Source of the DNA: Pseudomonas delhiensis
GTDB lineage: Bacteria > Pseudomonadota > Gammaproteobacteria > Pseudomonadales > Pseudomonadaceae
Length of the DNA stretch: 64,000 nucleotides
Assembly: GCF_900187975.1 (NCBI RefSeq)
Contig: NZ_FZPC01000031.1
Coordinates: 1 to 64,000, forward strand
Direction: 5' to 3'
Every line of letters begins with the position of its first letter. The stretch's first letter is position 1. A model generated the notes under the pieces. That model did no database searches. It was not told where the DNA came from and saw only the letters and a program-made list of their open reading frames with translations. Shown here one piece after another: positions 1 through 64,000 of this stretch. The translations under genes were made by a program, and so were the position numbers.

Positions 1-639
1 CTGCGCTTCCCCGGGCAGTACTACGACGCCGAAAGCGGCCTGCACTACAACTACTTCCGCGATTACGACCCGCAGACCGGGCGGTATGTGGAGAGTGATC
101 CGATTGGGTTGCGGGGTGGGCTGAATACGTATGGGTATGTCTACGGGAACCCGCTGAAATACTCGGATCCTGAAGGCTTGACGCCTGCCGCCGCTGGGTT
201 GTGTTTTATCCCCGGTGTTGGCTGGGTTGGATGTGGTGCAGCAGCTGCCGGAGCAGGTATAGCTGGGCTAGCTTGCTATATCACTGGTACCTGTCAGCGA
301 TTTGCGGAAGCCTGTAGCAACGTATGGAACGAAGTAGCTGGCGGTGATGATGCAAGCGGTGGCGAAGGCAACACTAACCCGTATGCAGGCCCCATCGATG
401 AACCGGTAATCGTTGTTGATGGGAACGGAAACGCAATCCCCGTTGAGCCTGGGCAGAGTGTTAACAGCTCACCGAATGGCGACTACCAACAAGTCGTGGG
501 TGCAGACGGTAAACCAACGGGAGACCGACTAGATCGAGGAGGGCATCGGAATCAATCTGACCCTCGTGCTCAGGGGCCTCATGGACACAGGCCAGGAGTG
601 ACAACTCCTGATGGCAATCCTCACCTACCGATATATTGA
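1..639 (+). CDS. Rhs-family protein, 3' end with variable C-terminal toxin tip (partial)
   Basis: The gene enters from the left edge and is open from base 1 in frame 1. The first ~60 residues are the classical Rhs repeat-associated core: [23 protein letters not shown], then [14 protein letters not shown], ending in [11 protein letters not shown]. After that junction the sequence changes to a variable tip of about 150 residues. The tip starts with a hydrophobic Ala/Gly-rich stretch and ends in a polar domain with [23 protein letters not shown], whose His/Asp/Arg residues look nuclease-like. In Rhs proteins this tip is the effector toxin, delivered by type VI secretion or contact. The domain resembles 'polymorphic toxin type 24' endings, but I cannot confirm the family. 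A small candidate immunity gene follows at once. The N-terminal part lies outside the window. Confidence 0.9.
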
Positions 640-641
640 CT

Positions 642-866
642 ATGCCTAAGTTTAACTACGACGACATCGTTACAGCTAACAGCACAGCTCCTTTAAATGC
701 GCGCCCAGGAAATAAGGCTTGGATTGTTGGGGTATTTGAAACTCGAAGAGGCGAGTTTTTGAGGTCCTTTCCGGAAGGGGTTGTATATGTAATCGAGTTT
801 GAGGACGGTGCTTCAGCGGAAGTGGCTGAGAGCCAGTTGGAGCTTTACATCGATCCTGGAAGTTAG
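642..866 (+). CDS. Small protein, putative immunity protein for the Rhs tip
   Basis: A 74-residue acidic protein starting MPKFNYDDIV, whose ATG lies 2 bp after the Rhs stop codon. A TTG two codons earlier, overlapping the Rhs stop, is an alternative start. It has no signal peptide or membrane segment. The C-terminal half (VYVIEFEDGASAEVAESQLE) is reminiscent of small beta-rich immunity or DUF4926-type proteins. Assignment as cognate immunity is inferred from position only: Rhs toxin tips are normally followed directly by their immunity gene. Base composition is clearly less GC-rich than the chromosome to the right, as expected for an exchanged toxin/immunity cassette. Confidence 0.6.
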   Translation: MPKFNYDDIVTANSTAPLNARPGNKAWIVGVFETRRGEFLRSFPEGVVYVIEFEDGASAEVAESQLELYIDPGS

Positions 867-936
867 CGAACTGCTGTATCAATTTTCCCAACAGGGTGTT
901 CAGGCTATCCGGTTCAGGGTGTAGGGAATAAAGTTA

Positions 937-1001
937 GTTGAAGTGGAGTTCGGTTGGCTTTATGTGCCGGAAAAAGTAAAAAATGCAAATGTGAGAATGC
1001 C
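937..1001. repeat. Diverged ~65-bp repeat, copy 1 (Rhs cassette scar)
   Basis: The segment containing TTGGCTTTATGTGCC, AAAAAGTAAAAAATGC and TGTGAGAATGC is about 75% similar by eye to 2332-2395. Both copies lie just downstream of a small cassette gene. I infer that they are remnants left when Rhs tips were displaced. Neither copy has a convincing reading frame. Confidence 0.4.
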
Positions 1002-1026
1002 ATTGCTCAATTATTGGAGGGGATTG

Positions 1027-1058
1027 CTACGGCTCGGTTTATCTGAGCCGTAGTTTTC
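1027..1058 (+). terminator. Rho-independent terminator after the Rhs/immunity pair
   Basis: A perfect 9-bp stem (CTACGGCTC at 1027-1035, GAGCCGTAG at 1045-1053) with a 9-nt loop is followed directly by TTTTCT. It would end transcription of the Rhs gene and its immunity gene before the next cassette. Confidence 0.75.
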
Positions 1059-1122
1059 TATTCGTAGTCCGTAATGTGATTTTTGACTACGGTTTGCATT
1101 CTGTGGTAGTGCGGGGCATACG

Positions 1123-1524
1123 ATGTCTATGAGCCCAAGAACAGCGGCTCTATGCATGCGTGGGATTGAGCTCAATCCGAAACAGGTGGAGCTTATGTTT
1201 GGAGTCGCGGCGTCAGAGTTAGGTATCCGTGGCGAGCTCGCTAGACCTACCGTAAAAACCCGACTGAAGCGATCGTTTGTCAGGTTCTCATTGATGTTTC
1301 CAAACTCTTGCCGGATGGACGAAATGATTCCAGCGCTTTGGATTCATCTCGGAGGTATGGACCGCATTTGTGAGATCAAAGAAAAGATCAAGCCTGAATG
1401 TCTTGAGGTTGATTTGGTTTTACCAATCAAGGGTTCAGAGGAGCAGGAGGGAGGTTTTTTATCAACTTCTACGTTGGCAGAACTCTGTCTTTTGGGTGTG
1501 ACGCTCTCGTTTCAATTCGTTTAG
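1123..1524 (+). CDS. DUF4279-like protein, candidate orphan immunity protein
   Basis: A 133-residue soluble protein. Its N-terminus (ALCMRGIELNPKQVELMFGV) and C-terminus (FLSTSTLAELCLLGVTLSFQF) follow the general pattern of DUF4279 proteins: an early strand, 'L.P..V...LGV', a central acidic or aromatic region, and a final 'L..LG..L...' strand. That family is frequent in polymorphic-toxin immunity neighbourhoods. The start is the first in-frame ATG after the terminator at 1027-1058; the ribosome-binding site is weak. Lower GC and codon use unlike the core chromosome indicate horizontal origin. Function is inferred only from family resemblance and location between Rhs modules. Confidence 0.6.
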   Translation: MSMSPRTAALCMRGIELNPKQVELMFGVAASELGIRGELARPTVKTRLKRSFVRFSLMFPNSCRMDEMIPALWIHLGGMDRICEIKEKIKPECLEVDLVLPIKGSEEQEGGFLSTSTLAELCLLGVTLSFQFV

Positions 1525-1564
1525 GCTTTGGAGTTCGAGTCTATAGGTAACGCTGTTTGACCAA

Positions 1565-1919
1565 ATGGGACTGAAATGTACAGCCTTTAAGGCTGAATGG
1601 GGGAATACACAGTATATCTGTGATAGTGGAAGTCCTTACGCACCTTCTTGGAGTACAGGGGATAATAGTTGGAGCTCGGCGAGCTTTAATAATGAAAGAT
1701 ACAGCCAGTGTTACTCCTCCTGTATGGCGAGAGGAGATGCGCCAGCAAATGTTTCGGCCGTCTGTCTTGTGCCTGGTGCAGGGGTTGCGGCTCTTACAAG
1801 AAAAGAAAAAAATAGGTGTGGCAGCTTCTCAGGGGTGTGAGTTTGCTTACCAGTCCTCTCTGTGCTCCTTTGAATGTGAGAGCCTGGAGGAAAGAAAATC
1901 TTGCCCGCTTGATGGCTGA
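1565..1919 (+). pseudogene. Displaced Rhs C-terminal tip, probably frameshifted
   Basis: The frame opens after a stop at 1544-1546 and reads ...LFDQMGLKCTAFKAEWG..., close to the 'DPxGL' junction where Rhs cores meet their tips. It then has a Cys-rich region (YICDSG, CYSSCMARGD, VCLVPG) and stops at 1840. A second frame, open to 1919, carries on with a similar Cys-rich pattern (CEFAYQSSLCSFECES). The two frames can be joined at an A7 run at about 1806-1812, giving a tip of ~118 residues. There is no Rhs core upstream, so this looks like an orphan toxin cassette parked downstream of the live gene. A homopolymer sequencing error at the A7 run is an equally good explanation for the frame break. 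Confidence 0.45.
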
Positions 1920-2132
1920 TTATCGATTCTTTAGGGTTTTGTAAATTGAGAAAAATAAGGCCAGTAATCCTAGGATGTACTGGCCCTCTATTTTGAGGGT
2001 TTCAGGATCATTTTTCTCTAGTATTCTGCTGTGTATGGATATATTTAGTTCGGATTCATTCGTCAGGAGTAGCGCTCCAAAGAAAAACAATATCAAATAT
2101 GGTAAATTTTTATATATGAAGTTTTTTAGCAT
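1920..2132 (-). CDS. Small two-helix membrane protein (hypothetical)
   Basis: A 70-residue frame starting MLKNFIYKNLPYLILFF, with a hydrophobic segment at about residues 10-24, a polar loop (LEKNDPETLK) and a second hydrophobic segment (ILGLLALFFSIY) before a basic tail. AT-rich codon use matches the neighbouring cassette genes. It is convergent with the Rhs tip to its left and divergent, 12 bp apart, from the next membrane protein. No clear ribosome-binding site is visible, so expression is uncertain. It is listed because its composition looks protein-like and nothing on the other strand covers this interval. It could be immunity-related. Confidence 0.4.
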   Translation of the reverse strand: MLKNFIYKNLPYLILFFFGALLLTNESELNISIHSRILEKNDPETLKIEGQYILGLLALFFSIYKTLKNR

Positions 2133-2144
2133 ATTGGTGATGCG

Positions 2145-2327
2145 ATGAGGGTTAGAGTCGTTTATGTTTTGGTTTTTGTGGCGATTGCGCTTGTTATCTA
2201 TATGAGTAGGCCAATTTTTGAGTCTATTTTTCATTCTAACGCTAGATGGGTAGGGTTTGTAGTGTTTTTTATTCTGGCTGGGTTTTCTGATTATTTCTTA
2301 AAAAGACTTTTTCATGATAGGGAGTGA
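2145..2327 (+). CDS. Small two-helix membrane protein (hypothetical)
   Basis: A 60-residue frame starting MRVRVVYVLVFVAIALVIY, with two predicted membrane helices (about residues 4-20 and 35-50) and a charged C-terminus (FLKRLFHDRE). A GGTGA Shine-Dalgarno sits 4 nt upstream of the ATG, which supports translation. Small two-helix proteins are common as immunity proteins against membrane-targeting toxin tips. I infer such a role from the Rhs context only. No family was recognised. Confidence 0.5.
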   Translation: MRVRVVYVLVFVAIALVIYMSRPIFESIFHSNARWVGFVVFFILAGFSDYFLKRLFHDRE

Positions 2328-2331
2328 ATTG

Positions 2332-2395
2332 ATTGAGGTGAATTCGATTGGCTCGATGTGCCTAGAAAAGCAAAAGTACAAAGGTGAGAGGATCT
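2332..2395. repeat. Diverged ~65-bp repeat, copy 2 (Rhs cassette scar)
   Basis: The segment containing ATTGGCTCGATGTGCC and AAAGGTGAGAGGATC matches 937-1001 at about three bases in four. It is followed at 2411-2430 by a short hairpin (GTGAG...CTCAC). The copies bracket the displaced tip and its small genes. Confidence 0.4.
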
Positions 2396-2516
2396 TGCTT
2401 GTGACGTTGTGTGAGCGCTTTAGCACTCACTGGTCTCAGTTGAAAAAGTACTGAGATCAATAGCGCTAAATGGAGGTTGAGGCGCTGAAAGGATTTCTGG
2501 GGAGGCAGTGAGCAAC

Positions 2517-2894
2517 ATGATTGATCAACAGAAAATTTCGTTGCTGCTCGCAGAATACTCTAGTCTTCCCGAGTTTAGTGGGGTGGAGTGTGTTGATGTT
2601 AATAGTGTTAGCCTATTCGGGGATAGGCCGATCCACGTTGCTGCAACACGGGGAAGTATTGATGAGATTCACTTGGTATTGAGCCAGGGAGCAGATATAA
2701 ATTGCAAGGGAGAACATGGGTATACAGCCTTGCACGATGCAGTCGAGCAGGGTCATATAGATGCAGTCAATTATCTTTTAAAGCATGGTGCAAATGCTGG
2801 AATTCTAAATGATGATGGGGTTTCACCTGTAGGTCTTGCCAAGCTTTTAGATGAAGGTGAGATTCTTCATCTGCTCGAGAAGGATAGTTTTTAG
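2517..2894 (+). CDS. Ankyrin-repeat protein, candidate immunity protein
   Basis: A 125-residue soluble protein with at least two ankyrin repeats: GDRPIHVAATRGSIDEIHLVL..GADINCK, then GYTALHDAVEQGHIDAVNYLLKHGANAG. A degenerate third repeat (DGVSPVGLAKLLDEGEILHLL) caps it. The ATG at 2517 lies 11 nt after a GGAGG, whereas the GTG three codons upstream is too close to that site. Ankyrin proteins of this size are a known class of putative immunity proteins in Rhs/CDI loci. Here it closes the AT-rich cassette zone, after which GC content rises sharply. Confidence 0.7.
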   Translation: MIDQQKISLLLAEYSSLPEFSGVECVDVNSVSLFGDRPIHVAATRGSIDEIHLVLSQGADINCKGEHGYTALHDAVEQGHIDAVNYLLKHGANAGILNDDGVSPVGLAKLLDEGEILHLLEKDSF

Positions 2895-2989
2895 GATCGG
2901 TTCATGATCCATACGGAGCGCTACTCCCTGCAACAGGTTGTAGTGCTCCGGGCTACTTTTCCTTCACTGACGCTTCTCGAAAGAGCGCC

Positions 2990-3307
2990 TCAGAACCGAA
3001 TCCGCCCCGTAAAGGCATCCTTGAGCATCACCCAGTCGCCCATGAACGACCACAGCGGGTACTTGAAGGTGGCCGGGCGGTTCTTTTCGAAGACGAAGTG
3101 GCCGACCCAGGCGAAGCCGTAGCCGGCGAAGGGGAGGGCGATGAGCCACAGCAGGTTGCCGCTGGCGATGGCGTAGGCGAGGATCGCCAGCACTAGCAGG
3201 CTGCCCACGTAGTGCAGGCGGCGGCAGGTGGGGTTGCTGTGTTCCTGCAGGTAATAGGGGTAGAACTCGGCGAAGCTGTGGAAACGCTCGGCGGTGTCGG
3301 TGGCCAT
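2990..3307 (-). CDS. Mpo1-like (DUF962) integral membrane protein
   Basis: A 105-residue protein with the DUF962/Mpo1 pattern: an N-terminal FAEFYPYYLQEHSNPTCRRLHYVG motif (conserved His, Asn, Cys and His), two or three hydrophobic helices (LLVLAILAYAIA, LLWLIALPFAGYGFAWVGHF) and a conserved tail with FEKNRPATFKYP and WSFMGDW. Yeast Mpo1 is an iron-dependent dioxygenase acting on 2-hydroxy fatty acids. The bacterial role is not established. The start is fixed by a strong AGGAGGTGCGCC site just before the ATG. It is a stand-alone gene with GC content like the chromosome, marking the end of the Rhs cassette zone. Confidence 0.85.
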   Translation of the reverse strand: MATDTAERFHSFAEFYPYYLQEHSNPTCRRLHYVGSLLVLAILAYAIASGNLLWLIALPFAGYGFAWVGHFVFEKNRPATFKYPLWSFMGDWVMLKDAFTGRIRF

Positions 3308-3436
3308 GGCGCACCTCCTGTTGTTGTGATGGCCGCAGTCTACGAAGGCGGCCGGTGACTTGCAGATGACCCCTGCAGCCAGTTTAGTATCCATCCCCGC
3401 CATTCCTTGCGCGCCCTGACAACAAGAAGAACCGAG

Positions 3437-4435
3437 ATGCCTGAGCGTACCACCCTGTCCAGTTGGGTTCGTGGAATCCTCCTCGCCATCGAGCTGGAGG
3501 GGCTGGACAGCCGCGAGCTGTTCGCCGAGCTGGGCCTGGACCTGGCGGCCCTGGCCGACCCGGACGCGCGTTTTCCCCAGGACGACATGACGCGCCTGTG
3601 GCACCTGGCCGTGCAGCGCAGCGGCAACCCGGCCATCGCCCTGAACTTCGCCCGCGTGCATACCCCGGCGTTCCCGGTGCTGGGCTATTCGATGATGTCC
3701 AGCCGCACCCTGGCCGAGGCTTTCGAGCGCCTGGAGCGTTACCAGCGGATCATCGCCGAGGGGGCGGACGTGAGTTTCCGCCGCCTGCCCGAGGGCTGCC
3801 TGTACAGTGTGCAGGTGCATGGCGACCGCCTGTTGCCACCGCGGCAGAGCGCGGAGAGCGCCCTGGCGAGCATGACCGCCCTGGTGCGCTGGATCACCGG
3901 GCGCGACATCCGCCCGCTGGAGGTGCGCCTGGCCGGCGAGCCGCCGCTGGACCCGGCGCCCTACCAGGCGCTGTTCCAGGCGCCGATGAGTTTTGGCCAC
4001 GAGCAGTGCGCCCTGCTGTTTTCCCATGAGGACATGAACGCCCCGCTGCCGACGGCCAATGCCGAGCTGGCGCACCTGCACGACCGCTTCGCCGGCGAGT
4101 ACCTGGCGCGCTTCGCCAGCAGCCGCTTCAGCCACCAGACGCGCCAGGTGTTGTGCCGCCTGCTGCCCCAGGGCGAACCGCGGCGCGAGGTGGTGGCGGA
4201 GATTCTCCACCTGTCCGAGCGCACCCTGCAGCGGCGCCTGCAGGAGGAGGGCAGCAGCTACCAGCAGCTGCTCGACGATACCCGTCGCGAGCTGGCCCAG
4301 CAGTACCTGGCGACGCCGCACATGACGCTGCTGGAGATCGCCTACCTGCTGGGGTTTTCCGAGCCGAGCAACTTTTTCCGCGCGTTCCGCCGCTGGTTCG
4401 GGGTGACGCCGGGGGAGTATCGGGAGCGGTTGTAG
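3437..4435 (+). CDS. AraC-family transcriptional regulator
   Basis: A 332-residue protein with an N-terminal effector/arabinose-binding-like domain (about 15-200; conserved RFPQDDMTRLWHLA and GYSMMSSRTLAEAFERLERY). The C-terminal two-part AraC helix-turn-helix (about 230-330) has HLSERTLQRRLQEEGSSYQQLLDDTRRE and a second unit LLEIAYLLGFSEPSNFFRAFRRWFG. The ATG at 3437 is preferred over an upstream TTG because the first ten residues of the longer form are not domain-like and a purine-rich AGAAGAACCGAG precedes the ATG. It is monocistronic and divergent from the Mpo1-like gene, with the repeat-rich gap on its right. Its target is unknown. It resembles OruR/ArgR-type amino-acid regulators in layout, but I would not name it. 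Confidence 0.85.
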   Translation: MPERTTLSSWVRGILLAIELEGLDSRELFAELGLDLAALADPDARFPQDDMTRLWHLAVQRSGNPAIALNFARVHTPAFPVLGYSMMSSRTLAEAFERLERYQRIIAEGADVSFRRLPEGCLYSVQVHGDRLLPPRQSAESALASMTALVRWITGRDIRPLEVRLAGEPPLDPAPYQALFQAPMSFGHEQCALLFSHEDMNAPLPTANAELAHLHDRFAGEYLARFASSRFSHQTRQVLCRLLPQGEPRREVVAEILHLSERTLQRRLQEEGSSYQQLLDDTRRELAQQYLATPHMTLLEIAYLLGFSEPSNFFRAFRRWFGVTPGEYRERL

Positions 4436-5305
4436 GGGGGCTCGCGGGGGCGGGGATAATCGCGGACGGAGTCCGCTCCTACGGCTGTGCTCGACCGTAG
4501 GGCGAATAACCGTTCGCGGTTATCCGCCGTTGGCCGTGCCTCCGGGGCGTCCGGTGTGGCCGGTGAAGCTCATCGTCATTCCCGCGAATGCGGAAACCCC
4601 AAAAAAATACGTCGGGGTTGGGTGTAGCGCGCCGCACCGAGTGCGTTGATGTCTCTTGTTTCGCCCCCTCGGGCGAGTCACTTTTGTCAATCGGTGGAAG
4701 GCCACCCCCGCAAAAAGTAACCAAAAAGGCTTGCCCCGACATACGGGCCCGATGGAGCCGGGCTCCCCTCACGAATTCCCCCGCCACGGAGGCCCGCCCC
4801 GAGGGTACGTCCCTGTAGCCCATCGGGGCTCTAGCGACATCCATGTCGCATGACCTCCTGAGCGCCGGTTTCGCTCGGCCTTCTGAAGGGGCGTTCCGGT
4901 ACGCTCGGTTGTTTCTCTGGAAGTCCAAAAAGCAAGAGCGGCACTGCTCTTCGTAGGAGCGAGCTTGCTCGCGAACCCTGACTCCGTCCCCCTCCCTAAC
5001 CCTCCCCCGCAAGCGGGAGAGGGGACCGTTCGGAGTGATGCGAAACCGCGAAGCTCCCGGGCTCCCCGTAGGGCGCATAACGCCTACGGCGTTATCCGCC
5101 AAATCGCGGACAGAGTCCGCTCCTACGGTTCCAGGAAGCACGGTCGTAGGAGCGGACTCCGTCCGCGATTGGATTCACCGGCCACGCCGGACGCCCCGGT
5201 GGCACGGCCTGGGTTATACCCCTTCGGGCCAGCGCAAGCGCTGTTCGCGATGGAGCCGCGTCCCGCGTTCGCGGGAATGACGAGGGATAGTTCATCCACC
5301 GTGCT
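4436..5305. repeat. Repeat-rich gene-free gap (REP elements and inverted 36-bp pair)
   Basis: No gene is supported here. REP-type palindromes lie at 4463-4487 (GGAGTCCGCTCCTAC type), 4497-4528 (GTAGGGCGAATAACCG...CGGTTATCCGCC), 5068-5100 (GGGCGCATAACGCC...GGCGTTATCCGCC) and 5104-5170 (paired AGCGGACTCCGTCCGCGA type). A 36-bp sequence beginning GGCCGTGCC at 4532-4567 recurs inverted at 5174-5209, flanking the middle part. The same 36 bp occurs at 58826-58861 and 59217-59252. The segment 4590-4930 has a composition often seen in degenerate Pseudomonas intergenic repeats (AAAAAGTAACCAAAAAGG). The short open frames on both strands here are composition artefacts. Confidence 0.7.
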
Positions 5306-6019
5306 TCAGAAGAACGACCGCGACGCCTTGAAGGTGACCGCGCTGTCGCAGTAGGCGTTGTGCCCCGAGTAGGCGCTGCAGTCCGTGCCGCTCAGGCTGC
5401 TGCCGCTGTAGGAGAAGTTCAGGTCCAGGCCCAGCCAGGGGCGGCTGAGGTTCACCGACCAGTCGTTGAAGCCGCTGACGTAGCCATTGGCCACGCTCAC
5501 CGGGCTCTCCAGGCTGTAGCTGGCGTATTTCAGCGTCAGGTCGAAGCCCAGCGGCGGCGTCAGGCCCAGGTCGGCGAACAGGGTGGCGCTGCTGCGCCCG
5601 GCGCTGTTGCTGTAGGCGGCGCCCAGGCGGCTGCCGAAGATCGACAGGCCACCGTAGACGTCCTGGGTGTCCAGGTCCGGCCGCTGCGGATGCACGTAGC
5701 GGATGCTGCCCAGCTCGTAGCCGAGGCGGCCATTGCCCAGCGGGCGCTTGAAGCCGGCGTAGGAGTCGACTTCGGTGGGCTTGTCCGGTTCCAGGTTGGC
5801 GGCCCAGCCGCCGAAGTACCAGCCCGAGGCGTGGCTGGCGTCCAGCCCGCCGTGCAGGCTGTCCAGGCCGCCGGGCTGGACCAGGCCCTGGGCCATGCTG
5901 CGGGTCGGCGAGTTGGCGAACTTGAGGTCGAAGTCGCCCAGCTGGCGCTGCATGACCTGGGCGTTGGCGGCCAGGCTGGCGCACAGCGAGGCGCCCAGCA
6001 GCAGACGTTGGATGATCAT
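5306..6019 (-). CDS. TorF-family putative porin
   Basis: A 237-residue protein with a signal peptide (MIIQRLLLGASLCASLAANA, then Q) followed by alternating amphipathic strands typical of a small outer-membrane barrel: GWYFGGWAANLEP, DSYAGFKRPLG, GRLGYELGSIRY and a terminal aromatic residue (KASRSFF). This matches the TIGR02001/TorF putative porin family, whose members are found in the outer membrane of many Pseudomonas; the substrate is unknown. The start at 6019 is chosen because GGGGGAG precedes it and the signal peptide begins there. It is transcribed away from hsbA with its own promoter region (6020-6233). Confidence 0.75.
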   Translation of the reverse strand: MIIQRLLLGASLCASLAANAQVMQRQLGDFDLKFANSPTRSMAQGLVQPGGLDSLHGGLDASHASGWYFGGWAANLEPDKPTEVDSYAGFKRPLGNGRLGYELGSIRYVHPQRPDLDTQDVYGGLSIFGSRLGAAYSNSAGRSSATLFADLGLTPPLGFDLTLKYASYSLESPVSVANGYVSGFNDWSVNLSRPWLGLDLNFSYSGSSLSGTDCSAYSGHNAYCDSAVTFKASRSFF

Positions 6020-6233
6020 GGCTCCCCCCTTGGTCTTCGAAATGCTCCTTGGCAGGTGCGGTCCCCTCCGCACCTTTACAGGTTAAATCCATTCGTCGAC
6101 CAGGCAATGACCGGCGGTCCATTTGTCGGCCGGATCGAACCTTTTCGTGCCGGCGCTCGTGGAGGTTGCCGGGCCGCGGCCTAGCTGCTAAATCTTCCCC
6201 AGCATGCGCACTCCATTCAGCAGGGAGGCCTCC

Positions 6234-6539
6234 ATGGCCATCACATCCGTACCCTCGGCCGACGGCCAGGAACTGACCATCGTGGTCCAGGGCCGCTTCG
6301 ACTTCGGTGCGCACCAGGAATTCCGCGACGCCTACGAGCGCGTCGAGACCACCCCCCAACGCTACGTCGTCGACCTCAAGGGCGCCACCTACCTGGACAG
6401 CTCGGCGCTGGGCATGCTCCTGCTGCTGCGCGACCACGCCGGCGGCGAACATGCGCAGATCAGCCTGGTGCACTGCAGCGCGGACGTGCGCAAGATCCTC
6501 TCCATCTCCAACTTCGAACAGCTGTTCCGCATTTCCTGA
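6234..6539 (+). CDS. hsbA: HsbA-type anti-sigma factor antagonist (STAS domain)
   Basis: A 101-residue single STAS domain with the phospho-acceptor motif TYLDSSALGM; the conserved serine is residue 56, as in P. aeruginosa HsbA. In that species HsbA switches partners by phosphorylation. It sequesters the anti-sigma factor FlgM, which favours motility, or it activates the diguanylate cyclase HsbD, which favours biofilm. The start at 6234 has GGGAGG upstream; an ATG 30 bp earlier lacks one. It is followed within 12 bp by hsbR and then hptB, so the module forms one operon ahead of fliK. The name is assigned from domain plus gene order. Confidence 0.85.
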   Translation: MAITSVPSADGQELTIVVQGRFDFGAHQEFRDAYERVETTPQRYVVDLKGATYLDSSALGMLLLLRDHAGGEHAQISLVHCSADVRKILSISNFEQLFRIS

Positions 6540-6551
6540 GCCGTGGCGGTC

Positions 6552-8252
6552 ATGGCCAACTTCCTCACGGTCCTGATCGCCGACGACAACGCCGCCGACC
6601 GCCTGCTGCTGTCCACCATCGTCAGCCGCCAGGGGCACCGCGTGCTGACCGCCGCCAACGGCCTGGAAGCCCTGGCGCTGTTCGAGCAGGAGCGCCCGCA
6701 GCTGGTGCTGATGGACGCCCTGATGCCGGTGATGGACGGCTTCGAGGCGGCGCGGCGGATCCGCCGCCAGGCCGGCGAGGAGCTGGTGCCGATCATCTTC
6801 CTCACCTCGCTGACCGAGACCGAGGCGCTGGTGCAGAGCCTGGAGGCCGGCGGCGACGACTTCCTCTCCAAGCCCTACAACCGGGTGATCCTCGAAGCCA
6901 AGATCCGCGCCATGGGCCGCCTGCACCACCTGCAGCGCGAGGTGCTGGCGCAGCGCGACCTGATCGCCCGGCACAACGAGCACCTGCTCAACGAGCAGCG
7001 GGTGGCCAAGGCGGTGTTCGACAAGGTGGCGCATTCCGGCTGCCTGAACGCGCCGAACATCCGCTACCTGCAGTCGCCCTTCGCGCTGTTCAACGGCGAC
7101 CTGCTGCTGGCCGCCTACAAGCCCTCCGGCGGCATGCACGTGCTGCTCGGCGACTTCACCGGCCACGGCCTGCCGGCGGCCATCGGCGCCATGCCGCTGG
7201 CCGAGGTGTTCTACGGCATGACCGCCAAGGGCTACCCGATCGCCGACATCCTCCGCGAGATGAACGCCAAGCTGAAGCGCATCCTGCCGGTGGGGGTGTT
7301 CTGCTGCGCCAGCATGCTCAACCTGAGCTTCCAGCGCGGCCTGCTGGAGGTGTGGAACGGCGGCCTGCCCGACGGCTACCTGTTCCGCCAGGGCCGCGAG
7401 CTGCAGCCCCTGGTGTCGCGCCACCTGCCGCTGGGCATCCTCGAGCCGGCGGCCTTCGACGAGGGCTGCGAGGTCTTCCCCATGGAGGATGGCGACCGCG
7501 TGCTGCTGTTCTCCGACGGGGTGCTGGAGGCCCGCAACCCGCAGGGCGAGATGTTCGGAGAGCAGCGCCTGCGCCAGGTGTTCGAGGCGCAGCGCGACGG
7601 TTCGCGGCTGTTCGAGGGGGTGAAGGCGGCGCTGGTGCGCTTCCGCGGCGAGGCCCAGGACGACCTGAGCATGCTGGAAGTGGCCCTGGTGCCTGACGCC
7701 AGCCTGCAGCGGCCGCCCCTGGCGTTTTCCGAAAGCGGGCTGGGCGGCACCCAGGACTGGTCCTGCAGCTTCGAGTTCCGCGCCCCCACGCTGCGCCACT
7801 TCAACCCCTTGCCGTTCCTGCTGCAGCTGCTGATGGAGGTGCATGACCTGCGCCCCCGCGGCGGTGCCCTCTACACGGTGCTCGCCGAGCTGTACTCCAA
7901 CGCCCTGGAGCACGGCGTGATGGGCCTGGAGTCGCGCCTGAAGTGCGACGCCCAGGGCTTCGCCCGCTACTATGAGGAGCGCCGCAAGCGCCTGGAAAGC
8001 CTCGACCACGGCTTCGTGCGCTTCCACGTCGACCTCGCCCCCCATGGCGATGGCGGCCGCCTGCTGGTGCGGGTGGACGACAGCGGCAACGGTTTCGACG
8101 TCAATGCCGTGCTGCAGGCCCAGGCGCACTGTGTGCCGGGCGCCTTCAGCGGCCGCGGCCTGACCTTGATACGCAGCCTGGCCGACCGCTGCCAGTGGTC
8201 GGGGGATGGCAAGTCGGTGTCCGTGGAGTTTTTCTGGTCCGCTCAGGCATAA
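6552..8252 (+). CDS. hsbR: HsbR-type response regulator with PP2C phosphatase and HATPase kinase domains
   Basis: A 566-residue protein with three domains. Receiver, 1-125: acidic pair D11/D12, phospho-acceptor D55 in LVLMDALMP, and K in LSKPYN. PP2C/SpoIIE-type phosphatase, about 150-380: GDFTGHGLPAAIGAMP, LFSDGVLE and DDLSMLEV. C-terminal RsbW-like HATPase, about 420-560: N-box LAELYSNALEHGV, G-box VDDSGNGF and FSGRGLTLIRSL. In P. aeruginosa the unphosphorylated receiver drives the kinase against HsbA, and phosphotransfer from HptB turns the protein into an HsbA-P phosphatase. The ATG at 6552 is chosen over a GTG at 6543. It lies between hsbA and hptB in the same direction. Confidence 0.9.
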   Translation: MANFLTVLIADDNAADRLLLSTIVSRQGHRVLTAANGLEALALFEQERPQLVLMDALMPVMDGFEAARRIRRQAGEELVPIIFLTSLTETEALVQSLEAGGDDFLSKPYNRVILEAKIRAMGRLHHLQREVLAQRDLIARHNEHLLNEQRVAKAVFDKVAHSGCLNAPNIRYLQSPFALFNGDLLLAAYKPSGGMHVLLGDFTGHGLPAAIGAMPLAEVFYGMTAKGYPIADILREMNAKLKRILPVGVFCCASMLNLSFQRGLLEVWNGGLPDGYLFRQGRELQPLVSRHLPLGILEPAAFDEGCEVFPMEDGDRVLLFSDGVLEARNPQGEMFGEQRLRQVFEAQRDGSRLFEGVKAALVRFRGEAQDDLSMLEVALVPDASLQRPPLAFSESGLGGTQDWSCSFEFRAPTLRHFNPLPFLLQLLMEVHDLRPRGGALYTVLAELYSNALEHGVMGLESRLKCDAQGFARYYEERRKRLESLDHGFVRFHVDLAPHGDGGRLLVRVDDSGNGFDVNAVLQAQAHCVPGAFSGRGLTLIRSLADRCQWSGDGKSVSVEFFWSAQA

Positions 8253-8305
8253 TCCGGCACTTCCCGTGCGCCGGCCCTGGCCATGGGTGGCCAGGGAGCG
8301 AGCGA

Positions 8306-8656
8306 ATGTCCGATGTGCATCTCGACGATGCGGTACTGAAGGCTTTGCGGGAGGTGATGGCGGAAGAGTTTCCGCTGTTGCTCGACACCTTCATCGGCGA
8401 CTCCGAGGAGCGCCTGCGCAACCTCCACGAGGCCCTGGCCGAACTCGACGGCCCGGCCCTGCGCCACGCCGCGCACAGCTTCAAGGGCAGCTGCGGCAAC
8501 ATGGGCGCGCCGGCCCTGGCCGCCCTGTGCAAGCGCCTGGAAGACGCCGCCCGGCAGGGCGACATGGCCAAGGCCGCCGGGCTGATCGAGCAGGTCGAGC
8601 GCGAGTTCGCCATCGTCCGCATCCTGCTGCGCCAGCAGCGCCTGCAACGCTCCTGA
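8306..8656 (+). CDS. hptB: HptB-type histidine phosphotransfer protein
   Basis: A 116-residue Hpt four-helix protein with the phospho-acceptor motif LRHAAHSFKGSCGNMGA. The histidine is residue 57, the same position as in P. aeruginosa HptB. HptB collects phosphate from several hybrid kinases (RetS, SagS, ErcS', PA1611 in P. aeruginosa) and passes it to HsbR, linking surface and biofilm signals to FlgM/FliA control. The start at 8306 is preceded by AGGGAGCG. In P. aeruginosa this module sits near flgM. Here it lies directly upstream of fliK, an arrangement I recall from other Pseudomonas species, so it is not by itself unusual. Confidence 0.88.
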   Translation: MSDVHLDDAVLKALREVMAEEFPLLLDTFIGDSEERLRNLHEALAELDGPALRHAAHSFKGSCGNMGAPALAALCKRLEDAARQGDMAKAAGLIEQVEREFAIVRILLRQQRLQRS

Positions 8657-8673
8657 CGAGCGACCCGGGAAAC

Positions 8674-8689
8674 TGGCCCGGCCCTTGCT
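8674..8689 (+). promoter_or_regulatory. sigma54-type (-24/-12) promoter for fliK
   Basis: TGGCCCGGCCCTTGCT matches the RpoN consensus TGGCAC-N5-TTGCW except for one base, with exact GG/GC spacing. It lies 39 bp before the fliK start. Middle-class Pseudomonas flagellar operons are RpoN/FleQ dependent, so this is expected and suggests that fliK has its own promoter separate from the hsb genes. Confidence 0.8.
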
Positions 8690-8728
8690 ATCTCCGTGTC
8701 ATCGACGCAAACGAAACGGAGATCGCCG

Positions 8729-10000
8729 ATGGCTGTCGCCCCGGACATCCTACTTTCGCCGACCCCGCCGCCAAGCCCCCGGACATCCCCGTCCAGGGCC
8801 GCGCAGGATTCGGCCAACACCAGCAACGACAAGGGTTCCAGCTTCGCCGACGTGTACGCCCAGGAAAGCCGGCCGGCCGCCAAGGAGCGCCCGCAGGCCC
8901 AGGCCAAGGCCAAGGGCGACAAGCCGCGCGCTCAGGATGACGCGCCCGCCAAGGACAGCGCCAAGGCGCCGGAAGCCGGCAGCGAGCAGCCAAAGGTTGC
9001 CGAAGGCGGCAAGCCCTTGCCGGCCCAGGAGCAGGCGTCGACGGACGACGGCCAGCAGCCGCCCGACCCCAGCCTCGACCCGCTGCTGGCGCTGGCCATG
9101 GGCGTGCAGCCGACGGTGCAGGACGGCGCCACGCAACTCGGCCAGGGCCAGCTCGATGCTGCCAACAGCGACGGCGACCTGCAGAAGCTCAACCAGGCCC
9201 AGGGCGTGGCCCTGTTGCCGGAAGCGGGCGCCGAGGAGGTGACCCAGGCCCTGCAGCTGCCCACTGCCGGCAAGGGCGAGCTCAACCTCAAGCTGGCCGA
9301 CGGCCAGGGCAAGGGCGACGCCAAGCTGGACATGGGCAGCCTGCTGGCCGGCCTCAAGGACGCCCAGGGTTCGACGCAAACCAAGACCGCCGACGCAGCC
9401 GGCGAGCTGGCCGGGCAATTGGCCGACAGCGTCGGCCAGCCCAAGGCCGAGCCGCGCAACGAGGCCTTCGCCCATCGCCTGGAGGCCATGACCCAGGCGC
9501 TCAACGGCACCCAGCAGGCGCTCACCAGCCGCCCGGTCAACCCGCAGGTGCCCGGCCAGCCGGTGGCCATGCAGCAGAACGGCTGGACCGACCAGGTGGT
9601 GGACCGGGTGATGTGGATGTCCAGCCAGAACCTGAAGTCCGCCGACATCCAGATGGAGCCGGCCGACCTCGGGCGCCTGGAAGTGCGCATCCACATGACC
9701 AGCGACCAGACCCAGGTGACCTTCGCCAGCGCCAGCGCCGGCGTGCGCGAGGCCCTCGACAGCCAGCAGCACCGCCTGCGCGAGATGCTCGGCCAGCAGG
9801 GCATGAACCAGGTCAACGTCAACGTCTCCGACCAGTCCCTGGCCCGCGGCTGGCAAGGGCAGGGCCAGCAGCAGGGCAATGGCCGCGGCGGTTCGGCCAC
9901 GGCGGCGGAGGGTGACGACGAGCCCATGCTCAGCGGCGTCAGCGAGATCCGCGCGCGGCCGCAGCTGGGCGGGCTGGGGATGGTGGATTATTACGCCTGA
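8729..10000 (+). CDS. fliK: Flagellar hook-length control protein FliK
   Basis: A 423-residue protein. The N-terminal two thirds is low-complexity and rich in Pro, Ala, Lys, Gln and Asp, as usual for the disordered ruler part of FliK. The conserved C-terminal hook-length domain spans about 280-390, with SADIQMEPADLGRLEVRIH, SASAGVREALDSQQHRLREML and a Gln/Gly-rich tail. FliK is exported during hook assembly and, when the hook is complete, contacts FlhB to switch the export apparatus to filament substrates. The ATG at 8729 follows GGAG by 8 nt. It is driven by the sigma54 promoter at 8674-8689. The REP-containing gap behind it separates it from fliL. Confidence 0.9.
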   Translation: MAVAPDILLSPTPPPSPRTSPSRAAQDSANTSNDKGSSFADVYAQESRPAAKERPQAQAKAKGDKPRAQDDAPAKDSAKAPEAGSEQPKVAEGGKPLPAQEQASTDDGQQPPDPSLDPLLALAMGVQPTVQDGATQLGQGQLDAANSDGDLQKLNQAQGVALLPEAGAEEVTQALQLPTAGKGELNLKLADGQGKGDAKLDMGSLLAGLKDAQGSTQTKTADAAGELAGQLADSVGQPKAEPRNEAFAHRLEAMTQALNGTQQALTSRPVNPQVPGQPVAMQQNGWTDQVVDRVMWMSSQNLKSADIQMEPADLGRLEVRIHMTSDQTQVTFASASAGVREALDSQQHRLREMLGQQGMNQVNVNVSDQSLARGWQGQGQQQGNGRGGSATAAEGDDEPMLSGVSEIRARPQLGGLGMVDYYA

Positions 10001-10021
10001 CGCCGGCCCCGCCGTTCCCTT

Positions 10022-10163
10022 GTAGGAGCGCGCCCTGCGCGCGAATCGCGGGCAGGGCCCGCTCCTACAGGGGCGCCTTGCAGGCCAAACGGCGGATAAC
10101 GCCGTAGGCGTTATGCGCCCTACGCCAGGCCCGACCATGACGTAGGGCGAATGGTTATCCGCC
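10022..10163. repeat. Two REP palindromes / truncated REPIN between fliK and fliL
   Basis: 10022-10068 is a palindrome bounded by GTAGGAGCG and CGCTCCTAC. 10091-10163 is an inverted REP pair (GGCGGATAACGCC...GCGCCCTAC, 18-nt spacer, GTAGGGCGAATGGTTATCCGCC) with the same spacer sequence as the 21.2-21.8 kb tandem array. The right half has lost about 10 bp of its centre. Confidence 0.75.
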
Positions 10164-10233
10164 GCTTCACCTGTCCCCCCTCGCTCCGCCCATCGGCAGC
10201 CTGTAATATCCGCCGCGGCGGCCGGGCATGACC

Positions 10234-10249
10234 TGGCACAGCCCTTGCT
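10234..10249 (+). promoter_or_regulatory. sigma54-type (-24/-12) promoter for the fliL-flhB operon
   Basis: TGGCACAGCCCTTGCT is a perfect match to the RpoN consensus (TGGCAC, R, N4, TTGCW). It lies 49 bp before fliL and is the likely main start for fliLMNOPQR-flhB. Confidence 0.9.
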
Positions 10250-10298
10250 CCTGTCTTTCCAGACAGGCAACGGACCGCGCAAGTGACGGATTTCTGGC

Positions 10299-10811
10299 AT
10301 GGCTAAGAACGATCAGCAGACCACTCCACCCGCCGAGGGCGGCGCCGGCAAGGGCCGGCTCAAGCTCATCATCATCCTGGGCCTGGCCTTCCTGCTGGCG
10401 GTCGGGGCGTCGGTGGGCGGCACCTGGTTCTTCCTCAGCCGCGGCGCCAAGCCGGCCGAGGCACCGGTGGCCGAGGCCGGCAGCGGCAAGAAACCGGCGC
10501 TCTACGAGGTGCTGGCGCCGTCCTTCGTGGTCAACTTCAACCAGGGCGGGCGGCAGCGCTACCTGCAGGTCGCCGTGGCCCTGATGGGCCGCGACCAGGC
10601 CCAGCTGGACGCCCTGCGCGAACAGATGCCGCTGGTGCGCAACCAGCTGGTGATGCTGTTCTCCAGCCAGAATTTCGACACCTTGACCACCCCGGTGGGC
10701 AAGGAGATGCTGCGACAGCAGGCGACCGCCAGCATCCAGGAACTGGCCAAGAAGGCCACCGGTCAGTTGACCGTGGAACAGGTGCTTTTCACCAATTTCG
10801 TACTCCAGTAG
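10299..10811 (+). CDS. fliL: Flagellar basal-body-associated protein FliL
   Basis: A 170-residue bitopic inner-membrane protein: short polar cytoplasmic N-terminus, one transmembrane helix (about 21-45; LIIILGLAFLLAVGASVGG) and a periplasmic FliL domain (ALYEVLAPSFVVNFNQ, RYLQVAVALMGRD, LLFSSQNFDTLTTPVGKEMLRQQA). FliL surrounds the stator units and supports torque and swarming. It is the first gene of the export/switch operon, 49 bp behind a consensus sigma54 promoter, and ends 10 bp before fliM. Confidence 0.93.
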   Translation: MAKNDQQTTPPAEGGAGKGRLKLIIILGLAFLLAVGASVGGTWFFLSRGAKPAEAPVAEAGSGKKPALYEVLAPSFVVNFNQGGRQRYLQVAVALMGRDQAQLDALREQMPLVRNQLVMLFSSQNFDTLTTPVGKEMLRQQATASIQELAKKATGQLTVEQVLFTNFVLQ

Positions 10812-10821
10812 GTAAGCCGCC

Positions 10822-11793
10822 ATGGCCGTGCAAGATCTGCTCTCCCAGGACGAAATCGACGCGCTGCTGCACGGCGTCGACGACGGCCTGGTGGAAACCG
10901 AAGCCGATTCCGACCCCACGGCGGTCAAGTCCTACGACCTGACCAGCCAGGACCGCATCGTCCGCGGTCGCATGCCGACCCTGGAGATGATCAACGAGCG
11001 CTTCGCCCGCTACACCCGCATCAGCATGTTCAACCTGCTGCGGCGCTCGGCCGACGTCGCCGTGGGCGGCGTGCAGGTGATGAAGTTCGGCGAGTACGTG
11101 CACTCGCTGTACGTGCCCACCAGCCTCAACCTGGTGAAGATGAAGCCGCTGCGCGGCACCGCGCTGTTCATCCTCGACGCCAAGCTGGTGTTCAAGCTGG
11201 TGGACAACTTCTTCGGCGGCGACGGCCGCCACGCCAAGATCGAGGGCCGCGAGTTCACCCCCACCGAGCTGCGGGTGGTGCGCATGGTCATCGAGCAGGC
11301 CTTCGTCGACCTCGCCGAGGCCTGGAGCGCGGTGCTGCCGATCACCTTCGAGTACGTCAACTCGGAAGTGAACCCGGCCATGGCCAACATCGTCAGCCCC
11401 AGCGAGGTGGTGGTGGTCTCCACCTTCCACATCGAGCTGGACGGCGGCGGCGGCGACCTGCACATCACCGTGCCCTACGCGATGATCGAGCCGATCCGCG
11501 AGATGCTCGACGCCGGCTTCCAGTCCGACGTCGACGACCAGGACGAGCGCTGGCTCAACGCCCTGCGCGAGGACATCCTCGACGTCAACGTGCCGGTGGA
11601 CGCCACCGTGGTGCGCCGCCAGCTGCGCCTGCGCGACATCCTGCACATGCAGCCGGGCGACGTGATCCCGGTGGAGATGCCCGAATTCATGGTGATGCGC
11701 GCCAACGGCGTGCCTTCCTTCAAGGTCAAGCTGGGTTCGCACAAGGGCAACCTGGCCTTCCAGATTCTCGATCCGCTCGAGCGCCCGCGCTGA
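10822..11793 (+). CDS. fliM: Flagellar motor switch protein FliM
   Basis: A 323-residue C-ring protein. The extreme N-terminus carries the CheY-P binding peptide (DLLSQDEIDALLHG), the middle domain has the FFGGDGRHAKIEGREFTPTE region of the CheC-like fold, and the C-terminal FliN-like SpoA domain (about 250-320) includes LRLRDILHMQPGDVIPVEMP. It binds FliG and FliN and transmits chemotaxis signals to reverse rotation. Length and all landmarks are normal. It is translated in the fliL operon and followed after 25 bp by fliN. Confidence 0.95.
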   Translation: MAVQDLLSQDEIDALLHGVDDGLVETEADSDPTAVKSYDLTSQDRIVRGRMPTLEMINERFARYTRISMFNLLRRSADVAVGGVQVMKFGEYVHSLYVPTSLNLVKMKPLRGTALFILDAKLVFKLVDNFFGGDGRHAKIEGREFTPTELRVVRMVIEQAFVDLAEAWSAVLPITFEYVNSEVNPAMANIVSPSEVVVVSTFHIELDGGGGDLHITVPYAMIEPIREMLDAGFQSDVDDQDERWLNALREDILDVNVPVDATVVRRQLRLRDILHMQPGDVIPVEMPEFMVMRANGVPSFKVKLGSHKGNLAFQILDPLERPR

Positions 11794-11818
11794 GCGCATC
11801 CCCCCAGAGGACCCGACA

Positions 11819-12286
11819 ATGGCAGATGAAGACAAAGTGACCCCCGAGGAGCAGGCCCTGGCGGACGAATGGGCCGCGGCCCTGTCCGAGGCGGGCGACG
11901 CCAGCCAGGACGACATCGACGCGATGATGGCCGGCAACGCCGCGCCGGCCGCTCCGGTGGCGCCGCGCGCGCCCATGGAGGAGTTCGGCATGGCGCCGCG
12001 GGCGCCGACCATCGCCGGCCTGGAAGGGCCGAACCTGGACGTCATCCTCGACATCCCGGTGACCATCTCCATGGAGGTCGGCCACACCGACATCACCATC
12101 CGCAACCTGCTGCAGCTCAACCAGGGCTCGGTGATCGAGCTCGACCGCCTGGCCGGCGAGCCGCTGGACGTGCTGGTCAACGGCACCCTGATCGCCCACG
12201 GCGAGGTGGTGGTGGTGAACGAGAAGTTCGGCATCCGCCTGACCGACGTGATCAGCCCCAGCGAACGCATCAAGAAGCTGCGCTGA
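11819..12286 (+). CDS. fliN: Flagellar motor switch protein FliN
   Basis: A 155-residue protein: a variable acidic/Ala-rich N-terminal arm, then a C-terminal SpoA domain (about 72-150) with LDVILDIPVTISMEVGHTDITIRNLLQLNQGSVIELDRLAGEPLDVLVNG. The arm contains DEWAAALSEAG and DDIDAMMAGN, as in other long Pseudomonas FliN proteins. FliN forms the lower C-ring with FliM and docks FliH-FliI for export. Its TGA overlaps the fliO ATG by one base, indicating translational coupling. Confidence 0.94.
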   Translation: MADEDKVTPEEQALADEWAAALSEAGDASQDDIDAMMAGNAAPAAPVAPRAPMEEFGMAPRAPTIAGLEGPNLDVILDIPVTISMEVGHTDITIRNLLQLNQGSVIELDRLAGEPLDVLVNGTLIAHGEVVVVNEKFGIRLTDVISPSERIKKLR

Positions 12287-12771
12287 TGATGGCCCGCCTG
12301 CTCGCACCGTTCTGCGCCCTGCCGCTGGCGGGGCTGCTGCCGCTGGCCCAGGCCGCCGACGAGCCGGCCGCCGCGCCGGCGCCGGCCATCGTCCACGCCA
12401 GCGCCTCGCCGAGCCTGATCACCGGCAGCGCCGGGGCCCAGCTGCTACAGCTGCTGTTCGGCCTGGTGCTGGTGGTGGCGCTGATCTTCCTGCTCGCTTG
12501 GCTGGTGCGCCGCGTGCAGCAGATCGGCCCGCGCGGCAACCAGGCGATCAAGCTGGTGGCCAGCCAGGCCCTGAGCCCGCGTGACCGCCTGCTGCTGGTG
12601 CAGGTGGGCGAGGAGCAGATCCTCCTCGGCCTGACGCCGGGGCGCATCACCCCGCTGCACGTGCTCAAGGAGCCGGTGCGCGGCGTCGAGGCCGGCGAGC
12701 AGCCGGCGCCGCCGGAGTTCGCCCAGCGCCTGCTGGAGCTGCTGAACAAGGACAAGGGCCGCCCGCAATGA
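12286..12771 (+). CDS. fliO: Flagellar biosynthesis protein FliO
   Basis: A 161-residue membrane protein. It starts with a signal-like hydrophobic stretch ([23 protein letters not shown]), has a Pro/Ala-rich periplasmic linker, one strong transmembrane helix (about 50-76; [20 protein letters not shown]) and a conserved cytoplasmic domain ([49 protein letters not shown]). FliO is a scaffold for assembly of the FliP pore. The start at 12286 overlaps the fliN stop (TGATG), and the end overlaps fliP by 4 bp. Confidence 0.92.
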
Positions 12772-13547
12772 GCTTCCCCGCCTTCCCGCAGGCGCTGCGC
12801 CGCTGCCTGCCGCTGCTGGCCGTGCTGCTGGCGCTGCTCGCGCCCCAGGCCTTCGCCGCCGACCCGCTGCAGGTGCCGGCGATCACCGTGACCACCAACC
12901 CGCAGGGCCAGCAGGAATACTCGGTCAGCCTGCAGATCCTGCTGATCATGACGGCGCTGAGCTTCATCCCGGCGTTCGTCATGCTGATGACCAGCTTCAC
13001 CCGGATCATCATCGTCTTCGCCATCCTGCGCCAGGCGCTGGGCCTGCAGACCACGCCGTCGAACCAGATCCTCGTGGGCCTTGCGCTGTTCCTCACCCTG
13101 TTCGTCATGGCGCCGGTGTTCGACAAGGTCAACAGCACCGCGCTGCAGCCCTACCTGAACGAGCAGATCCAGGCCCCGGAGGCGCTGAGCCGCGCCGAGG
13201 TGCCGCTGAAGTCGTTCATGCTGGCGCAGACCCGGCAGTCGGACCTGGACCTGTTCGTGCGCCTGTCCAAGCGCACCGACATCGCCAACGCCGACGCCAC
13301 GCCGCTGACCATCCTGGTCCCGGCCTTCGTCACCTCGGAGCTGAAGACCGCGTTCCAGATCGGCTTCATGATCTTCATCCCGTTCCTGATCATCGACCTG
13401 GTGGTGGCCAGCGTGCTCATGGCCATGGGCATGATGATGCTGTCGCCGCTGATCATCTCGCTGCCGTTCAAGATCATGCTGTTCGTCCTGGTGGACGGCT
13501 GGGCGCTGATCATCGGCACCCTGGCCGGCAGCTTCGGCACCGTTTGA
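12768..13547 (+). CDS. fliP: Flagellar type III export gate protein FliP
   Basis: A 259-residue protein with a cleavable signal peptide (about 1-30, ending QAFAAD). The conserved FliP core follows: [35 protein letters not shown], then [20 protein letters not shown] and a C-terminal pair of helices ([30 protein letters not shown]). Five FliP subunits with one FliR and four FliQ form the export gate. It overlaps fliO (ATGA) and is followed after 19 bp by fliQ. Length is typical. Confidence 0.95.
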
Positions 13548-13566
13548 CTAGAGAGGAGGGCGCGCC

Positions 13567-13836
13567 ATGACCCCGGAAGTCGCCGTCGACCTGTTCCGCC
13601 AGGCACTCTGGCTGACCGCCATGATGGTCGCCATCCTGGTGCTGCCGAGCCTGCTGGTGGGCCTGGTGGTGGCCATGTTCCAGGCCGCCACGCAGATCAA
13701 CGAGCAGACCCTGAGCTTCCTGCCGCGCCTGCTGGTGACCCTCGGCACGCTGATCGTCCTGGGCCCCTGGCTGGTGCGCGAGCTGATGGAGTACACCCAG
13801 GGCCTGATCACCAGCATCCCCACGCTGATCGGCTGA
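13567..13836 (+). CDS. fliQ: Flagellar type III export gate protein FliQ
   Basis: An 89-residue protein of two transmembrane helices (LWLTAMMVAILVLPSLLVGLVVAMFQA and LPRLLVTLGTLIVLGPWLV) joined by the conserved QAATQINEQTLSF loop, which is diagnostic of FliQ. The start is set by an AGAGGAGGG ribosome-binding site. The stop overlaps the fliR start (TGATG). Part of the FliPQR gate. Confidence 0.95.
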   Translation: MTPEVAVDLFRQALWLTAMMVAILVLPSLLVGLVVAMFQAATQINEQTLSFLPRLLVTLGTLIVLGPWLVRELMEYTQGLITSIPTLIG

Positions 13837-14612
13837 TGCTGGAGCTGAGCAACGCGCAGATCGGCGCCTGGGTCGGCAGCTTCGTGCTGCCGCTGTTCCG
13901 CATCGCCGCGCTGCTGATGACCATGCCGATCTTCAGCAACCAGATGGTCCCGGCGCGGGTGCGCCTGTACCTGTCCCTGGCCATCGCCGTGGTGCTGGTG
14001 CCGACCCTGCCGCCGATGCCCCAGGTCGACGCCCTGAACCTGCGCGCCATGCTGCTGGTGGGCGAGCAGGTGCTGATCGGCGCCATGCTCGGCTTCACCC
14101 TGCAGCTGTTCTTCCACGTCTTCGTGGTCGCCGGGCAGCTGCTGTCGATGCAGATGGGCCTGGGCTTCGCCTCCACCGTGGACCCGGCCAACGGCATCTC
14201 GGTGCCGGTGATGGGGCAGTTCTTCAGCCTGCTGGTGACCCTGCTGTTCCTGGCCATGAACGGCCACCTGGTGGTGCTGGAGGTGATCGCCGAGAGCTTC
14301 GTCACCCTGCCGGTGGGCCAGGGCCTGTCCGGCGAGCACCTGTACACCGTGGCCGGCAAGCTCGGCTGGGTGCTCGGCGGCGGTCTGCTGATCGCCCTGC
14401 CGGCGGTCACCGCGCTGCTGGTGGTGAACCTCGCCTTCGGCGCCATGACCCGCGCCGCGCCGCAACTGAACATCTTCTCCATCGGCTTCCCGCTGACCCT
14501 GGTGATGGGCTTCGTCATCGTCTGGATCGGCACCGCCGAAATCCTCTCGCAGTACCAGGACCTCGTCCGCGAGGCCCTGGCGCTGCTCCGTGAACTGGTG
14601 GGAGCGCGCTGA
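13836..14612 (+). CDS. fliR: Flagellar type III export gate protein FliR
   Basis: A 258-residue polytopic protein with conserved FliR features: SFVLPLFRIAALLMTMPIFSNQMVPARVRLYLSLAIA near the N-terminus, the VAGQLLSMQMGLGFASTVDPANG motif in the middle, and ALLVVNLAFGAMTRAAPQLNIFSIGFPLTL toward the C-terminus. FliR is the single subunit that closes the FliP5-FliQ4 helical gate and neighbours FlhB. It overlaps flhB by one base (TGATGG). Confidence 0.95.
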   Translation: MLELSNAQIGAWVGSFVLPLFRIAALLMTMPIFSNQMVPARVRLYLSLAIAVVLVPTLPPMPQVDALNLRAMLLVGEQVLIGAMLGFTLQLFFHVFVVAGQLLSMQMGLGFASTVDPANGISVPVMGQFFSLLVTLLFLAMNGHLVVLEVIAESFVTLPVGQGLSGEHLYTVAGKLGWVLGGGLLIALPAVTALLVVNLAFGAMTRAAPQLNIFSIGFPLTLVMGFVIVWIGTAEILSQYQDLVREALALLRELVGAR

Positions 14613-15748
14613 TGGCGGAAAGCGAGAGCGGCCAGGACAAGACGGAGGAACCCACGGAGAAACGCCGCCGCGAGGCCCGCGAGAAAGGCCAGCTGCCGCG
14701 TTCCCGGGAACTCAACACCCTGGCCGTGCTGATGGCCGGGGCCGGCGCGCTGCTGGCCTACGGCGCGCACCTGGCCGAGGTGCTGATGGGGGTGATGCGC
14801 GGCAGCTTCGAGCTGTCCCGCGAGACGGCGATGAACAGCGAAAGCATGCTGCGCCTGCTGGGCGCCGCCGCGCGCGCCGCCGCCGAGGGGCTCTGGCCGA
14901 TCCTGCTGGTGCTGCTCTTCGCCGCCATCGTCGGCCCCATCGCCCTGGGCGGCTGGCTGTTCTCCGGCCAGGCCCTGGCGCCCAAGTTCAGCCGCATGAA
15001 CCCGCTGGAAGGGATCAAGCGGATGTTCTCCAGCAAGTCGGTGCTGGAGCTGTTCAAGGCGCTGATCAAGTTCGTGGTGGTGCTGGCGGTGGCGGTGCTG
15101 GTGCTGCGCTCGGACAAGGAGGCCCTGCTGGCGCTGCTGCACCAGCCGTTGCACACGGCCATCGTGGAAAGCGTCAAGGTGGTGGGCTGGAGCGCCTTCT
15201 GGATGGCCTGCAGCCTGCTGCTGATCGCCGGCGTGGACGTGCCCTACCAGCTCTGGGACAACCGCCAGAAGCTGCTGATGACCAAGCAGGAAGTGCGCGA
15301 CGAGTACAAGGACTCCGAGGGCAAGCCCGAGGTCAAGGCCAAGGTCCGCCGCCTGCAGCGCGAGATGGCGCAGCGGCGCATGATGCAGGCGGTGCCCGAG
15401 GCCGACGTGGTGATCACCAACCCGACGCACTTCGCCGTGGCCCTGAAGTACGACGCCAAGGCCGGCGGCGCGCCGCGCCTGCTGGCCAAGGGCAACGACT
15501 TCCTGGCCCTGAAGATCCGCGAGGTGGCCCAGGAGCACAAGGTCACGGTGCTGGAGTCGCCGGCCCTGGCCCGTGCGGTCTACTACTCCACCGAGCTGGA
15601 CCAGGAGATTCCCGCCGGCCTCTACCTGGCGGTGGCCCAGGTGCTGGCCTACGTCTACCAGCTCAAGCAGTTCCGCGCCGGCAAGGGCAAGCGCCCGGGG
15701 CCGATGCCCGAGGTGCCCATCCCGCCGGACCTGCGCCGCGACGAATGA
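14612..15748 (+). CDS. flhB: Flagellar export switch protein FlhB
   Basis: A 378-residue protein: a cytoplasmic N-terminus (KTEEPTEKRRREAREKGQLPRSRE, a family hallmark), four transmembrane helices up to about residue 210, and a cytoplasmic autocleaving domain. The cleavage motif N270-P271-T272-H273 is intact in VVITNPTHFAVALKYD. Self-cleavage lets FliK trigger the rod/hook-to-filament specificity switch. It is the last flagellar gene here: flhA, flhF, fleN and fliA, usually close downstream in Pseudomonas, are not in the remaining 48 kb. Confidence 0.95.
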   Translation: MAESESGQDKTEEPTEKRRREAREKGQLPRSRELNTLAVLMAGAGALLAYGAHLAEVLMGVMRGSFELSRETAMNSESMLRLLGAAARAAAEGLWPILLVLLFAAIVGPIALGGWLFSGQALAPKFSRMNPLEGIKRMFSSKSVLELFKALIKFVVVLAVAVLVLRSDKEALLALLHQPLHTAIVESVKVVGWSAFWMACSLLLIAGVDVPYQLWDNRQKLLMTKQEVRDEYKDSEGKPEVKAKVRRLQREMAQRRMMQAVPEADVVITNPTHFAVALKYDAKAGGAPRLLAKGNDFLALKIREVAQEHKVTVLESPALARAVYYSTELDQEIPAGLYLAVAQVLAYVYQLKQFRAGKGKRPGPMPEVPIPPDLRRDE

Positions 15749-15873
15749 CGCACCGCGTTCGTCGCCGGCCATTGACGGCTGCCGCTGGCGGCCTTCACTT
15801 TCCCTTGAGGGCCGGTGGCGCTTGCCGTGGTACGACCTGAACGGAGTCGGACCACAATCACGGGATTGCTGCC

Positions 15874-16695
15874 ATGGCCAAGGTACTGCTGACCGCCGCG
15901 CTGCGCGGCGAATACGAACAGCTCTTCAACAGCTGCCAGATCCGCCCGGCGCGCGCCGCCGAGGTGGAGGCGCTGGTCGAGCGCATCGAGGACAACCAGC
16001 CGCGCTACGCCGAGGTCGGCAAGGCCCTGGGCATCCCCTGGGGCTTCATCGGCGTGGTGCACTGCATGGAAAGCGGCCTGCGCTTCGACCGCCACTTGCA
16101 CAACGGCGACCCGCTGACGGCGCGCACCGTGCAGGTGCCGGCGGGGCGGCCGAAGGAGGGCAAGCCGCCCTTCACCTGGGAGGAGAGCGCCGAGGACGCC
16201 CTGCGCCTGAAGCGCCTGGGCGCGGGCACCGACTGGAGCCTGGCCGGCACCCTCTACCAACTGGAGGCCTACAACGGCTTCGGCTACCGGCTGTACCACC
16301 CCCATGTGCTCTCGCCCTACCTGTGGAGCTACTGCAACCACTACCAGGGCGGCAAGTACGTGCAGGACGGCACCTGGTCCGACAGCGCCCAGTCCAGGCA
16401 GTGCGGCGCCGCGGTGCTGCTGCGGCGCATGGCCGAGCGCGGCCTGCTGGAGTTCGTCGACCAGCCGAAGCCGAGCGCGGCCCGGCCGCTGCTGGTGAAC
16501 TACTCCATGAGCCTGTCGGAAGACGCGGCCGAGGTGCGCCGGGTGGAGGAACTGCAGACCTGGCTGAACAGCTTCCCGGGCGTCTTCGTCAAGATCGACG
16601 GGGTGCCCGGCAAGCGTACCTCGGAGGCCTGGCGGCTGGTCACCGGCGGCTACCTGCCCGGTGACCCGCGCGCCCGGCGGCGGGCGGCCGCCTGA
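15874..16695 (+). CDS. Lysozyme-like protein with C-terminal peptidoglycan-binding domain
   Basis: A 273-residue protein with no signal peptide. The N-terminal 200 residues look like a lysozyme-fold region: FIGVVHCMESGLRFDRHLHNGDPL has a Glu-Ser-Gly typical of a catalytic glutamate, followed by LEAYNGFGYR, SPYLWSYCNHYQGGKYVQDG and QCGAAVLLRRM. The last 60 residues (VEELQTWLNSFPGVFVKIDGVPGKRTSEAWRLVTGGYLPGD) form a PG_binding_1-type domain. Similar two-domain proteins are phage or cyanobacterial endolysin-like. A role in wall remodelling is plausible but the export route is unclear. It lies 125 bp after flhB in the same direction. It converges on oprD with a gap of 3 bp. Confidence 0.65.
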   Translation: MAKVLLTAALRGEYEQLFNSCQIRPARAAEVEALVERIEDNQPRYAEVGKALGIPWGFIGVVHCMESGLRFDRHLHNGDPLTARTVQVPAGRPKEGKPPFTWEESAEDALRLKRLGAGTDWSLAGTLYQLEAYNGFGYRLYHPHVLSPYLWSYCNHYQGGKYVQDGTWSDSAQSRQCGAAVLLRRMAERGLLEFVDQPKPSAARPLLVNYSMSLSEDAAEVRRVEELQTWLNSFPGVFVKIDGVPGKRTSEAWRLVTGGYLPGDPRARRRAAA

Positions 16696-16698
16696 GGC

Positions 16699-17958
16699 TC
16701 ACCAGATGGGGATGCTGTAGTTGGCGATCAGGCGGTTCTCGTCCATGTCCGCGCCGTGGCTGCTGCGCGCGGTGACGTTGCGCCAGCGCAGCGACAGCCC
16801 CTTGAGCGGCCCGTCCTGCAGGGTATAGGCCAGGTCGGTGTCGCGCTCGTACTCGTGGCCGTCCTCCAGCCCCGCGCCGCGACGGATGTCGTCGCCGCGG
16901 GTGTAGCGGGTCATGAAGCTCAGGCCGGGGAGGCCGAGGGAGGCGAAGTCGTAGTCGTAGCGCAGCTGCCAGGACTTCTCCCCGGGCTGGGTGAAGGTCT
17001 GGATGGTCATCAGGTTGTGCGAGTAGGGCGGGGTGTAGCCGTTGAGGGTGGGGAAGCCGTCGTCGCCCATCATGTCCTGGTAGGCCACGCCGATGGCATG
17101 GGCGCCGGCGCGCAGGGTGAACATCACGCTGAGGTTGCGGTTGTCCACCGGGCCCGAGATCGCCTGGCCGTCGTCGTCGCTGTCGAAGTAGCGCAGGTCG
17201 CTGCGCAGCGACACGCCCTCGGCCAGCGGCAGGGTGTGCACCAGGCCGTAGAAGTGCTGCTGGTAGATGTCCTTGAGCTGGCCGTAGAAGTAGCTGGCGG
17301 TCAGGTTCGGGGTGAAGGCGTAGCTGGCGCCGGCGAGGTTGAACTCGTCGCTGGCGAAGGCCTTGCTGCGGCCCATGATGTACATGTCGTCGCTGCCCGC
17401 CGACTCGCGGGTGCGCGACTTCCACAGCTGGCCGGCGGTGAGCGTCAGCCTGTCGACCTCGTTGGAGGTCAGCAGGGCGCCGTCGAAGGTCTGCGGCATC
17501 AGCCGCACGTCGTCGCGGAACACCACCGGCAGCTGCGGCTCCAGCAGGCCGATGTTCAGCTGCGTCTTCGAGTAGCGCAGCTTGGCGGTCAGCCCGGCAT
17601 GGCTGTAGTCGTCCACCGGCTCGCGCGAGTTCGGCCCGAAGGGCAGGGTGCCGTCGCCGCTGCGCCCGCGGCCGGAATCGAGCTTGACGCCGAGCAGCCC
17701 GGTGGCGTCCAGGCCGAAGCCGATGGGGCCCTCGGTGAAGCCCGACTGCAGGCGCAGGACGAAGGCCTGGGACCAGTTGCCGGCCTGGGATTGCGCGGCG
17801 TTGTCCTGGCGGTAGTCGCGCAGCTGGTAGAAGTTGCGCAGGTCCAGGCGGCCGCTGCTGTCATCGATGAAGTCGGCCTGGGCGGCCAGCGGCAGCAGGC
17901 TCGCGGCCAGCAGGCCGTAATGGAATGGAATGCGCTTCTGAGTGTGTGTGGCGGACAT
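16699..17958 (-). CDS. OprD-family outer-membrane porin
   Basis: A 419-residue protein. A signal peptide ends in LLPLAAQA, then the OprD start DFIDDSSGRLDLRNFYQLRDYRQ, which matches the conserved 'F..DS...L..RN.Y..RD' pattern. It contains the usual RYSKTQLNIGLLEPQLPVVFRDD strand region and ends in a strand with terminal aromatic W (NRLIANYSIPIW). OprD-type channels take up basic amino acids (OccD) or aromatic and other carboxylates (OccK). The substrate here is inferred from context: it is divergent from a TRAP transporter and preceded by an HpaR-like operator (18027-18040), suggesting an aromatic acid. The ATG at 17958 has an AGGGAAGA site. Confidence 0.88.
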   Translation of the reverse strand: MSATHTQKRIPFHYGLLAASLLPLAAQADFIDDSSGRLDLRNFYQLRDYRQDNAAQSQAGNWSQAFVLRLQSGFTEGPIGFGLDATGLLGVKLDSGRGRSGDGTLPFGPNSREPVDDYSHAGLTAKLRYSKTQLNIGLLEPQLPVVFRDDVRLMPQTFDGALLTSNEVDRLTLTAGQLWKSRTRESAGSDDMYIMGRSKAFASDEFNLAGASYAFTPNLTASYFYGQLKDIYQQHFYGLVHTLPLAEGVSLRSDLRYFDSDDDGQAISGPVDNRNLSVMFTLRAGAHAIGVAYQDMMGDDGFPTLNGYTPPYSHNLMTIQTFTQPGEKSWQLRYDYDFASLGLPGLSFMTRYTRGDDIRRGAGLEDGHEYERDTDLAYTLQDGPLKGLSLRWRNVTARSSHGADMDENRLIANYSIPIW

Positions 17959-18026
17959 GGTTCTTCCCTTGTTGTTCTTGTTCTGCACCCCCGGCGGGGG
18001 CCTGCGGGAAGGGGTTTTATCACATA

Positions 18027-18040
18027 ATTAATTTGTTAAC
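18027..18040. promoter_or_regulatory. Putative HpaR-type operator upstream of oprD
   Basis: ATTAA-TTTG-TTAAC has one mismatch to the GTTAA-N4-TTAAC inverted repeat found at hpaG1. It lies 69-82 bp before the oprD start codon. An 18-bp stretch starting in it (TGTTAACGATATGCATGA, 18034-18051) is nearly repeated at 18228-18245, next to the dctP-side operator. Confidence 0.55.
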
Positions 18041-18220
18041 GATATGCATGAGCGAGCGGGAGCTTTCGCCCCGCAGATCGGGCATTTTCCTATGGGGGGC
18101 CGGAAGCGCCTGTTCTATAAAGTCGAAACCCGCGGAATAACTGGCATTCCGTAGTGGCTGGCTGACATCTTGTTACATTTATCACGACGGCATTGCGCCA
18201 CCCCACGAAATGAGCATATT

Positions 18221-18234
18221 GTTAAAGTGTTAAC
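18221..18234. promoter_or_regulatory. Putative HpaR-type operator upstream of the TRAP operon
   Basis: GTTAA-AGTG-TTAAC has perfect 5-bp arms and the same spacing as the hpaG1 operators. It is 77 bp before the dctP start. The rest of the 17959-18310 divergent region holds the oprD-side operator and no gene. Confidence 0.6.
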
Positions 18235-18310
18235 GATGTGCCTGAATCTAGCCCTTCCCGGACGCCGCCAGGTGTCCGCCCGACGATAAGAACAACACCG
18301 AGGTAACGGC

Positions 18311-19342
18311 ATGAAGAAATCCTCCTTCCTGGCCCTGCTGCTCGCCTGTGGCAGCCTGGCCCCGGCCCTGGCGGCCGAGCGCGTGACGCTGAAGATCGCG
18401 CACTTCCTCCCGGCCAGCTCCAACGCCCAGCAGCACGTCATCCAGCCCTGGTGCGACACCCTGGCCCGCGAGTCGGAGCAGCGCATCCAGTGCCAGATCT
18501 ACCCCTCCATGCAGCTCGGCGGCACCCCGGGGCAACTGCCGGACCAGGTGCGCAACGGCGTGGTGGACATCGTCTGGACCGCCCCCGGCTACTCGCCCGG
18601 GCGCTTCCCGCGCAGCGAGGCGGTGGAGCTGCCGTTCATGCTGCCGGCCAACGGCGTGCAGGCCTCGAAGATCATCTGGCAGTTCTACCAGCAGGCCCTG
18701 CAGGACGATTACAAGGGCTACCGCGTGCTGGCCCTGCACAGCGACGGCGGCATGCAGCTGCACACCACCGGCAAGGCGGTGCGCCAGCTGGAAGACCTCA
18801 AGGGCCTGAAGCTGCGCGCCTCCTCGCGCATGAGCGCCCGCCTGGTCACGGGCCTGGGCGCGGCGCCGGTGAGCATGCCGGCGGCGCAGCTCACCGAGTC
18901 GCTGTCCAAGGGCGTGATCGACGGCGCCCTGGCCAGCTGGGAGCTGATCCCGGCGCTGAAGCTCGACGAGGTGACGCAGCATCACACCGACGTGCCGCAG
19001 GGCCGCCCGACCTTCTCCATCACCCTGCTGGGCATGCTGATGAACCCGCGCAGCTACGAGCGCATGCCCGACGACCTCAAGGCAATCCTCGACCGCAACA
19101 GCGGCGAGGCCCTGGTGCAGCGCTTCGGCGAAGCCTGGGACGGCGAGCTGGCTAGGGCCCGCGAGATGGTCGCCAGGGACAGCGTGGCCAGCTTCGAGCC
19201 GGCGGCCTACCAGCGCCTGCGCGAGGCGGGCGACAAGGTCACCGCCGAGTGGGTGGCCGATGCCGAGGGCAAGGGGCTGGCGGGCAGGCAACTGGCCGAG
19301 CAGCTGCGCGAGCTGTCCCGGACCGCCGGCGTCGAGCTGTAA
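18311..19342 (+). CDS. dctP: TRAP transporter periplasmic solute-binding protein (DctP family)
   Basis: A 343-residue protein with a signal peptide (MKKSSFLALLLACGSLAPALA, then A) and the DctP/TAXI-type core: VTLKIAHFLPASSNAQQHVI, VRNGVVDIVWTAPGYSPGRFP, LEDLKGLKLRASSRMSARLV (the Arg that usually salt-bridges a carboxylate ligand) and LSKGVIDGALASWELIP. It captures an organic acid and delivers it to the QM membrane units encoded next. GAGGTAACGGC precedes the ATG. The symbol denotes the family, not a proven C4-dicarboxylate specificity. Context and the upstream operator favour an aromatic or related carboxylate. Confidence 0.88.
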   Translation: MKKSSFLALLLACGSLAPALAAERVTLKIAHFLPASSNAQQHVIQPWCDTLARESEQRIQCQIYPSMQLGGTPGQLPDQVRNGVVDIVWTAPGYSPGRFPRSEAVELPFMLPANGVQASKIIWQFYQQALQDDYKGYRVLALHSDGGMQLHTTGKAVRQLEDLKGLKLRASSRMSARLVTGLGAAPVSMPAAQLTESLSKGVIDGALASWELIPALKLDEVTQHHTDVPQGRPTFSITLLGMLMNPRSYERMPDDLKAILDRNSGEALVQRFGEAWDGELARAREMVARDSVASFEPAAYQRLREAGDKVTAEWVADAEGKGLAGRQLAEQLRELSRTAGVEL

Positions 19343-19354
19343 GGGGTGGCCGCG

Positions 19355-19891
19355 ATGAGCGAGATGCTGTCCCTGGAAGGCGCCGTGCCGGTACGCAGCA
19401 AGGGCCTGCCGGTGCGCCTGCTGGAGGCCGTGGCGCAGGGCTTCGCCTACGCCGGCGGCGCCGTGCTGCTGGCCCTGGTGGGCATGTCCCTGGTGTCCAT
19501 CATCGGCCGCAAGCTGTGGTCGACGCCGGTCACCGGCGACATGGAGCTGCTGGAGATGGGGGCGGCGGTGGCCATCGCCGCCTTCCTGCCGCTGTGCGAG
19601 ATCCGCAACGGCCACATTCGCGTGGAGATGTTCTCCAACTGGATGCCCCTGGCCGTGCGCCGCGGCCTCGACGCCCTGGCGCACCTGCTGTTCGCCGCGG
19701 TCGCCGCGGTGCTGGCCTGGCGCACCGGGCTGCAGGTGCTGGAGGCCCACGCCAACCAGGACAGCAGCACCCTGCTGGCGGTGCCGCACTGGATCCCCCT
19801 GGCGCTGGTGGTGCCGAGCCTGGCGCTACTGTGCCTGTGCGCCCTGTGCCGCAGCCTGCTGGCCTTGCTGGATGAAGGAGCCGTGCGATGA
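19355..19891 (+). CDS. dctQ: TRAP transporter small permease (DctQ family)
   Basis: A 178-residue four-helix membrane protein. Typical DctQ features are helix 1 followed by GRKLWSTPVTGDMELLEMGAAVAIAAFLPLCEIRNGHIRVEMFSNWMP, and a short C-terminus. The ATG at 19355 is chosen over an upstream GTG because an AGGGG site is properly spaced. It starts 12 bp after dctP and overlaps dctM by 4 bp. With DctM it forms the membrane part of the Na+-dependent TRAP carrier. Confidence 0.87.
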   Translation: MSEMLSLEGAVPVRSKGLPVRLLEAVAQGFAYAGGAVLLALVGMSLVSIIGRKLWSTPVTGDMELLEMGAAVAIAAFLPLCEIRNGHIRVEMFSNWMPLAVRRGLDALAHLLFAAVAAVLAWRTGLQVLEAHANQDSSTLLAVPHWIPLALVVPSLALLCLCALCRSLLALLDEGAVR

Positions 19892-21210
19892 GCGGAATGG
19901 CCCTTGGCCTGTGGATGTTCGCCGGGCTGCTGGCGATGCTGGTGCTGCGCGTGCAGGTCGGCGTGGCGATGTTCCTGGCCGGCGCGCTGTGCTTCCTGGT
20001 GATCAACCAGGGCGACCTCGGCGCCTTGCTCTACACCCTCAACAACCTGGCCTACGCGCGCCTGTCCAACTACGACCTGGCGGTCATCCCGCTGTTCGTG
20101 CTGATGGGCCAGTTCGCCACCCACGGCGGCCTGTCGAAGGCGCTGTTCCGCTGCGCCTCGGCCTTCATCGGCCACTGGCGCGGGGGCCTTGCGCTGTCGG
20201 CGGTGGGCGCCTGCGCCGGCTTCGGGGCGATCTGCGGCTCGTCCCTGGCCACCGCGGCGACCATGGGCCAGGTGGCCCTGCCGGAACTGCAGCGGCACAA
20301 GTACTCCGGGCGCCTGGCCACCGCCTCGGTGGCGGCCGGCGGCACCCTGGGCATCCTCATCCCGCCGTCGGTGCCGCTGATCATCTACGCGGTGCTGACC
20401 CAGGAATCCATCGCCAAGCTGTTCGTCGCCGCCATGCTGCCGGCGCTGGTCGCGGTGATCGGCTACATGCTGGTGATCCGCATCCAGGTCGCCCGCGACC
20501 CCAACGCCTGCCAGCCGGCGCCCAAGGCCAGCGGCCGCGAGCGGCTGGCGGCCTTCGTGCAGATCCTGCCGATCCTGGCGATCTTCCTGGTGGTGATCGT
20601 CGGCATCTACGGCGGCTGGGCCAACCCCACCGAGGCGGCCTCCATCGGCGCCGCGGCCTGCGGCCTGCTGGCGGTGCTGCGCGGCGGCATGCGCTGGGAC
20701 GGGCTGGGCAAGAGCCTGACCGGCACCGCCGAGGCCAGCGCCATGATCTTCCTGGTGCTGCTGGGCGCCGACCTGCTCAACTCCGGCCTGGCCCTGACGC
20801 AGATGCCGGTGGAGCTGGCCACCTGGGTCCGCGACAGCGGCCTGGCGCCGCTGCTGGTGCTGGCGGTGATCCTGCTGATCTACCTGATGCTGGGCTGCGT
20901 GATGGACTCGCTGGCGATGATCCTGCTGACCATCCCGATCTTCTACCCGATGATCATGGGCCTGGAGTTCTTCGACCTGACGGCCGGGGAGAAGTCCATC
21001 TGGTTCGGCATCCTGGCGCTGATGGTGGTGGAGATCGGCCTGATCCACCCGCCGCTGGGGATGAACCTGTTCATCGTCAACAGGCTGGCGAAGGACGTGC
21101 CCTACATGGAAACGGCCAAGGGCGTGCTGCCGTTCCTGGCCTCGGACCTGCTGCGCATCGTGCTGCTGGTGCTGGTGCCGGGGTTGTCGCTCTGGTTGCT
21201 GAGTTTCTGA
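19888..21210 (+). CDS. dctM: TRAP transporter large permease (DctM family)
   Basis: A 440-residue polytopic protein with DctM hallmarks: LRVQVGVAMFLAGALCF, LSNYDLAVIPLFVLMGQFATHGGLSKALFRCASAFIGHWRGGLALSAVGACAGFGAICGSS near the N-terminus, ILIPPSVPLIIYAVLTQESIAKLFVAAMLP, and IGLIHPPLGMNLFIVN near the end. It is the transport channel partner of DctQ and DctP. Length and helix count (about 12) are normal. It overlaps dctQ by ATGA. No terminator is evident; the tandem REPIN array starts 20 bp downstream and may limit readthrough or protect the mRNA. Confidence 0.9.
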   Translation: MSGMALGLWMFAGLLAMLVLRVQVGVAMFLAGALCFLVINQGDLGALLYTLNNLAYARLSNYDLAVIPLFVLMGQFATHGGLSKALFRCASAFIGHWRGGLALSAVGACAGFGAICGSSLATAATMGQVALPELQRHKYSGRLATASVAAGGTLGILIPPSVPLIIYAVLTQESIAKLFVAAMLPALVAVIGYMLVIRIQVARDPNACQPAPKASGRERLAAFVQILPILAIFLVVIVGIYGGWANPTEAASIGAAACGLLAVLRGGMRWDGLGKSLTGTAEASAMIFLVLLGADLLNSGLALTQMPVELATWVRDSGLAPLLVLAVILLIYLMLGCVMDSLAMILLTIPIFYPMIMGLEFFDLTAGEKSIWFGILALMVVEIGLIHPPLGMNLFIVNRLAKDVPYMETAKGVLPFLASDLLRIVLLVLVPGLSLWLLSF

Positions 21211-21230
21211 ACCGGAGAGCCCGCTCGACC

Positions 21231-21800
21231 GTAGGGCGAATAACCGTTCGCGGTTATCCGCCGATACGCGGGGGGCACAGTCAATGCCCAGTCCAACCCC
21301 GGAGCCGTCGGGGATCACGGTCAAACGGCGGATAACGCCGTAGGCGTTATGCGCCCTACGCCAGGCCCGACCATGACGTAGGGCGAATAACCGTTCGCGG
21401 TTATCCGCCGATACGCCGGGGCCACCGCCAATGCCCAGGTCAACCCCGGAGCCGCCGAAGGTCACGGTCAAACGGCGGATAACGCCGTAGGCGTTATTCG
21501 CCCTACGCCAGGCCCGACCATGACGTAGGGCGAATAACCGTTCGCGGTTATCCGCCGATACGCCGGGGCCACCGCCAATGCCCAGTCCAACCCCGGAGCC
21601 GTCGGGGATCACGGTCAAACGGCGGATAACGCCGTAGGCGTTATGCGCCCTACGCCAGGCCCGACCATGACGTAGGGCGAATAACCGTTCGCGGTTATCC
21701 GCCGATACGCCGGGGCCACAGCCAATGCCCAGCCCAACCCCGGAGCCGCCGAAGATCACGGTTAAACGGCGGATAACGCCGTAGGCGTTATGCGCCCTAC
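21231..21800. repeat. Tandem array of four 147-bp REPIN units
   Basis: Units start at 21231, 21378, 21525 and 21672, an exact 147-bp period; the fourth is truncated at 21800. Each unit holds REP A (GTAGGGCGAATAACCG...CGGTTATCCGCC), a ~60-bp spacer (containing CAACCCCGGAGCCG), an inverted REP B (GGCGGATAACGCC...GCGCCCTAC) and an 18-bp joint (GCCAGGCCCGACCATGAC). Copies differ at only a few bases. Because 147 is divisible by three, the minus strand stays open and encodes a spurious 49-residue repeat. A different single REP (AGCGGACTCCGTCCGCGA type) follows at 21826-21850. No RAYT transposase is in the window. Confidence 0.92.
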
Positions 21801-21861
21801 ATGGGATGGTGTGGGCGGGGCGGCGTAGGAGCGGACTCCGTCCGCGATCGGGCTCACCAGT

Positions 21862-23358
21862 TCAATAGGTGATGCACACCGACTTTTCCTCCGTGAACCC
21901 CTCGATCGCCGCCCGCCCGAACTCCCGTCCCAGGCCCGACTGCTTGTAGCCGCCGAACGGCAGGTTGGGGTCCACCGGCACGTGGTTGTTGACCCACACC
22001 GTGCCCGCCTCGATCCGCGGGATCAGGTCCATCACCCGGCCCAGGTCGTTGCTCCAGATGCTCGCCGCCAGGCCGTAGGGGTTGTCGTTGATCTGCGCCA
22101 CGGCGGTGTCGAGGTCGTCGTAGCTCAGCACCGAGAGCACCGGGCCGAAGATTTCCTCGCGGGCGCAGGCCATGCCGGCGTCCACCCCGTCCAGCACCGT
22201 CGGTTCGACGTAGTAGCCGGGCAGGTCCGGGCGGCCGCCGCCGCAGACGAAGCGGGCGCCCTGTTCGCGGGCCAGGGCCAGGTGGCGCAGCACGCTGTCC
22301 TGCTGGCGGCGCGAGACCAGCGGGTTGACCTGGGCCTGCGGGTCCAGGCCCGGGCCGATGCCCAGCCCGCCCACCTGGTCGGCCAGGCGCTCGACGAACT
22401 CCGCGTGGCGGCTGCTGTGGACGAACAGCCGCGAGGCCGCCGCGCAGACCTGGCCCTGGTTCAGCAGGCCGCCGCCGATGGCGCCGGCCACGGCCTTGTC
22501 CAGGTCGGCGTCGGGCAGCACCAGCATGGGGTTCTTGCCGCCCAGTTCGAGGGTGAAGCGCGTCATGTTCTGCAGGGCCGCGCCGCCGACCAGCTTGCCC
22601 ACCGCGGTGGAGCCGGTGAAGGACACCTTGTTCAGCAGCGGGTGCGCCACCAGCGCCGCGCCGGCCTCGGCGCCGCCCAGCAGGACGTTGAAGATGCCGG
22701 CGGGGATGCCCGCCTCGATGGCCAGCTCGGCCGCGCGCAGGGCGGTCAGCGGCGTTTCGTCGGCTGGCTTGATGATCACCGTGCAGCCGCAGGCCAGGGC
22801 CGGCATCACCTTCCACAGGGCGATCATCAGCGGGAAGTTCCACGGCACTATGCCGGCCACCACGCCCACCGGCTCGCGGCGGGTGTAGGCGTTGAAGCGC
22901 GCGCCGGCCGGCATGGGGATGGAGACGTCCAGCGTCTGCCCCTCGATCTTGGTGGCCCAGCCGGCCATGTAGCGCATGTAGCCGAGGGAGGCGCCGACCT
23001 CGATGGCGCGGGCGATGTGGATCGACTTGCCCTGTTCCAGGGTTTCCAGCTGCGCCAGCTCTTCGGCGTGGCGCTCCACCAGGTCGGCGAAGCGCAGCAG
23101 CACGCGTTCCCGCTCGCTGGGCGCCAGGCCGCTCCAGGCGCCGGAACGGAAGGCGCGGTGGGCCGACTGCACGCAGGCATCCACCTGCTCCAGGTCGGCC
23201 AGGCGCACCTCGGCCAGGGGGCTGTCGTCGGCGGGGTTGCGCAGGGTGCGGCGGGCGTCGCCGGCCGGTGTGCGCTGTTCGCCGTCGATGAAAGAGGCAT
23301 GGGGGCGGGCGAGGCGGGCCTGCACCTCCGGGAGGATCGGGGTCAGCGGGCTGGACAT
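21862..23358 (-). CDS. feaB: FeaB-like (phenylacetaldehyde-type) NAD-dependent aldehyde dehydrogenase
   Basis: A 498-residue ALDH-superfamily protein with all catalytic elements: substrate-tunnel VGVVAGIVPWNFPLMIA, cofactor-site GSTAVGKLVG, ELGGKNPML (general-base Glu) and GQVCAAASRLFVHSS (nucleophile Cys). The C-terminus is PFGGYKQSGLGREFG. The length equals that of E. coli FeaB, which oxidises phenylacetaldehyde and 4-hydroxyphenylacetaldehyde to the acids. The FeaB assignment rests on size, the adjacent FeaR-like regulator and the nearby hpa pathway. Other aromatic-aldehyde or betaine-type ALDHs remain possible. It is divergent from the permease, with AGGAGCCGCCC before the ATG. Confidence 0.75.
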   Translation of the reverse strand: MSSPLTPILPEVQARLARPHASFIDGEQRTPAGDARRTLRNPADDSPLAEVRLADLEQVDACVQSAHRAFRSGAWSGLAPSERERVLLRFADLVERHAEELAQLETLEQGKSIHIARAIEVGASLGYMRYMAGWATKIEGQTLDVSIPMPAGARFNAYTRREPVGVVAGIVPWNFPLMIALWKVMPALACGCTVIIKPADETPLTALRAAELAIEAGIPAGIFNVLLGGAEAGAALVAHPLLNKVSFTGSTAVGKLVGGAALQNMTRFTLELGGKNPMLVLPDADLDKAVAGAIGGGLLNQGQVCAAASRLFVHSSRHAEFVERLADQVGGLGIGPGLDPQAQVNPLVSRRQQDSVLRHLALAREQGARFVCGGGRPDLPGYYVEPTVLDGVDAGMACAREEIFGPVLSVLSYDDLDTAVAQINDNPYGLAASIWSNDLGRVMDLIPRIEAGTVWVNNHVPVDPNLPFGGYKQSGLGREFGRAAIEGFTEEKSVCITY

Positions 23359-23677
23359 GGGCGGCTCCTGGGCTGCGATGGTCGATGGCCCAGGCTAGCG
23401 GCGGCCTGCGCCGGCGGCTTGTCCGAGGCTGCCAGGCGGGCATGACCCCGGCTGCCGGCGTGGCAGCCGTGGACAAGTCCGCCGGCAAGCCTGGGCAAGA
23501 CGCCAGCAGGCCGCGGGCGCACAGTGGGCGCCAGGCTCCACCGCGCCGCTTGCCGGCGCCCCGGCGCAGGGGAGGGTGGGGCGCGGCCAATCCAACAATA
23601 AGCGGCCGCGACGGGGCATCGCCCCTTGCATGCCTAAGCCACAACAAACCAGAACATCTGCTTAGAGGCCCACCACC
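23359..23677. other. Divergent promoter region between the aldehyde dehydrogenase and the permease
   Basis: This 319-bp gene-free interval must hold both start regions. It is GC-rich, with no HpaR-like inverted repeat and no properly spaced sigma54 promoter. The only AT-richer stretch is 23590-23670 (CCAATCCAACAATAAG, AAGCCACAACAAACCAGAAC), which may contain the permease promoter and the FeaR-like activator site. Confidence 0.4.
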
Positions 23678-25177
23678 ATGTCCATCCAGCAGCAGCTCGA
23701 CGCCCACCTCAGGCGCGGCTCGGTCGGTTTTCCCACCGCCCTGGCCAGCACCATCGGCCTGATCATGGCCAGCCCCGTCATCCTCACCGCCACCATGGGC
23801 TTCGGCATCGGCGGCAGCGCCTTCGCCGCGGCCATGGTGATCGCCATGCTGATGATGCTGGCGCAGTCCACCACCTTCGCCGAGGCGGCCTCGATGCTGC
23901 CCACCAGCGGCTCGGTGTACGACTACATCTCCTGCGGCATGGGGCGCTTCTTCGCCATCACCGGGACCATCGCCGCCTACCTGATCGTCCACGTCTTCGC
24001 CGGCACCGCCGAGACCATCCTCGCCGGGGTCATGGCGCTGGTGAACTTCGAGCACCTCAACACCCTGGCCGAGTCCGCCGGCGGCTCCTGGCTGCTGGGC
24101 GTGGGCTTCGTGGTGGTGTTCGGCATCCTCAACGTGTTCGGCGTCAACGCCTTCGGCAAGGCCGAGGTGGTGCTGACCTTCGGCATGTGGACCACCCTGA
24201 TGGTGTTCGGCGTGCTCGGCCTGCTGGCCGCACCGGCGGTGCAGCTGGACGGCTGGTTCGGCGCCTCCCTGGTCGGCACCGACCTGCAGACCATCCTCTC
24301 GCTGGTGGGCATGGCCATGTTCATGTTCGTCGGCTGCGAGTTCGTCACCCCGCTGGCGCCGGACCTGCGCAACTCGGCCAGGGTGATGCCGCGGGCCATG
24401 GCCCTGGGCCTGTTCGGCGTGGCCTCGTGCATGTTCATCTACGGCGCGGCGATGAAGCGCCAGGTGGAGAACGTGCTGCTCGACCCGGCCGCCGGCGTGC
24501 ACCTGCTGGACACCCCCATGGCCATCCCGCGTTTCGCCGAGCAGGTGATGGGCCAGGTCGGCCCGCTGTGGCTGGGCGTGGGCTTCCTGTTCGCCGGCGC
24601 CGCCACCATCAACACGCTGATGGCCGGCGTGCCGCGGATCATGTACGGCATGGCCGTGGATGGCGCGCTGCCCAAATGCTTCGCCTACCTGCAGCCGCGC
24701 TTCAAGACCCCGGTGCTGTGCATCCTGGCGGCGGTGCTGATCCCCTGCCTGCACGCCCTCTGGCTGCGCGGCAACACCGACCACATCATGAACCTGGTGC
24801 TGGCCGCGGTCTGCGCCTGGAGCACCGCCTACCTGCTGGTGACCCTCTCCGTGGTGCTGCTGCGCATCCGCCGCCCGGACCTGCCGCGGGCCTACCGCTC
24901 GCCGCTGTTCCCGCTGCCGCAGATCGTCTCCAGCGCCGGCATCCTCATCGGCATGTGGTACATCACCCCGCCGGGCATGAACCCCGCCGACATCTACCTG
25001 CCCTTCGCCGTGATGCTCGGCCTGACCGCCGCCTACGCGCTGGTCTGGACGCTGCTGGTGCAGAAGGTCAACCCGTTCCGCCCGGTGCCGGTGGAAGAGG
25101 TGCTGGAGAAGGAATTCCGCGCCGAACCCGGCATCCATTCCAGCGAGTTCTATGGCCATGCTTCCAAGGCTGTCTGA
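23678..25177 (+). CDS. APC-superfamily amine/amino-acid permease
   Basis: A 499-residue protein with about 12 transmembrane helices. The N-terminal helix region SVGFPTALASTIGLIMASPVILTATMGFGIGG corresponds to the substrate-binding helix 1 of APC carriers. VYDYISCGMGRFFAITGT and a later FVGCEFVTPLAPDLRNSARVMPRAMA complete the family pattern. Placed next to FeaB- and FeaR-like genes, it is a likely importer of an aromatic amine or amino acid (tyramine, phenethylamine or tyrosine). The substrate is inferred. Its last 26 bases overlap the start of the following DUF3156-like gene, so the two are probably co-translated. Confidence 0.8.
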   Translation: MSIQQQLDAHLRRGSVGFPTALASTIGLIMASPVILTATMGFGIGGSAFAAAMVIAMLMMLAQSTTFAEAASMLPTSGSVYDYISCGMGRFFAITGTIAAYLIVHVFAGTAETILAGVMALVNFEHLNTLAESAGGSWLLGVGFVVVFGILNVFGVNAFGKAEVVLTFGMWTTLMVFGVLGLLAAPAVQLDGWFGASLVGTDLQTILSLVGMAMFMFVGCEFVTPLAPDLRNSARVMPRAMALGLFGVASCMFIYGAAMKRQVENVLLDPAAGVHLLDTPMAIPRFAEQVMGQVGPLWLGVGFLFAGAATINTLMAGVPRIMYGMAVDGALPKCFAYLQPRFKTPVLCILAAVLIPCLHALWLRGNTDHIMNLVLAAVCAWSTAYLLVTLSVVLLRIRRPDLPRAYRSPLFPLPQIVSSAGILIGMWYITPPGMNPADIYLPFAVMLGLTAAYALVWTLLVQKVNPFRPVPVEEVLEKEFRAEPGIHSSEFYGHASKAV

Positions 25178-25736
25178 CTGGCTGCGCCGGCCGCCCTCGG
25201 GCTACCGCCCGGGGGTGACCCTGGAGCAGGCCCGGCGCAACCTCGGCGGCCTGGCCTTCGAGGCCCTGGCGCCCGGCGCCGGGCGCTTCAGCACGGTGGA
25301 CGGCGGGCTGGTCTTCGAGCTGCGCGAGCGGCCCCAGGCGCAGTTCCTCATGCACCTGGTGCTCACCGAGTTCGTCGTCGAGGGGCCGGCCCTGGCGCCT
25401 GGCGAGGCGCGCTTCGAGTTGCGCCACCAGGGCGTGCTGCGGCGCCGGGGCGTGGAATGCCGGCAGCGCAGCGGCGATGCGGCCCTGGGCGCGCGCCTGG
25501 CCGGGCGCCTGGCGGCCGACGAGCACCTGCAGCGGGCGTTGCCGCCGCTGGACTTCAAGCGCCTGGAACTGGAGTTCGGCGCCGGGCGCTGGCGCATCCG
25601 CCTGGAGCACATGGCCGCCAGCGAGGTGGTCAACCGCCTGCCCAGCTTCCGCCGCTACCTGCGCCTGGACCGCGAACAGCGCGACCACCTGCTGCGCGCG
25701 CTGTTCCACCTGGGGCGCCTGCTCGGCGACCTCTGA
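25152..25736 (+). CDS. DUF3156-like cytosolic protein
   Basis: A 194-residue soluble protein, rich in Arg and Leu, with no signal peptide or membrane helix. It resembles the DUF3156 family seen in Pseudomonas beside amine/amino-acid permeases: SGYRPGVTLEQARRNLGGLAFEAL near the N-terminus and IRLEHMAASEVVNRLPSFRRYLRLDREQRDHLL near the C-terminus. It overlaps the permease reading frame by 26 bp, which implies coupling and a role linked to the permease substrate. No catalytic motif is evident, so the function is unknown. An ATG two codons later is an alternative start. Confidence 0.6.
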   Translation: MAMLPRLSDWLRRPPSGYRPGVTLEQARRNLGGLAFEALAPGAGRFSTVDGGLVFELRERPQAQFLMHLVLTEFVVEGPALAPGEARFELRHQGVLRRRGVECRQRSGDAALGARLAGRLAADEHLQRALPPLDFKRLELEFGAGRWRIRLEHMAASEVVNRLPSFRRYLRLDREQRDHLLRALFHLGRLLGDL

Positions 25737-25835
25737 GCGCGGCTTGCCGCGCTTCTTTCATTCACTGTTTATCCAAGGCCACTGGCATGCCGGCTGCATG
25801 GGAAACGGCTGTCAGAAATTCGTTGCGGGCAATTA

Positions 25836-25849
25836 GATAACATGTTAAC
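25836..25849. promoter_or_regulatory. Putative HpaR-type operator upstream of the FeaR-like gene
   Basis: GATAA-CATG-TTAAC has one mismatch in the left arm of GTTAA-N4-TTAAC and lies 40 bp before the ATG. A TTGCGG 17 bp upstream of TAACTG gives a possible weak promoter overlapping it. Confidence 0.5.
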
Positions 25850-25889
25850 TGTTTCGCGACAACAACAAGGCCACCCCACGGAGGTGCGT

Positions 25890-26834
25890 ATGCAAGCCCA
25901 TCACGCGGCCCAGGTCGGGCTGGAAGGCTGGAGCGCGGCGTTGCGCGCCATCTGCGGCCAGTTCGAGACCCAGCTGGCTTTCAGCCGCTCGCTGTTCATC
26001 GGCGAGATCCACGCGCAATCGCACTCCGGCCTGACCATGGCGCACCTGCGCACCAATGCCGGGCTGATCGCCCGCAAGCGCCTCAATGCCGACCAGGACG
26101 ACGACCGCCACTGCTTCCTGATCAGCCAGCGCAGCGGCTTCTCCCAGGTCAGCCAGAACGGCGTGGACATCCAGCTGGCCCCCGGCGAGCTGCTGCTGAT
26201 GGATTCGGTGGGCAGCTGCGAGATCACCCCCTTCGGCCTCATCGAGCACGCCTCCCTGCACCTGCCGCGCGCGGCGCTGGACAAGGTGCTGCCCGGGCGC
26301 AGCAAGTTCGGCAAGGTCTCCGCCGCCTGCGCCAGCGGGCGCATGCTGCACCTGCTGGTGGACCAGCTGTGCCGCGAGTCCGGCTCGAGCCCCGCCGGCG
26401 CCGAAAGCGAGGCCCTGGTGAACGCCTTCATCGCCCTGCTGCCCACGGCCCTGGGCGCCAGCGACGAAGCGCCGGCCGGCGGCGAGGCGCTGCAGGGCGG
26501 CAACCTGCGCAGCTACGTGCAGAAGGTCATCGACGAATCCCTCGCCCAGCCGGGCCTGAACCCCCAGGGCCTGGCGCAGCGCCTGAACATCTCGGTGCGC
26601 CACCTGTACCGCCTGTTCGAGGAGCAGGGCGACAGCGTCTGCCGCTACATCCAGCGGGCACGCCTGCAGCGCAGCGCCGACGACCTGGCCAACCCCATCC
26701 TCAGGGGCGAGTCGATCACCACCATCGCCTACAAGTGGGGCTTCACCGACTCGGCGCACTTCAGCCGCGCCTTCAAGAAGCACTTCGAGCGCTCGCCCAA
26801 GGACTACCGCGCCTGCGCCCTGGGCGCGGCCTGA
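25890..26834 (+). CDS. feaR: FeaR-like AraC-family transcriptional regulator
   Basis: A 314-residue protein. The N-terminal AraC_binding_2-type domain (about 1-190) has GEIHAQSHSGLTMAHLRTNAGLIARKR, DDDRHCFLISQRSGFSQVSQNG, LAPGELLLMDSVG and HASLHLPRAALD, a pattern typical of FeaR. The C-terminal HTH_18 domain (about 210-310) has QGLAQRLNISVRHLYRLFEEQGDSV and TTIAYKWGFTDSAHFSRAFKKHFERSPKDYR. In E. coli FeaR activates feaB and the tyramine oxidase gene tynA in response to aromatic amines or aldehydes. CGGAGGTGCGT fixes the start at 25890. An HpaR-like operator lies upstream. Confidence 0.75.
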   Translation: MQAHHAAQVGLEGWSAALRAICGQFETQLAFSRSLFIGEIHAQSHSGLTMAHLRTNAGLIARKRLNADQDDDRHCFLISQRSGFSQVSQNGVDIQLAPGELLLMDSVGSCEITPFGLIEHASLHLPRAALDKVLPGRSKFGKVSAACASGRMLHLLVDQLCRESGSSPAGAESEALVNAFIALLPTALGASDEAPAGGEALQGGNLRSYVQKVIDESLAQPGLNPQGLAQRLNISVRHLYRLFEEQGDSVCRYIQRARLQRSADDLANPILRGESITTIAYKWGFTDSAHFSRAFKKHFERSPKDYRACALGAA

Positions 26835-26835
26835 G

Positions 26836-27174
26836 TCACAGCAGCTGGTCGATGAGCACGGCGTTGCTGTAGATCAGGCTGCCGTCGCTGGCGCGGTGGC
26901 CCACCAGGTGGAAGTGGCCGCGCTCGTCGCGGTCCAGGTAGACGCGCATCCGGCAGTCGGACAGCGGGCTGTATTCCTCGGGCAGGTTCAGCTCCAGGGT
27001 GCTCATGTCGACGTCCACCCAGCGCTCGGGCTCATGGGTGCGCTGCAGTTCCTCCTCGGCGTCTTCCAGGTGCCGGCGGTCGGTGCCGCTGAGGTAGAAG
27101 TGGATGTCCTCGATGGGCATGGGCTGGGCGTCGGGGTTGGTCTTGCACCAGCCTTCGATGGTCAGGGTGCTCAT
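26836..27174 (-). CDS. Hypothetical 112-residue protein, convergent with feaR
   Basis: A soluble, acidic, His-containing protein: MSTLTIEGWCKTNPDAQPMP at the start, DIHFYLSGTDRRHLEDAEEELQR in the middle, and RMRVYLDRDERGHFHLVGHRASDG near the end. No family was recognised and no signal or membrane segment is present. Translation is well supported by GGAGGCCACGCC just before the ATG. Its stop codon lies one base after that of the FeaR-like gene on the other strand. It is transcribed in the same direction as the amidohydrolase gene, but a hairpin at 27274-27300 lies between them, so it may have its own promoter. Confidence 0.65.
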   Translation of the reverse strand: MSTLTIEGWCKTNPDAQPMPIEDIHFYLSGTDRRHLEDAEEELQRTHEPERWVDVDMSTLELNLPEEYSPLSDCRMRVYLDRDERGHFHLVGHRASDGSLIYSNAVLIDQLL

Positions 27175-27273
27175 GGCGTGGCCTCCGTTTCGCTGGCCGG
27201 CAGCAATCGCCCGGCCTGTCCCGATTGGACCACGCGTGCGCCGTACCTGCTGCGGCGCCTGGACAGACGGAGC

Positions 27274-27300
27274 GATGGCCGGTGCGGGGCACCGGCCATC
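27274..27300 (-). terminator. Hairpin downstream of the amidohydrolase gene
   Basis: A perfect 12-bp stem (GATGGCCGGTGC, 27274-27285; GCACCGGCCATC, 27289-27300) with a 3-nt loop lies 6 bp past the stop of the gene read leftward. There is no clear T-run, so it may be a weak terminator or an mRNA-end stabiliser. Confidence 0.5.
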
Positions 27301-27305
27301 GGGGC

Positions 27306-28418
27306 TCAGTCGGCGAGCTGGCGCGCCAGGTCCCGCACGCGCTGGCGGAGGAAGGCCGCCGCCTCGGCGCCCGGCTGCTGCAGCTGGATGAACTCCAGCA
27401 GCGGGTCGTCCACCGCGGTGCGGATGCCGCTCATTTCCTCCAGCACCGCCAGGCCGCAGAAGGGCACGTAGGCCTCGGCGTAGCCGCCCTCGTGGACCAG
27501 CACCAGGCGCCCGTCGCAGAGCTGTTCGGCGGCCTCGCGCAGGCGCGCGGTCATGGCGCGGAAGGAGCCGCTGTGCAGCAGCATGCGCGCCAGCGGGTCC
27601 ACCGCGTTGGCGTCGTAGCCGCAGGCGACGACGATCAGCTGCGGGCGGAAGCGCCGCAGGGCCGGCAGGACGATTTCGTCCAGCGCCTGCAGGTAGGCGT
27701 CGTGGCCGCTGCCGGCCGGTAGCGGGATGTTCAGGTTGGCGCCCAGGCCGGCGCCGCGGCCGCGGTCGGCGACGCCGCCGTAGCCCGGCGGGAAGCAGTT
27801 CTCCTGGTGCAGCGAGAGGCTCAGCACGTCGCCGCGTTCCTCGTAGATGGCCTGGGTGCCGTTGCCGTGGTGCACGTCCCAGTCCACCACCGCCACCCGC
27901 TCGATGCCGTGGTTCGCCCTGGCCGCCTCGATGGCGATGGGGATGTTGGCCAGCATGCAGAAGCCCATGGCCTGGTCGGCCAGGCAGTGGTGGCCCGGCG
28001 GGCGCGACAGCGAGTAGGCGTTGTCCGCCTCGCCGCGCAGCACGCAGTCCACCGCGGCCATGGCCAGGCCGGCGGAGAGCCTGGCGATCTCGTAGCTGCC
28101 CGGGCCGATGGGCGCGTGGTCGCCCAGTTCGCCGCCGCCGGCGTCGCTCAGGGCCTTGAAGCGTTGCAGGTAGCGCTCCGGGTGCACGCGCAGCAGGTCC
28201 CGCTCGCTGGCCGGCTCGGCGCTGCGCAGGTCCAGCTGGCGGGTGAGGCCGGAAACGTCCATCAGGTTCTTCAGGCGGCGCTTGCTTTCCGGCGATTCGG
28301 CGTGGCCGCCGCCGGCCGGCGGCTGCACCCAGCCGCCCACGGGCAGGAACAGGGCGTGCTGGCTGGCGCTGTGCCAGAGGCTCAGTTCGTCGAAGAAGAA
28401 CGCGGTGCGTCGGGTCAT
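27306..28418 (-). CDS. Class II histone-deacetylase-like amidohydrolase
   Basis: A 370-residue zinc amidohydrolase. Visible active-site residues are the H143-H144 dyad in SRPPGHH, Zn ligands D181 and H183 in DWDVHHGNG and D269 in CGYDANAVDPLARM, and transition-state Tyr313 in EGGYAEAY. They fall one residue from those I recall for the Bordetella/Alcaligenes FB188 HDAH, a close relative in size and sequence. Bacterial members deacylate small molecules such as acetylpolyamines; the natural substrate of the HDAH branch is unclear. Here an N-acyl aromatic amine or amide is an attractive guess because of the flanking amine genes. The ATG at 28418 has TGGAGCC upstream. An MFS gene precedes it after 32 bp. 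Confidence 0.85.
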   Translation of the reverse strand: MTRRTAFFFDELSLWHSASQHALFLPVGGWVQPPAGGGHAESPESKRRLKNLMDVSGLTRQLDLRSAEPASERDLLRVHPERYLQRFKALSDAGGGELGDHAPIGPGSYEIARLSAGLAMAAVDCVLRGEADNAYSLSRPPGHHCLADQAMGFCMLANIPIAIEAARANHGIERVAVVDWDVHHGNGTQAIYEERGDVLSLSLHQENCFPPGYGGVADRGRGAGLGANLNIPLPAGSGHDAYLQALDEIVLPALRRFRPQLIVVACGYDANAVDPLARMLLHSGSFRAMTARLREAAEQLCDGRLVLVHEGGYAEAYVPFCGLAVLEEMSGIRTAVDDPLLEFIQLQQPGAEAAAFLRQRVRDLARQLAD

Positions 28419-28450
28419 GGAAGGCTCCATTCATAGGTGTTCTCAGGGAT

Positions 28451-29605
28451 TCACAGGGGTTGCGCAGTGGCGGCCGCCGCGCGCGGGCGGCTGCCGAGGA
28501 TCAGCGGCAGGGACAGGGCGGTGAGCGCGGCGGCGCCCAGCAGCAGGCCGTGGAAGCCGCCGTCGGCGCCGATCAGCCGCCCGCCGAGGGCCGGGCCGAG
28601 GGCCAGGCCGGCGCCTATCACCAGGTTGCTCAGGCTCATCAGCCGGCCGCTGGCGTCCAGCTCGGCGAGGCAGGCGAGGATGAACGGCAGGGCGTAGGTC
28701 CAGGTGAACTTGAACAGCAGCGCGGCCAGGGCGAAGCGCGCCAGGCCCGGGGCGCCGAGCAGCAGCAGGATGGCCACGGCCATCAGGGCGAAGCCGCCGG
28801 CCAGCTGGCGTTCGCGGCGCCAGCGCTCGCCCGCCAGGCTGGCGCAGGCGGCCCCGGCGATGCCGGCCAGGGTGGCCACGGCCAGCACCTCGCCGCCCAG
28901 GGTGGCGGCCAGCCCGGCGCGTTCGCCGATGGCGCCGACGAAGGTCCAGACCGCGCTGAGGGCGACGTAGAAGCCGAGCAGGCCGAGGATGGCGGCGGCG
29001 ATCTTCCAGCGCGGCGCCTCGACGCCGCCGCGGCTGCCGGCGCTGGCCACGGCGCCGCGGGGGAAGGCGCGCACCAGCGGCAGCGCCAGCAGCATCAGCC
29101 CGGCCAGCGCCAGGTAGCCGGCGCCCAGGCCGTAGGCCTGGTACAGCCGCGGCAGCACGGCCAGGCCGACGGCGCCGAGCACCAGTTGGCCGAGCACCCA
29201 GATGCCGTAGGCGCGACTGGGGTTGGGCATGCCGGCGGCGCAGGACAGGCAGAGGATCATCAGCGAGCCGCCGCAGAAGGCGCTGAGGGCGCGCAGGGCG
29301 AGCAGCGCCTGGTAGCCGCTGGCGCTGGCCGAGGCCAGGTTGGCTAGGATGAAGCCCAGCGCCGCCAGCAGCCCGGCCAGGCGCCAGTCCACGCGCCTGA
29401 GCCAGAACAGCGAGGGCAGGGTGGCCAGGCTCATGGCGCCCAGCTCGACGGCGAACAGGTCGCCGATGCGCGCCGGCGCCAGCTGCAGCTGGGTGGCCAG
29501 CTGGCTGGCGATGGCCGGGGCGGTGAGCAGCACCGCCGGGGTGATGGCGGCGAACAGCACCACGGCCGCCAGCAGGGCCGGGGAGGGATTGCGCGGAAGG
29601 GGCAT
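28451..29605 (-). CDS. MFS transporter
   Basis: A 384-residue protein of about 12 transmembrane helices, very rich in Ala and Leu: LLAAVVLFAAITPAVLLTAPAIASQLATQLQLAPARIGDLFAVELGAMSLATLPSLFWLRRVDWR in the N-half, and ALPFILACLAELDASGRLMSLSNLVIGAGLALGPALGG in the C-half. It resembles YbfB/CynX-like or aromatic-compound MFS carriers, but no subfamily is certain. It sits between a MetA-type outer-membrane protein (10 bp upstream) and the amidohydrolase (32 bp downstream). The three are likely one operon: outer-membrane entry, inner-membrane carrier and hydrolase. GAGG precedes the ATG at 29605. Confidence 0.8.
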   Translation of the reverse strand: MPLPRNPSPALLAAVVLFAAITPAVLLTAPAIASQLATQLQLAPARIGDLFAVELGAMSLATLPSLFWLRRVDWRLAGLLAALGFILANLASASASGYQALLALRALSAFCGGSLMILCLSCAAGMPNPSRAYGIWVLGQLVLGAVGLAVLPRLYQAYGLGAGYLALAGLMLLALPLVRAFPRGAVASAGSRGGVEAPRWKIAAAILGLLGFYVALSAVWTFVGAIGERAGLAATLGGEVLAVATLAGIAGAACASLAGERWRRERQLAGGFALMAVAILLLLGAPGLARFALAALLFKFTWTYALPFILACLAELDASGRLMSLSNLVIGAGLALGPALGGRLIGADGGFHGLLLGAAALTALSLPLILGSRPRAAAATAQPL

Positions 29606-29615
29606 GGCGGCGACC

Positions 29616-30485
29616 TCAGAAGGCGTGGACGAAGCGCAGCAGCAGGTTGTCCTGGGCATACGCGTTGGCGGTGGAGACATTGCGGGTGAGGCCGAGCAGC
29701 ACCTGGTTGCGCTTGTCCAGCCAGTGGCCGACCTCGAAGCCGGCCTGGGTGTAGCGCTGGTGGCTGTCGTCGATGTCGTGGCCGCCCAGGCGCAGGGCGC
29801 CGCCGTCGGCGGCGATCAGCCGCAGCGCGGCGTAGGTGGCGGGGGTGAAGTCGTAGGAGGCGAACGCCTGCAGGCGGTACAGCGGCTTCTGTTCGAGGGT
29901 GGCGCCGAGGTAGTCGTCGTTGTCGCCGTAGAGCTGGGCCTCGAGGTTGGCTTCCAGCACCCAGTTCTCGCCGACGCCCCGGGTGTAGTTGTAGTTCAGG
30001 TGCAGGGCCCAGCGGTTGGCCCCCGGCGACACGCCCGGGTCCTTGGCGTGGTACTCGCCCAGGGGCAGGCTGACCAGGGCCAGCAGGCCGCTGTAGGTGC
30101 GCGTCTGCGGCTCGTCGATGAAGAACAGCGTGCCGCCCACCTGCGGGTCGCCCAGCCCGCGCTCGCGGCTGTGCTCAAGGGCGCCGGGGCCGCGCGCCTC
30201 GATGTCGGCGTAGGGCACGATGAACTGCGGCGTGCACAGGCGCCCGCAGATGTCGCTGAACCACAGCTGGCGGTAGGCCAGGGCATTGACCTTCAGGTCG
30301 GCCTTGCCGGTGCTGTCCGCCGCGCCGTGGTAGTCGTCGGAGCGCGTCAGCGGCAGGTAGGCCACCCCCAGGCTGGTGCCCACAGGGGCGGAAAAGAAGT
30401 CGCGGGCGTTGAGGTCGGCGGCCTGGGCCTGGCCGAGGTACAGCGCGCCAAGGGCGCAGAGCGAAAGGCTTGGGTGCAGCTTCAT
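29616..30485 (-). CDS. Phenol_MetA_deg-family outer-membrane protein
   Basis: A 289-residue protein with a signal peptide (MKLHPSLSLCALGALYLGQAQA, then A). It then has barrel strands with the MetA-pathway pattern: APVGTSLGVAYLPLTRSDDY, QLWFSDICGRLCTPQFIVPYADIE, GLGDPQVGGTLFF and SLPLGEYHAKDPGVSPGANRWALHLNYNYTRGVG. It ends in a terminal aromatic (LLLRFVHAF). Members of this family (PF13557) accompany catabolic operons for aromatic and other hydrophobic compounds and are thought to be uptake channels. It is the first gene of the putative operon with the MFS carrier and amidohydrolase, 99 bp after a LuxR-type regulator read in the same direction. Confidence 0.8.
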   Translation of the reverse strand: MKLHPSLSLCALGALYLGQAQAADLNARDFFSAPVGTSLGVAYLPLTRSDDYHGAADSTGKADLKVNALAYRQLWFSDICGRLCTPQFIVPYADIEARGPGALEHSRERGLGDPQVGGTLFFIDEPQTRTYSGLLALVSLPLGEYHAKDPGVSPGANRWALHLNYNYTRGVGENWVLEANLEAQLYGDNDDYLGATLEQKPLYRLQAFASYDFTPATYAALRLIAADGGALRLGGHDIDDSHQRYTQAGFEVGHWLDKRNQVLLGLTRNVSTANAYAQDNLLLRFVHAF

Positions 30486-30584
30486 GGTGGTTTTCTTCTT
30501 CTGTGAGGCGGGCGAAAGCCTCCCCTGGCGCCGCGCGGGGGCGCGGCGTCGGGATGTGGAGGCGGTGGAGGGAAGCGGCCGGCG

Positions 30585-31571
30585 TCAGCCGGGCGGGTGG
30601 TGCAGCAGCTGGGCGATGCCGGCCTTGCCGTTGACGCCGAGCTTGCTGTAGATGCTGCGGATGTGGTGGCGCACGGTGTTCGGCGCCAGGCCCAGCTCGC
30701 GGGCGATTTCCTTGTAGGTGCTGCCCAGGCCGAAGCGCTGCGCCACCTCGGCCTCGCGGGTGCTCAGGCGGGCCATGGCCGGGCACAGGCGGGCGCTGAG
30801 CAGCAGCAGGTCGTGCACGGCGGTGGCCTGCAGCTGCAGGCGCTGGCCGCTGTAGCCGGCGGCCGGGTCGACCGCCTCGGGCAGGCAGGGGCCGGTCCAG
30901 CGCGGCCACTCGTGCAGCAGCAGTTCGACGAAGCCGCGCTCGGCATAGTGCAGCATGCCGCGCCGGTCGCACACCGCCAGGGCCAGCGGGTTGGGGGCGT
31001 CCAGGCGCTCGCGCAGGGCCACCAGCGCGCGGATCTGGTTGGCCCCTTCGGCGGCCACCAGGTGCGGCATCATCTGGTCCACCAGGAAGCGTTCCGCGGC
31101 GTCGAAGGGGCGCGCGCCGGCGCGGCGGTACAGGCTCAGGTGCAGGCTGAGCTGGGTGCGCGGGTCGATGTGGATGATGCAGAGGAACTCGCCGAAGCCG
31201 TGGCGCTCGGCCAGCCAGCGCAGGCCCGGGGTGCAGTCGGCGGCGCGGGTGTCGATGCGCACCGAGCGGCCGGGGGTGGCGTAGACGCGCTTGACGGTGA
31301 TGTCCTGGTGGCGGATCGCCTGCCAGTCGGCCAGGTAGCTGTCCGGCAGCCGGAACAGGTGGCTGCTGTGCTCCAGCGGCAGGCCGTCGACCAGCGCCGC
31401 GCGGCCCCACCAGGCCATGTCGAAGTCCAGCAGCTGCCGCAGGCGGTGCATGGCGGCGGCGTGGAAGCCGGCTAGCGCGCATTCCTGGGCCAGGCGCTGG
31501 AGGTCCAGGACCAGGGCGTTGAATTCGCTGAAGCGCTGGGCGCCGAAGGTCAGGTCGAGGGTGCTGCTCAT
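30585..31571 (-). CDS. LuxR-type transcriptional regulator
   Basis: A 328-residue protein. A variable N-terminal part (about 1-255) with aromatic residues (DFDMAWWGRAALVDG, FLCIIHIDPRTQLSLHLSLYRR) may be a GAF-like ligand-binding domain. The C-terminal LuxR helix-turn-helix (about 265-325) reads LSTREAEVAQRFGLGSTYKEIARELGLAPNTVRHHIRSIYSKLG. There is no receiver domain or typical autoinducer-binding motif, so it is a stand-alone LuxR-family sensor. It probably controls the adjacent outer-membrane protein/MFS/amidohydrolase genes, which are transcribed in the same direction downstream. A GGGGG-rich site precedes the ATG. Confidence 0.8.
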   Translation of the reverse strand: MSSTLDLTFGAQRFSEFNALVLDLQRLAQECALAGFHAAAMHRLRQLLDFDMAWWGRAALVDGLPLEHSSHLFRLPDSYLADWQAIRHQDITVKRVYATPGRSVRIDTRAADCTPGLRWLAERHGFGEFLCIIHIDPRTQLSLHLSLYRRAGARPFDAAERFLVDQMMPHLVAAEGANQIRALVALRERLDAPNPLALAVCDRRGMLHYAERGFVELLLHEWPRWTGPCLPEAVDPAAGYSGQRLQLQATAVHDLLLLSARLCPAMARLSTREAEVAQRFGLGSTYKEIARELGLAPNTVRHHIRSIYSKLGVNGKAGIAQLLHHPPG

Positions 31572-31679
31572 GGGGTCCCCCTGCTGCGACTTTAGTTGTT
31601 GTTGTCAGTCATCAGTGAGCGGCCGGGTGTCGGAACGACAGGGCAGGGCCTGGGGTCGAGTATCTTCGCTGCGCTGCGC

Positions 31680-31711
31680 GCCCGCCATCCTGCAGATGCA
31701 GGATGGCGGGC
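31680..31711 (-). terminator. Hairpin downstream of the SDR-SDR-MoaF operon
   Basis: GCCCGCCATCCTGCA (31680-31694) pairs perfectly with TGCAGGATGGCGGGC (31697-31711). It lies 4 bp past the last stop codon of the leftward operon. No T-run follows, so strength as an intrinsic terminator is uncertain. No other feature is seen in 31572-31679. Confidence 0.55.
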
Positions 31712-31714
31712 CCT

Positions 31715-32482
31715 TCAGGCCAGCGCGGCGGTGCTTTCCGGCAGGGTGGCGCCGCCGTCCACCACCAGGGTCTGGCCGGTGATGTAGGCGGCGGCGTCGG
31801 AGGCGAGGAAGAGCATGGCGTTGGCGATGTCCGCCGGCTGGCCGAGGTGGCCCAGGGGGATGCCGGCGGCGATGCGCGCCTCCAGGGCCTGGTCGCCGAG
31901 GTTGGCCATGGCCGGGGTGCGGATCATACCCGGCTCCACGCCGTTGACGCGCACCTTGCGTGGCGCCAGTTCCAGCGCGGCGTTGCGGATGAAGCCGTTG
32001 ACCCCGGCCTTGGACGCCGCGTAGTGGCTCAGCCCCGGGTAGGCCACCCGGGGGCCCGTGACCGACGAGGTGGCCAGCACGCAGCCGCCGTCGCGCGCGG
32101 CGAACAGCGGCAGGGCGGCCTGGGTCAGCCAGAACAGCGCGCCCAGGTTCACCGCCAGGGTGCGTTGCAGCAGCTGCGGGGTGATGGCGGCGAAGTCGGT
32201 CAGCGGGAAGTGGGCGGCGTTGTGCACCAGCACGTCCAGGCCGTCCAGCCCGGCGAGGGCGGCGGCGATGGCCGGGGGATCGGCCAGGTCCACGGCCAGC
32301 GCCCGCGCCTCGCGGCCCTGGCTGCGCAGTTCGCCGGCCAGGGCTTCGACGGCGCCTGCCTGGCGGTCGAGCAGCAGCAGGCTGGCACCGGCTTCGGCGA
32401 AGCCCTCGGCGATGCGGCGGCCGATGCCCTGGGCTGCGCTGGTGACCAGCACCCGCTTGCCACCGAAGTCGAAGCGCGTCAT
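31715..32482 (-). CDS. Short-chain dehydrogenase/reductase (SDR), third gene of the MoaF operon
   Basis: A 255-residue classical SDR: nucleotide-binding VLVTSAAQGIGRRIAEGFAEAG (a TSAAQGIG variant of TGxxxGIG), HNAAH in place of NNAG, catalytic Ser in LATSSVTG, and Tyr/Lys in HYAASKAGVNGF. The C-terminus is ITGQTLVVDGGATLP. It probably oxidises or reduces a hydroxyl/keto group of a small molecule with NAD(P). Its ATG overlaps the stop of the upstream SDR (ATGA), so the pair is translationally coupled and likely acts on successive intermediates. The substrate is unknown. Confidence 0.85.
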   Translation of the reverse strand: MTRFDFGGKRVLVTSAAQGIGRRIAEGFAEAGASLLLLDRQAGAVEALAGELRSQGREARALAVDLADPPAIAAALAGLDGLDVLVHNAAHFPLTDFAAITPQLLQRTLAVNLGALFWLTQAALPLFAARDGGCVLATSSVTGPRVAYPGLSHYAASKAGVNGFIRNAALELAPRKVRVNGVEPGMIRTPAMANLGDQALEARIAAGIPLGHLGQPADIANAMLFLASDAAAYITGQTLVVDGGATLPESTAALA

Positions 32483-33273
32483 GGCCCATCCTCCAGGCGT
32501 TCGAAGGCCAGCGTCGGCAGGTCCACCACGCCGGCGCCGCCATCGGCCACCAGGCAGGCGCCGGTGACGATGGCCGCCGCGTCGCTGGCGAGGAACCGGC
32601 ACAGCCCGGCGATCTCGTCCGCCGTGGCCGGGCGGCGCAGCGGTACCTCGGCTGTGACCCGCGCGTAGGCGGCGTCCAGGCTTTCGCCATGGTGCCGCAT
32701 CAGCGGCTGCATCTCGGCGTCGGCCATGGGCGTGCGCACCCAGCCCGGGCACAGAGCGTTGACGCGCACGCCGCGCGGGCCGTAGTCCCGCGCCAGGGAG
32801 CGCATCAGGCCGATGAGGGCGTGCTTGGCGACGGTGTAGCCGCACACGCCGGGCCCGGCCACCAGGGAGGCGATGGAGCCCACCAGCACCATGTTGCCGC
32901 GCCGCGCCAGCAGCGACGGCAGGCAGGCGCGGGCGCTGGCGAAGGCGCTGTCGAGGTTGCCGCGCAGGGCCTCGCGCCAGGCCGCATCGCTGGTCTCGCC
33001 GGCCGCGCCCAGGCCGTGGCCGCCGGCGCAGGCGACGAGTACGTCGATACCGCCGAACGCCACCTCGATGCGCTGCACGAAGCCCTGCCAGGTTTCGCCG
33101 TCGGCGGCGTCGCCGGCCAGCACCAGGCCGCCGGTGCTGGCGGCCACCTGTTCCAGCGCCTCGTGGCGGCGGCCGATCAGCACCAGTTGGTCGCCCGCTT
33201 CGGCGAAGCGCCGCGCGCAGGCCGCGCCTATGCCGGTGCCGGCGCCGGTGATGACGACGACCCGGCCGCTCAT
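32479..33273 (-). CDS. Short-chain dehydrogenase/reductase (SDR), second gene of the MoaF operon
   Basis: A 264-residue classical SDR: VVVITGAGTGIGAACARRFAEAG (TGxxxGIG), CAGG in the NNAG position, Ser in LVGSIASLVAG and the catalytic Tyr/Lys in GYTVAKHALIGLMRSLA. The segment NALCPGWVRTPMADAEMQPLMR defines the substrate lid. It overlaps the MoaF-like gene upstream and the second SDR downstream, each by 4 bp. A role as a dehydrogenase in a dedicated catabolic route is inferred from this tight coupling. Confidence 0.85.
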   Translation of the reverse strand: MSGRVVVITGAGTGIGAACARRFAEAGDQLVLIGRRHEALEQVAASTGGLVLAGDAADGETWQGFVQRIEVAFGGIDVLVACAGGHGLGAAGETSDAAWREALRGNLDSAFASARACLPSLLARRGNMVLVGSIASLVAGPGVCGYTVAKHALIGLMRSLARDYGPRGVRVNALCPGWVRTPMADAEMQPLMRHHGESLDAAYARVTAEVPLRRPATADEIAGLCRFLASDAAAIVTGACLVADGGAGVVDLPTLAFERLEDGP

Positions 33274-34085
33274 GCGTACACCGTGCGGTTGAGCTCGTCG
33301 CAGTAGGAGGCGACCGGGAAGTTGGACAGCTCGTCGAAGGCGGCGCCGGCATAGCCGAAGATCTTGCCGTCGCTGCGGTGCTGCTGCAGGTCGATCATCA
33401 CCAGGCCGAGGGTGGGGACGATCTTCTCGCGCCAGACGAACAGGTACAGCTGGTCGGCGACCTTGTAGTAGTGGCAGCGGTCGGTGTCGCACAGCCCGGC
33501 TTCGACGCCGCCCAGGCACTGCCAGGTGTAGAAGCCGTCGTTCAGGTAGATGTGCTCGTAGACCTCGCTGGGGCTGTAGCGGTAGCGGTTGCGCAGGCCC
33601 ACCAGCTCGCGGGTCGGGGCGTGGGGGCAGGCGCCGTCCCGCCAGGGGCGGTCGAGGCTGCCGTGGAGGATCTGCACCTGCACGCCGGTCAGGTCCTTGC
33701 CGGCCAGGGCGCGGGCGTAGAGGCCCTCGGCGGTGTCCGCGGCATCGGGCAGGCGGCCGAGCACGGCGGTGAAGGACTGGCTGTGGCGGTCCAGCACCAG
33801 GCTGACCGACCAGGCCTGGCCATCCTCGCGCTTGATGAAGTCGACCAGGACGATGCCGGGGCGCACCGAGGTGGCGCGGTAGGGCGCCTCGCCCGTGGAA
33901 TGGCCGTCGGCGGCGCGCCAGCGGGTGGTCTCGGCGTCGAACTGGTGCTCGATGCGCCAGCCGTTGGCGAAGTGCAGTTCCAGGCGCTGCCCGGCGAGGT
34001 CGGCCAGGCGCGGCAGGATGAAGGCTTCGGGGGCGAAACCCTCGGCGAGGGCGCCGACGGTGATCCAGTCGGAAGAGGGGCTCAT
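33270..34085 (-). CDS. moaF: MoaF-family protein
   Basis: A 271-residue soluble protein with the MoaF N- and C-terminal lipocalin-like halves: HFANGWRIEHQFDAETTRWRAADG, ATSVRPGIVLVDFIKREDGQAWSVSLVLD in the first half, and YRYSPSEVYEHIYLNDGFYTWQCLGGVEAGLCDTDRCHYYKVADQLYLFVWREKIVPTLGLVMIDL in the second. Pfam describes Klebsiella MoaF as needed for a monoamine-inducible protein. The molecular function is not settled and an enzymatic role is possible. It is the first gene of a coupled MoaF-SDR-SDR operon, facing a LuxR-type gene that ends 59 bp upstream. AGGAGTCCCACCC fixes the ATG at 34085. Confidence 0.75.
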   Translation of the reverse strand: MSPSSDWITVGALAEGFAPEAFILPRLADLAGQRLELHFANGWRIEHQFDAETTRWRAADGHSTGEAPYRATSVRPGIVLVDFIKREDGQAWSVSLVLDRHSQSFTAVLGRLPDAADTAEGLYARALAGKDLTGVQVQILHGSLDRPWRDGACPHAPTRELVGLRNRYRYSPSEVYEHIYLNDGFYTWQCLGGVEAGLCDTDRCHYYKVADQLYLFVWREKIVPTLGLVMIDLQQHRSDGKIFGYAGAAFDELSNFPVASYCDELNRTVYA

Positions 34086-34144
34086 GGGTGGGACTCCTGT
34101 GTCTGTGGAGCCCCCATGCTGCGCGGTGTGGCGCGGGCGGAACA

Positions 34145-34813
34145 TCAACCGGATGGTTGATCCAGGAACAGCCGCGCCAGCAGTTCGGTGCGGCTGGCCA
34201 CGCCGGCCTTGCGGAACAGGTGGATGAGGTGCGTCTTCACCGTGGCCAGGCCCAGGCCGAGCTGGCGCGCCAGGTCCTTGTTGCTGGCGCCGTCGCGCAG
34301 CAGCAGGGCGATCTCGCGCTCGCGCGGGGTGAGCCGCTCGAGCGCGCCGGGGCTGCGCGGCAGGGCCTGGGCGGCCAGCTCCAGCAGCCCCTGCAGGGCC
34401 CGCAGGCGGTCGAGCTCGTCGCTGGAAAAGGGTGATTCGCCGATGCGCCGCAGCAGGGAAAGCCCGGCCAGCGGGCGGCCCTTGTCGGCGGCGATGACTT
34501 CCACCACGTCGATCACCCCGTGACGGCGCAGGAAGCCGTGGTAGCGCTCGCGCTGCGCATCGGGCTGCTGCGCCATGCCCACGGCCAGGGGCACCACCGG
34601 CAGCCCGGTGGCCAGGCAGGCGCGGGGCTGCAGCGGGTCGAGGCGGTGGTAGTGGTCGAGGTAGTCGGCATGCATCTGCCGGCCCATGCCGAGCAACTGG
34701 AAGTCGCAGGCCTGCAGGTCGGCGTCGATGCGGTAGAAGGCGGCGCGGGTGCTGGGGACCAGTTGCTGGAAGCTGTGCAGGCAGCGTTGGCCGATGTGTT
34801 CGGGGGTGGGCAT
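34145..34813 (-). CDS. LuxR-type transcriptional regulator (short form)
   Basis: A 222-residue protein: an N-terminal GAF-like or unassigned sensory part (about 1-150; STRAAFYRIDADLQACDFQLLG) and a C-terminal LuxR helix-turn-helix (LTPREREIALLLRDGASNKDLARQLGLGLATVKTHLIHLFRKAGVASRTELLARLF). It lies upstream of, and in the same direction as, the MoaF-SDR-SDR genes (59-bp gap) and is the obvious candidate for their control. Lacking a receiver domain, it probably senses a metabolite directly. The ribosome-binding site is weak. Confidence 0.78.
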   Translation of the reverse strand: MPTPEHIGQRCLHSFQQLVPSTRAAFYRIDADLQACDFQLLGMGRQMHADYLDHYHRLDPLQPRACLATGLPVVPLAVGMAQQPDAQRERYHGFLRRHGVIDVVEVIAADKGRPLAGLSLLRRIGESPFSSDELDRLRALQGLLELAAQALPRSPGALERLTPREREIALLLRDGASNKDLARQLGLGLATVKTHLIHLFRKAGVASRTELLARLFLDQPSG

Positions 34814-34864
34814 GGGCTGGGTCCTGCGTGGGGGTGGGGCCAGGTGCCTGAGGAGAGCTTGTTT

Positions 34865-35010
34865 CCCTCTCCCTGAAGGGAGAGGGGACCGTTCGGAGTG
34901 GCTGGGTTTTCCAGCGTCAGCCGGCAGCTCCAGGGCTGCCGGCTAAAACCATTGTCGACGCCGGCACGGACAAGCCCCCTCTCCCTTCAGGAAGAGGGCT
35001 GGGGAGAGGG
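34865..35010. repeat. Inverted CTCCCT/AGGGAG-type intergenic repeat pair
   Basis: CCCTCTCCCTGAAGGGAGAGGGG at 34865 and a mirrored copy (CTCCCTTCAGGAAGAGGG) near 34979 flank a short hairpin (AGCCGGCAGC...GCTGCCGGCT) around 34918-34946. The same composite occurs at 46.7-46.85 kb and inside the 58.5-59.2 kb units. No gene is seen in 34814-35035. Confidence 0.6.
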
Positions 35011-35035
35011 GCTCTTCAAGTTCCCGAACCAGGCC

Positions 35036-35401
35036 TCAAACCACCGCGTAATAGTGCTTCACGAACCCCTCGCCCGGCACCTCCCACAGCACCGGAGTGC
35101 CCTTGGTCACGAACCAGCTGTCGCCGGCCTTGTACAGCTGGCTCTGGCCGGTGGATTCGTCGGTCAGCCGCACCTCGCCGCTGACCACCGTGGCCTGCTC
35201 GTTGAACGGGTAGGTCATGCGGAACTTGCCGCCGGTGGTGCCGAAGTAGGCCGCGCTGACCGGGTCGGTGGGGGCGCCGGCGGTCATCTTGCCGAAGGCG
35301 AGGACCTCGCCCTCGAGGATTTCCGAGCCGAGGTCGGCCACCGTGCCCCAGGCGTCCAGTTGGTCGAGGGTGATGCCTTGCTTGATGGGGGTGAGTGCCA
35401 T
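35036..35401 (-). CDS. Cupin-domain protein (EutQ/Cupin_3-like)
   Basis: A 121-residue single cupin barrel: AYFGTTGGKFRMTYPFNEQATVVSGEVRLTDESTGQSQLYKAGDSWFVTKGTPVLWEVPGEGFVKHYYAV. The metal-ligand histidines of classical cupins are mostly missing, as is usual for the Cupin_3 (DUF861) group. Members occur with ethanolamine, ureidoglycolate and gamma-glutamylputrescine-type amine oxidation genes. It lies 36 bp after an FAD-dependent amine-oxidase-like gene and is probably its partner, perhaps handling an aldehyde or imine product. AGGAGC precedes the ATG at 35401. Confidence 0.75.
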   Translation of the reverse strand: MALTPIKQGITLDQLDAWGTVADLGSEILEGEVLAFGKMTAGAPTDPVSAAYFGTTGGKFRMTYPFNEQATVVSGEVRLTDESTGQSQLYKAGDSWFVTKGTPVLWEVPGEGFVKHYYAVV

Positions 35402-35437
35402 GTGCTTGCTCCTGTGCAAGTGAAGGGAAAAGAGGCT

Positions 35438-36736
35438 TCAGCGCCGCCCGGTCCAGTAGCCGGACACCTGGTGCCAGGTCTTGCCGGCGCTGAGCAGCAG
35501 CGGGCGGACCTGGTCCTTGCCGTGGACGCGGATGCGCTTCACCGAGCTGATCAGGTCGTAGCGCGCCGAGCCTTCGCTCATGCCCTCGGCCAGCACCTTG
35601 CAGATGATGTGGCTGGGGGTGACGCCGAAGCCGGAATAGCCCTGCACGAAAAAGGCGTTGGGGCGGCCGGGCAGGGCGCCGATCTGCGGGAACAGGTTGG
35701 GGCTGCAGGCCATGGGGCCGCCCCAGGCGAGGTCGATCTTCACGTTCTCGAGGTAGGGGAAGATCTTCAGCATCAGCTTGCGGTTCCAGGCCTTGAGGTC
35801 GCGCGGGATGTGCTCGATGAAGGGCGTGGCGGCGCCGAACAGCAGGCGGTTCTCGCGGGTCACGCGGTAGTAGTCGATGACCGGGCGGATGTCGCTGTAG
35901 GCGCCGCGGATCGGGCTGATGCGCTGGATGAGCTCGTCCGGCAGCGGCTCGGTCATCATCTGGAAGGCGTAGGTGTTGATGGTGCTCTTGTGCAGCTCCG
36001 GCTCCAGCTTGTTGAGGAAGCTGTCGCAGGCCCAGAGCAGCTTGCTGGCCTTCACCGAGCCCTTGGCGGTGCGCACGGTGATGCGCTCGCCGTAGGTCAC
36101 GTCCAGCGCCGGGCTGTATTCGAAGATCTTCACCCCGTGGCCGGCCAGGGCCTTGGCCTCGCCGAGCAGCAGGTTGAGCGAGTGCACGTGGCCGCCGCCC
36201 ATGTGCAGCAGGGCGCTGGAATAGGCGTCGGAGCCGATGATCTGGCGCACCTCGGAGCCGTCCAGGTAGCGGATCTCGTGGCGCGAGTCGAGCGACTTGA
36301 ACTCGCGCTCCCAGGCCCGCAGGGTCTTCGCCTGGCGGGCGTTGAAGCCCATGTAGCCGTAGCCGTGGCAGAAGTCGGCGTCGATGTCGTACTTGCGGAT
36401 GCGCTCCTTGATGATGTCGGCGCCCAGGTCGCTGATCTCGAAGATCTGCCGCAGGCCGTCCTCGCCGACGTCTTTCCTGATCTTCTCCAGGTCGTGGCCG
36501 ATGCCGGCCATGATCTGCCCGCCGTTGCGCCCGGTGCCGCCGAAGCCGAGGTAGCGCGCCTCCAGCACGACGATGTCGGTGATGCCCTTCTCGGCCAGCT
36601 CCAGCGCGGTGTTGATGCCGGAGAAGCCGCCGCCGATCACGACCACGTCGGCCTCCAGGTCCGCCTCCAGGGAGGGGAAGGCGAGGTCGTACTTCTTGGT
36701 CGCGGTGTAGTAGGTGGGGGTCTCGATGTTGATCAT
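35438..36736 (-). CDS. FAD-dependent oxidoreductase of the PuuB (gamma-glutamylputrescine oxidase)-like group
   Basis: A 432-residue DAO-family flavoprotein. The dinucleotide-binding fold is ADVVVIGGGFSGINTALELAEKG (about 29-51), followed by the characteristic VVLEARYLGFGGTGRNGGQIMAG loop. FGAATPFIEHIPRDLK and the C-terminal FAD-contact segment FVQGYSGFGVTPSHIICKVLAEGM complete it. Relatives oxidise secondary or primary amines such as gamma-glutamylputrescine or N-methyl amino acids. No canonical tyramine oxidase (copper/TPQ or MAO type) is in the window, so this is the best local candidate for amine oxidation. The paired downstream cupin and the upstream GlcG-like gene with an HpaR-like operator support membership of the local regulon. 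Confidence 0.75.
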   Translation of the reverse strand: MINIETPTYYTATKKYDLAFPSLEADLEADVVVIGGGFSGINTALELAEKGITDIVVLEARYLGFGGTGRNGGQIMAGIGHDLEKIRKDVGEDGLRQIFEISDLGADIIKERIRKYDIDADFCHGYGYMGFNARQAKTLRAWEREFKSLDSRHEIRYLDGSEVRQIIGSDAYSSALLHMGGGHVHSLNLLLGEAKALAGHGVKIFEYSPALDVTYGERITVRTAKGSVKASKLLWACDSFLNKLEPELHKSTINTYAFQMMTEPLPDELIQRISPIRGAYSDIRPVIDYYRVTRENRLLFGAATPFIEHIPRDLKAWNRKLMLKIFPYLENVKIDLAWGGPMACSPNLFPQIGALPGRPNAFFVQGYSGFGVTPSHIICKVLAEGMSEGSARYDLISSVKRIRVHGKDQVRPLLLSAGKTWHQVSGYWTGRR

Positions 36737-36865
36737 GACTGCAGCCTGGAACCGGAGGGAAAGGGGTGCGACTGGCGTCGCGCGGATGGCCTATTAGGGC
36801 CCGCGCGACGCTGTTTGTCTTGATCCAGGCTGCCCGGCTTCTTGTCCGGGGCTGACAGGCCGGCG

Positions 36866-37306
36866 TCAGCCCTGCAGCAGGCTGCGCACGTGCTCGACGG
36901 CGGCGCGGGCGCAGCTGCAGTCCAGTTCCTCGGAGGCGCCGGACACGCCGATGGCGCCGATCACCTCGCCGGACAGGCGAAAGGGCTCGCCGCCGCCGTA
37001 CAGGGCCAGCCCCGGTTGCAGCGGCAGGCCCTGGCGCACCGCGTCCGAGCAGCGCTCCAGGCGCGCCTGCCAGTCGCGGGTGGGCAGGTTGAAGGCGGCG
37101 GCAGTGCGCGCCTTGCTCAGGGCGATGTCGCGGGACGGCGCGGGCGCCGCGTCCATGTGCGCGCTATGCACCGGCAGGCCGCTGGCGTCGACCACGACGA
37201 TGCTGACCCGCGCCTGCAGCTCTTCGGCGCGGTTCAGCGCGGCCTGCAGGGCCTGCATGGCGAGGGTCAGGGTAAGGCTGGTCTGCTGGCGAAGGAGGTG
37301 GGACAT
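36866..37306 (-). CDS. GlcG/HbpS-like (heme-binding protein family) cytosolic protein
   Basis: A 146-residue protein of the GlcG/HbpS fold (PF03928): RVSIVVVDASGLPVHSAHMDAAPAPSRDIALSKARTAAAFNLPT, then PGLALYGGGEPFRLSGEVIGAIGVSGAS. There is no signal peptide. Homologues bind heme or cobalamin-like cofactors or have unknown roles in catabolic operons. A GGAG site precedes the ATG. An HpaR-like operator (37345-37358) lies 39 bp upstream in the position of a core promoter. The FAD oxidoreductase follows after 129 bp, so the three genes to 35036 may be one operon. Confidence 0.72.
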   Translation of the reverse strand: MSHLLRQQTSLTLTLAMQALQAALNRAEELQARVSIVVVDASGLPVHSAHMDAAPAPSRDIALSKARTAAAFNLPTRDWQARLERCSDAVRQGLPLQPGLALYGGGEPFRLSGEVIGAIGVSGASEELDCSCARAAVEHVRSLLQG

Positions 37307-37344
37307 CGGCGGTTCTCCAGGGAGGGGCGGTCGTGCGAATGATA

Positions 37345-37358
37345 GTTAATATCTTAAC
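37345..37358. promoter_or_regulatory. Putative HpaR-type operator upstream of the GlcG-like gene
   Basis: GTTAA-TATC-TTAAC has perfect arms, and the left flank ATA is shared with the hpaG1 operator. Read leftward, it is followed by TATCAT as a possible -10, the same operator-in-spacer layout as at hpaG1 but with a poor -35 (CCTGGA). Confidence 0.6.
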
Positions 37359-37425
37359 TTATCCAGGTCGCGGGAATCGGGCCGTCGCCGGCGGCCCGCG
37401 TCGCTTCCCATGGCCGATAACGAAA

Positions 37426-37460
37426 GGCCCCACGGCGGACTGCCCGTCCGCCGTGGGGCC
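37426..37460 (-). terminator. Intrinsic terminator of the hpa operon
   Basis: A perfect 15-bp stem (GGCCCCACGGCGGAC at 37426-37440; GTCCGCCGTGGGGCC at 37446-37460) with a 5-nt loop. Read leftward it is followed by TTTCGTTAT. It lies 51 bp past the hpaI stop codon and closes the eight-gene operon. Confidence 0.8.
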
Positions 37461-37511
37461 TGGTAGGACTTTCCGTACGGCCGCTCAGGCGACCTCTCGG
37501 TGGGGCGGGGC

Positions 37512-38312
37512 TCAATACACCGAAGGGGCAGAGGGGGCCTGGGCCTGGGCGCCGCCCTTGAACCGGCCGGCCAGCTCGCGCAGCGAGCGCATCAGCAGGC
37601 TGGTGTCCACGCCCACGGCGACGAACTTCGCGCCCAGTTCCAGGTAGCGCCGGGCCAGCTTCTCGTCGGCGCTGAGGATGCCGGCGGCCTTGCCGGCGCG
37701 CTGGATGCGGACGATGGCGTCCTCGATGGCGGCCTGCACGTCCGGGTGCCCCGGGTTGCCGCGGTGGCCCATGGCCGCGCTGAGGTCGGCCGGGCCGATG
37801 AACACGCCGTCGACGCCGTCCACCGCGGCGATGGCATCGAGGTTGGCCAGGCCTTCGAGGTTCTCCACCTGTACCAGCAGGCACATCTGCGCGTCCGCCT
37901 CGTCGAGGTAGCCGGGGATGCTGTTCCAGCGCGAGGCGCGGGCCAGGGCGCTGCCCACGCCGCGCACGCCGAACGGCGGGTAGCGCATGGCGCGGACCAG
38001 CTCGGCGGCCTGTCCGGCGGTGTCCACCATGGGCACCAGCAGGGTCTGCGCGCCTATGTCGAGCAACTGCTTGATCAGCGCCGTGTCGCCGACCACCGGG
38101 CGGATGATCGGCTGCGCCGGGTAGGGCGCCACCGCCTGAAGCTGGCCGAGCAGGCTGCGCAGGTCGTTGGGCGCGTGCTCGCCGTCGAGCAGCAGCCAGT
38201 CGAAGCCGGCATTGGCCGCCAGCTCCGCGCAATACGGGTCGGCCAGGCCGAGCCAGAGGCCGATCTGCGCGTCGCCGGAAAGAAGGCGGGCCTTGAAATG
38301 ATTCACGAACAT
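37512..38312 (-). CDS. hpaI: 4-hydroxy-2-oxoheptanedioate aldolase HpaI
   Basis: A 266-residue class II (metal-dependent) aldolase of the HpcH/HpaI family: [37 protein letters not shown], the metal-binding [15 protein letters not shown] and [23 protein letters not shown]. It cleaves 4-hydroxy-2-oxoheptane-1,7-dioate to pyruvate and succinic semialdehyde, the last step of the homoprotocatechuate meta pathway. It is the last gene of the operon. Compared with E. coli HpaI the length is normal, with a short extra Ala/Pro tail ([14 protein letters not shown]). The succinic semialdehyde dehydrogenase is not in the window. Confidence 0.93.
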
Positions 38313-38400
38313 GGAGGGCTCCTCGGGCTGCAGGCTTCAGGCGACAGGCTGCAGGCAAAGAGCGCTCTTGCCTGTCGCCTGCAGCCTGAAGCCTGCCGCC

Positions 38401-39204
38401 TCAAACAAATCGACAGGAAATACTGCCGAGCTGGTCGTAGTCGACATGGAAGGTGTCGCCGGGGGCCGCGGCCACCGGGCGGGTGAAGGAGCCGCCGAGG
38501 ATCACCTGGCCGGGCTCCAGGGTGACGTCGTAGGGGGCCAGCTTGTTGGCCAGCCAGGCCACGCCCTTGGCCGGGTGGTTGAGCACCGCGGCGGAGACCC
38601 CGGATTCCTCGATCACGCCGTTGCGGTAGAGGATCGCCGGCACCCGCCGCAGGTCGATGTCGCCGGGCCGCACGGCGCGGCCGCCCATGACCACGCCGGC
38701 GTTGGCGGCGTTGTCGGAGATGGTGTCGAAGACCTTGCGGGTGGCCTTGGTCTGCGGGTCCACCTGCTGGATGCGCGCGTCGATGATCTCCAGCGCCGGG
38801 ATCACCCACTCGGTGGCCTCCAGCACGTCGAACAGGGTGACGTCCGGGCCTTTCAGCGGCTTGCCGAGGATGAACGCCAGCTCCACTTCCACCCGCGGCA
38901 CGATGAAGCGTTCGAAGGGGATGTCGCTGCCTTCGTCGAAGAACATGTCGTCCAGCAGCGCGCCGTAGTCCGGCTCGGTGATGTTCGACGAGACCTGCAT
39001 GGCGCGCGAGGTCAGGCCGATCTTGTGGCCCTTGAGCACGCGGCCGTTGGCTATCTTCCGAGCCACCCAGGCGCGCTGGATGGCGTAGGCGTCCTCGATG
39101 GCGATGTCCGGGTAGTCGAGGGAGAACTGCCGCACCTGCTGGCGCGAACGCTCGGCGGCGTCGAGGCGGGCGGCGGCTTCCTGGATGAGGGTGGCGTCGA
39201 GCAT
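38401..39204 (-). CDS. hpaH: 2-oxo-hept-4-ene-1,7-dioate hydratase HpaH
   Basis: A 267-residue hydratase of the fumarylacetoacetate-hydrolase/MhpD group: [32 protein letters not shown], the acidic metal site [21 protein letters not shown], and [19 protein letters not shown]. The C-terminal [39 protein letters not shown] is typical. It adds water to 2-oxohept-4-ene-1,7-dioate, giving the substrate of HpaI. It lies between hpaX and hpaI. The 88-bp gap to hpaI contains a short inverted repeat (GCAGGCTTCAGGCGACAGGC with its complement). Confidence 0.92.
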
Positions 39205-39217
39205 GGCTGTGTCTCTT

Positions 39218-40522
39218 TCAGCGGGGGTTGACCACGGCGGCCGGGGTGCGCAGCACCAGGGCGGCGCCGAGGGCGATGAGGATGGCCAGCAGGTACAGGG
39301 CCAGGCTGGAGCTGTGGGTGGTGTCGCGCATCCAGCCGATGAAGTAGGGCGCGGCGAAGGCGGCGATGCTGCCGAAGGAGCTGATCAGGGCGATGCCGGC
39401 GGCCTGCGCGCGGTTGCCGAGGAAGGCCGGCGGCAACTGCCAGAACATCGGCAGGGCGGCGCTGGCGCCCATGCCGGCGAGCACCAGCCCGGCCAGCACC
39501 AGCGGCGCGCTGGTGGGCGCCAGGCCCGTCAGGGCCAGGCCGGCGGCGGCCAGCAGCAGCGGCACGGCGAGGTGCCAGCGGCGCTCGCGGCGGCGGTCGG
39601 AGGAGCGCCCCAGGGCGATCATGAACACGCAGCCGGCCAGGTACGGCAGGGCGCTGAGCAGGCCGACGCGGCCGTCGGAGCCGATGCCGGCGCCGTGGAT
39701 CAGGCTGGGCATCCAGAACGCCAGGGTGTTCACCGCCAGCATCACCGCGAAGTAGATGGCCACCAGCAGCCAGACGTGGCTGTCGCGCAGGATGCCGGCG
39801 AAGGAGGTGATCTGCTTGCGCTGCTCCTCGCCACGCATCTCCTCGCGCAGGCCGGCCTTCTGCGCCTCGCTCAGCCAGGCCACGCGCTCGAAGCTCTCCG
39901 GCAGGCAGCGCCAGACCAGCAGGCCGAGCAGCACCACCGGCAGGCCCTCGATGAGGAACATCCACTGCCAGCCGCGCAGCCCGAGGAAGTCGTGGAAGCC
40001 CTCGAGGATGCCGCCGGACAGCGGCCCGCCGACCACCCCGGCCATGGGCACGGCGATGGCGAACAGCGCGGTGACGCCGGCGCGGCGGCGCGCCGGGAAC
40101 CAGCGGTTGAGGTAGACCAGGATGCCGGGGAAGAAGCCGGCCTCGGCCACCCCCAGCAGCAGGCGCAGGGTGTAGAAGCCGGCGGCGCTCTGCACCAGCA
40201 GCATGGCGGTGGACAGCAGGCCCCAGGTGACCATCAGGAAGGCGATCCAGCGGCGCGGGCCGACGCGTTCCAGCATCAGGTTGCTGGGCACGCCGAACAG
40301 CGCGTAGGCGACGAAGAACAGCCCGGCGCCCAGGCCGTAGACGGTATCGCTGAAGTGCAGGTCGGCGCTCATCTGCAGCTTGGCGAAGCCGATGTTGATG
40401 CGGTCCAGGTGGGCGAATACGTAGCACACCAGCAGCAGCGGCATCAGGCGCCAGACCACGCGGGCGTGGGTGGCGTCGCTGGCGGCGGGCAGGGCGGCGG
40501 GGGACAGGGTGGCGGTGCTCAT
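39218..40522 (-). CDS. hpaX: 4-hydroxyphenylacetate permease HpaX (MFS, anion:cation symporter)
   Basis: A 434-residue MFS carrier of the ACS family: [64 protein letters not shown] at the N-terminus is the diagnostic ACS motif, followed by [30 protein letters not shown]. About 12 transmembrane helices and a central cytoplasmic loop ([12 protein letters not shown]) are present. E. coli HpaX takes up 4-hydroxyphenylacetate. It lies inside the hpa operon between hpaF and hpaH, which supports the name. It may act in parallel with the TRAP system at 18.3-21.2 kb. Confidence 0.87.
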
Positions 40523-40565
40523 GGTCTTGTCTTTGTTCTGCGAGTGGCCGGGAGGGTGGCAGGCT

Positions 40566-40958
40566 TCAGAGCGCCTGGCCCTTGAGGAAGGCGTGAACGT
40601 TGTTCTGCTTGTAGTTGAGCTCGGCGTTCAGCTCGCTCATCTCGAAGGACAGCGCCAGCAGGCGGCGCGCCTGGAGTTCGGCGAAGTGCGCCTTGATCAC
40701 CTCGAAGAGCGCGTCGGCCACCTGCCGGCGGGTTTCCAGGTCGCGCCCGGCGCCCACCTTCAGGCTCATGTGGACGAAGGCGTAGTCGTGCTGGCCGTCG
40801 GCCATGCGCCAGGTATCCAGGCGCACGGCGCGGCTGCGGATGCCGCCCAGCGGGAACACCCCGCTGTCGCCGAGGCAGGCGTGGACCTTCTCGAACAGGC
40901 CGGGCAGGTCGGCCTCGGCCTCGATGTTGTGGGTGTACTCGGCGATGAAGTGCGGCAT
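40566..40958 (-). CDS. hpaF: 5-carboxymethyl-2-hydroxymuconate delta-isomerase HpaF
   Basis: A 130-residue protein of the tautomerase-superfamily CHMI group. The catalytic Pro is the residue after the initiator Met (MPHFIAEYTHNIEAEADLPGLFEKVH), and RLDTWRMADGQHDYAFVHMSLKVGAGRD and a C-terminal ELNAELNYKQNNVHAFLKG complete the fold. It isomerises 5-carboxymethyl-2-hydroxymuconate to 5-oxo-pent-3-ene-1,2,5-tricarboxylate for HpaG. It lies 10 bp after hpaD; GAGGACC precedes the ATG. Confidence 0.92.
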   Translation of the reverse strand: MPHFIAEYTHNIEAEADLPGLFEKVHACLGDSGVFPLGGIRSRAVRLDTWRMADGQHDYAFVHMSLKVGAGRDLETRRQVADALFEVIKAHFAELQARRLLALSFEMSELNAELNYKQNNVHAFLKGQAL

Positions 40959-40968
40959 GGCGGGGTCC

Positions 40969-41892
40969 TCAGAGGCGGCTGCCGGACGGGTTGCCGGCGG
41001 GGTTGGAGGCCTGGGCGGCGGGGATCGCCGAGCCGTCCTGCGGGGTCACCGGGAACACCACGTTGATCTGCCCGGTGCCGGAGGAGCCGAAGTAGGGCGT
41101 GACCACTTCGCCCTGGCCGTCGTAGTCCGACCAGCCGAGCGCGCCCAGGAGCATGGCGGTGTCGTGCATGAAGCCTTCGCCGTGGCCCTTGGCCGCGTAT
41201 TCCGGGAGCATGCCGCAGAAGGTCTGCCAGTCGCCGCGTTGCCACATCCGCACCACCTCGTGGTCGAGGGTTTCCAGGAAGGGGCTCCAGACCTTGTCGG
41301 CGAATTCCGGGGCCTGGCCGTTCTGGGCGAAGCGGTGGGTCAGCGAGCCGCTGGCGAGGAAGGCCACGGTGCCGTCGTAGTGCTCTTCCACCGCCTTGCG
41401 CATGGCCCAGCCCAGGCGCGCGCTGTCGTTGAGGTAGTGCACGGTGCACAGCGCCGAGACCGAGATCACCTTGAAGTGCTGGTCCTGGTTCATGTAGCGC
41501 ATCGGCACCAGGGTGCCGTACTCCGGGCCGAGGGTGGTGGCGTCGTGGGCCAGCACGTCCACGCCCATGGCGTTGCAGCCTTCGGCGAGGATGCGCCCCA
41601 GCTGCGGGTTGCCGGGGAACTCGTACTCCATGTTGGCGATGAAGTGCGGCAGCTCGTTGCTGGTGTACAGGCCCTGGAAGTGCGGCGCGCAGTTGACGTG
41701 GTAGCCGGCGTTGACCAGCCAGTGGGTGTCGAACACCACTATGGTGTCCACCCCCAGCTCGCGGCAGCGCCGGCCGATCTCGCGGTGGCCGTCGATGGCG
41801 GCCTGGCGGCTGCCCTGGCGCGGGCCGGGCAGTTCGGAGAGGTACAGCGAGGGAACGTGGGTGATCTTGGCAGCCAGAGCGAGTTTGCCCAT
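40969..41892 (-). CDS. hpaD: 3,4-dihydroxyphenylacetate 2,3-dioxygenase HpaD
   Basis: A 307-residue LigB-type (type III) extradiol dioxygenase: KITHVPSLYLSELPG near the start, VVFDTHWLVNAGYHVNCAPHFQGLYTSNELPHF, and FLASGSLTHRFAQNG, whose His residues fit iron ligands. A second conserved block is KGHGEGFMHDTAMLLGALGWSDYDGQGEVVTPYFGSSGTGQINVVFPV. It opens the ring of homoprotocatechuate at the 2,3 bond. The length is slightly greater than that of E. coli HpaD because of a short low-complexity tail (IPAAQASNPAGNPSGSRL). The ATG at 41892 is preferred over in-frame upstream codons, which lie in non-homologous sequence. Confidence 0.92.
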   Translation of the reverse strand: MGKLALAAKITHVPSLYLSELPGPRQGSRQAAIDGHREIGRRCRELGVDTIVVFDTHWLVNAGYHVNCAPHFQGLYTSNELPHFIANMEYEFPGNPQLGRILAEGCNAMGVDVLAHDATTLGPEYGTLVPMRYMNQDQHFKVISVSALCTVHYLNDSARLGWAMRKAVEEHYDGTVAFLASGSLTHRFAQNGQAPEFADKVWSPFLETLDHEVVRMWQRGDWQTFCGMLPEYAAKGHGEGFMHDTAMLLGALGWSDYDGQGEVVTPYFGSSGTGQINVVFPVTPQDGSAIPAAQASNPAGNPSGSRL

Positions 41893-42005
41893 GGTGGTTC
41901 TCCTGGTGCGGGGCGCCGCCGCTGGGGCGCCCGGATTCTTGTGATTGTTGGCTGCACGCCGGCGATGCAGGCGGCCTTGCGGGCCGCTCTCATCGGGCCG
42001 CCTTT

Positions 42006-43466
<1,461 letters not shown>

Positions 43467-43485
43467 GCTTGTATCTCTGTCTCGA

Positions 43486-44256
43486 TTAGGTACGGGCGCG
43501 GTTCGCGAAGAACTCGGCCTCGCTGACGATGCGGTTGACCAGGCGGCCGACGCCTTCCACTTCCACCACCACTTCATCGCCCGGCACCACGTCGGCCAGG
43601 CCTTCCGGCGTGCCGGTGGCGATCATGTCGCCCGGCTGCAGGGTCATGAAGCTGGAGAAGTATTCGATCAGGTAGGGGATGTCGAAGATCATGTCCGCGG
43701 TGGTGCCTTCCTGCTTCAGCTCGCCGTTGACCCAGGTGCGCAGCTTCAGCCGCGACGGGTCGGGCACGTCGGCGGCGTCGACTATCCAGGGGCCGACCGG
43801 GGTGGTGGCGTCGCGGTTCTTCACCCGCAGGTTGGGCCGGTAGTAGTTCTCCAGGTAGTCGCGGATGGCGTAGTCGTTGCAGACGGTGTAGCCGTCCAGG
43901 TAGGCGAGGGCGTCCTCGCGCCGGACGTTGCGCGCCGGCTTGCCGATCACCGCCACCAGCTCGCACTCGTAGTGCATGTAGGCGACGCCGTCGGGGCGCC
44001 AGGTCACCTGGTTGTGGCCGGTGTAGGTGCCCTTGGACTTGATGAACGCCAGCGGCTCGGTGGGCGCCTTGAAGGCCAGTTCGGCGGCGTGGTCGGCGTA
44101 GTTCAGGCCGAGGGCGAACATGGTCCCGCTGGCCGGCGGCAGCCATTGCACCTCGTGCTCGCCGAGCAGCCGGCCATCGGCCAGGCGCACGGCGTTGTCG
44201 GCTTCCACCGTGACCGCGTGGACTTCGCCCTGGTAGCGGATGCGTGCGTGTTTCAT
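43486..44256 (-). CDS. hpaG2: HpaG2: isomerase/decarboxylase subunit of the homoprotocatechuate pathway
   Basis: A 256-residue FAH-family protein: FALGLNYADHAAELAFKAPTEPLAFIKSKGTYTGHNQ, the metal site MHYECELVAVIGKPARNV and NDYAIRDYLENYYRPNLRVKNRDATTPVGPWIVD. In E. coli the two halves are fused in HpaG; many Pseudomonas carry two genes, as here. It acts in the decarboxylation and isomerisation of 5-oxo-pent-3-ene-1,2,5-tricarboxylate to 2-oxohept-4-ene-1,7-dioate. It begins one base after the hpaG1 stop, with a strong GGAGGAAGCC site inside hpaG1. The symbol follows common usage. Confidence 0.92.
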   Translation of the reverse strand: MKHARIRYQGEVHAVTVEADNAVRLADGRLLGEHEVQWLPPASGTMFALGLNYADHAAELAFKAPTEPLAFIKSKGTYTGHNQVTWRPDGVAYMHYECELVAVIGKPARNVRREDALAYLDGYTVCNDYAIRDYLENYYRPNLRVKNRDATTPVGPWIVDAADVPDPSRLKLRTWVNGELKQEGTTADMIFDIPYLIEYFSSFMTLQPGDMIATGTPEGLADVVPGDEVVVEVEGVGRLVNRIVSEAEFFANRART

Positions 44257-44257
44257 C

Positions 44258-44923
44258 TCAGGCTTCCTCCGCCACCACGTGATTGACCAGGCGGCCGAGA
44301 CCTTCGATCTCCACCACCACCTCGTCGCCCGGCCGCACATCGACGCGGCCCTCGGGGGTGCCGGTGATGAGCACGTCGCCGGCGTGCAGGGTCATGAATT
44401 CGCTGATCTCGGCGATCAGCTGCGGGATGCTGCGCACCAGGTTGGCGGTACTGTTCTGCTGGCGCACTTCGCCGTTGACCAGCAGGCGGACCGGCAGGGC
44501 GTGCGGGTCGGCGATCTCGTCGCGGCCGACGACTTCGCTGCCCAGGGGGCAGAAGCCGTCGCGGCACTTGGCCTTGACCGCGGGGCGGTAGTAGCTGTCT
44601 TCCGGCAGGCTGAACTCGTTGACGATGACGTAGCCGGCGACGCAGGCCATGGCTTCGTCCACGCCCACGCGGCTGGCGTCGCGGCCGAGCACCACGCCCA
44701 GGGCCGGGCCCGGCTGCAGGCGCTCGACGCCGGCCGGGAAGACCACGGGCGCACCGTCGCCATTGCGGGTGTTCGGCGTCTTGATGAACAGCACCGGCTT
44801 GACCGGCGGTTTCTGATAAGGCGGTTGCTGGAATTCCTCCAGCCGGCTCTGCAACAGGCCCCGGTAGTTCAGCGCGACGCCGAACAGGGTGCCCGTTGCG
44901 GCTTCGCTGACAGCGCGACGCAT
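44258..44923 (-). CDS. hpaG1: HpaG1: isomerase/decarboxylase subunit of the homoprotocatechuate pathway
   Basis: A 221-residue FAH-family protein, shorter than HpaG2: FGVALNYRGLLQSRLEEFQQPPYQKPPVKPVLFIKTPNTRNGDG, PGPALGVVLGRDASRV (metal-binding region), NEFSLPEDSYYRPAVKAKCRDGFCPLGSEVV. It ends TPEGRVDVRPGDEVVVEIEGLGRLVNHV. It is the first gene of the eight-gene leftward hpa operon and is preceded by a strong sigma70-like promoter overlapped by two inverted-repeat operators. AGGAGAACCAAGCC precedes the ATG. The first ~30 residues overlap no other gene and the length fits other stand-alone HpaG1 proteins. Confidence 0.92.
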   Translation of the reverse strand: MRRAVSEAATGTLFGVALNYRGLLQSRLEEFQQPPYQKPPVKPVLFIKTPNTRNGDGAPVVFPAGVERLQPGPALGVVLGRDASRVGVDEAMACVAGYVIVNEFSLPEDSYYRPAVKAKCRDGFCPLGSEVVGRDEIADPHALPVRLLVNGEVRQQNSTANLVRSIPQLIAEISEFMTLHAGDVLITGTPEGRVDVRPGDEVVVEIEGLGRLVNHVVAEEA

Positions 44924-44971
44924 GGCTTGGTTCTCCTGTTTCGCCCGGCCGCCTGCGGGCGGCCGGTTATC

Positions 44972-44985
44972 GTTAACATGTTAGC
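44972..44985. promoter_or_regulatory. Putative HpaR operator 1 at hpaG1 (start-site proximal)
   Basis: GTTAA-CATG-TTAGC has one mismatch in the right arm. It lies immediately downstream of the -10 of the hpaG1 promoter, so a bound repressor would cover the transcription start. A GC-rich hairpin (GGCCGCC...GGCGGCC, ~44947-44964) in the leader lies next to it. Confidence 0.65.
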
Positions 44986-45014
44986 GTTATAGTTAATATG
45001 TTAACTATGGTCAA
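44986..45014 (-). promoter_or_regulatory. sigma70-type promoter of the hpa operon
   Basis: Read leftward: -35 TTGACC (45009-45014), exactly 17 bp of spacer, then -10 TATAAC (44986-44991). It is the clearest sigma70-like promoter in the catabolic part of the window. The spacer is filled by an operator (44989-45008). Confidence 0.75.
44989..45008. promoter_or_regulatory. Putative HpaR operator 2 at hpaG1 (within the promoter spacer)
   Basis: ATAGTTAA-TATG-TTAACTAT is a 20-bp inverted repeat with perfect 8-bp arms, the best copy of the motif. It sits between the -35 and -10 of the hpaG1 promoter, where binding would exclude RNA polymerase. E. coli HpaR is known to repress its operon through two palindromic operators, which fits this layout. 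Confidence 0.75.
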
Positions 45015-45201
45015 GCCTCTTCCATCGGGGCCTGATCCCGCTGCGAACATTGGAGCAGGCACGCAGATGTTGGGATTGTCCGGCGCTGCCATGGCCTTGA
45101 CCGACGCTGCCAGGGAGCCGGGCGGGCTTTCGCCGGGTTTGCCTGGGGAGGGGCTATGCTGGTTAAAATCTTTCCTACTTTCAGTCGAGTAGCCTCTTTC
45201 C

Positions 45202-45624
45202 ATGTCCACGCCGCGTCCGTCCCTGACCCTCACCCTGCTACAGGCCCGCGAGGCCGCCATGGCCTTCTTCCGCCCCTCGCTCAACCAGCACGACCTGACC
45301 GAGCAGCAGTGGCGCATCGTGCGCATCCTCCGCCAGCAGGGCGAGATGGAGATCTACCAGCTGGCGCAGCAGGCCTGCATCCTCAAGCCGAGCATGACCG
45401 GCGTGCTGGCGCGCATGGAGCGCGACGGCCTGGTGCGCCGCTGGAAGTCCGAGCACGACCAGCGCCGCGTGCTGGTGTGCCTGAGCGAGCAGGGCCAGCA
45501 GTGCTTCGTGGCCATGAGCGGCGACATGGAGAACAACTACCGGCGCATCCTCGAACAGTTCGGCGAGGACAAGCTGCAGCAGTTGCTGGGGCTGCTCGAC
45601 GAGCTGAAGAAGATCAAGCCCTGA
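45202..45624 (+). CDS. hpaR: HpaR, MarR-family repressor of homoprotocatechuate degradation
   Basis: A 140-residue MarR protein: LLQAREAAMAFFRPSLNQHDLTEQQWRIVRILRQQGEMEIYQLAQQACILKPSMTGVLARMERDGLVRRWKSEHDQRRVLVCLSEQG contains the winged helix (about 40-100) and the DQRRV wing; flanking helices form the dimer interface. E. coli HpaR represses the meta operon and is released by 4-hydroxyphenylacetate and related compounds. It is divergent from hpaG1 across a 278-bp region containing both operators and followed after 62 bp by hpaA. I infer that it also acts at the similar inverted repeats elsewhere in the window. Confidence 0.92.
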   Translation: MSTPRPSLTLTLLQAREAAMAFFRPSLNQHDLTEQQWRIVRILRQQGEMEIYQLAQQACILKPSMTGVLARMERDGLVRRWKSEHDQRRVLVCLSEQGQQCFVAMSGDMENNYRRILEQFGEDKLQQLLGLLDELKKIKP

Positions 45625-45686
45625 GGCGCTTCGCAGGAGCGGGCAAGAACCAGGCGTCCCCCTCGCTCCTGCAGGTAGGTAACACC

Positions 45687-46601
45687 ATGGCCCGTGCACC
45701 CATCCCCAACATCGACATCGGCCAGGTCTACGACCTGCGCTACAGCGATTCCGAGGTGCACTACGAGGAACTGGGCAAGCTGGCCGACTTCTTCGGCCGC
45801 AACATGCCGGTGCACCGCCACGACCGCTTCTTCCAGGTGCACTACGTGAAGAGCGGCTCGGTGCGCGTCTACCTCGACGAGCAGCTCTACCACCGCCAGG
45901 GCCCGCTGTTCTTCCTCACCCCGCCGACCATCCCCCACGCCTTCGTCACCGAGAACGACGCCGACGGCCACGTGCTGACGGTGCGCCAGCAACTGCTCTG
46001 GCCGCTGCTGGCGCCCGAGCAGGGCCTGGCCGCCGGACCGGACATAGGCCCGGTGTGCGTGGCCTTCGACCAGCTGGACGAGACCTCCGCCAGCGAGGTG
46101 GCGCGCCTGGACGGGCTGTTCGACCTGCTGCGCGAGGAGTTCCGCGGCGAGCGCCCGGGCCGCGAACTCGCCCTGGCCGACCTGGTGCGGCTGATCTTCG
46201 TCAGCCTGCTGCGCCTGTCGGCCCGCTCGCTCAAGGCGCAGCCCATGCGGCGCGAGGACCTGCGCCTGTTCCAGCGCTTCAACCAGCTGATCGAGCAGCA
46301 CTACCCCGAGCACTGGCCGCTGGCGGCCTACGCCGAGCGCATCGGCGTCACCGAGGCGCGCCTCAACGACATCTGCCGGCGCGTCGCCGGGTTGCCCTCC
46401 AAGCGCCTGGTACACGAGCGGCTGATGCAGGAGGCGCGGCGCCTGCTGCTGTTCAGCGGCAGTTCGGTGAACGAAATCTGCTACCAGCTCGGCTTCAAGG
46501 ACCCGGCCTACTTCAGCCGCTTCTTCGCCCGCAATGCCGGGATGGCGCCGGGGGAGTATCGGCAGCGTAGGGCGGGTGACAAGGAAGAGGCCTGGCGCTA
46601 G
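45687..46601 (+). CDS. hpaA: HpaA, AraC-family activator for 4-hydroxyphenylacetate catabolism
   Basis: A 304-residue protein: an N-terminal cupin-type effector domain (GRNMPVHRHDRFFQVHYVKSGSVRVYLDEQLYHRQGPLFFLTPPTIPHAFVTE) and a C-terminal AraC helix-turn-helix (LAAYAERIGVTEARLNDICRRVAGLPSKRLVHERLMQEARRLLLFSGSSVNEICYQLGFKDPAYFSRFFARNAGMAPGEYR). In E. coli HpaA activates the hydroxylase operon in response to 4-hydroxyphenylacetate. The hydroxylase genes at 49.7-52.0 kb are the natural targets here. AGGTAGGTAA precedes the ATG. A short inverted repeat (GCAGGAGCG...CGCTCCTGC) lies in the hpaR-hpaA gap. Confidence 0.88.
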   Translation: MARAPIPNIDIGQVYDLRYSDSEVHYEELGKLADFFGRNMPVHRHDRFFQVHYVKSGSVRVYLDEQLYHRQGPLFFLTPPTIPHAFVTENDADGHVLTVRQQLLWPLLAPEQGLAAGPDIGPVCVAFDQLDETSASEVARLDGLFDLLREEFRGERPGRELALADLVRLIFVSLLRLSARSLKAQPMRREDLRLFQRFNQLIEQHYPEHWPLAAYAERIGVTEARLNDICRRVAGLPSKRLVHERLMQEARRLLLFSGSSVNEICYQLGFKDPAYFSRFFARNAGMAPGEYRQRRAGDKEEAWR

Positions 46602-46620
46602 GGCGGGGCTTTTGCTTTTC

Positions 46621-46920
46621 GTAGGATCGAGGGGGACGCCTAGTTCTTGCTCGCGAATGGGGTTCGTCGATGACTATGGGGGCTGGGTTTGAGAGCGCCC
46701 TCTCCCTAACCCTCTCCCTGAAGGGAGAGGGGACCGTTCGGTGCATTTGGGTAGTTTCGAGTCAGCCGGCAAGCACCGTGGCTGCAAGCTGAAGTTGCCC
46801 TCTTCTCGGCACGGACAAGCTCCCTCTCCCTTCAGGGAGAGGGCTGGGGAGAGGGTACGGAGTCCACCGAAAGCACCGCGGCCACCGGGAAACTCCATTC
46901 GCGAACAAGCTCGCTCCTAC
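46621..46920. repeat. REP-type repeats in the hpaA downstream gap
   Basis: An outer inverted pair (GTAGGATCGAGGGGGACGCC at 46621 and GCGAACAAGCTCGCTCCTAC ending at 46920) encloses two mirrored CTCCCTGAAGGGAGAGGG elements (46705-46735 and 46820-46855) similar to those at 34.9 kb. No gene lies in 46602-46994. The MFS operator is at 46951-46964. Confidence 0.65.
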
Positions 46921-46950
46921 AAGGAAGGATGCTTGGGTTTCGGATTATTG

Positions 46951-46964
46951 GTTAACTTGTTAAC
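46951..46964. promoter_or_regulatory. Putative HpaR-type operator upstream of the Bcr/CflA-like gene
   Basis: GTTAA-CTTG-TTAAC has perfect 5-bp arms and lies 30 bp before the ATG, over the expected promoter or start-site region. Confidence 0.6.
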
Positions 46965-46994
46965 GTTGTCCGCACCCCATGCCCGGAGTCCCCC

Positions 46995-48200
46995 ATGCCC
47001 ACCCCAGCCCACCCCCAGCGCCTGATCCTGCCCCTGGCCGCGCTGGTCGCCTTCGCGCCCCTGTCCATCGACACCTACCTGCCCAGCCTGCCGCTGATCG
47101 CCGGCGACCTGGGGGCCGGCGCCGGCGAGGTGCAGCTGACCATCAGCCTGTTCCTCGCCGGATTGTGCCTGGGCATGCTGTTCTACGGGCCGCTGTCGGA
47201 CCGCTTCGGCCGTCGCCGCCTGCTGCTGGGCGGCATCTGCCTGTACCTGCTGGCCACCCTCGGCTGCCTGTTCGCCGGCAGCGCCCCGGCGCTGATCGCC
47301 TGGCGCTTCTTCCAGGCCCTGGGCGGGGCGGCGGCCTCGGTGCTGGCGCGGGCCATAGTGCGCGACCTGTTCCCCCTGCAGCAGTCGGCGCGGGTGCTTT
47401 CGCTGATGCACCTGGTGACCATGCTCGCCACCCTGGTGGCGCCGCTGCTGGGCAGCCTGCTGGCCCAGGCCGCCGGCTGGCGCGCGGTGTTCGCCGTGCT
47501 CTTCGCCTTCGCCGCGGCGTGCCTGCTGACCGTGCTGTGGCGCATACCCGAAAGCCTGCCGGCGGAGCACCGCGGGCAGTCGGTGGCGCAGGTGTTCCGC
47601 GCCTACGGGCGCATCCTGCTGCAGCCCAGGGCGCTGGGCTACATGCTGTGCATGGGCCTGTCGTTCGGCGGCATGTTCGCCTTCATCACCGCCTCGCCCT
47701 TCGTCTACATCGAGTATTTCGGCGTTTCGCCACAGGCCTATGCCTGGCTGTTCAGCCTGAACATCGCCGGCATCATCCTGGCCACCAGCCTCAATGCGCG
47801 CCTGGTGGGGCGGCTCGGGCCGCAGCGGATGCTCGCCTTCGGCGCTGCCCTGGCCGCGCTGTCGGGGGCGCTCCTGCTGGGCTGCGGCTTCGCCGGCTGG
47901 GGCGGGCTGCCGGCGCTGGTGCTGGGCGTGCTGCTCTACGTCAGCGTCACCGGCCTGCTCGGCGCCAACTGCGTGGCCAGCCTGCTGGCGCTGTTCCCCC
48001 GCGAGGCCGGCGCCGCCGCCGGGCTTGCGGTCGCCGGGCAGTTCGCCCTGGGGGCGGCCTGCAGCGCCCTGGTCGGCGCGCTTTCCGACGGCAGCCCCTG
48101 GCCGATGTGCCTGGTGGTCGGCTGTGCCGGCCTCGGCTGCCTGCTGGCCTTCCTCCTGGCCCGCCGGCATGCCCCGCAACCGCTGGCTGAGGCCGCCTGA
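46995..48200 (+). CDS. Bcr/CflA-family MFS drug-type exporter
   Basis: A 401-residue carrier with 12 predicted helices. ALVAFAPLSIDTYLPSLPLIAGDLGAGAGEVQLTISLFLAGLCLGMLFYGPLSDRFGRRRLLLGG is the diagnostic Bcr/CflA start, and RFFQALGGAAASVLARAIVRDLF the helix-5 motif. The family exports antibiotics, sulfonamides and amino acids or metabolites by proton antiport. Placement beside hpaA and an HpaR-like operator in front suggest induction with the pathway, perhaps to expel toxic intermediates such as catechols. It is convergent with the next MFS gene, with only one base between stop codons. Confidence 0.85.
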   Translation: MPTPAHPQRLILPLAALVAFAPLSIDTYLPSLPLIAGDLGAGAGEVQLTISLFLAGLCLGMLFYGPLSDRFGRRRLLLGGICLYLLATLGCLFAGSAPALIAWRFFQALGGAAASVLARAIVRDLFPLQQSARVLSLMHLVTMLATLVAPLLGSLLAQAAGWRAVFAVLFAFAAACLLTVLWRIPESLPAEHRGQSVAQVFRAYGRILLQPRALGYMLCMGLSFGGMFAFITASPFVYIEYFGVSPQAYAWLFSLNIAGIILATSLNARLVGRLGPQRMLAFGAALAALSGALLLGCGFAGWGGLPALVLGVLLYVSVTGLLGANCVASLLALFPREAGAAAGLAVAGQFALGAACSALVGALSDGSPWPMCLVVGCAGLGCLLAFLLARRHAPQPLAEAA

Positions 48201-48201
48201 C

Positions 48202-49431
48202 CTAGGCCGGCTGTTCCTCCGCCCGCGCCGCCCGGCGCAGGCCCTGCCAGACGCAGTAGGCCAGCAGCAGGGCGCCGGCCACCGTCATCGCCCAGGGGCC
48301 GCCGTAGCGCGCCGCCAGCAGCCCGGCGAGCAGGCCGCCGATGGCGTCGAAGCCGAAGCGCGTGGCGGTGTAGATCGACACCACGCGGCCGCGCAGTGCC
48401 TCCGGCGCGCTGCTCTGGATGACGATGTTGGTGCCGACGTTGTTCACCGTGACGCCGAAGCCCAGCACCGCCATGGCCGCCAGCGACAGCGGCAGGTTGC
48501 GGCTGAGGGCGAACGCCAGCAGGGCGCCGGCGCTGGCCAGGGCGGAAAGCAGGATGATCCGCGGCAGCCGCGCCGGGTCCTGGTGCTGCGCCAGGAACAG
48601 GCTCGACAGCAGCGAGCCGAAGCCGGCCGCGCCCCACAGCCAGCCGAGGGTGCGCGCGTCGCCGGCGAAGACGTCGCGGGCGAATACCGGCAGCAGCGCG
48701 GCGTAGCTGGAAGCGGTGAGGTTGACCAGCAGCACGCCGAGCATCAGCTGGCGCACGCTCGGCGTGCGCAGGGCGTAGTCCAGGCCCTCGCGGAACACGC
48801 TGCCCATGCTGCCGCTGGCGCGCACGCCGGGCGCCAGGCGCACCCGCAACAGGCCGCCCACCAGCGCCAGGTAGGACAGGGCGTTGAGGGCGAAGCACAG
48901 GCTCTCGCTGGTCAGCCCCAGCAGCAGCCCGGCCAGCGGCGGGCCGACGAAGCGCGAGCAGGTGAACAGCGAGGCGTTCAGCGCCAGGGCGTTGGGCAGG
49001 TCGGCGCGGTCGTCGACGAAGCGGCTGAGCAGCGACTGCCGCAGCGGCGTGTCGAAGGCGCTGAGCACCCCGAGCAGCGCCGACATGCCCACCAGCAGCG
49101 CCGGGGTGATCAGGCCGGCGGCGGTCAGCCCGGCCAGGCTGGCGGCCTGCAGGGCCATCAGGCTCTGGCTGGCGAGCAGCAGGCGGCGCTTGTCGTGGCG
49201 GTCGATCCAGGCGCCGGCCAGGGGGCCGATGAACAGCTGCGGCAGCAGCGCCACGCAACTGGTGATGCCCAGCAGCGCCGCCGAGCCGGTCAACCGGTAG
49301 ACCAGCCAGGCCAGCGCCACCTGCTGGACCCAGGTGCCCAGGGTGGAGATCGCGTGGCCGGCGAAGTACAGGCGGAAGTTGCGGTGGCGCAGCGCGCGCA
49401 GGCTGTTCGGCCAGGAACGGGAAGCGGACAT
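48202..49431 (-). CDS. MFS transporter of the EntS-like (MFS_3) group
   Basis: A 409-residue protein with about 12 helices: LRHRNFRLYFAGHAISTLGTWVQQVALAWLVYRLTGSAALLGI at the N-terminus is typical of EntS/MFS_3 proteins, and GPLAGAWIDRHDKRRLLLASQSLMALQ carries the D-R/K loop-2/3 motif. Related proteins export siderophores and other small molecules. There is no siderophore cluster nearby, so the substrate is unknown. It is divergent from the hydroxylase genes across 49432-49732, which contain a degenerate HpaR-like site. Confidence 0.82.
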   Translation of the reverse strand: MSASRSWPNSLRALRHRNFRLYFAGHAISTLGTWVQQVALAWLVYRLTGSAALLGITSCVALLPQLFIGPLAGAWIDRHDKRRLLLASQSLMALQAASLAGLTAAGLITPALLVGMSALLGVLSAFDTPLRQSLLSRFVDDRADLPNALALNASLFTCSRFVGPPLAGLLLGLTSESLCFALNALSYLALVGGLLRVRLAPGVRASGSMGSVFREGLDYALRTPSVRQLMLGVLLVNLTASSYAALLPVFARDVFAGDARTLGWLWGAAGFGSLLSSLFLAQHQDPARLPRIILLSALASAGALLAFALSRNLPLSLAAMAVLGFGVTVNNVGTNIVIQSSAPEALRGRVVSIYTATRFGFDAIGGLLAGLLAARYGGPWAMTVAGALLLAYCVWQGLRRAARAEEQPA

Positions 49432-49500
49432 CGGCGGCTCGCTCGGGCGAAGGATGAAGGAGGGACGGCGGCCATCATAGCGGAAATTTTCCGTCAGAAC

Positions 49501-49514
49501 GTTTAGATGTTAAT
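49501..49514. promoter_or_regulatory. Degenerate HpaR-type operator between the MFS_3 gene and the hydroxylase genes
   Basis: GTTTA-GATG-TTAAT has one mismatch in each arm of GTTAA-N4-TTAAC. It is the weakest copy of the motif: 70 bp from the MFS start and 219 bp from the hydroxylase start. The remainder of this 300-bp gap shows no gene. Confidence 0.35.
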
Positions 49515-49732
49515 GAAAGCCGCGCGGTGCCTGGCCTGGCGTCGATTTCGCCCTTTCCGGAGGCCGGGAAATCCCATGAAAAGTGCAATCGAGTCCGCGG
49601 AAGTTGCATTCAAGGCGCCGTCGTACGGCTCCCATAATCGGCCCTGCCACTCTCGCCACGAGAGCCCTGCCGCCGTCGCCAGGCACCATCGCGACGGCGG
49701 CGCGCCTCCAATAACAATCAAGGGCCGCCAAG

Positions 49733-50902
49733 ATGAAAAAGCCAAACCCCCTGCTCGAAGACCTGAAATCCGTCCTGCCCGCCATCGCCGCCAATGCTGC
49801 CAAGGCCGAACAGGCGCGCACCGCCCCCGCCGAGAACATCGCCCTGCTCAAGGGCATCGGCATGCACCGCGCCTTCCAGCCCAAGTGCTACGGCGGCATG
49901 GAAATATCCCTGCCGGAATTCGCCGACTGCGTGGTCGCCCTGGCCGGCGCCTGCGCCAGCACCGCCTGGGCCTTCAGCCTGCTGTGCACCCACAGCCACC
50001 AGCTGGCGATGTTCTCCAAGCAGCTGCAGGAGGAGGTCTGGGGCGAGAACCCCGACGCCACCGCCAGCAGCAGCATCGCCCCGTTCGGGCGCATCCAGGA
50101 GGTCGAGGGCGGCATCCTGTTCAACGGCGAGATGGGCTGGAGCAGCGGCAGCGACCACGCCGAATGGGCCATCCTCGGCTGCCGCCGGCAGAATGCCGAG
50201 GGCGAGCAGGTGTACTGCTTCGCCGTGCTGCCGCGCAGCGACTACGAGATCCGCGACGACTGGTACGCCGCCGGCATGAAGGGCAGCGGCACCAAGACCC
50301 TGGTGGTGAAGGACGCCTTCGTGCCCAACCACCGCATCCAGGCGGCCAAGGACATGATGGAGGGCCGCTCCGCCGGTTTCGGCCTGTACCCCTACAGCAA
50401 GATCTTCTACACCCCGTACCGCCCGTACTTCGCCAGCGGCTTCGCCGCCATCGGCCTGGGCATCGCCGAGCGCATGCTCGAGGCGTTCAAGGAGAAGACG
50501 CGCAACCGCGTGCGCGCCTACACCGGCGCCAGCGTCGGCACCGCCACCCCGGCGCTGATGCGCCTGGCCGAGTCCACCCACCAGGTGGCCGCCGCCCGCG
50601 CCTTCCTCGAGAAGACCTGGCAGGACCACGCCGAGCACGGCGAGCGCCACGAGTACCCCAGCCGCGAGACCCTGGCCTTCTGGCGCACCAACCAGGCCTA
50701 CGCGGTGAAGATGTGCATCCAGGCGGTGGACCGCCTGTTCGAGGCCGCCGGCGGCACCGCCTGGTTCGAGAGCAACGAGATGCAGCGGCTGTTCCGCGAC
50801 TCGCACATGACCGGCGCCCACGCCTACACCGACTACGACGTCTGCGCGCAGATCCTCGGCCGCGAGCTGATGGGCCTGGAGCCTGATCCGAGCATGGTCT
50901 GA
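49733..50902 (+). CDS. 4-hydroxyphenylacetate 3-hydroxylase, oxygenase component (C2/HsaA type)
   Basis: A 389-residue acyl-CoA-dehydrogenase-fold flavin monooxygenase: GIGMHRAFQPKCYGGMEISLPEFADCVVALAGACASTAWAFSLLCTHSHQL, NGEMGWSSGSDHAEWAILG (flavin/substrate region) and DDWYAAGMKGSGTKTLVVKDAFVPNHR, ending in AAGGTAWFESNEMQRLFRDSHMTGAHAYTDYDVCAQILG. This is the class of A. baumannii C2 and actinobacterial HsaA, which use free reduced flavin from a separate reductase. It is unrelated to the ~520-residue HpaB of E. coli. Adjacency to hpaA/hpaR and the C1-like reductase supports 4-hydroxyphenylacetate as substrate, giving homoprotocatechuate. No HpaB/HpaC pair was found. Confidence 0.85.
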   Translation: MKKPNPLLEDLKSVLPAIAANAAKAEQARTAPAENIALLKGIGMHRAFQPKCYGGMEISLPEFADCVVALAGACASTAWAFSLLCTHSHQLAMFSKQLQEEVWGENPDATASSSIAPFGRIQEVEGGILFNGEMGWSSGSDHAEWAILGCRRQNAEGEQVYCFAVLPRSDYEIRDDWYAAGMKGSGTKTLVVKDAFVPNHRIQAAKDMMEGRSAGFGLYPYSKIFYTPYRPYFASGFAAIGLGIAERMLEAFKEKTRNRVRAYTGASVGTATPALMRLAESTHQVAAARAFLEKTWQDHAEHGERHEYPSRETLAFWRTNQAYAVKMCIQAVDRLFEAAGGTAWFESNEMQRLFRDSHMTGAHAYTDYDVCAQILGRELMGLEPDPSMV

Positions 50903-50926
50903 GGCGCCACGCCCAGCCTGTTCTTC

Positions 50927-51007
50927 GTAGGAGCGAGGGGGACGCCTGGTTCTTGCTCGCGAACCGACCCCGCTGCGGAATCCGTTCGCGAGCAAGCTCG
51001 CTCCTAC
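50927..51007. repeat. REP inverted pair between the hydroxylase genes
   Basis: GTAGGAGCGAGGGGGACGCC... at 50927 and GTTCGCGAGCAAGCTCGCTCCTAC ending at 51007 form an inverted pair. It separates the oxygenase and reductase genes and may give them different mRNA stability. Confidence 0.75.
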
Positions 51008-51073
51008 AAAAGCGCTGCCCGCAGCTGAATCTTCTCAATCCCGCCGGCCCCGCGCCGGCGCGGAGGAACCGCC

Positions 51074-52009
51074 ATGAACCAGAACAACGAAGCGAGCCTG
51101 GACCCGCGTGCCTTCCGCCGTGCCCTGGGCAACTTCGCCACCGGCGTCACCGTGATGACCGCCGCCGCCGACGGCGAGCGCGTCGGCATGACCGCCAACA
51201 GCTTCAACTCGGTGTCCCTCGACCCGCCCCTGGTGCTCTGGAGCATCGACAAGCGCGCCACCAGCCTGGCCGTGTTCGACAAGGCCAGCCACTATGCGGT
51301 GAACGTGCTGGCCGCCGACCAGATCGACCTGTCCAACCAGTTCGCCCGGCCCAGCGCCGACAAGTTCGCCGGCGTGGCCTGCGAGGAGGGCGCCGGCGGT
51401 GCGCCGCTGCTGCCGGACTGTGCCGCGCGTTTCCAGTGCGAGCTGCAGCAGAAGCTGGACGGCGGCGACCACTGGATCCTCATCGGCCGCGTACTGGCCT
51501 TCGACGACCTCGGCCGCGCGCCGCTGCTCTACCACCAGGGCGTGTACTCCAGCGTGCTGCCGCACCCGCGCCTGCGCGAGGCCCAGGCCGGGGTGCCGCG
51601 CACCGCCTTCCAGGGCCGCCTGAACCACAACCTCTACTACCTGATGACCCAGGCCGTGCGCCGCTACCAGGCCGACTACCAGCCGCGGCAGATGGCCAGC
51701 GGCCTGCGCACCAGCGAGGCGCGCATGCTGATGGTGATGGAGAAGGACGCCAGCCTGGACACCACGGCGCTGCAGCAGCTGGTGGCCATGCCGCTGCGGG
51801 AGATCGAGGAGGCCCGCGCCAACCTCGAACGCAAGGGCCTGCTGCAGGTGGGCGAGGGTGGTTGCGCGCTGACCGCGGCCGGCATCGACCAGGCCGAGAC
51901 GCTGTGGAGCATCGCCGAGGAACAGCAGGCCAAGGTCTTCGCGCGCTTCAGCGCCGAGCAGATCGAGGCCTTCAAGACGGTGCTGCGCGGCCTGGCCCAG
52001 CCGCTCTGA
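51074..52009 (+). CDS. 4-hydroxyphenylacetate 3-hydroxylase, flavin reductase component (C1 type) with MarR-like C-terminal domain
   Basis: A 311-residue two-domain protein. Residues 1-165 are a flavin-reductase domain (FRRALGNFATGVTVMTAAADGERVGMTANSFNSVSLDPPLVLWSIDKRATS, HYAVNVLA, NQFARPSADKFAGV). Residues about 180-311 are a MarR-like helical domain (LYYLMTQAVRRYQADY, GLRTSEARMLMVMEKDASLDTTALQQLVAMPLREIEEARANLERKGLLQVGEGGCALTAAG). This layout and length match C1 of A. baumannii, where the extra domain binds 4-hydroxyphenylacetate and relieves autoinhibition of NADH-dependent FMN reduction. It supplies reduced flavin to the neighbouring oxygenase. CGGAGGAACCGCC gives a strong start. Confidence 0.88.
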   Translation: MNQNNEASLDPRAFRRALGNFATGVTVMTAAADGERVGMTANSFNSVSLDPPLVLWSIDKRATSLAVFDKASHYAVNVLAADQIDLSNQFARPSADKFAGVACEEGAGGAPLLPDCAARFQCELQQKLDGGDHWILIGRVLAFDDLGRAPLLYHQGVYSSVLPHPRLREAQAGVPRTAFQGRLNHNLYYLMTQAVRRYQADYQPRQMASGLRTSEARMLMVMEKDASLDTTALQQLVAMPLREIEEARANLERKGLLQVGEGGCALTAAGIDQAETLWSIAEEQQAKVFARFSAEQIEAFKTVLRGLAQPL

Positions 52010-52012
52010 GGC

Positions 52013-52723
52013 TCAGAAGCGCTCGCTGGGCAGCAGGTAGCGCCACTGCCCCGGTTCCATCTTGCCCATGGACACGCCGCCCAGGCGCAGGCGGCGGATG
52101 GCCACGACGGCCAGGCCGACCTGGCGGCACATGTCGGCGATCTGCCCGGGGCGGAAGCCCTTGCCGGCGAAGCGCAGGCGCGTCTCGTTCTGCCAGCTGA
52201 CCTTCAGCGCCGGCAGCGGCCGGCCCTGGTACTGCAGGCCATGGCGCAGGCGAGCCAGGCCGGCGTCGTCGAGGCTGCCGGCGACTTCCACCAGGTATTC
52301 GTGCTCGATGCTCGCCGCATCGTCCAGCAGGCGGCGCAGCACGCCGTGGTTCTGGGTGAACACCAGCAGGCCGCTGGCCGCGGCCTCCAGCGGCGTGGTG
52401 GCCTGCTGGCGGGCGAAGTGCTTGCGCAGCGGCCGTTGCCCGGCGCCGTCGGCTTCCCAGTGGTGGGCGCTGTCGAGCCGCTCCAGGGCCCGCTCGGCGG
52501 TGCAGCCGGCCGGCTTGTGCAGCAGCAGGGTGGCCGGCGGTATCGGCGCTGGGGTGGCGCCGGGCAGCAGCTCGATGCGTTGGTCCGCCACGCGGTATTG
52601 CGGCTCCTCGATGCGTTCGCCATCCACCGTCACCCAGCCCCCCTCGATGTACAGCTCGGCCTCGCGGCGGGAGCAGGGCAGCAGTTCGGCGAGGCGCTTG
52701 GACAGGCGGATGGCTTCGGTCAT
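52013..52723 (-). CDS. RsuA/RluF-family RNA pseudouridine synthase with altered catalytic motif
   Basis: A 236-residue protein. The N-terminal S4 RNA-binding domain (about 1-55; IRLSKRLAELLPCSRREAELYIEGGWVTVDGERI) is followed by a pseudouridine synthase domain with LLLHKPAG, EHEYLVEV and RRLRLGGVSMGKMEPGQWRYL. In this superfamily the catalytic motif is usually GRLDxxTxGLL. Here the aligned stretch reads TPLEAAASGLLVFTQN, with Glu where the essential Asp is expected. The DNA reads GAG, so this is not a translation artefact. The protein may be inactive on rRNA, bind RNA only, or belong to a Pseudomonas subgroup with this variant. It converges on the reductase gene. Confidence 0.8.
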   Translation of the reverse strand: MTEAIRLSKRLAELLPCSRREAELYIEGGWVTVDGERIEEPQYRVADQRIELLPGATPAPIPPATLLLHKPAGCTAERALERLDSAHHWEADGAGQRPLRKHFARQQATTPLEAAASGLLVFTQNHGVLRRLLDDAASIEHEYLVEVAGSLDDAGLARLRHGLQYQGRPLPALKVSWQNETRLRFAGKGFRPGQIADMCRQVGLAVVAIRRLRLGGVSMGKMEPGQWRYLLPSERF

Positions 52724-52775
52724 GACGGGGAATCGGTGGCGGGAAGGGCCGCCATTGTACTCCCGGCCGGGGCGT

Positions 52776-53873
52776 TCAGGGCGAAACGTCCCCCGGCTCC
52801 GGCGGCCGGGCGCCCTCGCGGACCCAGGTCATGAACAGCTGGAAGCCCAGGGCCAGCACCACCGGGCCGATGAACAGGCCGATGATGCCGCCGGTGAGCA
52901 TGCCGCCCAGGGCGCCGAGGAGGATCACCGGCATCGGCACGGCCACGCCGCGGCCGAGCATCAGCGGCTTGAGCACGTTGTCGGAGAGCCCGGCCAGCAC
53001 CGTCCAGATGGTGAAGACCACCGCGCTGACGGTGCCGTAGTCGCCGCTCCAGAACACGTAGACGATGGCCGGCAGCGAGATCACCGCGGTGGGCAGCTGG
53101 ACGATGCCCAGCAGCAACACGCCGAGGGACAGCAGCCCGGCGGCGGGGATGCCCATGACGATGAAGCCCAGGCCCAGCAGCAGGGTCTGGATGAAGGCCA
53201 CGCCGACCACGCCCTGGGCCACCGCGCGGATGGTCGCGGTGCTCAGCCGCGCCAGCTCCGGGCCGCGCTCGGGGCCGGAGATGCGCACCGCGATGTCCTC
53301 GGCGGTGCGCGTGCCCAGCGGGCCGTAGGCCATGATCACGCAGGCCACCAGGAAGGCGCCGAGGAACTGCAGCAGCTCCATGCCCACGCCGGCGGCCTTG
53401 GCCAGCACCGTGCGGGCCACGCCCTGCAGGTGCGGCGCGGCCTGCTGGGCGGCGCCGAGGAAGTCCTCGGCCAGGCGCAGCCAGGCGTTGTAGACGTAGG
53501 GCCCCACCAGCGGCCAGCTCGCCACCGCCTCGGGCGGCGCCGGTACGCGCAGGCCGCCGGCCTGGAAGCGGTGCGCAAGGTCGGCCACCGAGTCGGCGAT
53601 GGAAAAGCCGATCAGCACCACCGGCACCAGCAGCAGGGCCAGGCCGAACAGCGCCAGCAGCGTCGCCGCCAGGACCGGCCGTTCGCCCAGGCCGCGTTGC
53701 AGCATGCCCTGCAGCGGGTAGAGGGTGACGGCGAGGATCAGCGCCCAGAGCATCAGGTCGAGGAAGGGGTGGAAGATGCGGAAGCAGAACACCGCCAGGA
53801 ACAGGATGAGCCCGGCGCGTATCAGCACGTCCAGCAGGTTGCGCGACAGTATCCGGTCCGCCGATGGCAGCAT
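52776..53873 (-). CDS. AI-2E family transporter (PerM/YdiK-like)
   Basis: A 365-residue protein of about eight transmembrane helices: LIRAGLILFLAVFCFRIFHPFLDLMLWALILAVTLYPLQGMLQRGLGERPVLAATLL in the first part and GILQLP-type GIVQLPTAVISLPAIVYVFWSGDYGTVSAVVFTIWTVLAGLSDNVLKPLMLGRGVAVPMPVILLGALGGMLTGGIIGLFIGPVVLALGFQLF in the last, the conserved AI-2E_transport C-terminus. Family members export AI-2 or act as ion antiporters; the substrate here is unknown. A strong AGGAGAGATGCC site precedes the ATG. It is not obviously linked to neighbours. Confidence 0.88.
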   Translation of the reverse strand: MLPSADRILSRNLLDVLIRAGLILFLAVFCFRIFHPFLDLMLWALILAVTLYPLQGMLQRGLGERPVLAATLLALFGLALLLVPVVLIGFSIADSVADLAHRFQAGGLRVPAPPEAVASWPLVGPYVYNAWLRLAEDFLGAAQQAAPHLQGVARTVLAKAAGVGMELLQFLGAFLVACVIMAYGPLGTRTAEDIAVRISGPERGPELARLSTATIRAVAQGVVGVAFIQTLLLGLGFIVMGIPAAGLLSLGVLLLGIVQLPTAVISLPAIVYVFWSGDYGTVSAVVFTIWTVLAGLSDNVLKPLMLGRGVAVPMPVILLGALGGMLTGGIIGLFIGPVVLALGFQLFMTWVREGARPPEPGDVSP

Positions 53874-53994
53874 GGCATCTCTCCTTGGAAAGCCTCGTGG
53901 GGTTCCTCAGAGCATTGGCCGTGCGCGCTGGAATGCAAGTCGGGCGGGGGAAATCGATGGGGTTCGAGCGAGGCGGGCGGGGGGCTTGGGGCTC

Positions 53995-54039
53995 TTGCCC
54001 GCGAACGGCGGCCCGGGAGGGCGGGGTTCGCGGGCAAGC
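53995..54039 (-). terminator. REP-type hairpin between the AI-2E gene and a small gene
   Basis: A 13-bp perfect stem (CTTGCCCGCGAAC, 53995-54007; GTTCGCGGGCAAG, 54027-54039) with a 19-nt loop lies 33 bp past the stop of the small leftward gene. It resembles the local REP family and could serve as its transcription end. There is no T-run. Confidence 0.45.
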
Positions 54040-54071
54040 TCGCTCCCACGGGCGGTGGGAGCGGGGAGGGA

Positions 54072-54263
54072 TTACTTCTTGCCGAGGCTGATGTGGCGGC
54101 TGGCGGCGCCGTTGGGCTGGCCGGTGACGCCCTTGGCGACTTGCTGGATCTCGCCGCCGGACTTGAGGAAGGCGGCCACCTGGGCTTCCAGGGCCTCGCG
54201 GCTGGTCACGGCCGCAGCGGGTTTCGGGGCGGACTTCTGGCGGGAGATGGTTTTGCTGGACAT
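54072..54263 (-). CDS. Small basic conserved hypothetical protein (63 residues)
   Basis: The protein starts MSSKTISRQKSAPKPAAAV and continues through EALEAQVAAFLKSGGEIQQVAKGVTGQP to RHISLGKK. It is a positively charged N-terminal tail followed by an amphipathic helix with no membrane segment; short proteins of this kind occur widely in Pseudomonas. The ATG at 54263 is preferred because AGGTAA lies about 9 nt upstream. An ATG three codons earlier is too close to that site. It is divergent from the ABC exporter. Function unknown. Confidence 0.65.
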   Translation of the reverse strand: MSSKTISRQKSAPKPAAAVTSREALEAQVAAFLKSGGEIQQVAKGVTGQPNGAASRHISLGKK

Positions 54264-54420
54264 GCTTGCCATTACCTGTTCATTCGCGAAATGGCCGCCC
54301 ATTGTACAGGAAATGACCGTCCTTCGGGGTGAAAATCGACCGAAGGGCCATTGGAGCGCCATCGCGGGGCCCGCGGCGGGGTGTTAACCTCGGCCGATTC
54401 CCGGTCGCCGCGAGCCGCCC

Positions 54421-56190
<1,770 letters not shown>

Positions 56191-56220
56191 AATGCCGGCC
56201 TTTTCCCCGGAGTCACGCAC

Positions 56221-57057
56221 ATGGCAGCCATCGGCCGCTTCAATTCCCTGCAGGTGGTCAAGCACACCGAGATCGGCCTGTTCCTCGATGGCGGCCCCCA
56301 TGGCGAAATCCTCCTGCCCAAGCGCTACGTGCCCAAGGACGAGCCCACCGAGCCGGGCGAGTGGCTGAACGTCTTCATCTACCTCGACAGCGAAGACCGC
56401 ATCATCGCCACCACCCTGAAACCCAAGGTGCAGGTCGGCGGCTTCGCCAGCCTGAAGGTGGTGGAGGTCAGCCGCGTCGGCCTGTTCCTCGACTGGGGCC
56501 TGCCCAAGGACCTGCTGCTGCCGCACTCGGAAGAGAAGCGCCCGCTGCAGGTCGGCGACTACTGCGTGGTGCACTGCTACATCGACGAGCGCACCCGCCG
56601 CATCACCGCCACCGCGCGCCTGGACCGCTACCTGGACAACACCCCGGCGCACTACCAGGCGGGCCAGGAAGTGGACCTGCTGGTGGTGGAGCGCACCGAC
56701 CTCGGCTTCAAGGCCATCATCGACGGCAGGCACTGGGGGCTCATCCACAAGAACGAGCTGTTCAAGTTCGTCCGCAGCGGCATGCGCGAAAAGGGCTACA
56801 TCAAGGAAGTGCGCGCCGACGGCAAGATCAGCCTGAGCCTGCAGCCGGTCGGCCAGGCCGCCCGCGACGACCTCGGCGAACGCATCCTCGCCGCCCTGCG
56901 CGAGGCCGGCGGCAGCCTGGCGCTGTCGGACAAGAGCCCGCCGGACGTGATCAGCCGCGAGTTCGGCGTGAGCAAGGGCAATTTCAAGAAGGCCATCGGC
57001 GGGCTGTTCAAGCAGGGCCTGATCACCATCCTCGACGAGCGCATCGAGCTGCGCTGA
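56221..57057 (+). CDS. CvfB-like S1 RNA-binding protein
   Basis: A 278-residue protein with three consecutive S1/OB folds. Repeats start at GRFNSLQVVKHTEIGLFLDGG, GGFASLKVVEVSRVGLFLDWGLPKDLLLP and AGQEVDLLVVERTDLGFKAIIDGRHWGLIHKNE. A C-terminal winged helix (LREAGGSLALSDKSPPDVISREFGVSKGNFKKAIGGLFKQGLITI) completes the CvfB/YitL architecture. S. aureus CvfB is an RNA-binding regulator of virulence gene expression; the role in Pseudomonas is not established. It lies 30 bp after the ABC exporter in the same direction. Confidence 0.88.
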   Translation: MAAIGRFNSLQVVKHTEIGLFLDGGPHGEILLPKRYVPKDEPTEPGEWLNVFIYLDSEDRIIATTLKPKVQVGGFASLKVVEVSRVGLFLDWGLPKDLLLPHSEEKRPLQVGDYCVVHCYIDERTRRITATARLDRYLDNTPAHYQAGQEVDLLVVERTDLGFKAIIDGRHWGLIHKNELFKFVRSGMREKGYIKEVRADGKISLSLQPVGQAARDDLGERILAALREAGGSLALSDKSPPDVISREFGVSKGNFKKAIGGLFKQGLITILDERIELR

Positions 57058-57141
57058 TTCCACCGGGCCGCAGCGCCCCCCGGCAGCCTCGCGGCCGCCC
57101 GCGGCGCAATCATGCGGCGGCAGGTCCGGCCGCCGCGGTCG

Positions 57142-57696
57142 CTACATCATGCGCCTGAAGCGGTGCCAGGCCTGTTCCCAGGCCAGCACCCAGCGCGGCA
57201 TGGGCGCGCCGAACCCGGCCACTTCCAGGCGCGGGTGGTGCCCGACGACCATGTCCAGCAGCGGTTCCTGGTCCGCCCGCACGTCGACGAAGAACACGTG
57301 CCGGCCGGCCTGCAGCGAGGGCGCGAAGCGCCGCACGTCGCCGCTGGGCCGTTGCAGGCCGAAGAAGCTGCCTTCCCACAGGCTGAAGCCCAGCAGCACG
57401 GCCGCCAGGAACAGCACCGGGATCCAGCCGGCGGCGCTTTCGCTCCAGCCGCCGAAGTAGCCCAGCGCCAGCACCAGCAGCGCCAGGGCGACGCCGATGC
57501 CCAGCCCGTACTTGCCACCGCGCACCAGGTCCTTGCGCATCACGTCCGGCACTTCGTGCAGGTGGCGCTGGTCGAGCTGCGCGTCCTGCTCGCTGAGCAC
57601 GTGCATCTGCTCCTCGGCGATGCCGTTGGCCTTCAGCTCGTTCTCGACGTTCTCCAGCTCGTCCAGGTCGTTGCTGATGTAATAGTGCCTGTTCAT
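57142..57696 (-). CDS. Conserved hypothetical membrane protein (184 residues)
   Basis: An N-terminal soluble part (MNRHYYISNDLDELENVENELKANGIAEEQMHVLSEQDAQLDQRHLHEVPDVMRKDLV) is followed by two transmembrane helices (YGLGIGVALALLVLALGYFGG and GWIPVLFLAAVLLGFSLWEGSFFGL). A C-terminal region with RFAPSLQAGRHVFFVDVRADQEPLLDMVV completes it. This pattern is common in Pseudomonas and resembles general-stress or 'NAD/FAD-utilizing enzyme'-annotated proteins. No catalytic motif is visible. GGAGGTGCTCC gives a strong start. It stands alone, divergent from the deformylase gene. Confidence 0.72.
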   Translation of the reverse strand: MNRHYYISNDLDELENVENELKANGIAEEQMHVLSEQDAQLDQRHLHEVPDVMRKDLVRGGKYGLGIGVALALLVLALGYFGGWSESAAGWIPVLFLAAVLLGFSLWEGSFFGLQRPSGDVRRFAPSLQAGRHVFFVDVRADQEPLLDMVVGHHPRLEVAGFGAPMPRWVLAWEQAWHRFRRMM

Positions 57697-57920
57697 GGAG
57701 CACCTCCAGGTCAGTCCCCCGGGTCCCCCCACGAAACGCTCCAGCGTTCGCTGCAGTTCCATGCGGACCGCGGCCCCACGGCCACGCCCCGCACCTTTGA
57801 TTCTACCCCCGCGGTGGAGGGGCGGCGGCGTCGGCGACGGGCGTAGCGGGCCTTGCCAGGTGCCCGGCGAGGGGCGAGGATGCCAGCTCACGCACAACCG
57901 CCAGCCAGGGGCCCAGGGGC

Positions 57921-58460
57921 ATGATCCGCGAGATTCTCAAGATGGGCGACGAACGCTTGCTGCGCGTCGCCCCGCCGGTGCCGCCGCAGATGATCGGCAG
58001 CGCCGAACTGCAGCGGCTGATCGACGACATGTTCGACACCATGCACCACGCCGGCGGCGTCGGCCTGGCCGCACCGCAGATAGGCGTGGACCTGCAGCTG
58101 GTGATCTTCGGCTTCGAACGCAGCGAACGCTACCCGGACGCCCCGGCGGTGCCGCCGACCATCCTGCTCAACCCGGTGATCACCCCCTTGGGCGAGGAAA
58201 TGGAGGAGGGCTGGGAGGGCTGCCTGTCGGTCCCCGGCCTGCGCGGCGCGGTGAACCGCTACAAGCGCATCCGCTACCAGGGCCTCGACCCCCAGGGCCA
58301 GCCCATCGACCGCACGGTGGAAGGCTTCCATGCAAGGGTGGTGCAGCACGAATGCGACCACCTGATCGGCCGGCTGTATCCGTCGCGGATCACGGACTTC
58401 GGCAAGTTCGGCTTCACCGAGGTGCTGTTCCCGGGGTTGGACCCGAAGGCGGATGATTGA
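57921..58460 (+). CDS. def: Peptide deformylase (second-type Def)
   Basis: A 179-residue metalloenzyme with all three deformylase motifs: [13 protein letters not shown] (motif I), EGCLSVPG (motif II, metal Cys) and [14 protein letters not shown] (motif III, HExxH-type metal histidines). It removes the N-formyl group from nascent proteins. The essential def of Pseudomonas is usually coupled to fmt near the origin. This copy has no fmt neighbour, so it is probably a second deformylase. It starts with an AGGGGC site and is followed directly by a repeat block. Confidence 0.9.
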
Positions 58461-58470
58461 GAGGGCACCC

Positions 58471-59252
58471 GGCGTGGCCGGTGAACCCCATCGCGGACGG
58501 AGTCCTACGACCGTGCTTCCTGGAACCGCGGACTCTGTCCGCGATTTGGCGGATAACGCCGTAGGCGTTATGCGCCCTACGGGGAGCCCGGGAGCTTCGT
58601 GGTTTCGCCTTGCGCCGAACGGTCCCCTCTCCCGCTTGCGGGGGAGGGTTAGGGAGGGGGGCGTCAGGGTTGGCAGAGGTGCGCGAGCGAAGTCCGTCCC
58701 CTCTCCCCAACCCTCGGCTGCGCGCCCCGCCCTGAAGGGAGAGGGAGCTGTCCCGAGCAAGCGGATAACGCAGCGCCAGCCGGCAAACTCGTAGGGCGCA
58801 TAACCGTTCGCGGTTATCCGCCATCGGCCGTGCCACCGGGGTGTCCGGCGTGGCCGGTGAACCCCATCGCGGACGGAGTCCGCTCCTACGTCCGTGCTTC
58901 CTGGAACCGTAGGAGCGGACTCTGTCCGCGATTTGGCGGATAACGCCGTAGGCGTTATGCGCCCTACGGGGAGCCCGGGAGCTTCGTGGTTTCGCCTTGC
59001 GCCGAACGGTCCCCTCTCCCGCTTGCGGGGGAGGGTTAGGGAGGGGGGGCGGCGTCAGGGTTGGCAGAGGTGCCAGAGCGAAGTCCGTCCCCTCTCCCCA
59101 ACCCTCGCCTACGCGGCCCGCCCTGAAGGGAGAGGGGGCTGTCCCGAGCAAGCGGATAACGCAGCGTCAGCCGGCAAACTCGTAGGGCGCATAACCGTTC
59201 GCGGTTATCCGCCGTCGGCCGTGCCACCGGGGTGTCCGGCGTGGCCGGTGAA
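58471..59252. repeat. Two tandem ~380-bp composite repeat units
   Basis: Unit 1 starts at 58471 (GGCGTGGCCGGTGAACCCCA) and unit 2 at 58847. The same motif recurs at 59238 and marks the end, so unit lengths are 376 and 391 bp. Each unit is a mosaic: a GGAGTCCGCTCCTAC-type REP, an inverted GGCGGATAACGCC REP, a CTCCCGCTTGCGGGGGAGGG element, a CCCTGAAGGGAGAGGG element, and a GGGCGCATAACCGTTCGCGG REP followed by the 36-bp sequence shared with 4532-4567 and 5174-5209. Unit 1 has lost 15 bp in its REP part. No gene is supported in 58461-59424. Confidence 0.85.
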
Positions 59253-59424
59253 CCCCTACGAACTATCGCGAACGCGGAAATGACGATTGGTGGAGAGGTG
59301 CGCAGGCCTAAGGCTCGCGAGCAGGAACCAGGCGTCCCTCTCGCTCCTGGCAAGCGCGGGATGCAGGGAATAGGCACGAAATAAATCGCGGACAACCGCC
59401 CCCGGCGGCCGTCCGCCGCTGGAC

Positions 59425-59556
59425 TCAGGAGGTTTGCCCGTGGCTGCCGAGCAGCGCATTGCCGGCTTTCTTCTGCTTCTTCGCCATGCGTTTCTCGTGG
59501 GCCGTCTTCAGGGGCTTCTTCTTGCCTTCCTTGTGGGCATTCAGACCTTTGCTCAT
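59425..59556 (-). CDS. Small, highly basic protein (43 residues)
   Basis: A short frame reading MSKGLNAHKEGKKKPLKTAH, then EKRMAKKQKKAGNALLGSHGQTS, about one third Lys/Arg. An ACGAGGTGACGGTC ribosome-binding region precedes the ATG. Similar short basic 'MSKGxN..K..KKKPLKT..EKR..KK' proteins are common conserved hypotheticals in Pseudomonas; some may bind nucleic acid. The protein is disordered-looking with no membrane segment. Nothing else covers this interval, so I consider it a real gene. Confidence 0.7.
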   Translation of the reverse strand: MSKGLNAHKEGKKKPLKTAHEKRMAKKQKKAGNALLGSHGQTS

Positions 59557-59660
59557 GACCGTCACCTCGTGGACTGGGAAGCTTTGGCATCCCTGCGGTC
59601 GTCGTTCCGCCGGCCCGTGGAGGAGGCCGGTGCTCCTACAGCATAGACCTGCCTGGCGCT

Positions 59661-59852
59661 TCAGGCGTCGCCGCTCAGGCGCTCCAGTTCGCGGCGGACC
59701 ATGGCCGCGTACTGCGGCGGGCCCAGGCGGTAGAGCTCGCCGGCTACCCAGGCCAGCCAGCGCCCGCCCAGGGCCTGGCGCTCGGCCAGCAGCCGGCGGG
59801 CCTCGGCTTCGGCCCGGGTTGCGTTCTCGCGGTGGTAGTCGGCGCGGCTCAT
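59661..59852 (-). CDS. Conserved hypothetical protein (63 residues)
   Basis: A helical, charged protein starting MSRADYHRENATRAEAEARR and continuing LLAERQALGGRWLAWVAGELYRLGPPQYAAMVRRELERLSGDA. Its ATG overlaps the stop of the upstream gene by 4 bp (ATGA), strong support for a two-gene operon. No domain was recognised and there is no signal peptide, whereas its partner is exported. Confidence 0.7.
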   Translation of the reverse strand: MSRADYHRENATRAEAEARRLLAERQALGGRWLAWVAGELYRLGPPQYAAMVRRELERLSGDA

Positions 59853-60307
59853 CCCTGGCACTGGAGTGTCTGCGGGTCGATCTCGATGCTCGCCAGCGGC
59901 TTGCCGTCGCTGCCGTCGTAGTCGTGGGCGACGCGGATGCCGTGCTCGCGGATGCGCTGCAGCAGCGCCGGCTGCTGGCAGGTGGCGCGCTCCAGGCGGG
60001 CGCGCTGCTCGCTCTTGAACTTGTCCAGGGCGCTGGCCTGCATGCCCTCGGCCTTCATGCTGGAGAGGCCGTAGCGGTAGTGCAGCACCTTGCTGTCGGT
60101 GTCCAGGCGCACGTTCTCCAGGCGCGTCACCTGGTCCACCTGCACCGGCAGCTGCTTGCTCTGCTGCTCGAAGAAGGCGGCCGACTCCTTGAGGAAGGTG
60201 GCTTCGTCCTCGGCCCGGGCCTGGGGTTGCAGGCTGGCGAAGGCCGCGGCGGCGAGCAGCAGGGTGGCGCCGAGGCGGCGGGCGGGGCGGAGCATCGGGA
60301 TGGGCAT
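59849..60307 (-). CDS. Hypothetical periplasmic protein
   Basis: A 152-residue protein with a signal peptide (to about residue 32, ending in LQPQARA) and a mature part of mixed helix/strand: FLKESAAFFEQQSKQLPVQVDQVTRLENVRLDTDSKVLHYRYGLSSMKAEGMQASALDKFKSEQRARLERATCQQPALLQRIREHGIRVAHDYDG. Two Cys residues could form a disulfide. The LPVQVDQVTRLENVRLD...LHYRYGL segment is a pattern I have seen in many exported hypotheticals of proteobacteria. GGAGGAACCCCGC precedes the ATG. Coupled to the 63-residue gene downstream. Function unknown. Confidence 0.72.
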   Translation of the reverse strand: MPIPMLRPARRLGATLLLAAAAFASLQPQARAEDEATFLKESAAFFEQQSKQLPVQVDQVTRLENVRLDTDSKVLHYRYGLSSMKAEGMQASALDKFKSEQRARLERATCQQPALLQRIREHGIRVAHDYDGSDGKPLASIEIDPQTLQCQG

Positions 60308-60501
60308 GCGGGGTTCCTCCGGCTGTGGTTGCGCTGAAGTGTATAGGCCATTTCCTACACCTGCCCGCCCCGGGGGAAACTTCCCCTGGCCGCGACGAGT
60401 GGCTAGGCTTGGCCGAAACGACCGAACTTGAGCCGCGCCGGCGGGTCAACCGTCGAGACGGGGCCGCGCCGCGGCCGGATTGCGGAGGAAGGAAACCAGG
60501 C

Positions 60502-61410
60502 ATGCGATTCATGGATCTTCGGGGCCTGCGCCTGGGCCCCTGGCAACTGCTGAAACTGACCGTCAAGGAATTCCTCGACGACGAGATGCCCACCTACGCG
60601 GCGGCGCTGGCCTACCAGGGGCTGTTCTCGCTGTTCCCGTTCCTGCTGTTCCTCATCGCCCTGCTGGGCTTCCTGCACCTGCCGGAATTCTTCGACTGGC
60701 TGCGCGAGCAGGCCGCCTACGTGCTGCCGGGCCAGGCCCTGGAGCAGGTCAACCCGATCATCGACCAGCTGCAGCAGCGCCAGGGCGGGCTGCTCTCGGT
60801 GGGGATCGTGGTCGCGCTCTGGTCGTCCTCGGCGGCGGTGCGCTCGTTGATGAATGCGCTCAACGCCGCCTACGACGTGCGCGAGATGCGCCCGGTGTGG
60901 AAGCGCGTGCCGCTGTCGCTGTTCTACACCCTGGGCCTGGCGGTGATGCTGATGCTGGTGGCCGCGCTGATGATCCTCGGGCCGCAGGTGATGGGCTGGA
61001 TCGCCGAGCGGATCGGCCTGCAGGATTACGTGGTGGTGCTCTGGTCGCTGCTGCGCTGGCCGGTGGTGATCCTGCTGATGATGATGGCGGTGGCGGTGAT
61101 CTACTACGCCACCCCCAACGTGAAGCAGAAGTTCCGCTTCATCACCCCCGGCTCGGTGCTGGCGGTGGTGGCCTGGGTGGCGGCGTCCCTGGCCTTCGGC
61201 TTCTACGTGAAGAACTTCGCCGACTACAACGCCATGTACGGCAGCGTCGGCGCCATCATCGTGCTGCTGCTGTACTTCTACATCTCCGCCGCGGTGCTGC
61301 TGCTGGGCGCCGAGCTCAACGCGGTGATCGAACACCACCTGCCCCACGGCAAGAACCCCGGCGAGCGCACCTTCGAGCAGGCCGAGGCGCGCAGCCCCGA
61401 GGAGGGCTGA
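60502..61410 (+). CDS. YihY/BrkB-family inner-membrane protein
   Basis: A 302-residue protein with six predicted helices: MRFMDLRGLRLGPWQLLKLTVKEFLDDEMPTYAAALAYQGLFSLFPFLLFLIALLGFL at the start (conserved AAALAYxGLFSLFP), ALWSSSAAVRSLMNALNAAYDVREMRPVWKRVPLSLFYTLGLAVMLMLVA in the middle, and NYN-type DYNAMYGSVGAIIVLLLYFYISAAVLLLGAELNAVIEHH near the end. The family was once called BrkB or 'ribonuclease BN', but the RNase assignment was wrong; its function is unknown, possibly transport. The ATG at 60502 is chosen from the AAGGAAACC site and conserved start. Confidence 0.88.
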   Translation: MRFMDLRGLRLGPWQLLKLTVKEFLDDEMPTYAAALAYQGLFSLFPFLLFLIALLGFLHLPEFFDWLREQAAYVLPGQALEQVNPIIDQLQQRQGGLLSVGIVVALWSSSAAVRSLMNALNAAYDVREMRPVWKRVPLSLFYTLGLAVMLMLVAALMILGPQVMGWIAERIGLQDYVVVLWSLLRWPVVILLMMMAVAVIYYATPNVKQKFRFITPGSVLAVVAWVAASLAFGFYVKNFADYNAMYGSVGAIIVLLLYFYISAAVLLLGAELNAVIEHHLPHGKNPGERTFEQAEARSPEEG

Positions 61411-61413
61411 GGC

Positions 61414-61908
61414 TCACTGCGCCGGCTGCTGGCTCAGCAACTGCTCGACGATCTGCCCGGCGCGCTCGAAGTTCGGGTAGCCGCTCTTGGCCACGTCCAG
61501 CTCGGCGTAGGCCTTGCGGTATTCCTCGGCCTTCAGCGCGTCGGCATCCTGGCCGAGCATGGGCTGGCTGTAGACGCGGTAGAGCAGGGCGATGGCATAG
61601 GGCTGGCCGGCCTTGGCGGCGCGCTCCAGCAGGGGCAGGGCCTGGTCCGCCGGGGCCCGCTGGCGGATCTTCAGCAGCGCCTCGTAGAAGGCCACCTCGC
61701 CGCGCTGGTCGGCAGCGCGGGCATGCGCCAGCAGGTCGTTGGCGCGGGCGTAGTTGCCCGGGTCGGCCGAGGCGATCAGCAGCTTCGCCTCGAGCATGTC
61801 GTTGCGGTACAGCTGGCGCTGCTCCTCGGCGTCATGGCTGGCGCAGCCGGCCAGGTACAGCGGCAGGCCGATGACGGCCAGGCAGGAGAACGGGTGGCGC
61901 ATGCCCAT
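61414..61908 (-). CDS. Putative lipoprotein with Sel1/TPR-like repeats
   Basis: A 164-residue protein with a lipoprotein signal peptide (MGMRHPFSCLAVIGLPLYLAGC; lipobox LAG-C). The helical mature part has two Sel1-like units: ARANDLLAHARAADQRGEVAFYEALLKIRQ and ALPLLERAAKAGQPYAIALLYRVYSQPMLG. The C-terminal KAEEYRKAYAELDVAKSGYPNFERAGQIVEQLL may pair with a partner. Such small AlgK- or PilF-like lipoproteins act as assembly scaffolds, but no partner is evident. GAGGGACCTTC sets the ATG at 61908. It converges on the YihY-like gene with a 3-bp gap. Confidence 0.7.
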   Translation of the reverse strand: MGMRHPFSCLAVIGLPLYLAGCASHDAEEQRQLYRNDMLEAKLLIASADPGNYARANDLLAHARAADQRGEVAFYEALLKIRQRAPADQALPLLERAAKAGQPYAIALLYRVYSQPMLGQDADALKAEEYRKAYAELDVAKSGYPNFERAGQIVEQLLSQQPAQ

Positions 61909-62284
61909 GAAGGTCCCTCGATGGCGAACGGGCGCGGAGCCGACGATTTTGCCGTTTCCGCGTGGGCAAGCATAGACGGGCGATGCGGCGTTCTGTAGCC
62001 GGGGGATCGGCGCCGGGTGCCAGCGAAGCTGCAACTGCCCGGGCATGGCGCCGAAGTGTTCCTCGTAGAATGGGTTGAGCCTGGGCGAACCCCATGCGGC
62101 CATGGCGATGGGTATCGCTTCGCTCCACCCATCCTACGTTGGTGTTTCGCGAGCAACTATCCCCTCCGCACCCTTCCCATGTAGGAGCGCGCCCTGCGCG
62201 CGAAATCGCGGGCAGGGCCCGCTCCTACAGGTTGCTGTGAGGCATGGCATTTCCCCCGGAGCGGACTCCGTCCGCGATCCACGC
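61909..62284. other. Gene-free interval with a REP palindrome (62181-62228)
   Basis: It contains the upstream region of the lipoprotein gene and, at 62181-62228, a palindrome bounded by GTAGGAGCG and CCGCTCCTAC, nearly identical to that at 10022-10068. No coding sequence on either strand has a ribosome-binding site or family resemblance. Confidence 0.6.
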
Positions 62285-63409
62285 TCAGATGCCGAAGGCG
62301 CTTGCGCCTTCGTCGCCGTCGAAGCCCCGTTCCAGCTTGATCTTCAGGCTCAGGTCGGTGCGCGAGTCGGCGAATTTCAGGGCGTCGGCGATGCTGATGC
62401 GGCCGGCTTCGAGCAGTTGGTACAGGCTCTGGTCGAAGCTCTGCATGCCTTGCTCCAGGGCGCGTTCGATGGCGCCGCGCAGTTCCGGCAGCTCGTCGCG
62501 CTGGATCAGCCCGCGGATGTGCGGGGTGCCCAGCACCAGTTCCACCGCCACCACGCGGCGCTGGGTGGTGCCCGGCACCAGGCGCTGGCCGACCAGCGCC
62601 AGGAGGTTCTGCGACAGGTCGGCCAGCACCTGCGGGCGGGCCTCGTCGGGGAAGAAGCGGGCGATGCGCTCGATGGCGTGGCGGGCGCTGGTGCCGTGCA
62701 GGGTGGCCACGCACAGGTGGCCGGTCTCGGCGTAGTGCAGGGCGTGCTGCATGGTGGCGGCGTCGCGGATCTCGCCGAGCATGATCACGTCCGGCGCCTC
62801 GCGCAGCACGTTGCGCAGGGCATCCTCGAAGCTGTGGGTGTCCAGGCCCACCTCGCGCTGGTCGATGATCGAGCGCTGGTGGCTGTGCAGGAACTCGATG
62901 GGGTCCTCGATGCAGACGATGTGCCCCGAGCGGTGGCGGTTGCGGAAGTCGAGCATCGAGGCCAGGGTGGTGGACTTGCCGGAACCGGCCGCGCCCACCA
63001 CCAGGATCAGCCCGCGGTCCTGCACCGCCAGCTTCTCCAGGATGGTCGGCAGGCCGAGGCTGGCGGCGTCGGGGATGACCTGCCTGATCAGCCGCACCAC
63101 CATGGCCACCTCGCCGCGCTGCAGGTAGACGTTGACGCGGAAGCGCCCGCTGCCGGGCACGGCCACCGCCAGGTTCATTTCCAGGTCGCGCTCGAAGTCG
63201 GCGATCTGCTGCGGCGACATCAACTGGTAGGCCAGCAGCTTGACCTCGCCGGCGCGCAGGCGGCGTTCGCCGACCGGGCGGCTGACGCCCTCGACCTTGA
63301 TGTGCGGCGCCGCGCCAACGCTGAAGAACATGTCGGAACCGGCGTGCTGCGCCAGCAGGTGCAACTGGCTGAAGACGTCGGGCAGGGCGCTGTCGCTGGC
63401 ATCGCTCAT
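62285..63409 (-). CDS. PilT/PilU-family twitching-motility ATPase (PilU-like)
   Basis: A 374-residue GspE/PilT-type ATPase: an N-terminal PAS-like region (LHLLAQHAGSDMFFSVGAAPHIKVEG), Walker A GAAGSGKSTTLASML, the Asp box IVCIEDPIEFLHSHQRSIIDQREVGLD, Walker B PDVIMLGEIRDAATMQHALHYAETGHLCVATLHG with its His box. The C-terminus (FDQSLYQLLEAGRISIADALKFADSRTDLSLKIKLERG) ends in the long tail seen in PilU rather than PilT. Such ATPases power or assist pilus retraction. It is not next to pilT, so it is probably a PilU-type paralogue. The start at 63409 gives the normal length. Confidence 0.88.
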   Translation of the reverse strand: MSDASDSALPDVFSQLHLLAQHAGSDMFFSVGAAPHIKVEGVSRPVGERRLRAGEVKLLAYQLMSPQQIADFERDLEMNLAVAVPGSGRFRVNVYLQRGEVAMVVRLIRQVIPDAASLGLPTILEKLAVQDRGLILVVGAAGSGKSTTLASMLDFRNRHRSGHIVCIEDPIEFLHSHQRSIIDQREVGLDTHSFEDALRNVLREAPDVIMLGEIRDAATMQHALHYAETGHLCVATLHGTSARHAIERIARFFPDEARPQVLADLSQNLLALVGQRLVPGTTQRRVVAVELVLGTPHIRGLIQRDELPELRGAIERALEQGMQSFDQSLYQLLEAGRISIADALKFADSRTDLSLKIKLERGFDGDEGASAFGI

Positions 63410-64000
63410 GGGGAATCCTCGCAAGGGCGGGCACCCGGGGTGGCCCGGGCGCATGTTCTCAGCCTAGCCGGCCTGGCGGACGGTGGCCTGTGGTGGCGCG
63501 CAGCCTAGCCGGAGGGCGGCGGGCGCATGTTGATCTGCGTCGTTGCGCCGCCCGAAGCATGCCATGGGGAAGGCTGGCGAGGGCAGGGGATGGCGGTACG
63601 CGATGCCGCCTTATGTTGGGCATTTGCCCACAGCCAGAACGGCGTTTTCCCCGCATCTATCAGAACCGGCCGGCTGATCTCGGTGGCAATCCCTTAATGC
63701 TTTCCCTTGGGTGCCCGATGGCGGCCGGATACGACGCCGAACTCCCCCATCCAGGTGGCCGGTATCCCCCGTTTTTGAGCGGCGCCCGCTTCCGGGAGCT
63801 TCACATACTTTCAAGGCTGGGCGCCCGCGGCACGGGCCGCCCGGCCCCCGCAGGCGCATGACAGGACTCGCCCCGGCCGGCTGGCCGGGCCTACGGCAGG
63901 ATACGGCCCCCCTGTAGACCTCCCCGGGCCCGCGAGCGCAGCCCTTCCCGCCGACCACCAGCCCCTGCCCGCCACCGGCCCGCGCCGGCTGCCGGGCGCC
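63410..64000. other. Right-edge interval, no gene recognised
   Basis: Nothing in 63410-64000 has a convincing start, codon pattern or family match on either strand. The short open frames are typical of GC-rich non-coding DNA. An AT-richer stretch around 63605-63710 (CTTAATGCTTTCCC) could hold a promoter or leader for a gene beyond the window. I found no riboswitch consensus I could defend. Confidence 0.4.

Follow-up and report, generated by a model that had tools for sequence, protein, structure and literature searches.

The 64,000-nucleotide stretch of Pseudomonas delhiensis DNA analysed here (the window) raises the question if a single MarR-family repressor, HpaR, might co-ordinate uptake, amine oxidation, ring hydroxylation, ring cleavage and efflux. 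This was put forward in the original prediction on the basis of eight copies of the inverted repeat GTTAA-N4-TTAAC. A motif scan of the window recovered all eight, which fall into six intergenic regions, and the gene beside the best copies scored over the family cut-off for HpaR. The genes and predicted operators are as follows.

16699–17988, minus strand: OprD-family porin (PF03573, 506.9 bits)
18027–18040: putative HpaR-type operator, oprD side (ATTAATTTGTTAAC; one mismatch; matrix score 13.4 bits)
18221–18234: putative HpaR-type operator, TRAP side (GTTAAAGTGTTAAC; perfect; matrix score 11.5 bits)
18311–21210, plus strand: TRAP transporter (solute-binding protein and large permease identified by family, the small permease assigned from its position)
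25836–25849: putative HpaR-type operator in the feaR promoter (GATAACATGTTAAC; one mismatch)
25890–26834, plus strand: feaR (NF007243, 368.3 bits, cut-off 199; start re-set to 25890, with GGAGG upstream)
35438–37306, minus strand: GlcG/HbpS-like gene (36866–37306), then an FAD-dependent oxidoreductase gene, fadox (35438–36736), by family matches
37345–37358: putative HpaR-type operator upstream of the GlcG/HbpS-like gene and fadox (perfect)
37512–44923, minus strand: hpa meta-cleavage operon (hpaG1, G2, E, D, F, X, H, I; NCBIfam matches over cut-off except hpaX, 318 against 615, and hpaF, placed by gene order)
44972–44985: putative HpaR-type operator 2 of hpaG1, shortly after the -10 element (one mismatch)
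44986–45014, minus strand: candidate hpaG1 promoter TTGACC-N17-TATAAC (by eye, from the consensus only)
44992–45005: putative HpaR-type operator 1 of hpaG1/hpaR (perfect; best matrix score, 18.7 bits)
45202–45624, plus strand: hpaR, MarR-family repressor (TIGR02337, 191.6 bits, cut-off 121.2)
45624–46601, plus strand: hpaA, AraC-family activator (TIGR02297, 428.7 bits, cut-off 274.65)
46951–46964: putative HpaR-type operator upstream of the Bcr/CflA exporter gene (perfect)
46995–48200, plus strand: Bcr/CflA-family exporter, bcr (NF008314, 328.4 bits, cut-off 303)
48202–49431, minus strand: MFS transporter, mfs3 (TIGR00900, below its cut-off)
49501–49514: putative HpaR-type operator in the mfs3/hydroxylase divergent region (two mismatches; 70 bp from mfs3)
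49733–52009, plus strand: two-component p-hydroxyphenylacetate 3-hydroxylase (oxygenase 49733–50902, NF045920, 760.6 bits against a cut-off of 650; reductase 51074–52009, NF045919, 535.9 against 340)

The palindrome in the window and in the whole genome

At up to two mismatches, 12 matches to GTTAA-N4-TTAAC were found in the window compared with 1.29 expected from shuffled sequence, a count that no shuffle out of 100 attained. Of the 12 matches, two overlap counted sites and two further ones lie at 460 and 45162. The match at 45162 (two mismatches) was rejected as an operator, as only the half GGTTAAAATC is conserved, and this sequence more likely belongs to the hpaR promoter.

In the whole genome (6,727,430 bases) the sites were not equally frequent, as the perfect palindrome occurs four times and all four copies are inside the window. 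With up to one mismatch, 19 copies were obtained, seven of them in the window, while a reversed-pattern control gave 21. At up to two mismatches no genome-wide enrichment was observed (158 matches versus 351 for the control), so that the motif is informative in its strict form only, and a two-mismatch site needs other evidence. All seven window sites with at most one mismatch are intergenic, in line with the earlier remark that no copies lie inside genes; the non-coding share of 16699–52009 is 11–15% by the gene list assigned in this analysis. The spacer, described before as often NNTG, was NNTG or its complement in six of these seven sites and in none of the 12 such sites outside the window. 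TTAA-N4-TTAA is exact in five of the eight window sites and one arm varies at 25836, 44972 and 49501; the core appears better described as a continuous palindrome with the consensus nATnGTTAACATGTTAACnATn.

A genome-wide matrix scan, proposed together with the original prediction, was run with a matrix from other genomes. Its 82 rows are both strands of 41 sites taken from eight other Pseudomonas genomes, and it contained no window sequence. Sites were chosen at mapped orthologous promoters with up to two mismatches, leaving out overlapping second matches, two-mismatch matches without a mapped gene and one single-mismatch site of the relative G022 (C3:444969), which is located between genes for another MarR-type protein and a Rieske-type oxygenase (named by eye). 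Because the sites were preselected in this way, agreement in motif shape is partly built into the matrix, which does not apply to its specificity in the held-out genome. In the window, exactly the eight sites were detected and no others. Genome-wide, six of the eight and nothing else were obtained at E ≤ 10; 18221 and 49501 were absent from this list, yet both scored in the window scan, and they may have been removed by the initial filter or by the limit on E. That AT-rich promoter sequence resembles the motif by chance would fit the location of the sites in AT-rich promoters and the lacking enrichment at two mismatches. However, the confinement of perfect copies to the island in the window and the absence of matrix hits elsewhere in the genome leave this explanation a negligible probability.

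Conservation of the sites at individual promoters

Conservation was mapped in nine hpaR-bearing genomes of the genus, and counts refer to the genomes having each gene. At hpaG1, the operator 44992–45005 plus 3 bp fills the 17-bp spacer of the candidate promoter, and the operator pair was found at up to two mismatches in all nine genomes. In eight of them hpaR is divergent from hpaG1, with the operator or operators in the hpaG1 promoter; in G012, hpaR adjoins bcr/oprD, and sites are present both in that region and in the hpaG1 region. Among other Pseudomonas loci, 45 of 50 hpaR genes carried a site within 250 bp upstream; this count and the corresponding ones for fadox and the hydroxylase omit four of 80 loci (L150–L153), whose contigs match G010, G019, G016 and G021. 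The core TTAACATATTAA of operator 44992 is identical to the E. coli sequence, where the same 12-bp core precedes hpaG within ATTAACATATTAAT. The HpaR proteins of the window and of E. coli are 53% identical and have in common the stretch ACIL[KR]PS[ML]TG[VI]L[AT]RMERDGLV, which we take to be the DNA-binding region.

The feaR operator, sharply defined in 80 loci, is located within the spacer of a candidate promoter TTGCGG-N17-TAACTG (25823–25851). A site was present in 7/7 orthologues of the genus and, with at most one mismatch, in 79 of 80 feaR loci, against 27 of 8000 resampled upstream regions, which also speaks against a chance resemblance. So does the conservation of the 14-bp block (1.91 bits per base versus 0.69 and 0.89 in the flanks), although anchoring the alignment on the best motif match works in favour of the block. 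No site was detected within 3.9 kb of the second feaR of the P. delhiensis genome. An hpaR-like gene was found in 77 of 78 searched genomes with a matching feaR. In the single exception the feaR site is present, HpaR was not found and the contig ends inside hpaA; in a relative, hpaR follows at that spot. Within the genus, feaR occurs in seven of nine hpaR-positive and in none of 16 hpaR-negative genomes, a co-occurrence that is expected without regulation since feaR and the hpa genes plausibly serve a common pathway.

Alternatively, feaR and TRAP/oprD might answer to another MarR-type repressor that recognises an almost identical palindrome, leaving hpaG1/hpaR, and perhaps bcr, to HpaR. The G022 copy beside another MarR-type gene shows that the protein cannot be told from the motif alone; it slightly raises the probability of this alternative and slightly lowers that of HpaR acting at all sites. 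One arm reads GATAA in most feaR sites, and the P. delhiensis genome encodes other MarR-family proteins, with at least 11 matches to TIGR02337 at E ≤ 0.001 (11 of 38 candidates scored), although among the matches listed only HpaR is over the cut-off. Class-wide HpaR and FeaR family searches (369 genomes each; eight and one over cut-off, respectively) drew too distant genomes and were used only for paralogues in the own genome. In contrast, one matrix covers all eight window sites and no others, the hpaG1 and feaR sites have common ATA...TAT-type flanks, and hpaR almost always accompanies feaR, so that a second repressor of this kind is improbable.

For TRAP and oprD, sites recurred in three of three genus genomes having the genes, the three genomes being related; G010 and G019 carry equivalents of 18027, and the equivalents of 18221 there are perfect. 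By eye, no good -35 element was seen in the TRAP and oprD promoters. The bcr site was found in all six genus genomes whose mapped stretches include bcr, and the mfs3/hydroxylase site at the same place in 8/8 genomes with one or two mismatches. Ring hydroxylation had been named among the steps co-ordinated by HpaR. The sharing of the site within the genus agrees with this, but in other Pseudomonas loci none of 46 hydroxylase genes had a site (up to two mismatches, within 400 bp; 1.5 expected by chance), nor did any of the 46 under a stricter setting. Site 49501 is, moreover, nearer to mfs3, and the hydroxylase has a conserved box of its own, so that regulation of the ring hydroxylase through this site is doubtful.

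Binding of the palindrome by an AraC-type protein, FeaR or HpaA, was considered, as feaR and hpaA both adjoin copies. AraC proteins act at such promoters, and their sites are usually direct repeats. Separate direct-repeat boxes were seen at 45073–45113 and 49581–49611, and G001 and G022, in which no FeaR was found at E ≤ 1e-60, retain the motif at hpaG1 and bcr, making this reading highly implausible.

The 37345 site is a weak leg of the enlarged regulon: it was present in one of five glcG-bearing genus genomes and missing from the other four. Elsewhere, a site was found in the 250 bp ahead of 36 of 56 fadox genes, and a divergent hpaR often shared it. Near hpaI, the genomes G008, G016, G019 and G021 encode a second HpaR (60–65% identical), HpaR2, which adjoins glcG in G008, G016 and G019, and many other Pseudomonas have two HpaR-like genes. 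In species with two HpaR proteins the paralogue might thus bind part of the sites, with HpaR acting alone in the lineage of the window. Against this, a single HpaR was found at E ≤ 1e-20 in the window genome, and no copy at up to two mismatches was detected between glcG and hpaR2 in G008, G016 and G019. Such a division of labour, compatible with the preferred explanation, is a tentative possibility.

Exact copies were also found at three unlinked places in relatives (G010, G022, G023), one of these genomes being without HpaR. They were dropped as regulon members, as no window protein had a match nearby. A phage tail tape-measure gene is located near the G010 site and a phage-type HNH endonuclease gene near that of G023; no phage family was matched at the G022 site, which has in its vicinity a 124-aa gene with close similarity to a neighbour of the G010 site.

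A proposed model for the HpaR regulon

Taken together, much of the enlarged regulon in the original prediction held up: strict-motif uniqueness, the held-out matrix, promoter conservation, hpaR co-occurrence and the E. coli core argue for one HpaR, while the hydroxylase and the GlcG-like gene fit less well. It is likely that the eight sites are operators of the HpaR encoded at 45202–45624, one repressor probably gating much of the pathway, and the sequence supports an HpaR regulon reaching amine catabolism. Without substrate, an HpaR dimer would occupy each palindrome and, at hpaG1 and feaR, where the palindrome lies in the -35/-10 spacer, would block RNA polymerase. Upon accumulation of 4-hydroxyphenylacetate or a downstream catechol, HpaR would release the DNA, and ring cleavage (the hpaG1 operon) and hpaR itself would be derepressed. 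The same release would derepress feaR and, through FeaR, amine uptake and oxidation, as well as the OprD porin, the TRAP importer and the two exporters. A product of amine oxidation would thus induce its own upstream pathway in a positive feedback loop.

With somewhat less confidence, we infer that across Pseudomonas HpaR may switch the whole tyramine-type amine pathway, repressing feaR and ring cleavage with product-induced feedback, and that porin, TRAP importer and exporters were added in the P. citronellolis group. If true, control of biogenic-amine use in Pseudomonas centres on the pathway product rather than on the amine alone. The matrix can help to annotate the HpaR regulon in other genomes.

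Comparison with known HpaR systems

In the open-licence literature, as far as its accessible parts extend, no report of HpaR control of feaR or TRAP/oprD was found, which is weak evidence. The title of a 2010 paper groups amine degradation with the 3,4-dihydroxyphenylacetate pathway in a single catabolic unit. The HpaR family and the two-component hydroxylase of the window resemble those of Acinetobacter baumannii, where pathway intermediates trigger HpaR release and where, in the available part of the report, binding is named only upstream of hpaA and of the meta-cleavage operon (PMC12718150). The structures 7el2 and 7el3 correspond to A. baumannii HpaR by sequence match.

A close likeness is to E. 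coli W and Yersinia pseudotuberculosis. According to the accessible text on these systems, they share with the window a MarR-type HpaR, over the family cut-off here, a divergent hpaG1/hpaR arrangement and TTAA-N4-TTAA operators, one of which overlaps the hpaG1 promoter, and the published HpaR footprints on hpaG1 contain TTAA-N4-TTAA (PMC7180172). In the window, 20 bp separate the two hpaG1 operators, compared with about 180 bp in Yersinia, as implied by the positions -189 and -8 (PMC7180172). In the published accounts, as far as available, HpaR is foremost the repressor of one ring-cleavage operon. Unlike in E. coli W and Y. pseudotuberculosis as described there (PMC7180172), the window holds eight sites in six intergenic regions, including those of feaR, the porin and TRAP transporter, and the exporters.

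Candidate operator copies in the window and its genome

The original prediction placed eight copies of the inverted repeat GTTAA-N4-TTAAC between genes over 31 kb of the window, and every one was found at its position (18027, 18221, 25836, 37345, 44972, 44992, 46951 and 49501). Genes of the surrounding island were assigned to families with NCBIfam and Pfam:

OprD porin
TRAP transporter
Phenylacetaldehyde-dehydrogenase-like enzyme, under the family cut-off
Amino-acid-type permease
25890..26834 (+), regulator FeaR, 368 bits (cut-off 199)
GlcG/HbpS-like gene (glcG)
35438-36736 (-), FAD-dependent oxidoreductase (fadox), following glcG
hpa meta-cleavage operon
45202..45624 (+), MarR-family repressor HpaR, 191.6 bits (cut-off 121.2)
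AraC-family regulator HpaA
Bcr/CflA exporter (bcr)
48202..49431 (-), second MFS transporter (mfs3)
p-Hydroxyphenylacetate 3-hydroxylase, both components

The start of feaR was re-set to 25890, behind a GGAGG, and the operator ends 40 bp ahead of it. Judging by FeaR and the neighbouring genes, we infer a role in the use of tyramine-like amines for the permease, dehydrogenase, oxidoreductase and FeaR. No gene was assigned at 31572-33269, a stretch flanked by a gene for a LuxR-type regulator and one that is MoaF-like; a 361-aa frame in this region had no family match.

At up to two mismatches the window holds 12 matches, compared with 1.29 in shuffles. The whole genome (6,727,430 bases in 81 contigs, with the window as bases 1-64000 of contig 63) contains four perfect copies, all inside the window, and 19 copies with at most one mismatch, seven in the window and 12 elsewhere (reversed control pattern: 21). 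Under uniform scatter, the chance that at least seven of 19 copies fall in 64 kb is about 3e-10. The spacer NNTG is present in six of the seven window copies and, complement included, in none of the 12 others. At two mismatches no genome-wide excess was obtained (158 versus 351 for the control), and the copy at 49501 is therefore not credible from sequence alone. The 14-mer CTTAAGCGTTTAAC or its complement occurs three times in the genome, on contigs 29, 30 and 38 (loci L005, L007 and L010), perhaps as a piece of a repeat.

A sequence-only matrix was built from an alignment of 41 sites of eight other genomes, both strands included. Scanned unfiltered at E up to 10, the window yielded precisely the eight predicted sites and no others, and at the same threshold six of the eight were recovered from the whole genome with zero other matches.

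Conservation within the genus and upstream of feaR

HpaR was found in nine of 25 genus genomes (E up to 1e-20), and the exact pattern GTTAANNTGTTAAC in seven of these nine and in one of the 16 HpaR-negative genomes. Thirteen of its 16 places in the 25 genomes lie in regions matching the window; the other three are on contig 50 of G010, on contig 17 of G022 and in the HpaR-negative G023. These stray palindromes are unlinked from hpa genes (L078 near 7136, L079 near 10236, L081 near 7711). A phage tail tape-measure gene lies near the G010 copy (L078) and a phage-type HNH endonuclease gene near the G023 copy (L081). The G022 copy has no more in common with G010 than one small gene, whose family is unknown.

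The positions of the window's proteins and of the motif, with two mismatches allowed, were mapped in the nine hpaR-bearing genomes. The hpaG1 site pair, spaced by 19-21 bp, was present in all nine, the mfs3/hydroxylase site in all eight that have the region, the feaR site in 7/7 with feaR, the bcr site in 6/6 (in G012 a 61% homologue with the site ~170 bp upstream), the oprD/TRAP pair in 3/3 and the glcG site in one of five. Sites were kept at TRAP and feaR in G019, where these lie ~40 kb apart rather than 7 kb; in G012, feaR is ~60 kb from the hpa operon and 59% identical, with GATAACATGTTAAT still present; and G016 has two sites at oprD although no TRAP genes adjoin. Counter to this pattern, an extra one-mismatch site in G022 (C3:444969; L068 near 9969) is flanked by genes for another MarR-type protein and a Rieske-type oxygenase (named by eye), so that a different MarR protein may use nearly the same palindrome; perhaps this copy is the operator of its neighbour.

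In the window segment 36866-37511, glcG is only 69% identical to that of G010, compared with 93-96% for the surrounding genes (hpaI, fadox, cupin and luxR2), and a second HpaR present near this segment in four sister genomes is missing. The segment may therefore have been exchanged.

Among the best 80 of 133 loci from a FeaR search of named genomes (four matching contigs of G010, G019, G016 and G021), 79 carry the site with at most one mismatch within 250 bp upstream of feaR and the remaining one carries it at two; these loci are kin, so the counts are not independent events. Resampled upstream regions had the site in 27 of 8000 cases. The 14 operator bases average 1.91 bits, with flanks at 0.69 and 0.89, in an alignment anchored on the best motif match and thus biased toward the site; a nearly invariant GTTG element 11-14 bases upstream lies outside the anchor. 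An HpaR-like gene (E up to 1e-20) was detected in 77 of the 78 feaR genomes searched (all loci other than L174 and L206), once as a 54-residue fragment only. The one genome in which none was detected, G455, does carry hpaE and both hpaG1 operators, but its contig stops within hpaA, after which hpaR comes in locus L215; an assembly gap is a likely cause. The second feaR of the window genome (contig 24, 11678-12568, L120; 370 bits) has no HpaR-type site within 3.9 kb.

Further predicted targets and the hydroxylase

Stretches of 250 bp upstream of genes were scanned, allowing one mismatch, in the 76 loci that do not belong to the mapped genomes. Sites precede hpaR (45/50), the FAD oxidoreductase gene (36/56, often in a region common with divergent hpaR), hpaG1 (4/4), hpaA (3/3), bcr (2/2), mfs3 (2/2) and oprD (1/2), and occasionally cupin (5/63), luxR2 (2/30) and hpaX (1/40). 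None was found upstream of the permease (0/75), aldehyde dehydrogenase (0/54) or glcG (0/3) genes, nor of inner hpa genes such as hpaH (0/44) and hpaI (0/48).

HpaR, whose gene lies amid the sites, had been proposed to co-ordinate uptake, amine oxidation, ring hydroxylation, ring cleavage and efflux. Sequence and comparative evidence support the main line of HpaR as the predicted regulator through these sites, with hydroxylation set apart: even when the scan was widened to 400 bp and two mismatches, none of 46 hydroxylase genes had an upstream site (chance expectation 1.5), which argues against its membership. In the window, the distance from the 49501 site is 70 bp to mfs3 and more than 200 bp to the hydroxylase gene. 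Between this site and the hydroxylase gene, a direct repeat at 49581-49611 (AAGTGCAATC...GGAAGTTGCATTC), kept in all eight genus genomes with the hydroxylase gene, resembles an activator box and is perhaps a candidate HpaA site. Between hpaG1 and hpaR (45073-45113), two TGGCAGCG-type repeats with a spacing of ~21 bp, which have variants in several relatives (by eye), form a possible AraC-type box.

Promoter geometry and the known HpaR operator

Promoter elements were read by eye. At hpaG1 the operator lies within the spacer (TTGACC-ATA-operator-TATAAC) in 9/9 genomes with minor variation, and a second operator follows ~two helical turns downstream; at feaR, too, operator and promoter spacer overlap, the latter being 17 bp long (TTGCGG-N17-TAACTG). 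This geometry fits repression by exclusion of RNA polymerase. The oprD and TRAP promoters have no convincing -35 and may therefore additionally depend on an activator. A pathway product would lift repression of feaR, and FeaR, once derepressed, would boost amine uptake and oxidation.

Operator and repressor are already known. Judged by the open-licence literature, in which no binding test of the additional sites was found, the broader predicted target set, feaR above all, seems new. An excerpt of one report states that HpaR release is triggered by pathway intermediates (PMC12718150). Passages of a Yersinia study describe HpaR DNase I footprints on the hpaG1 promoter, two 15-bp sites of the form TTAA-XXXX-TTAA, one overlapping the -10, with a resemblance to E. 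coli W (PMC7180172). In the hpaR-hpaG region of an E. coli genome we found ATTAACATATTAAT near hpaG; the 12-bp core of this sequence, TTAACATATTAA, is identical to the core of window site 44992 on the hpaG1 strand, and the HpaR proteins of E. coli and the window are 53% identical over 129 residues.
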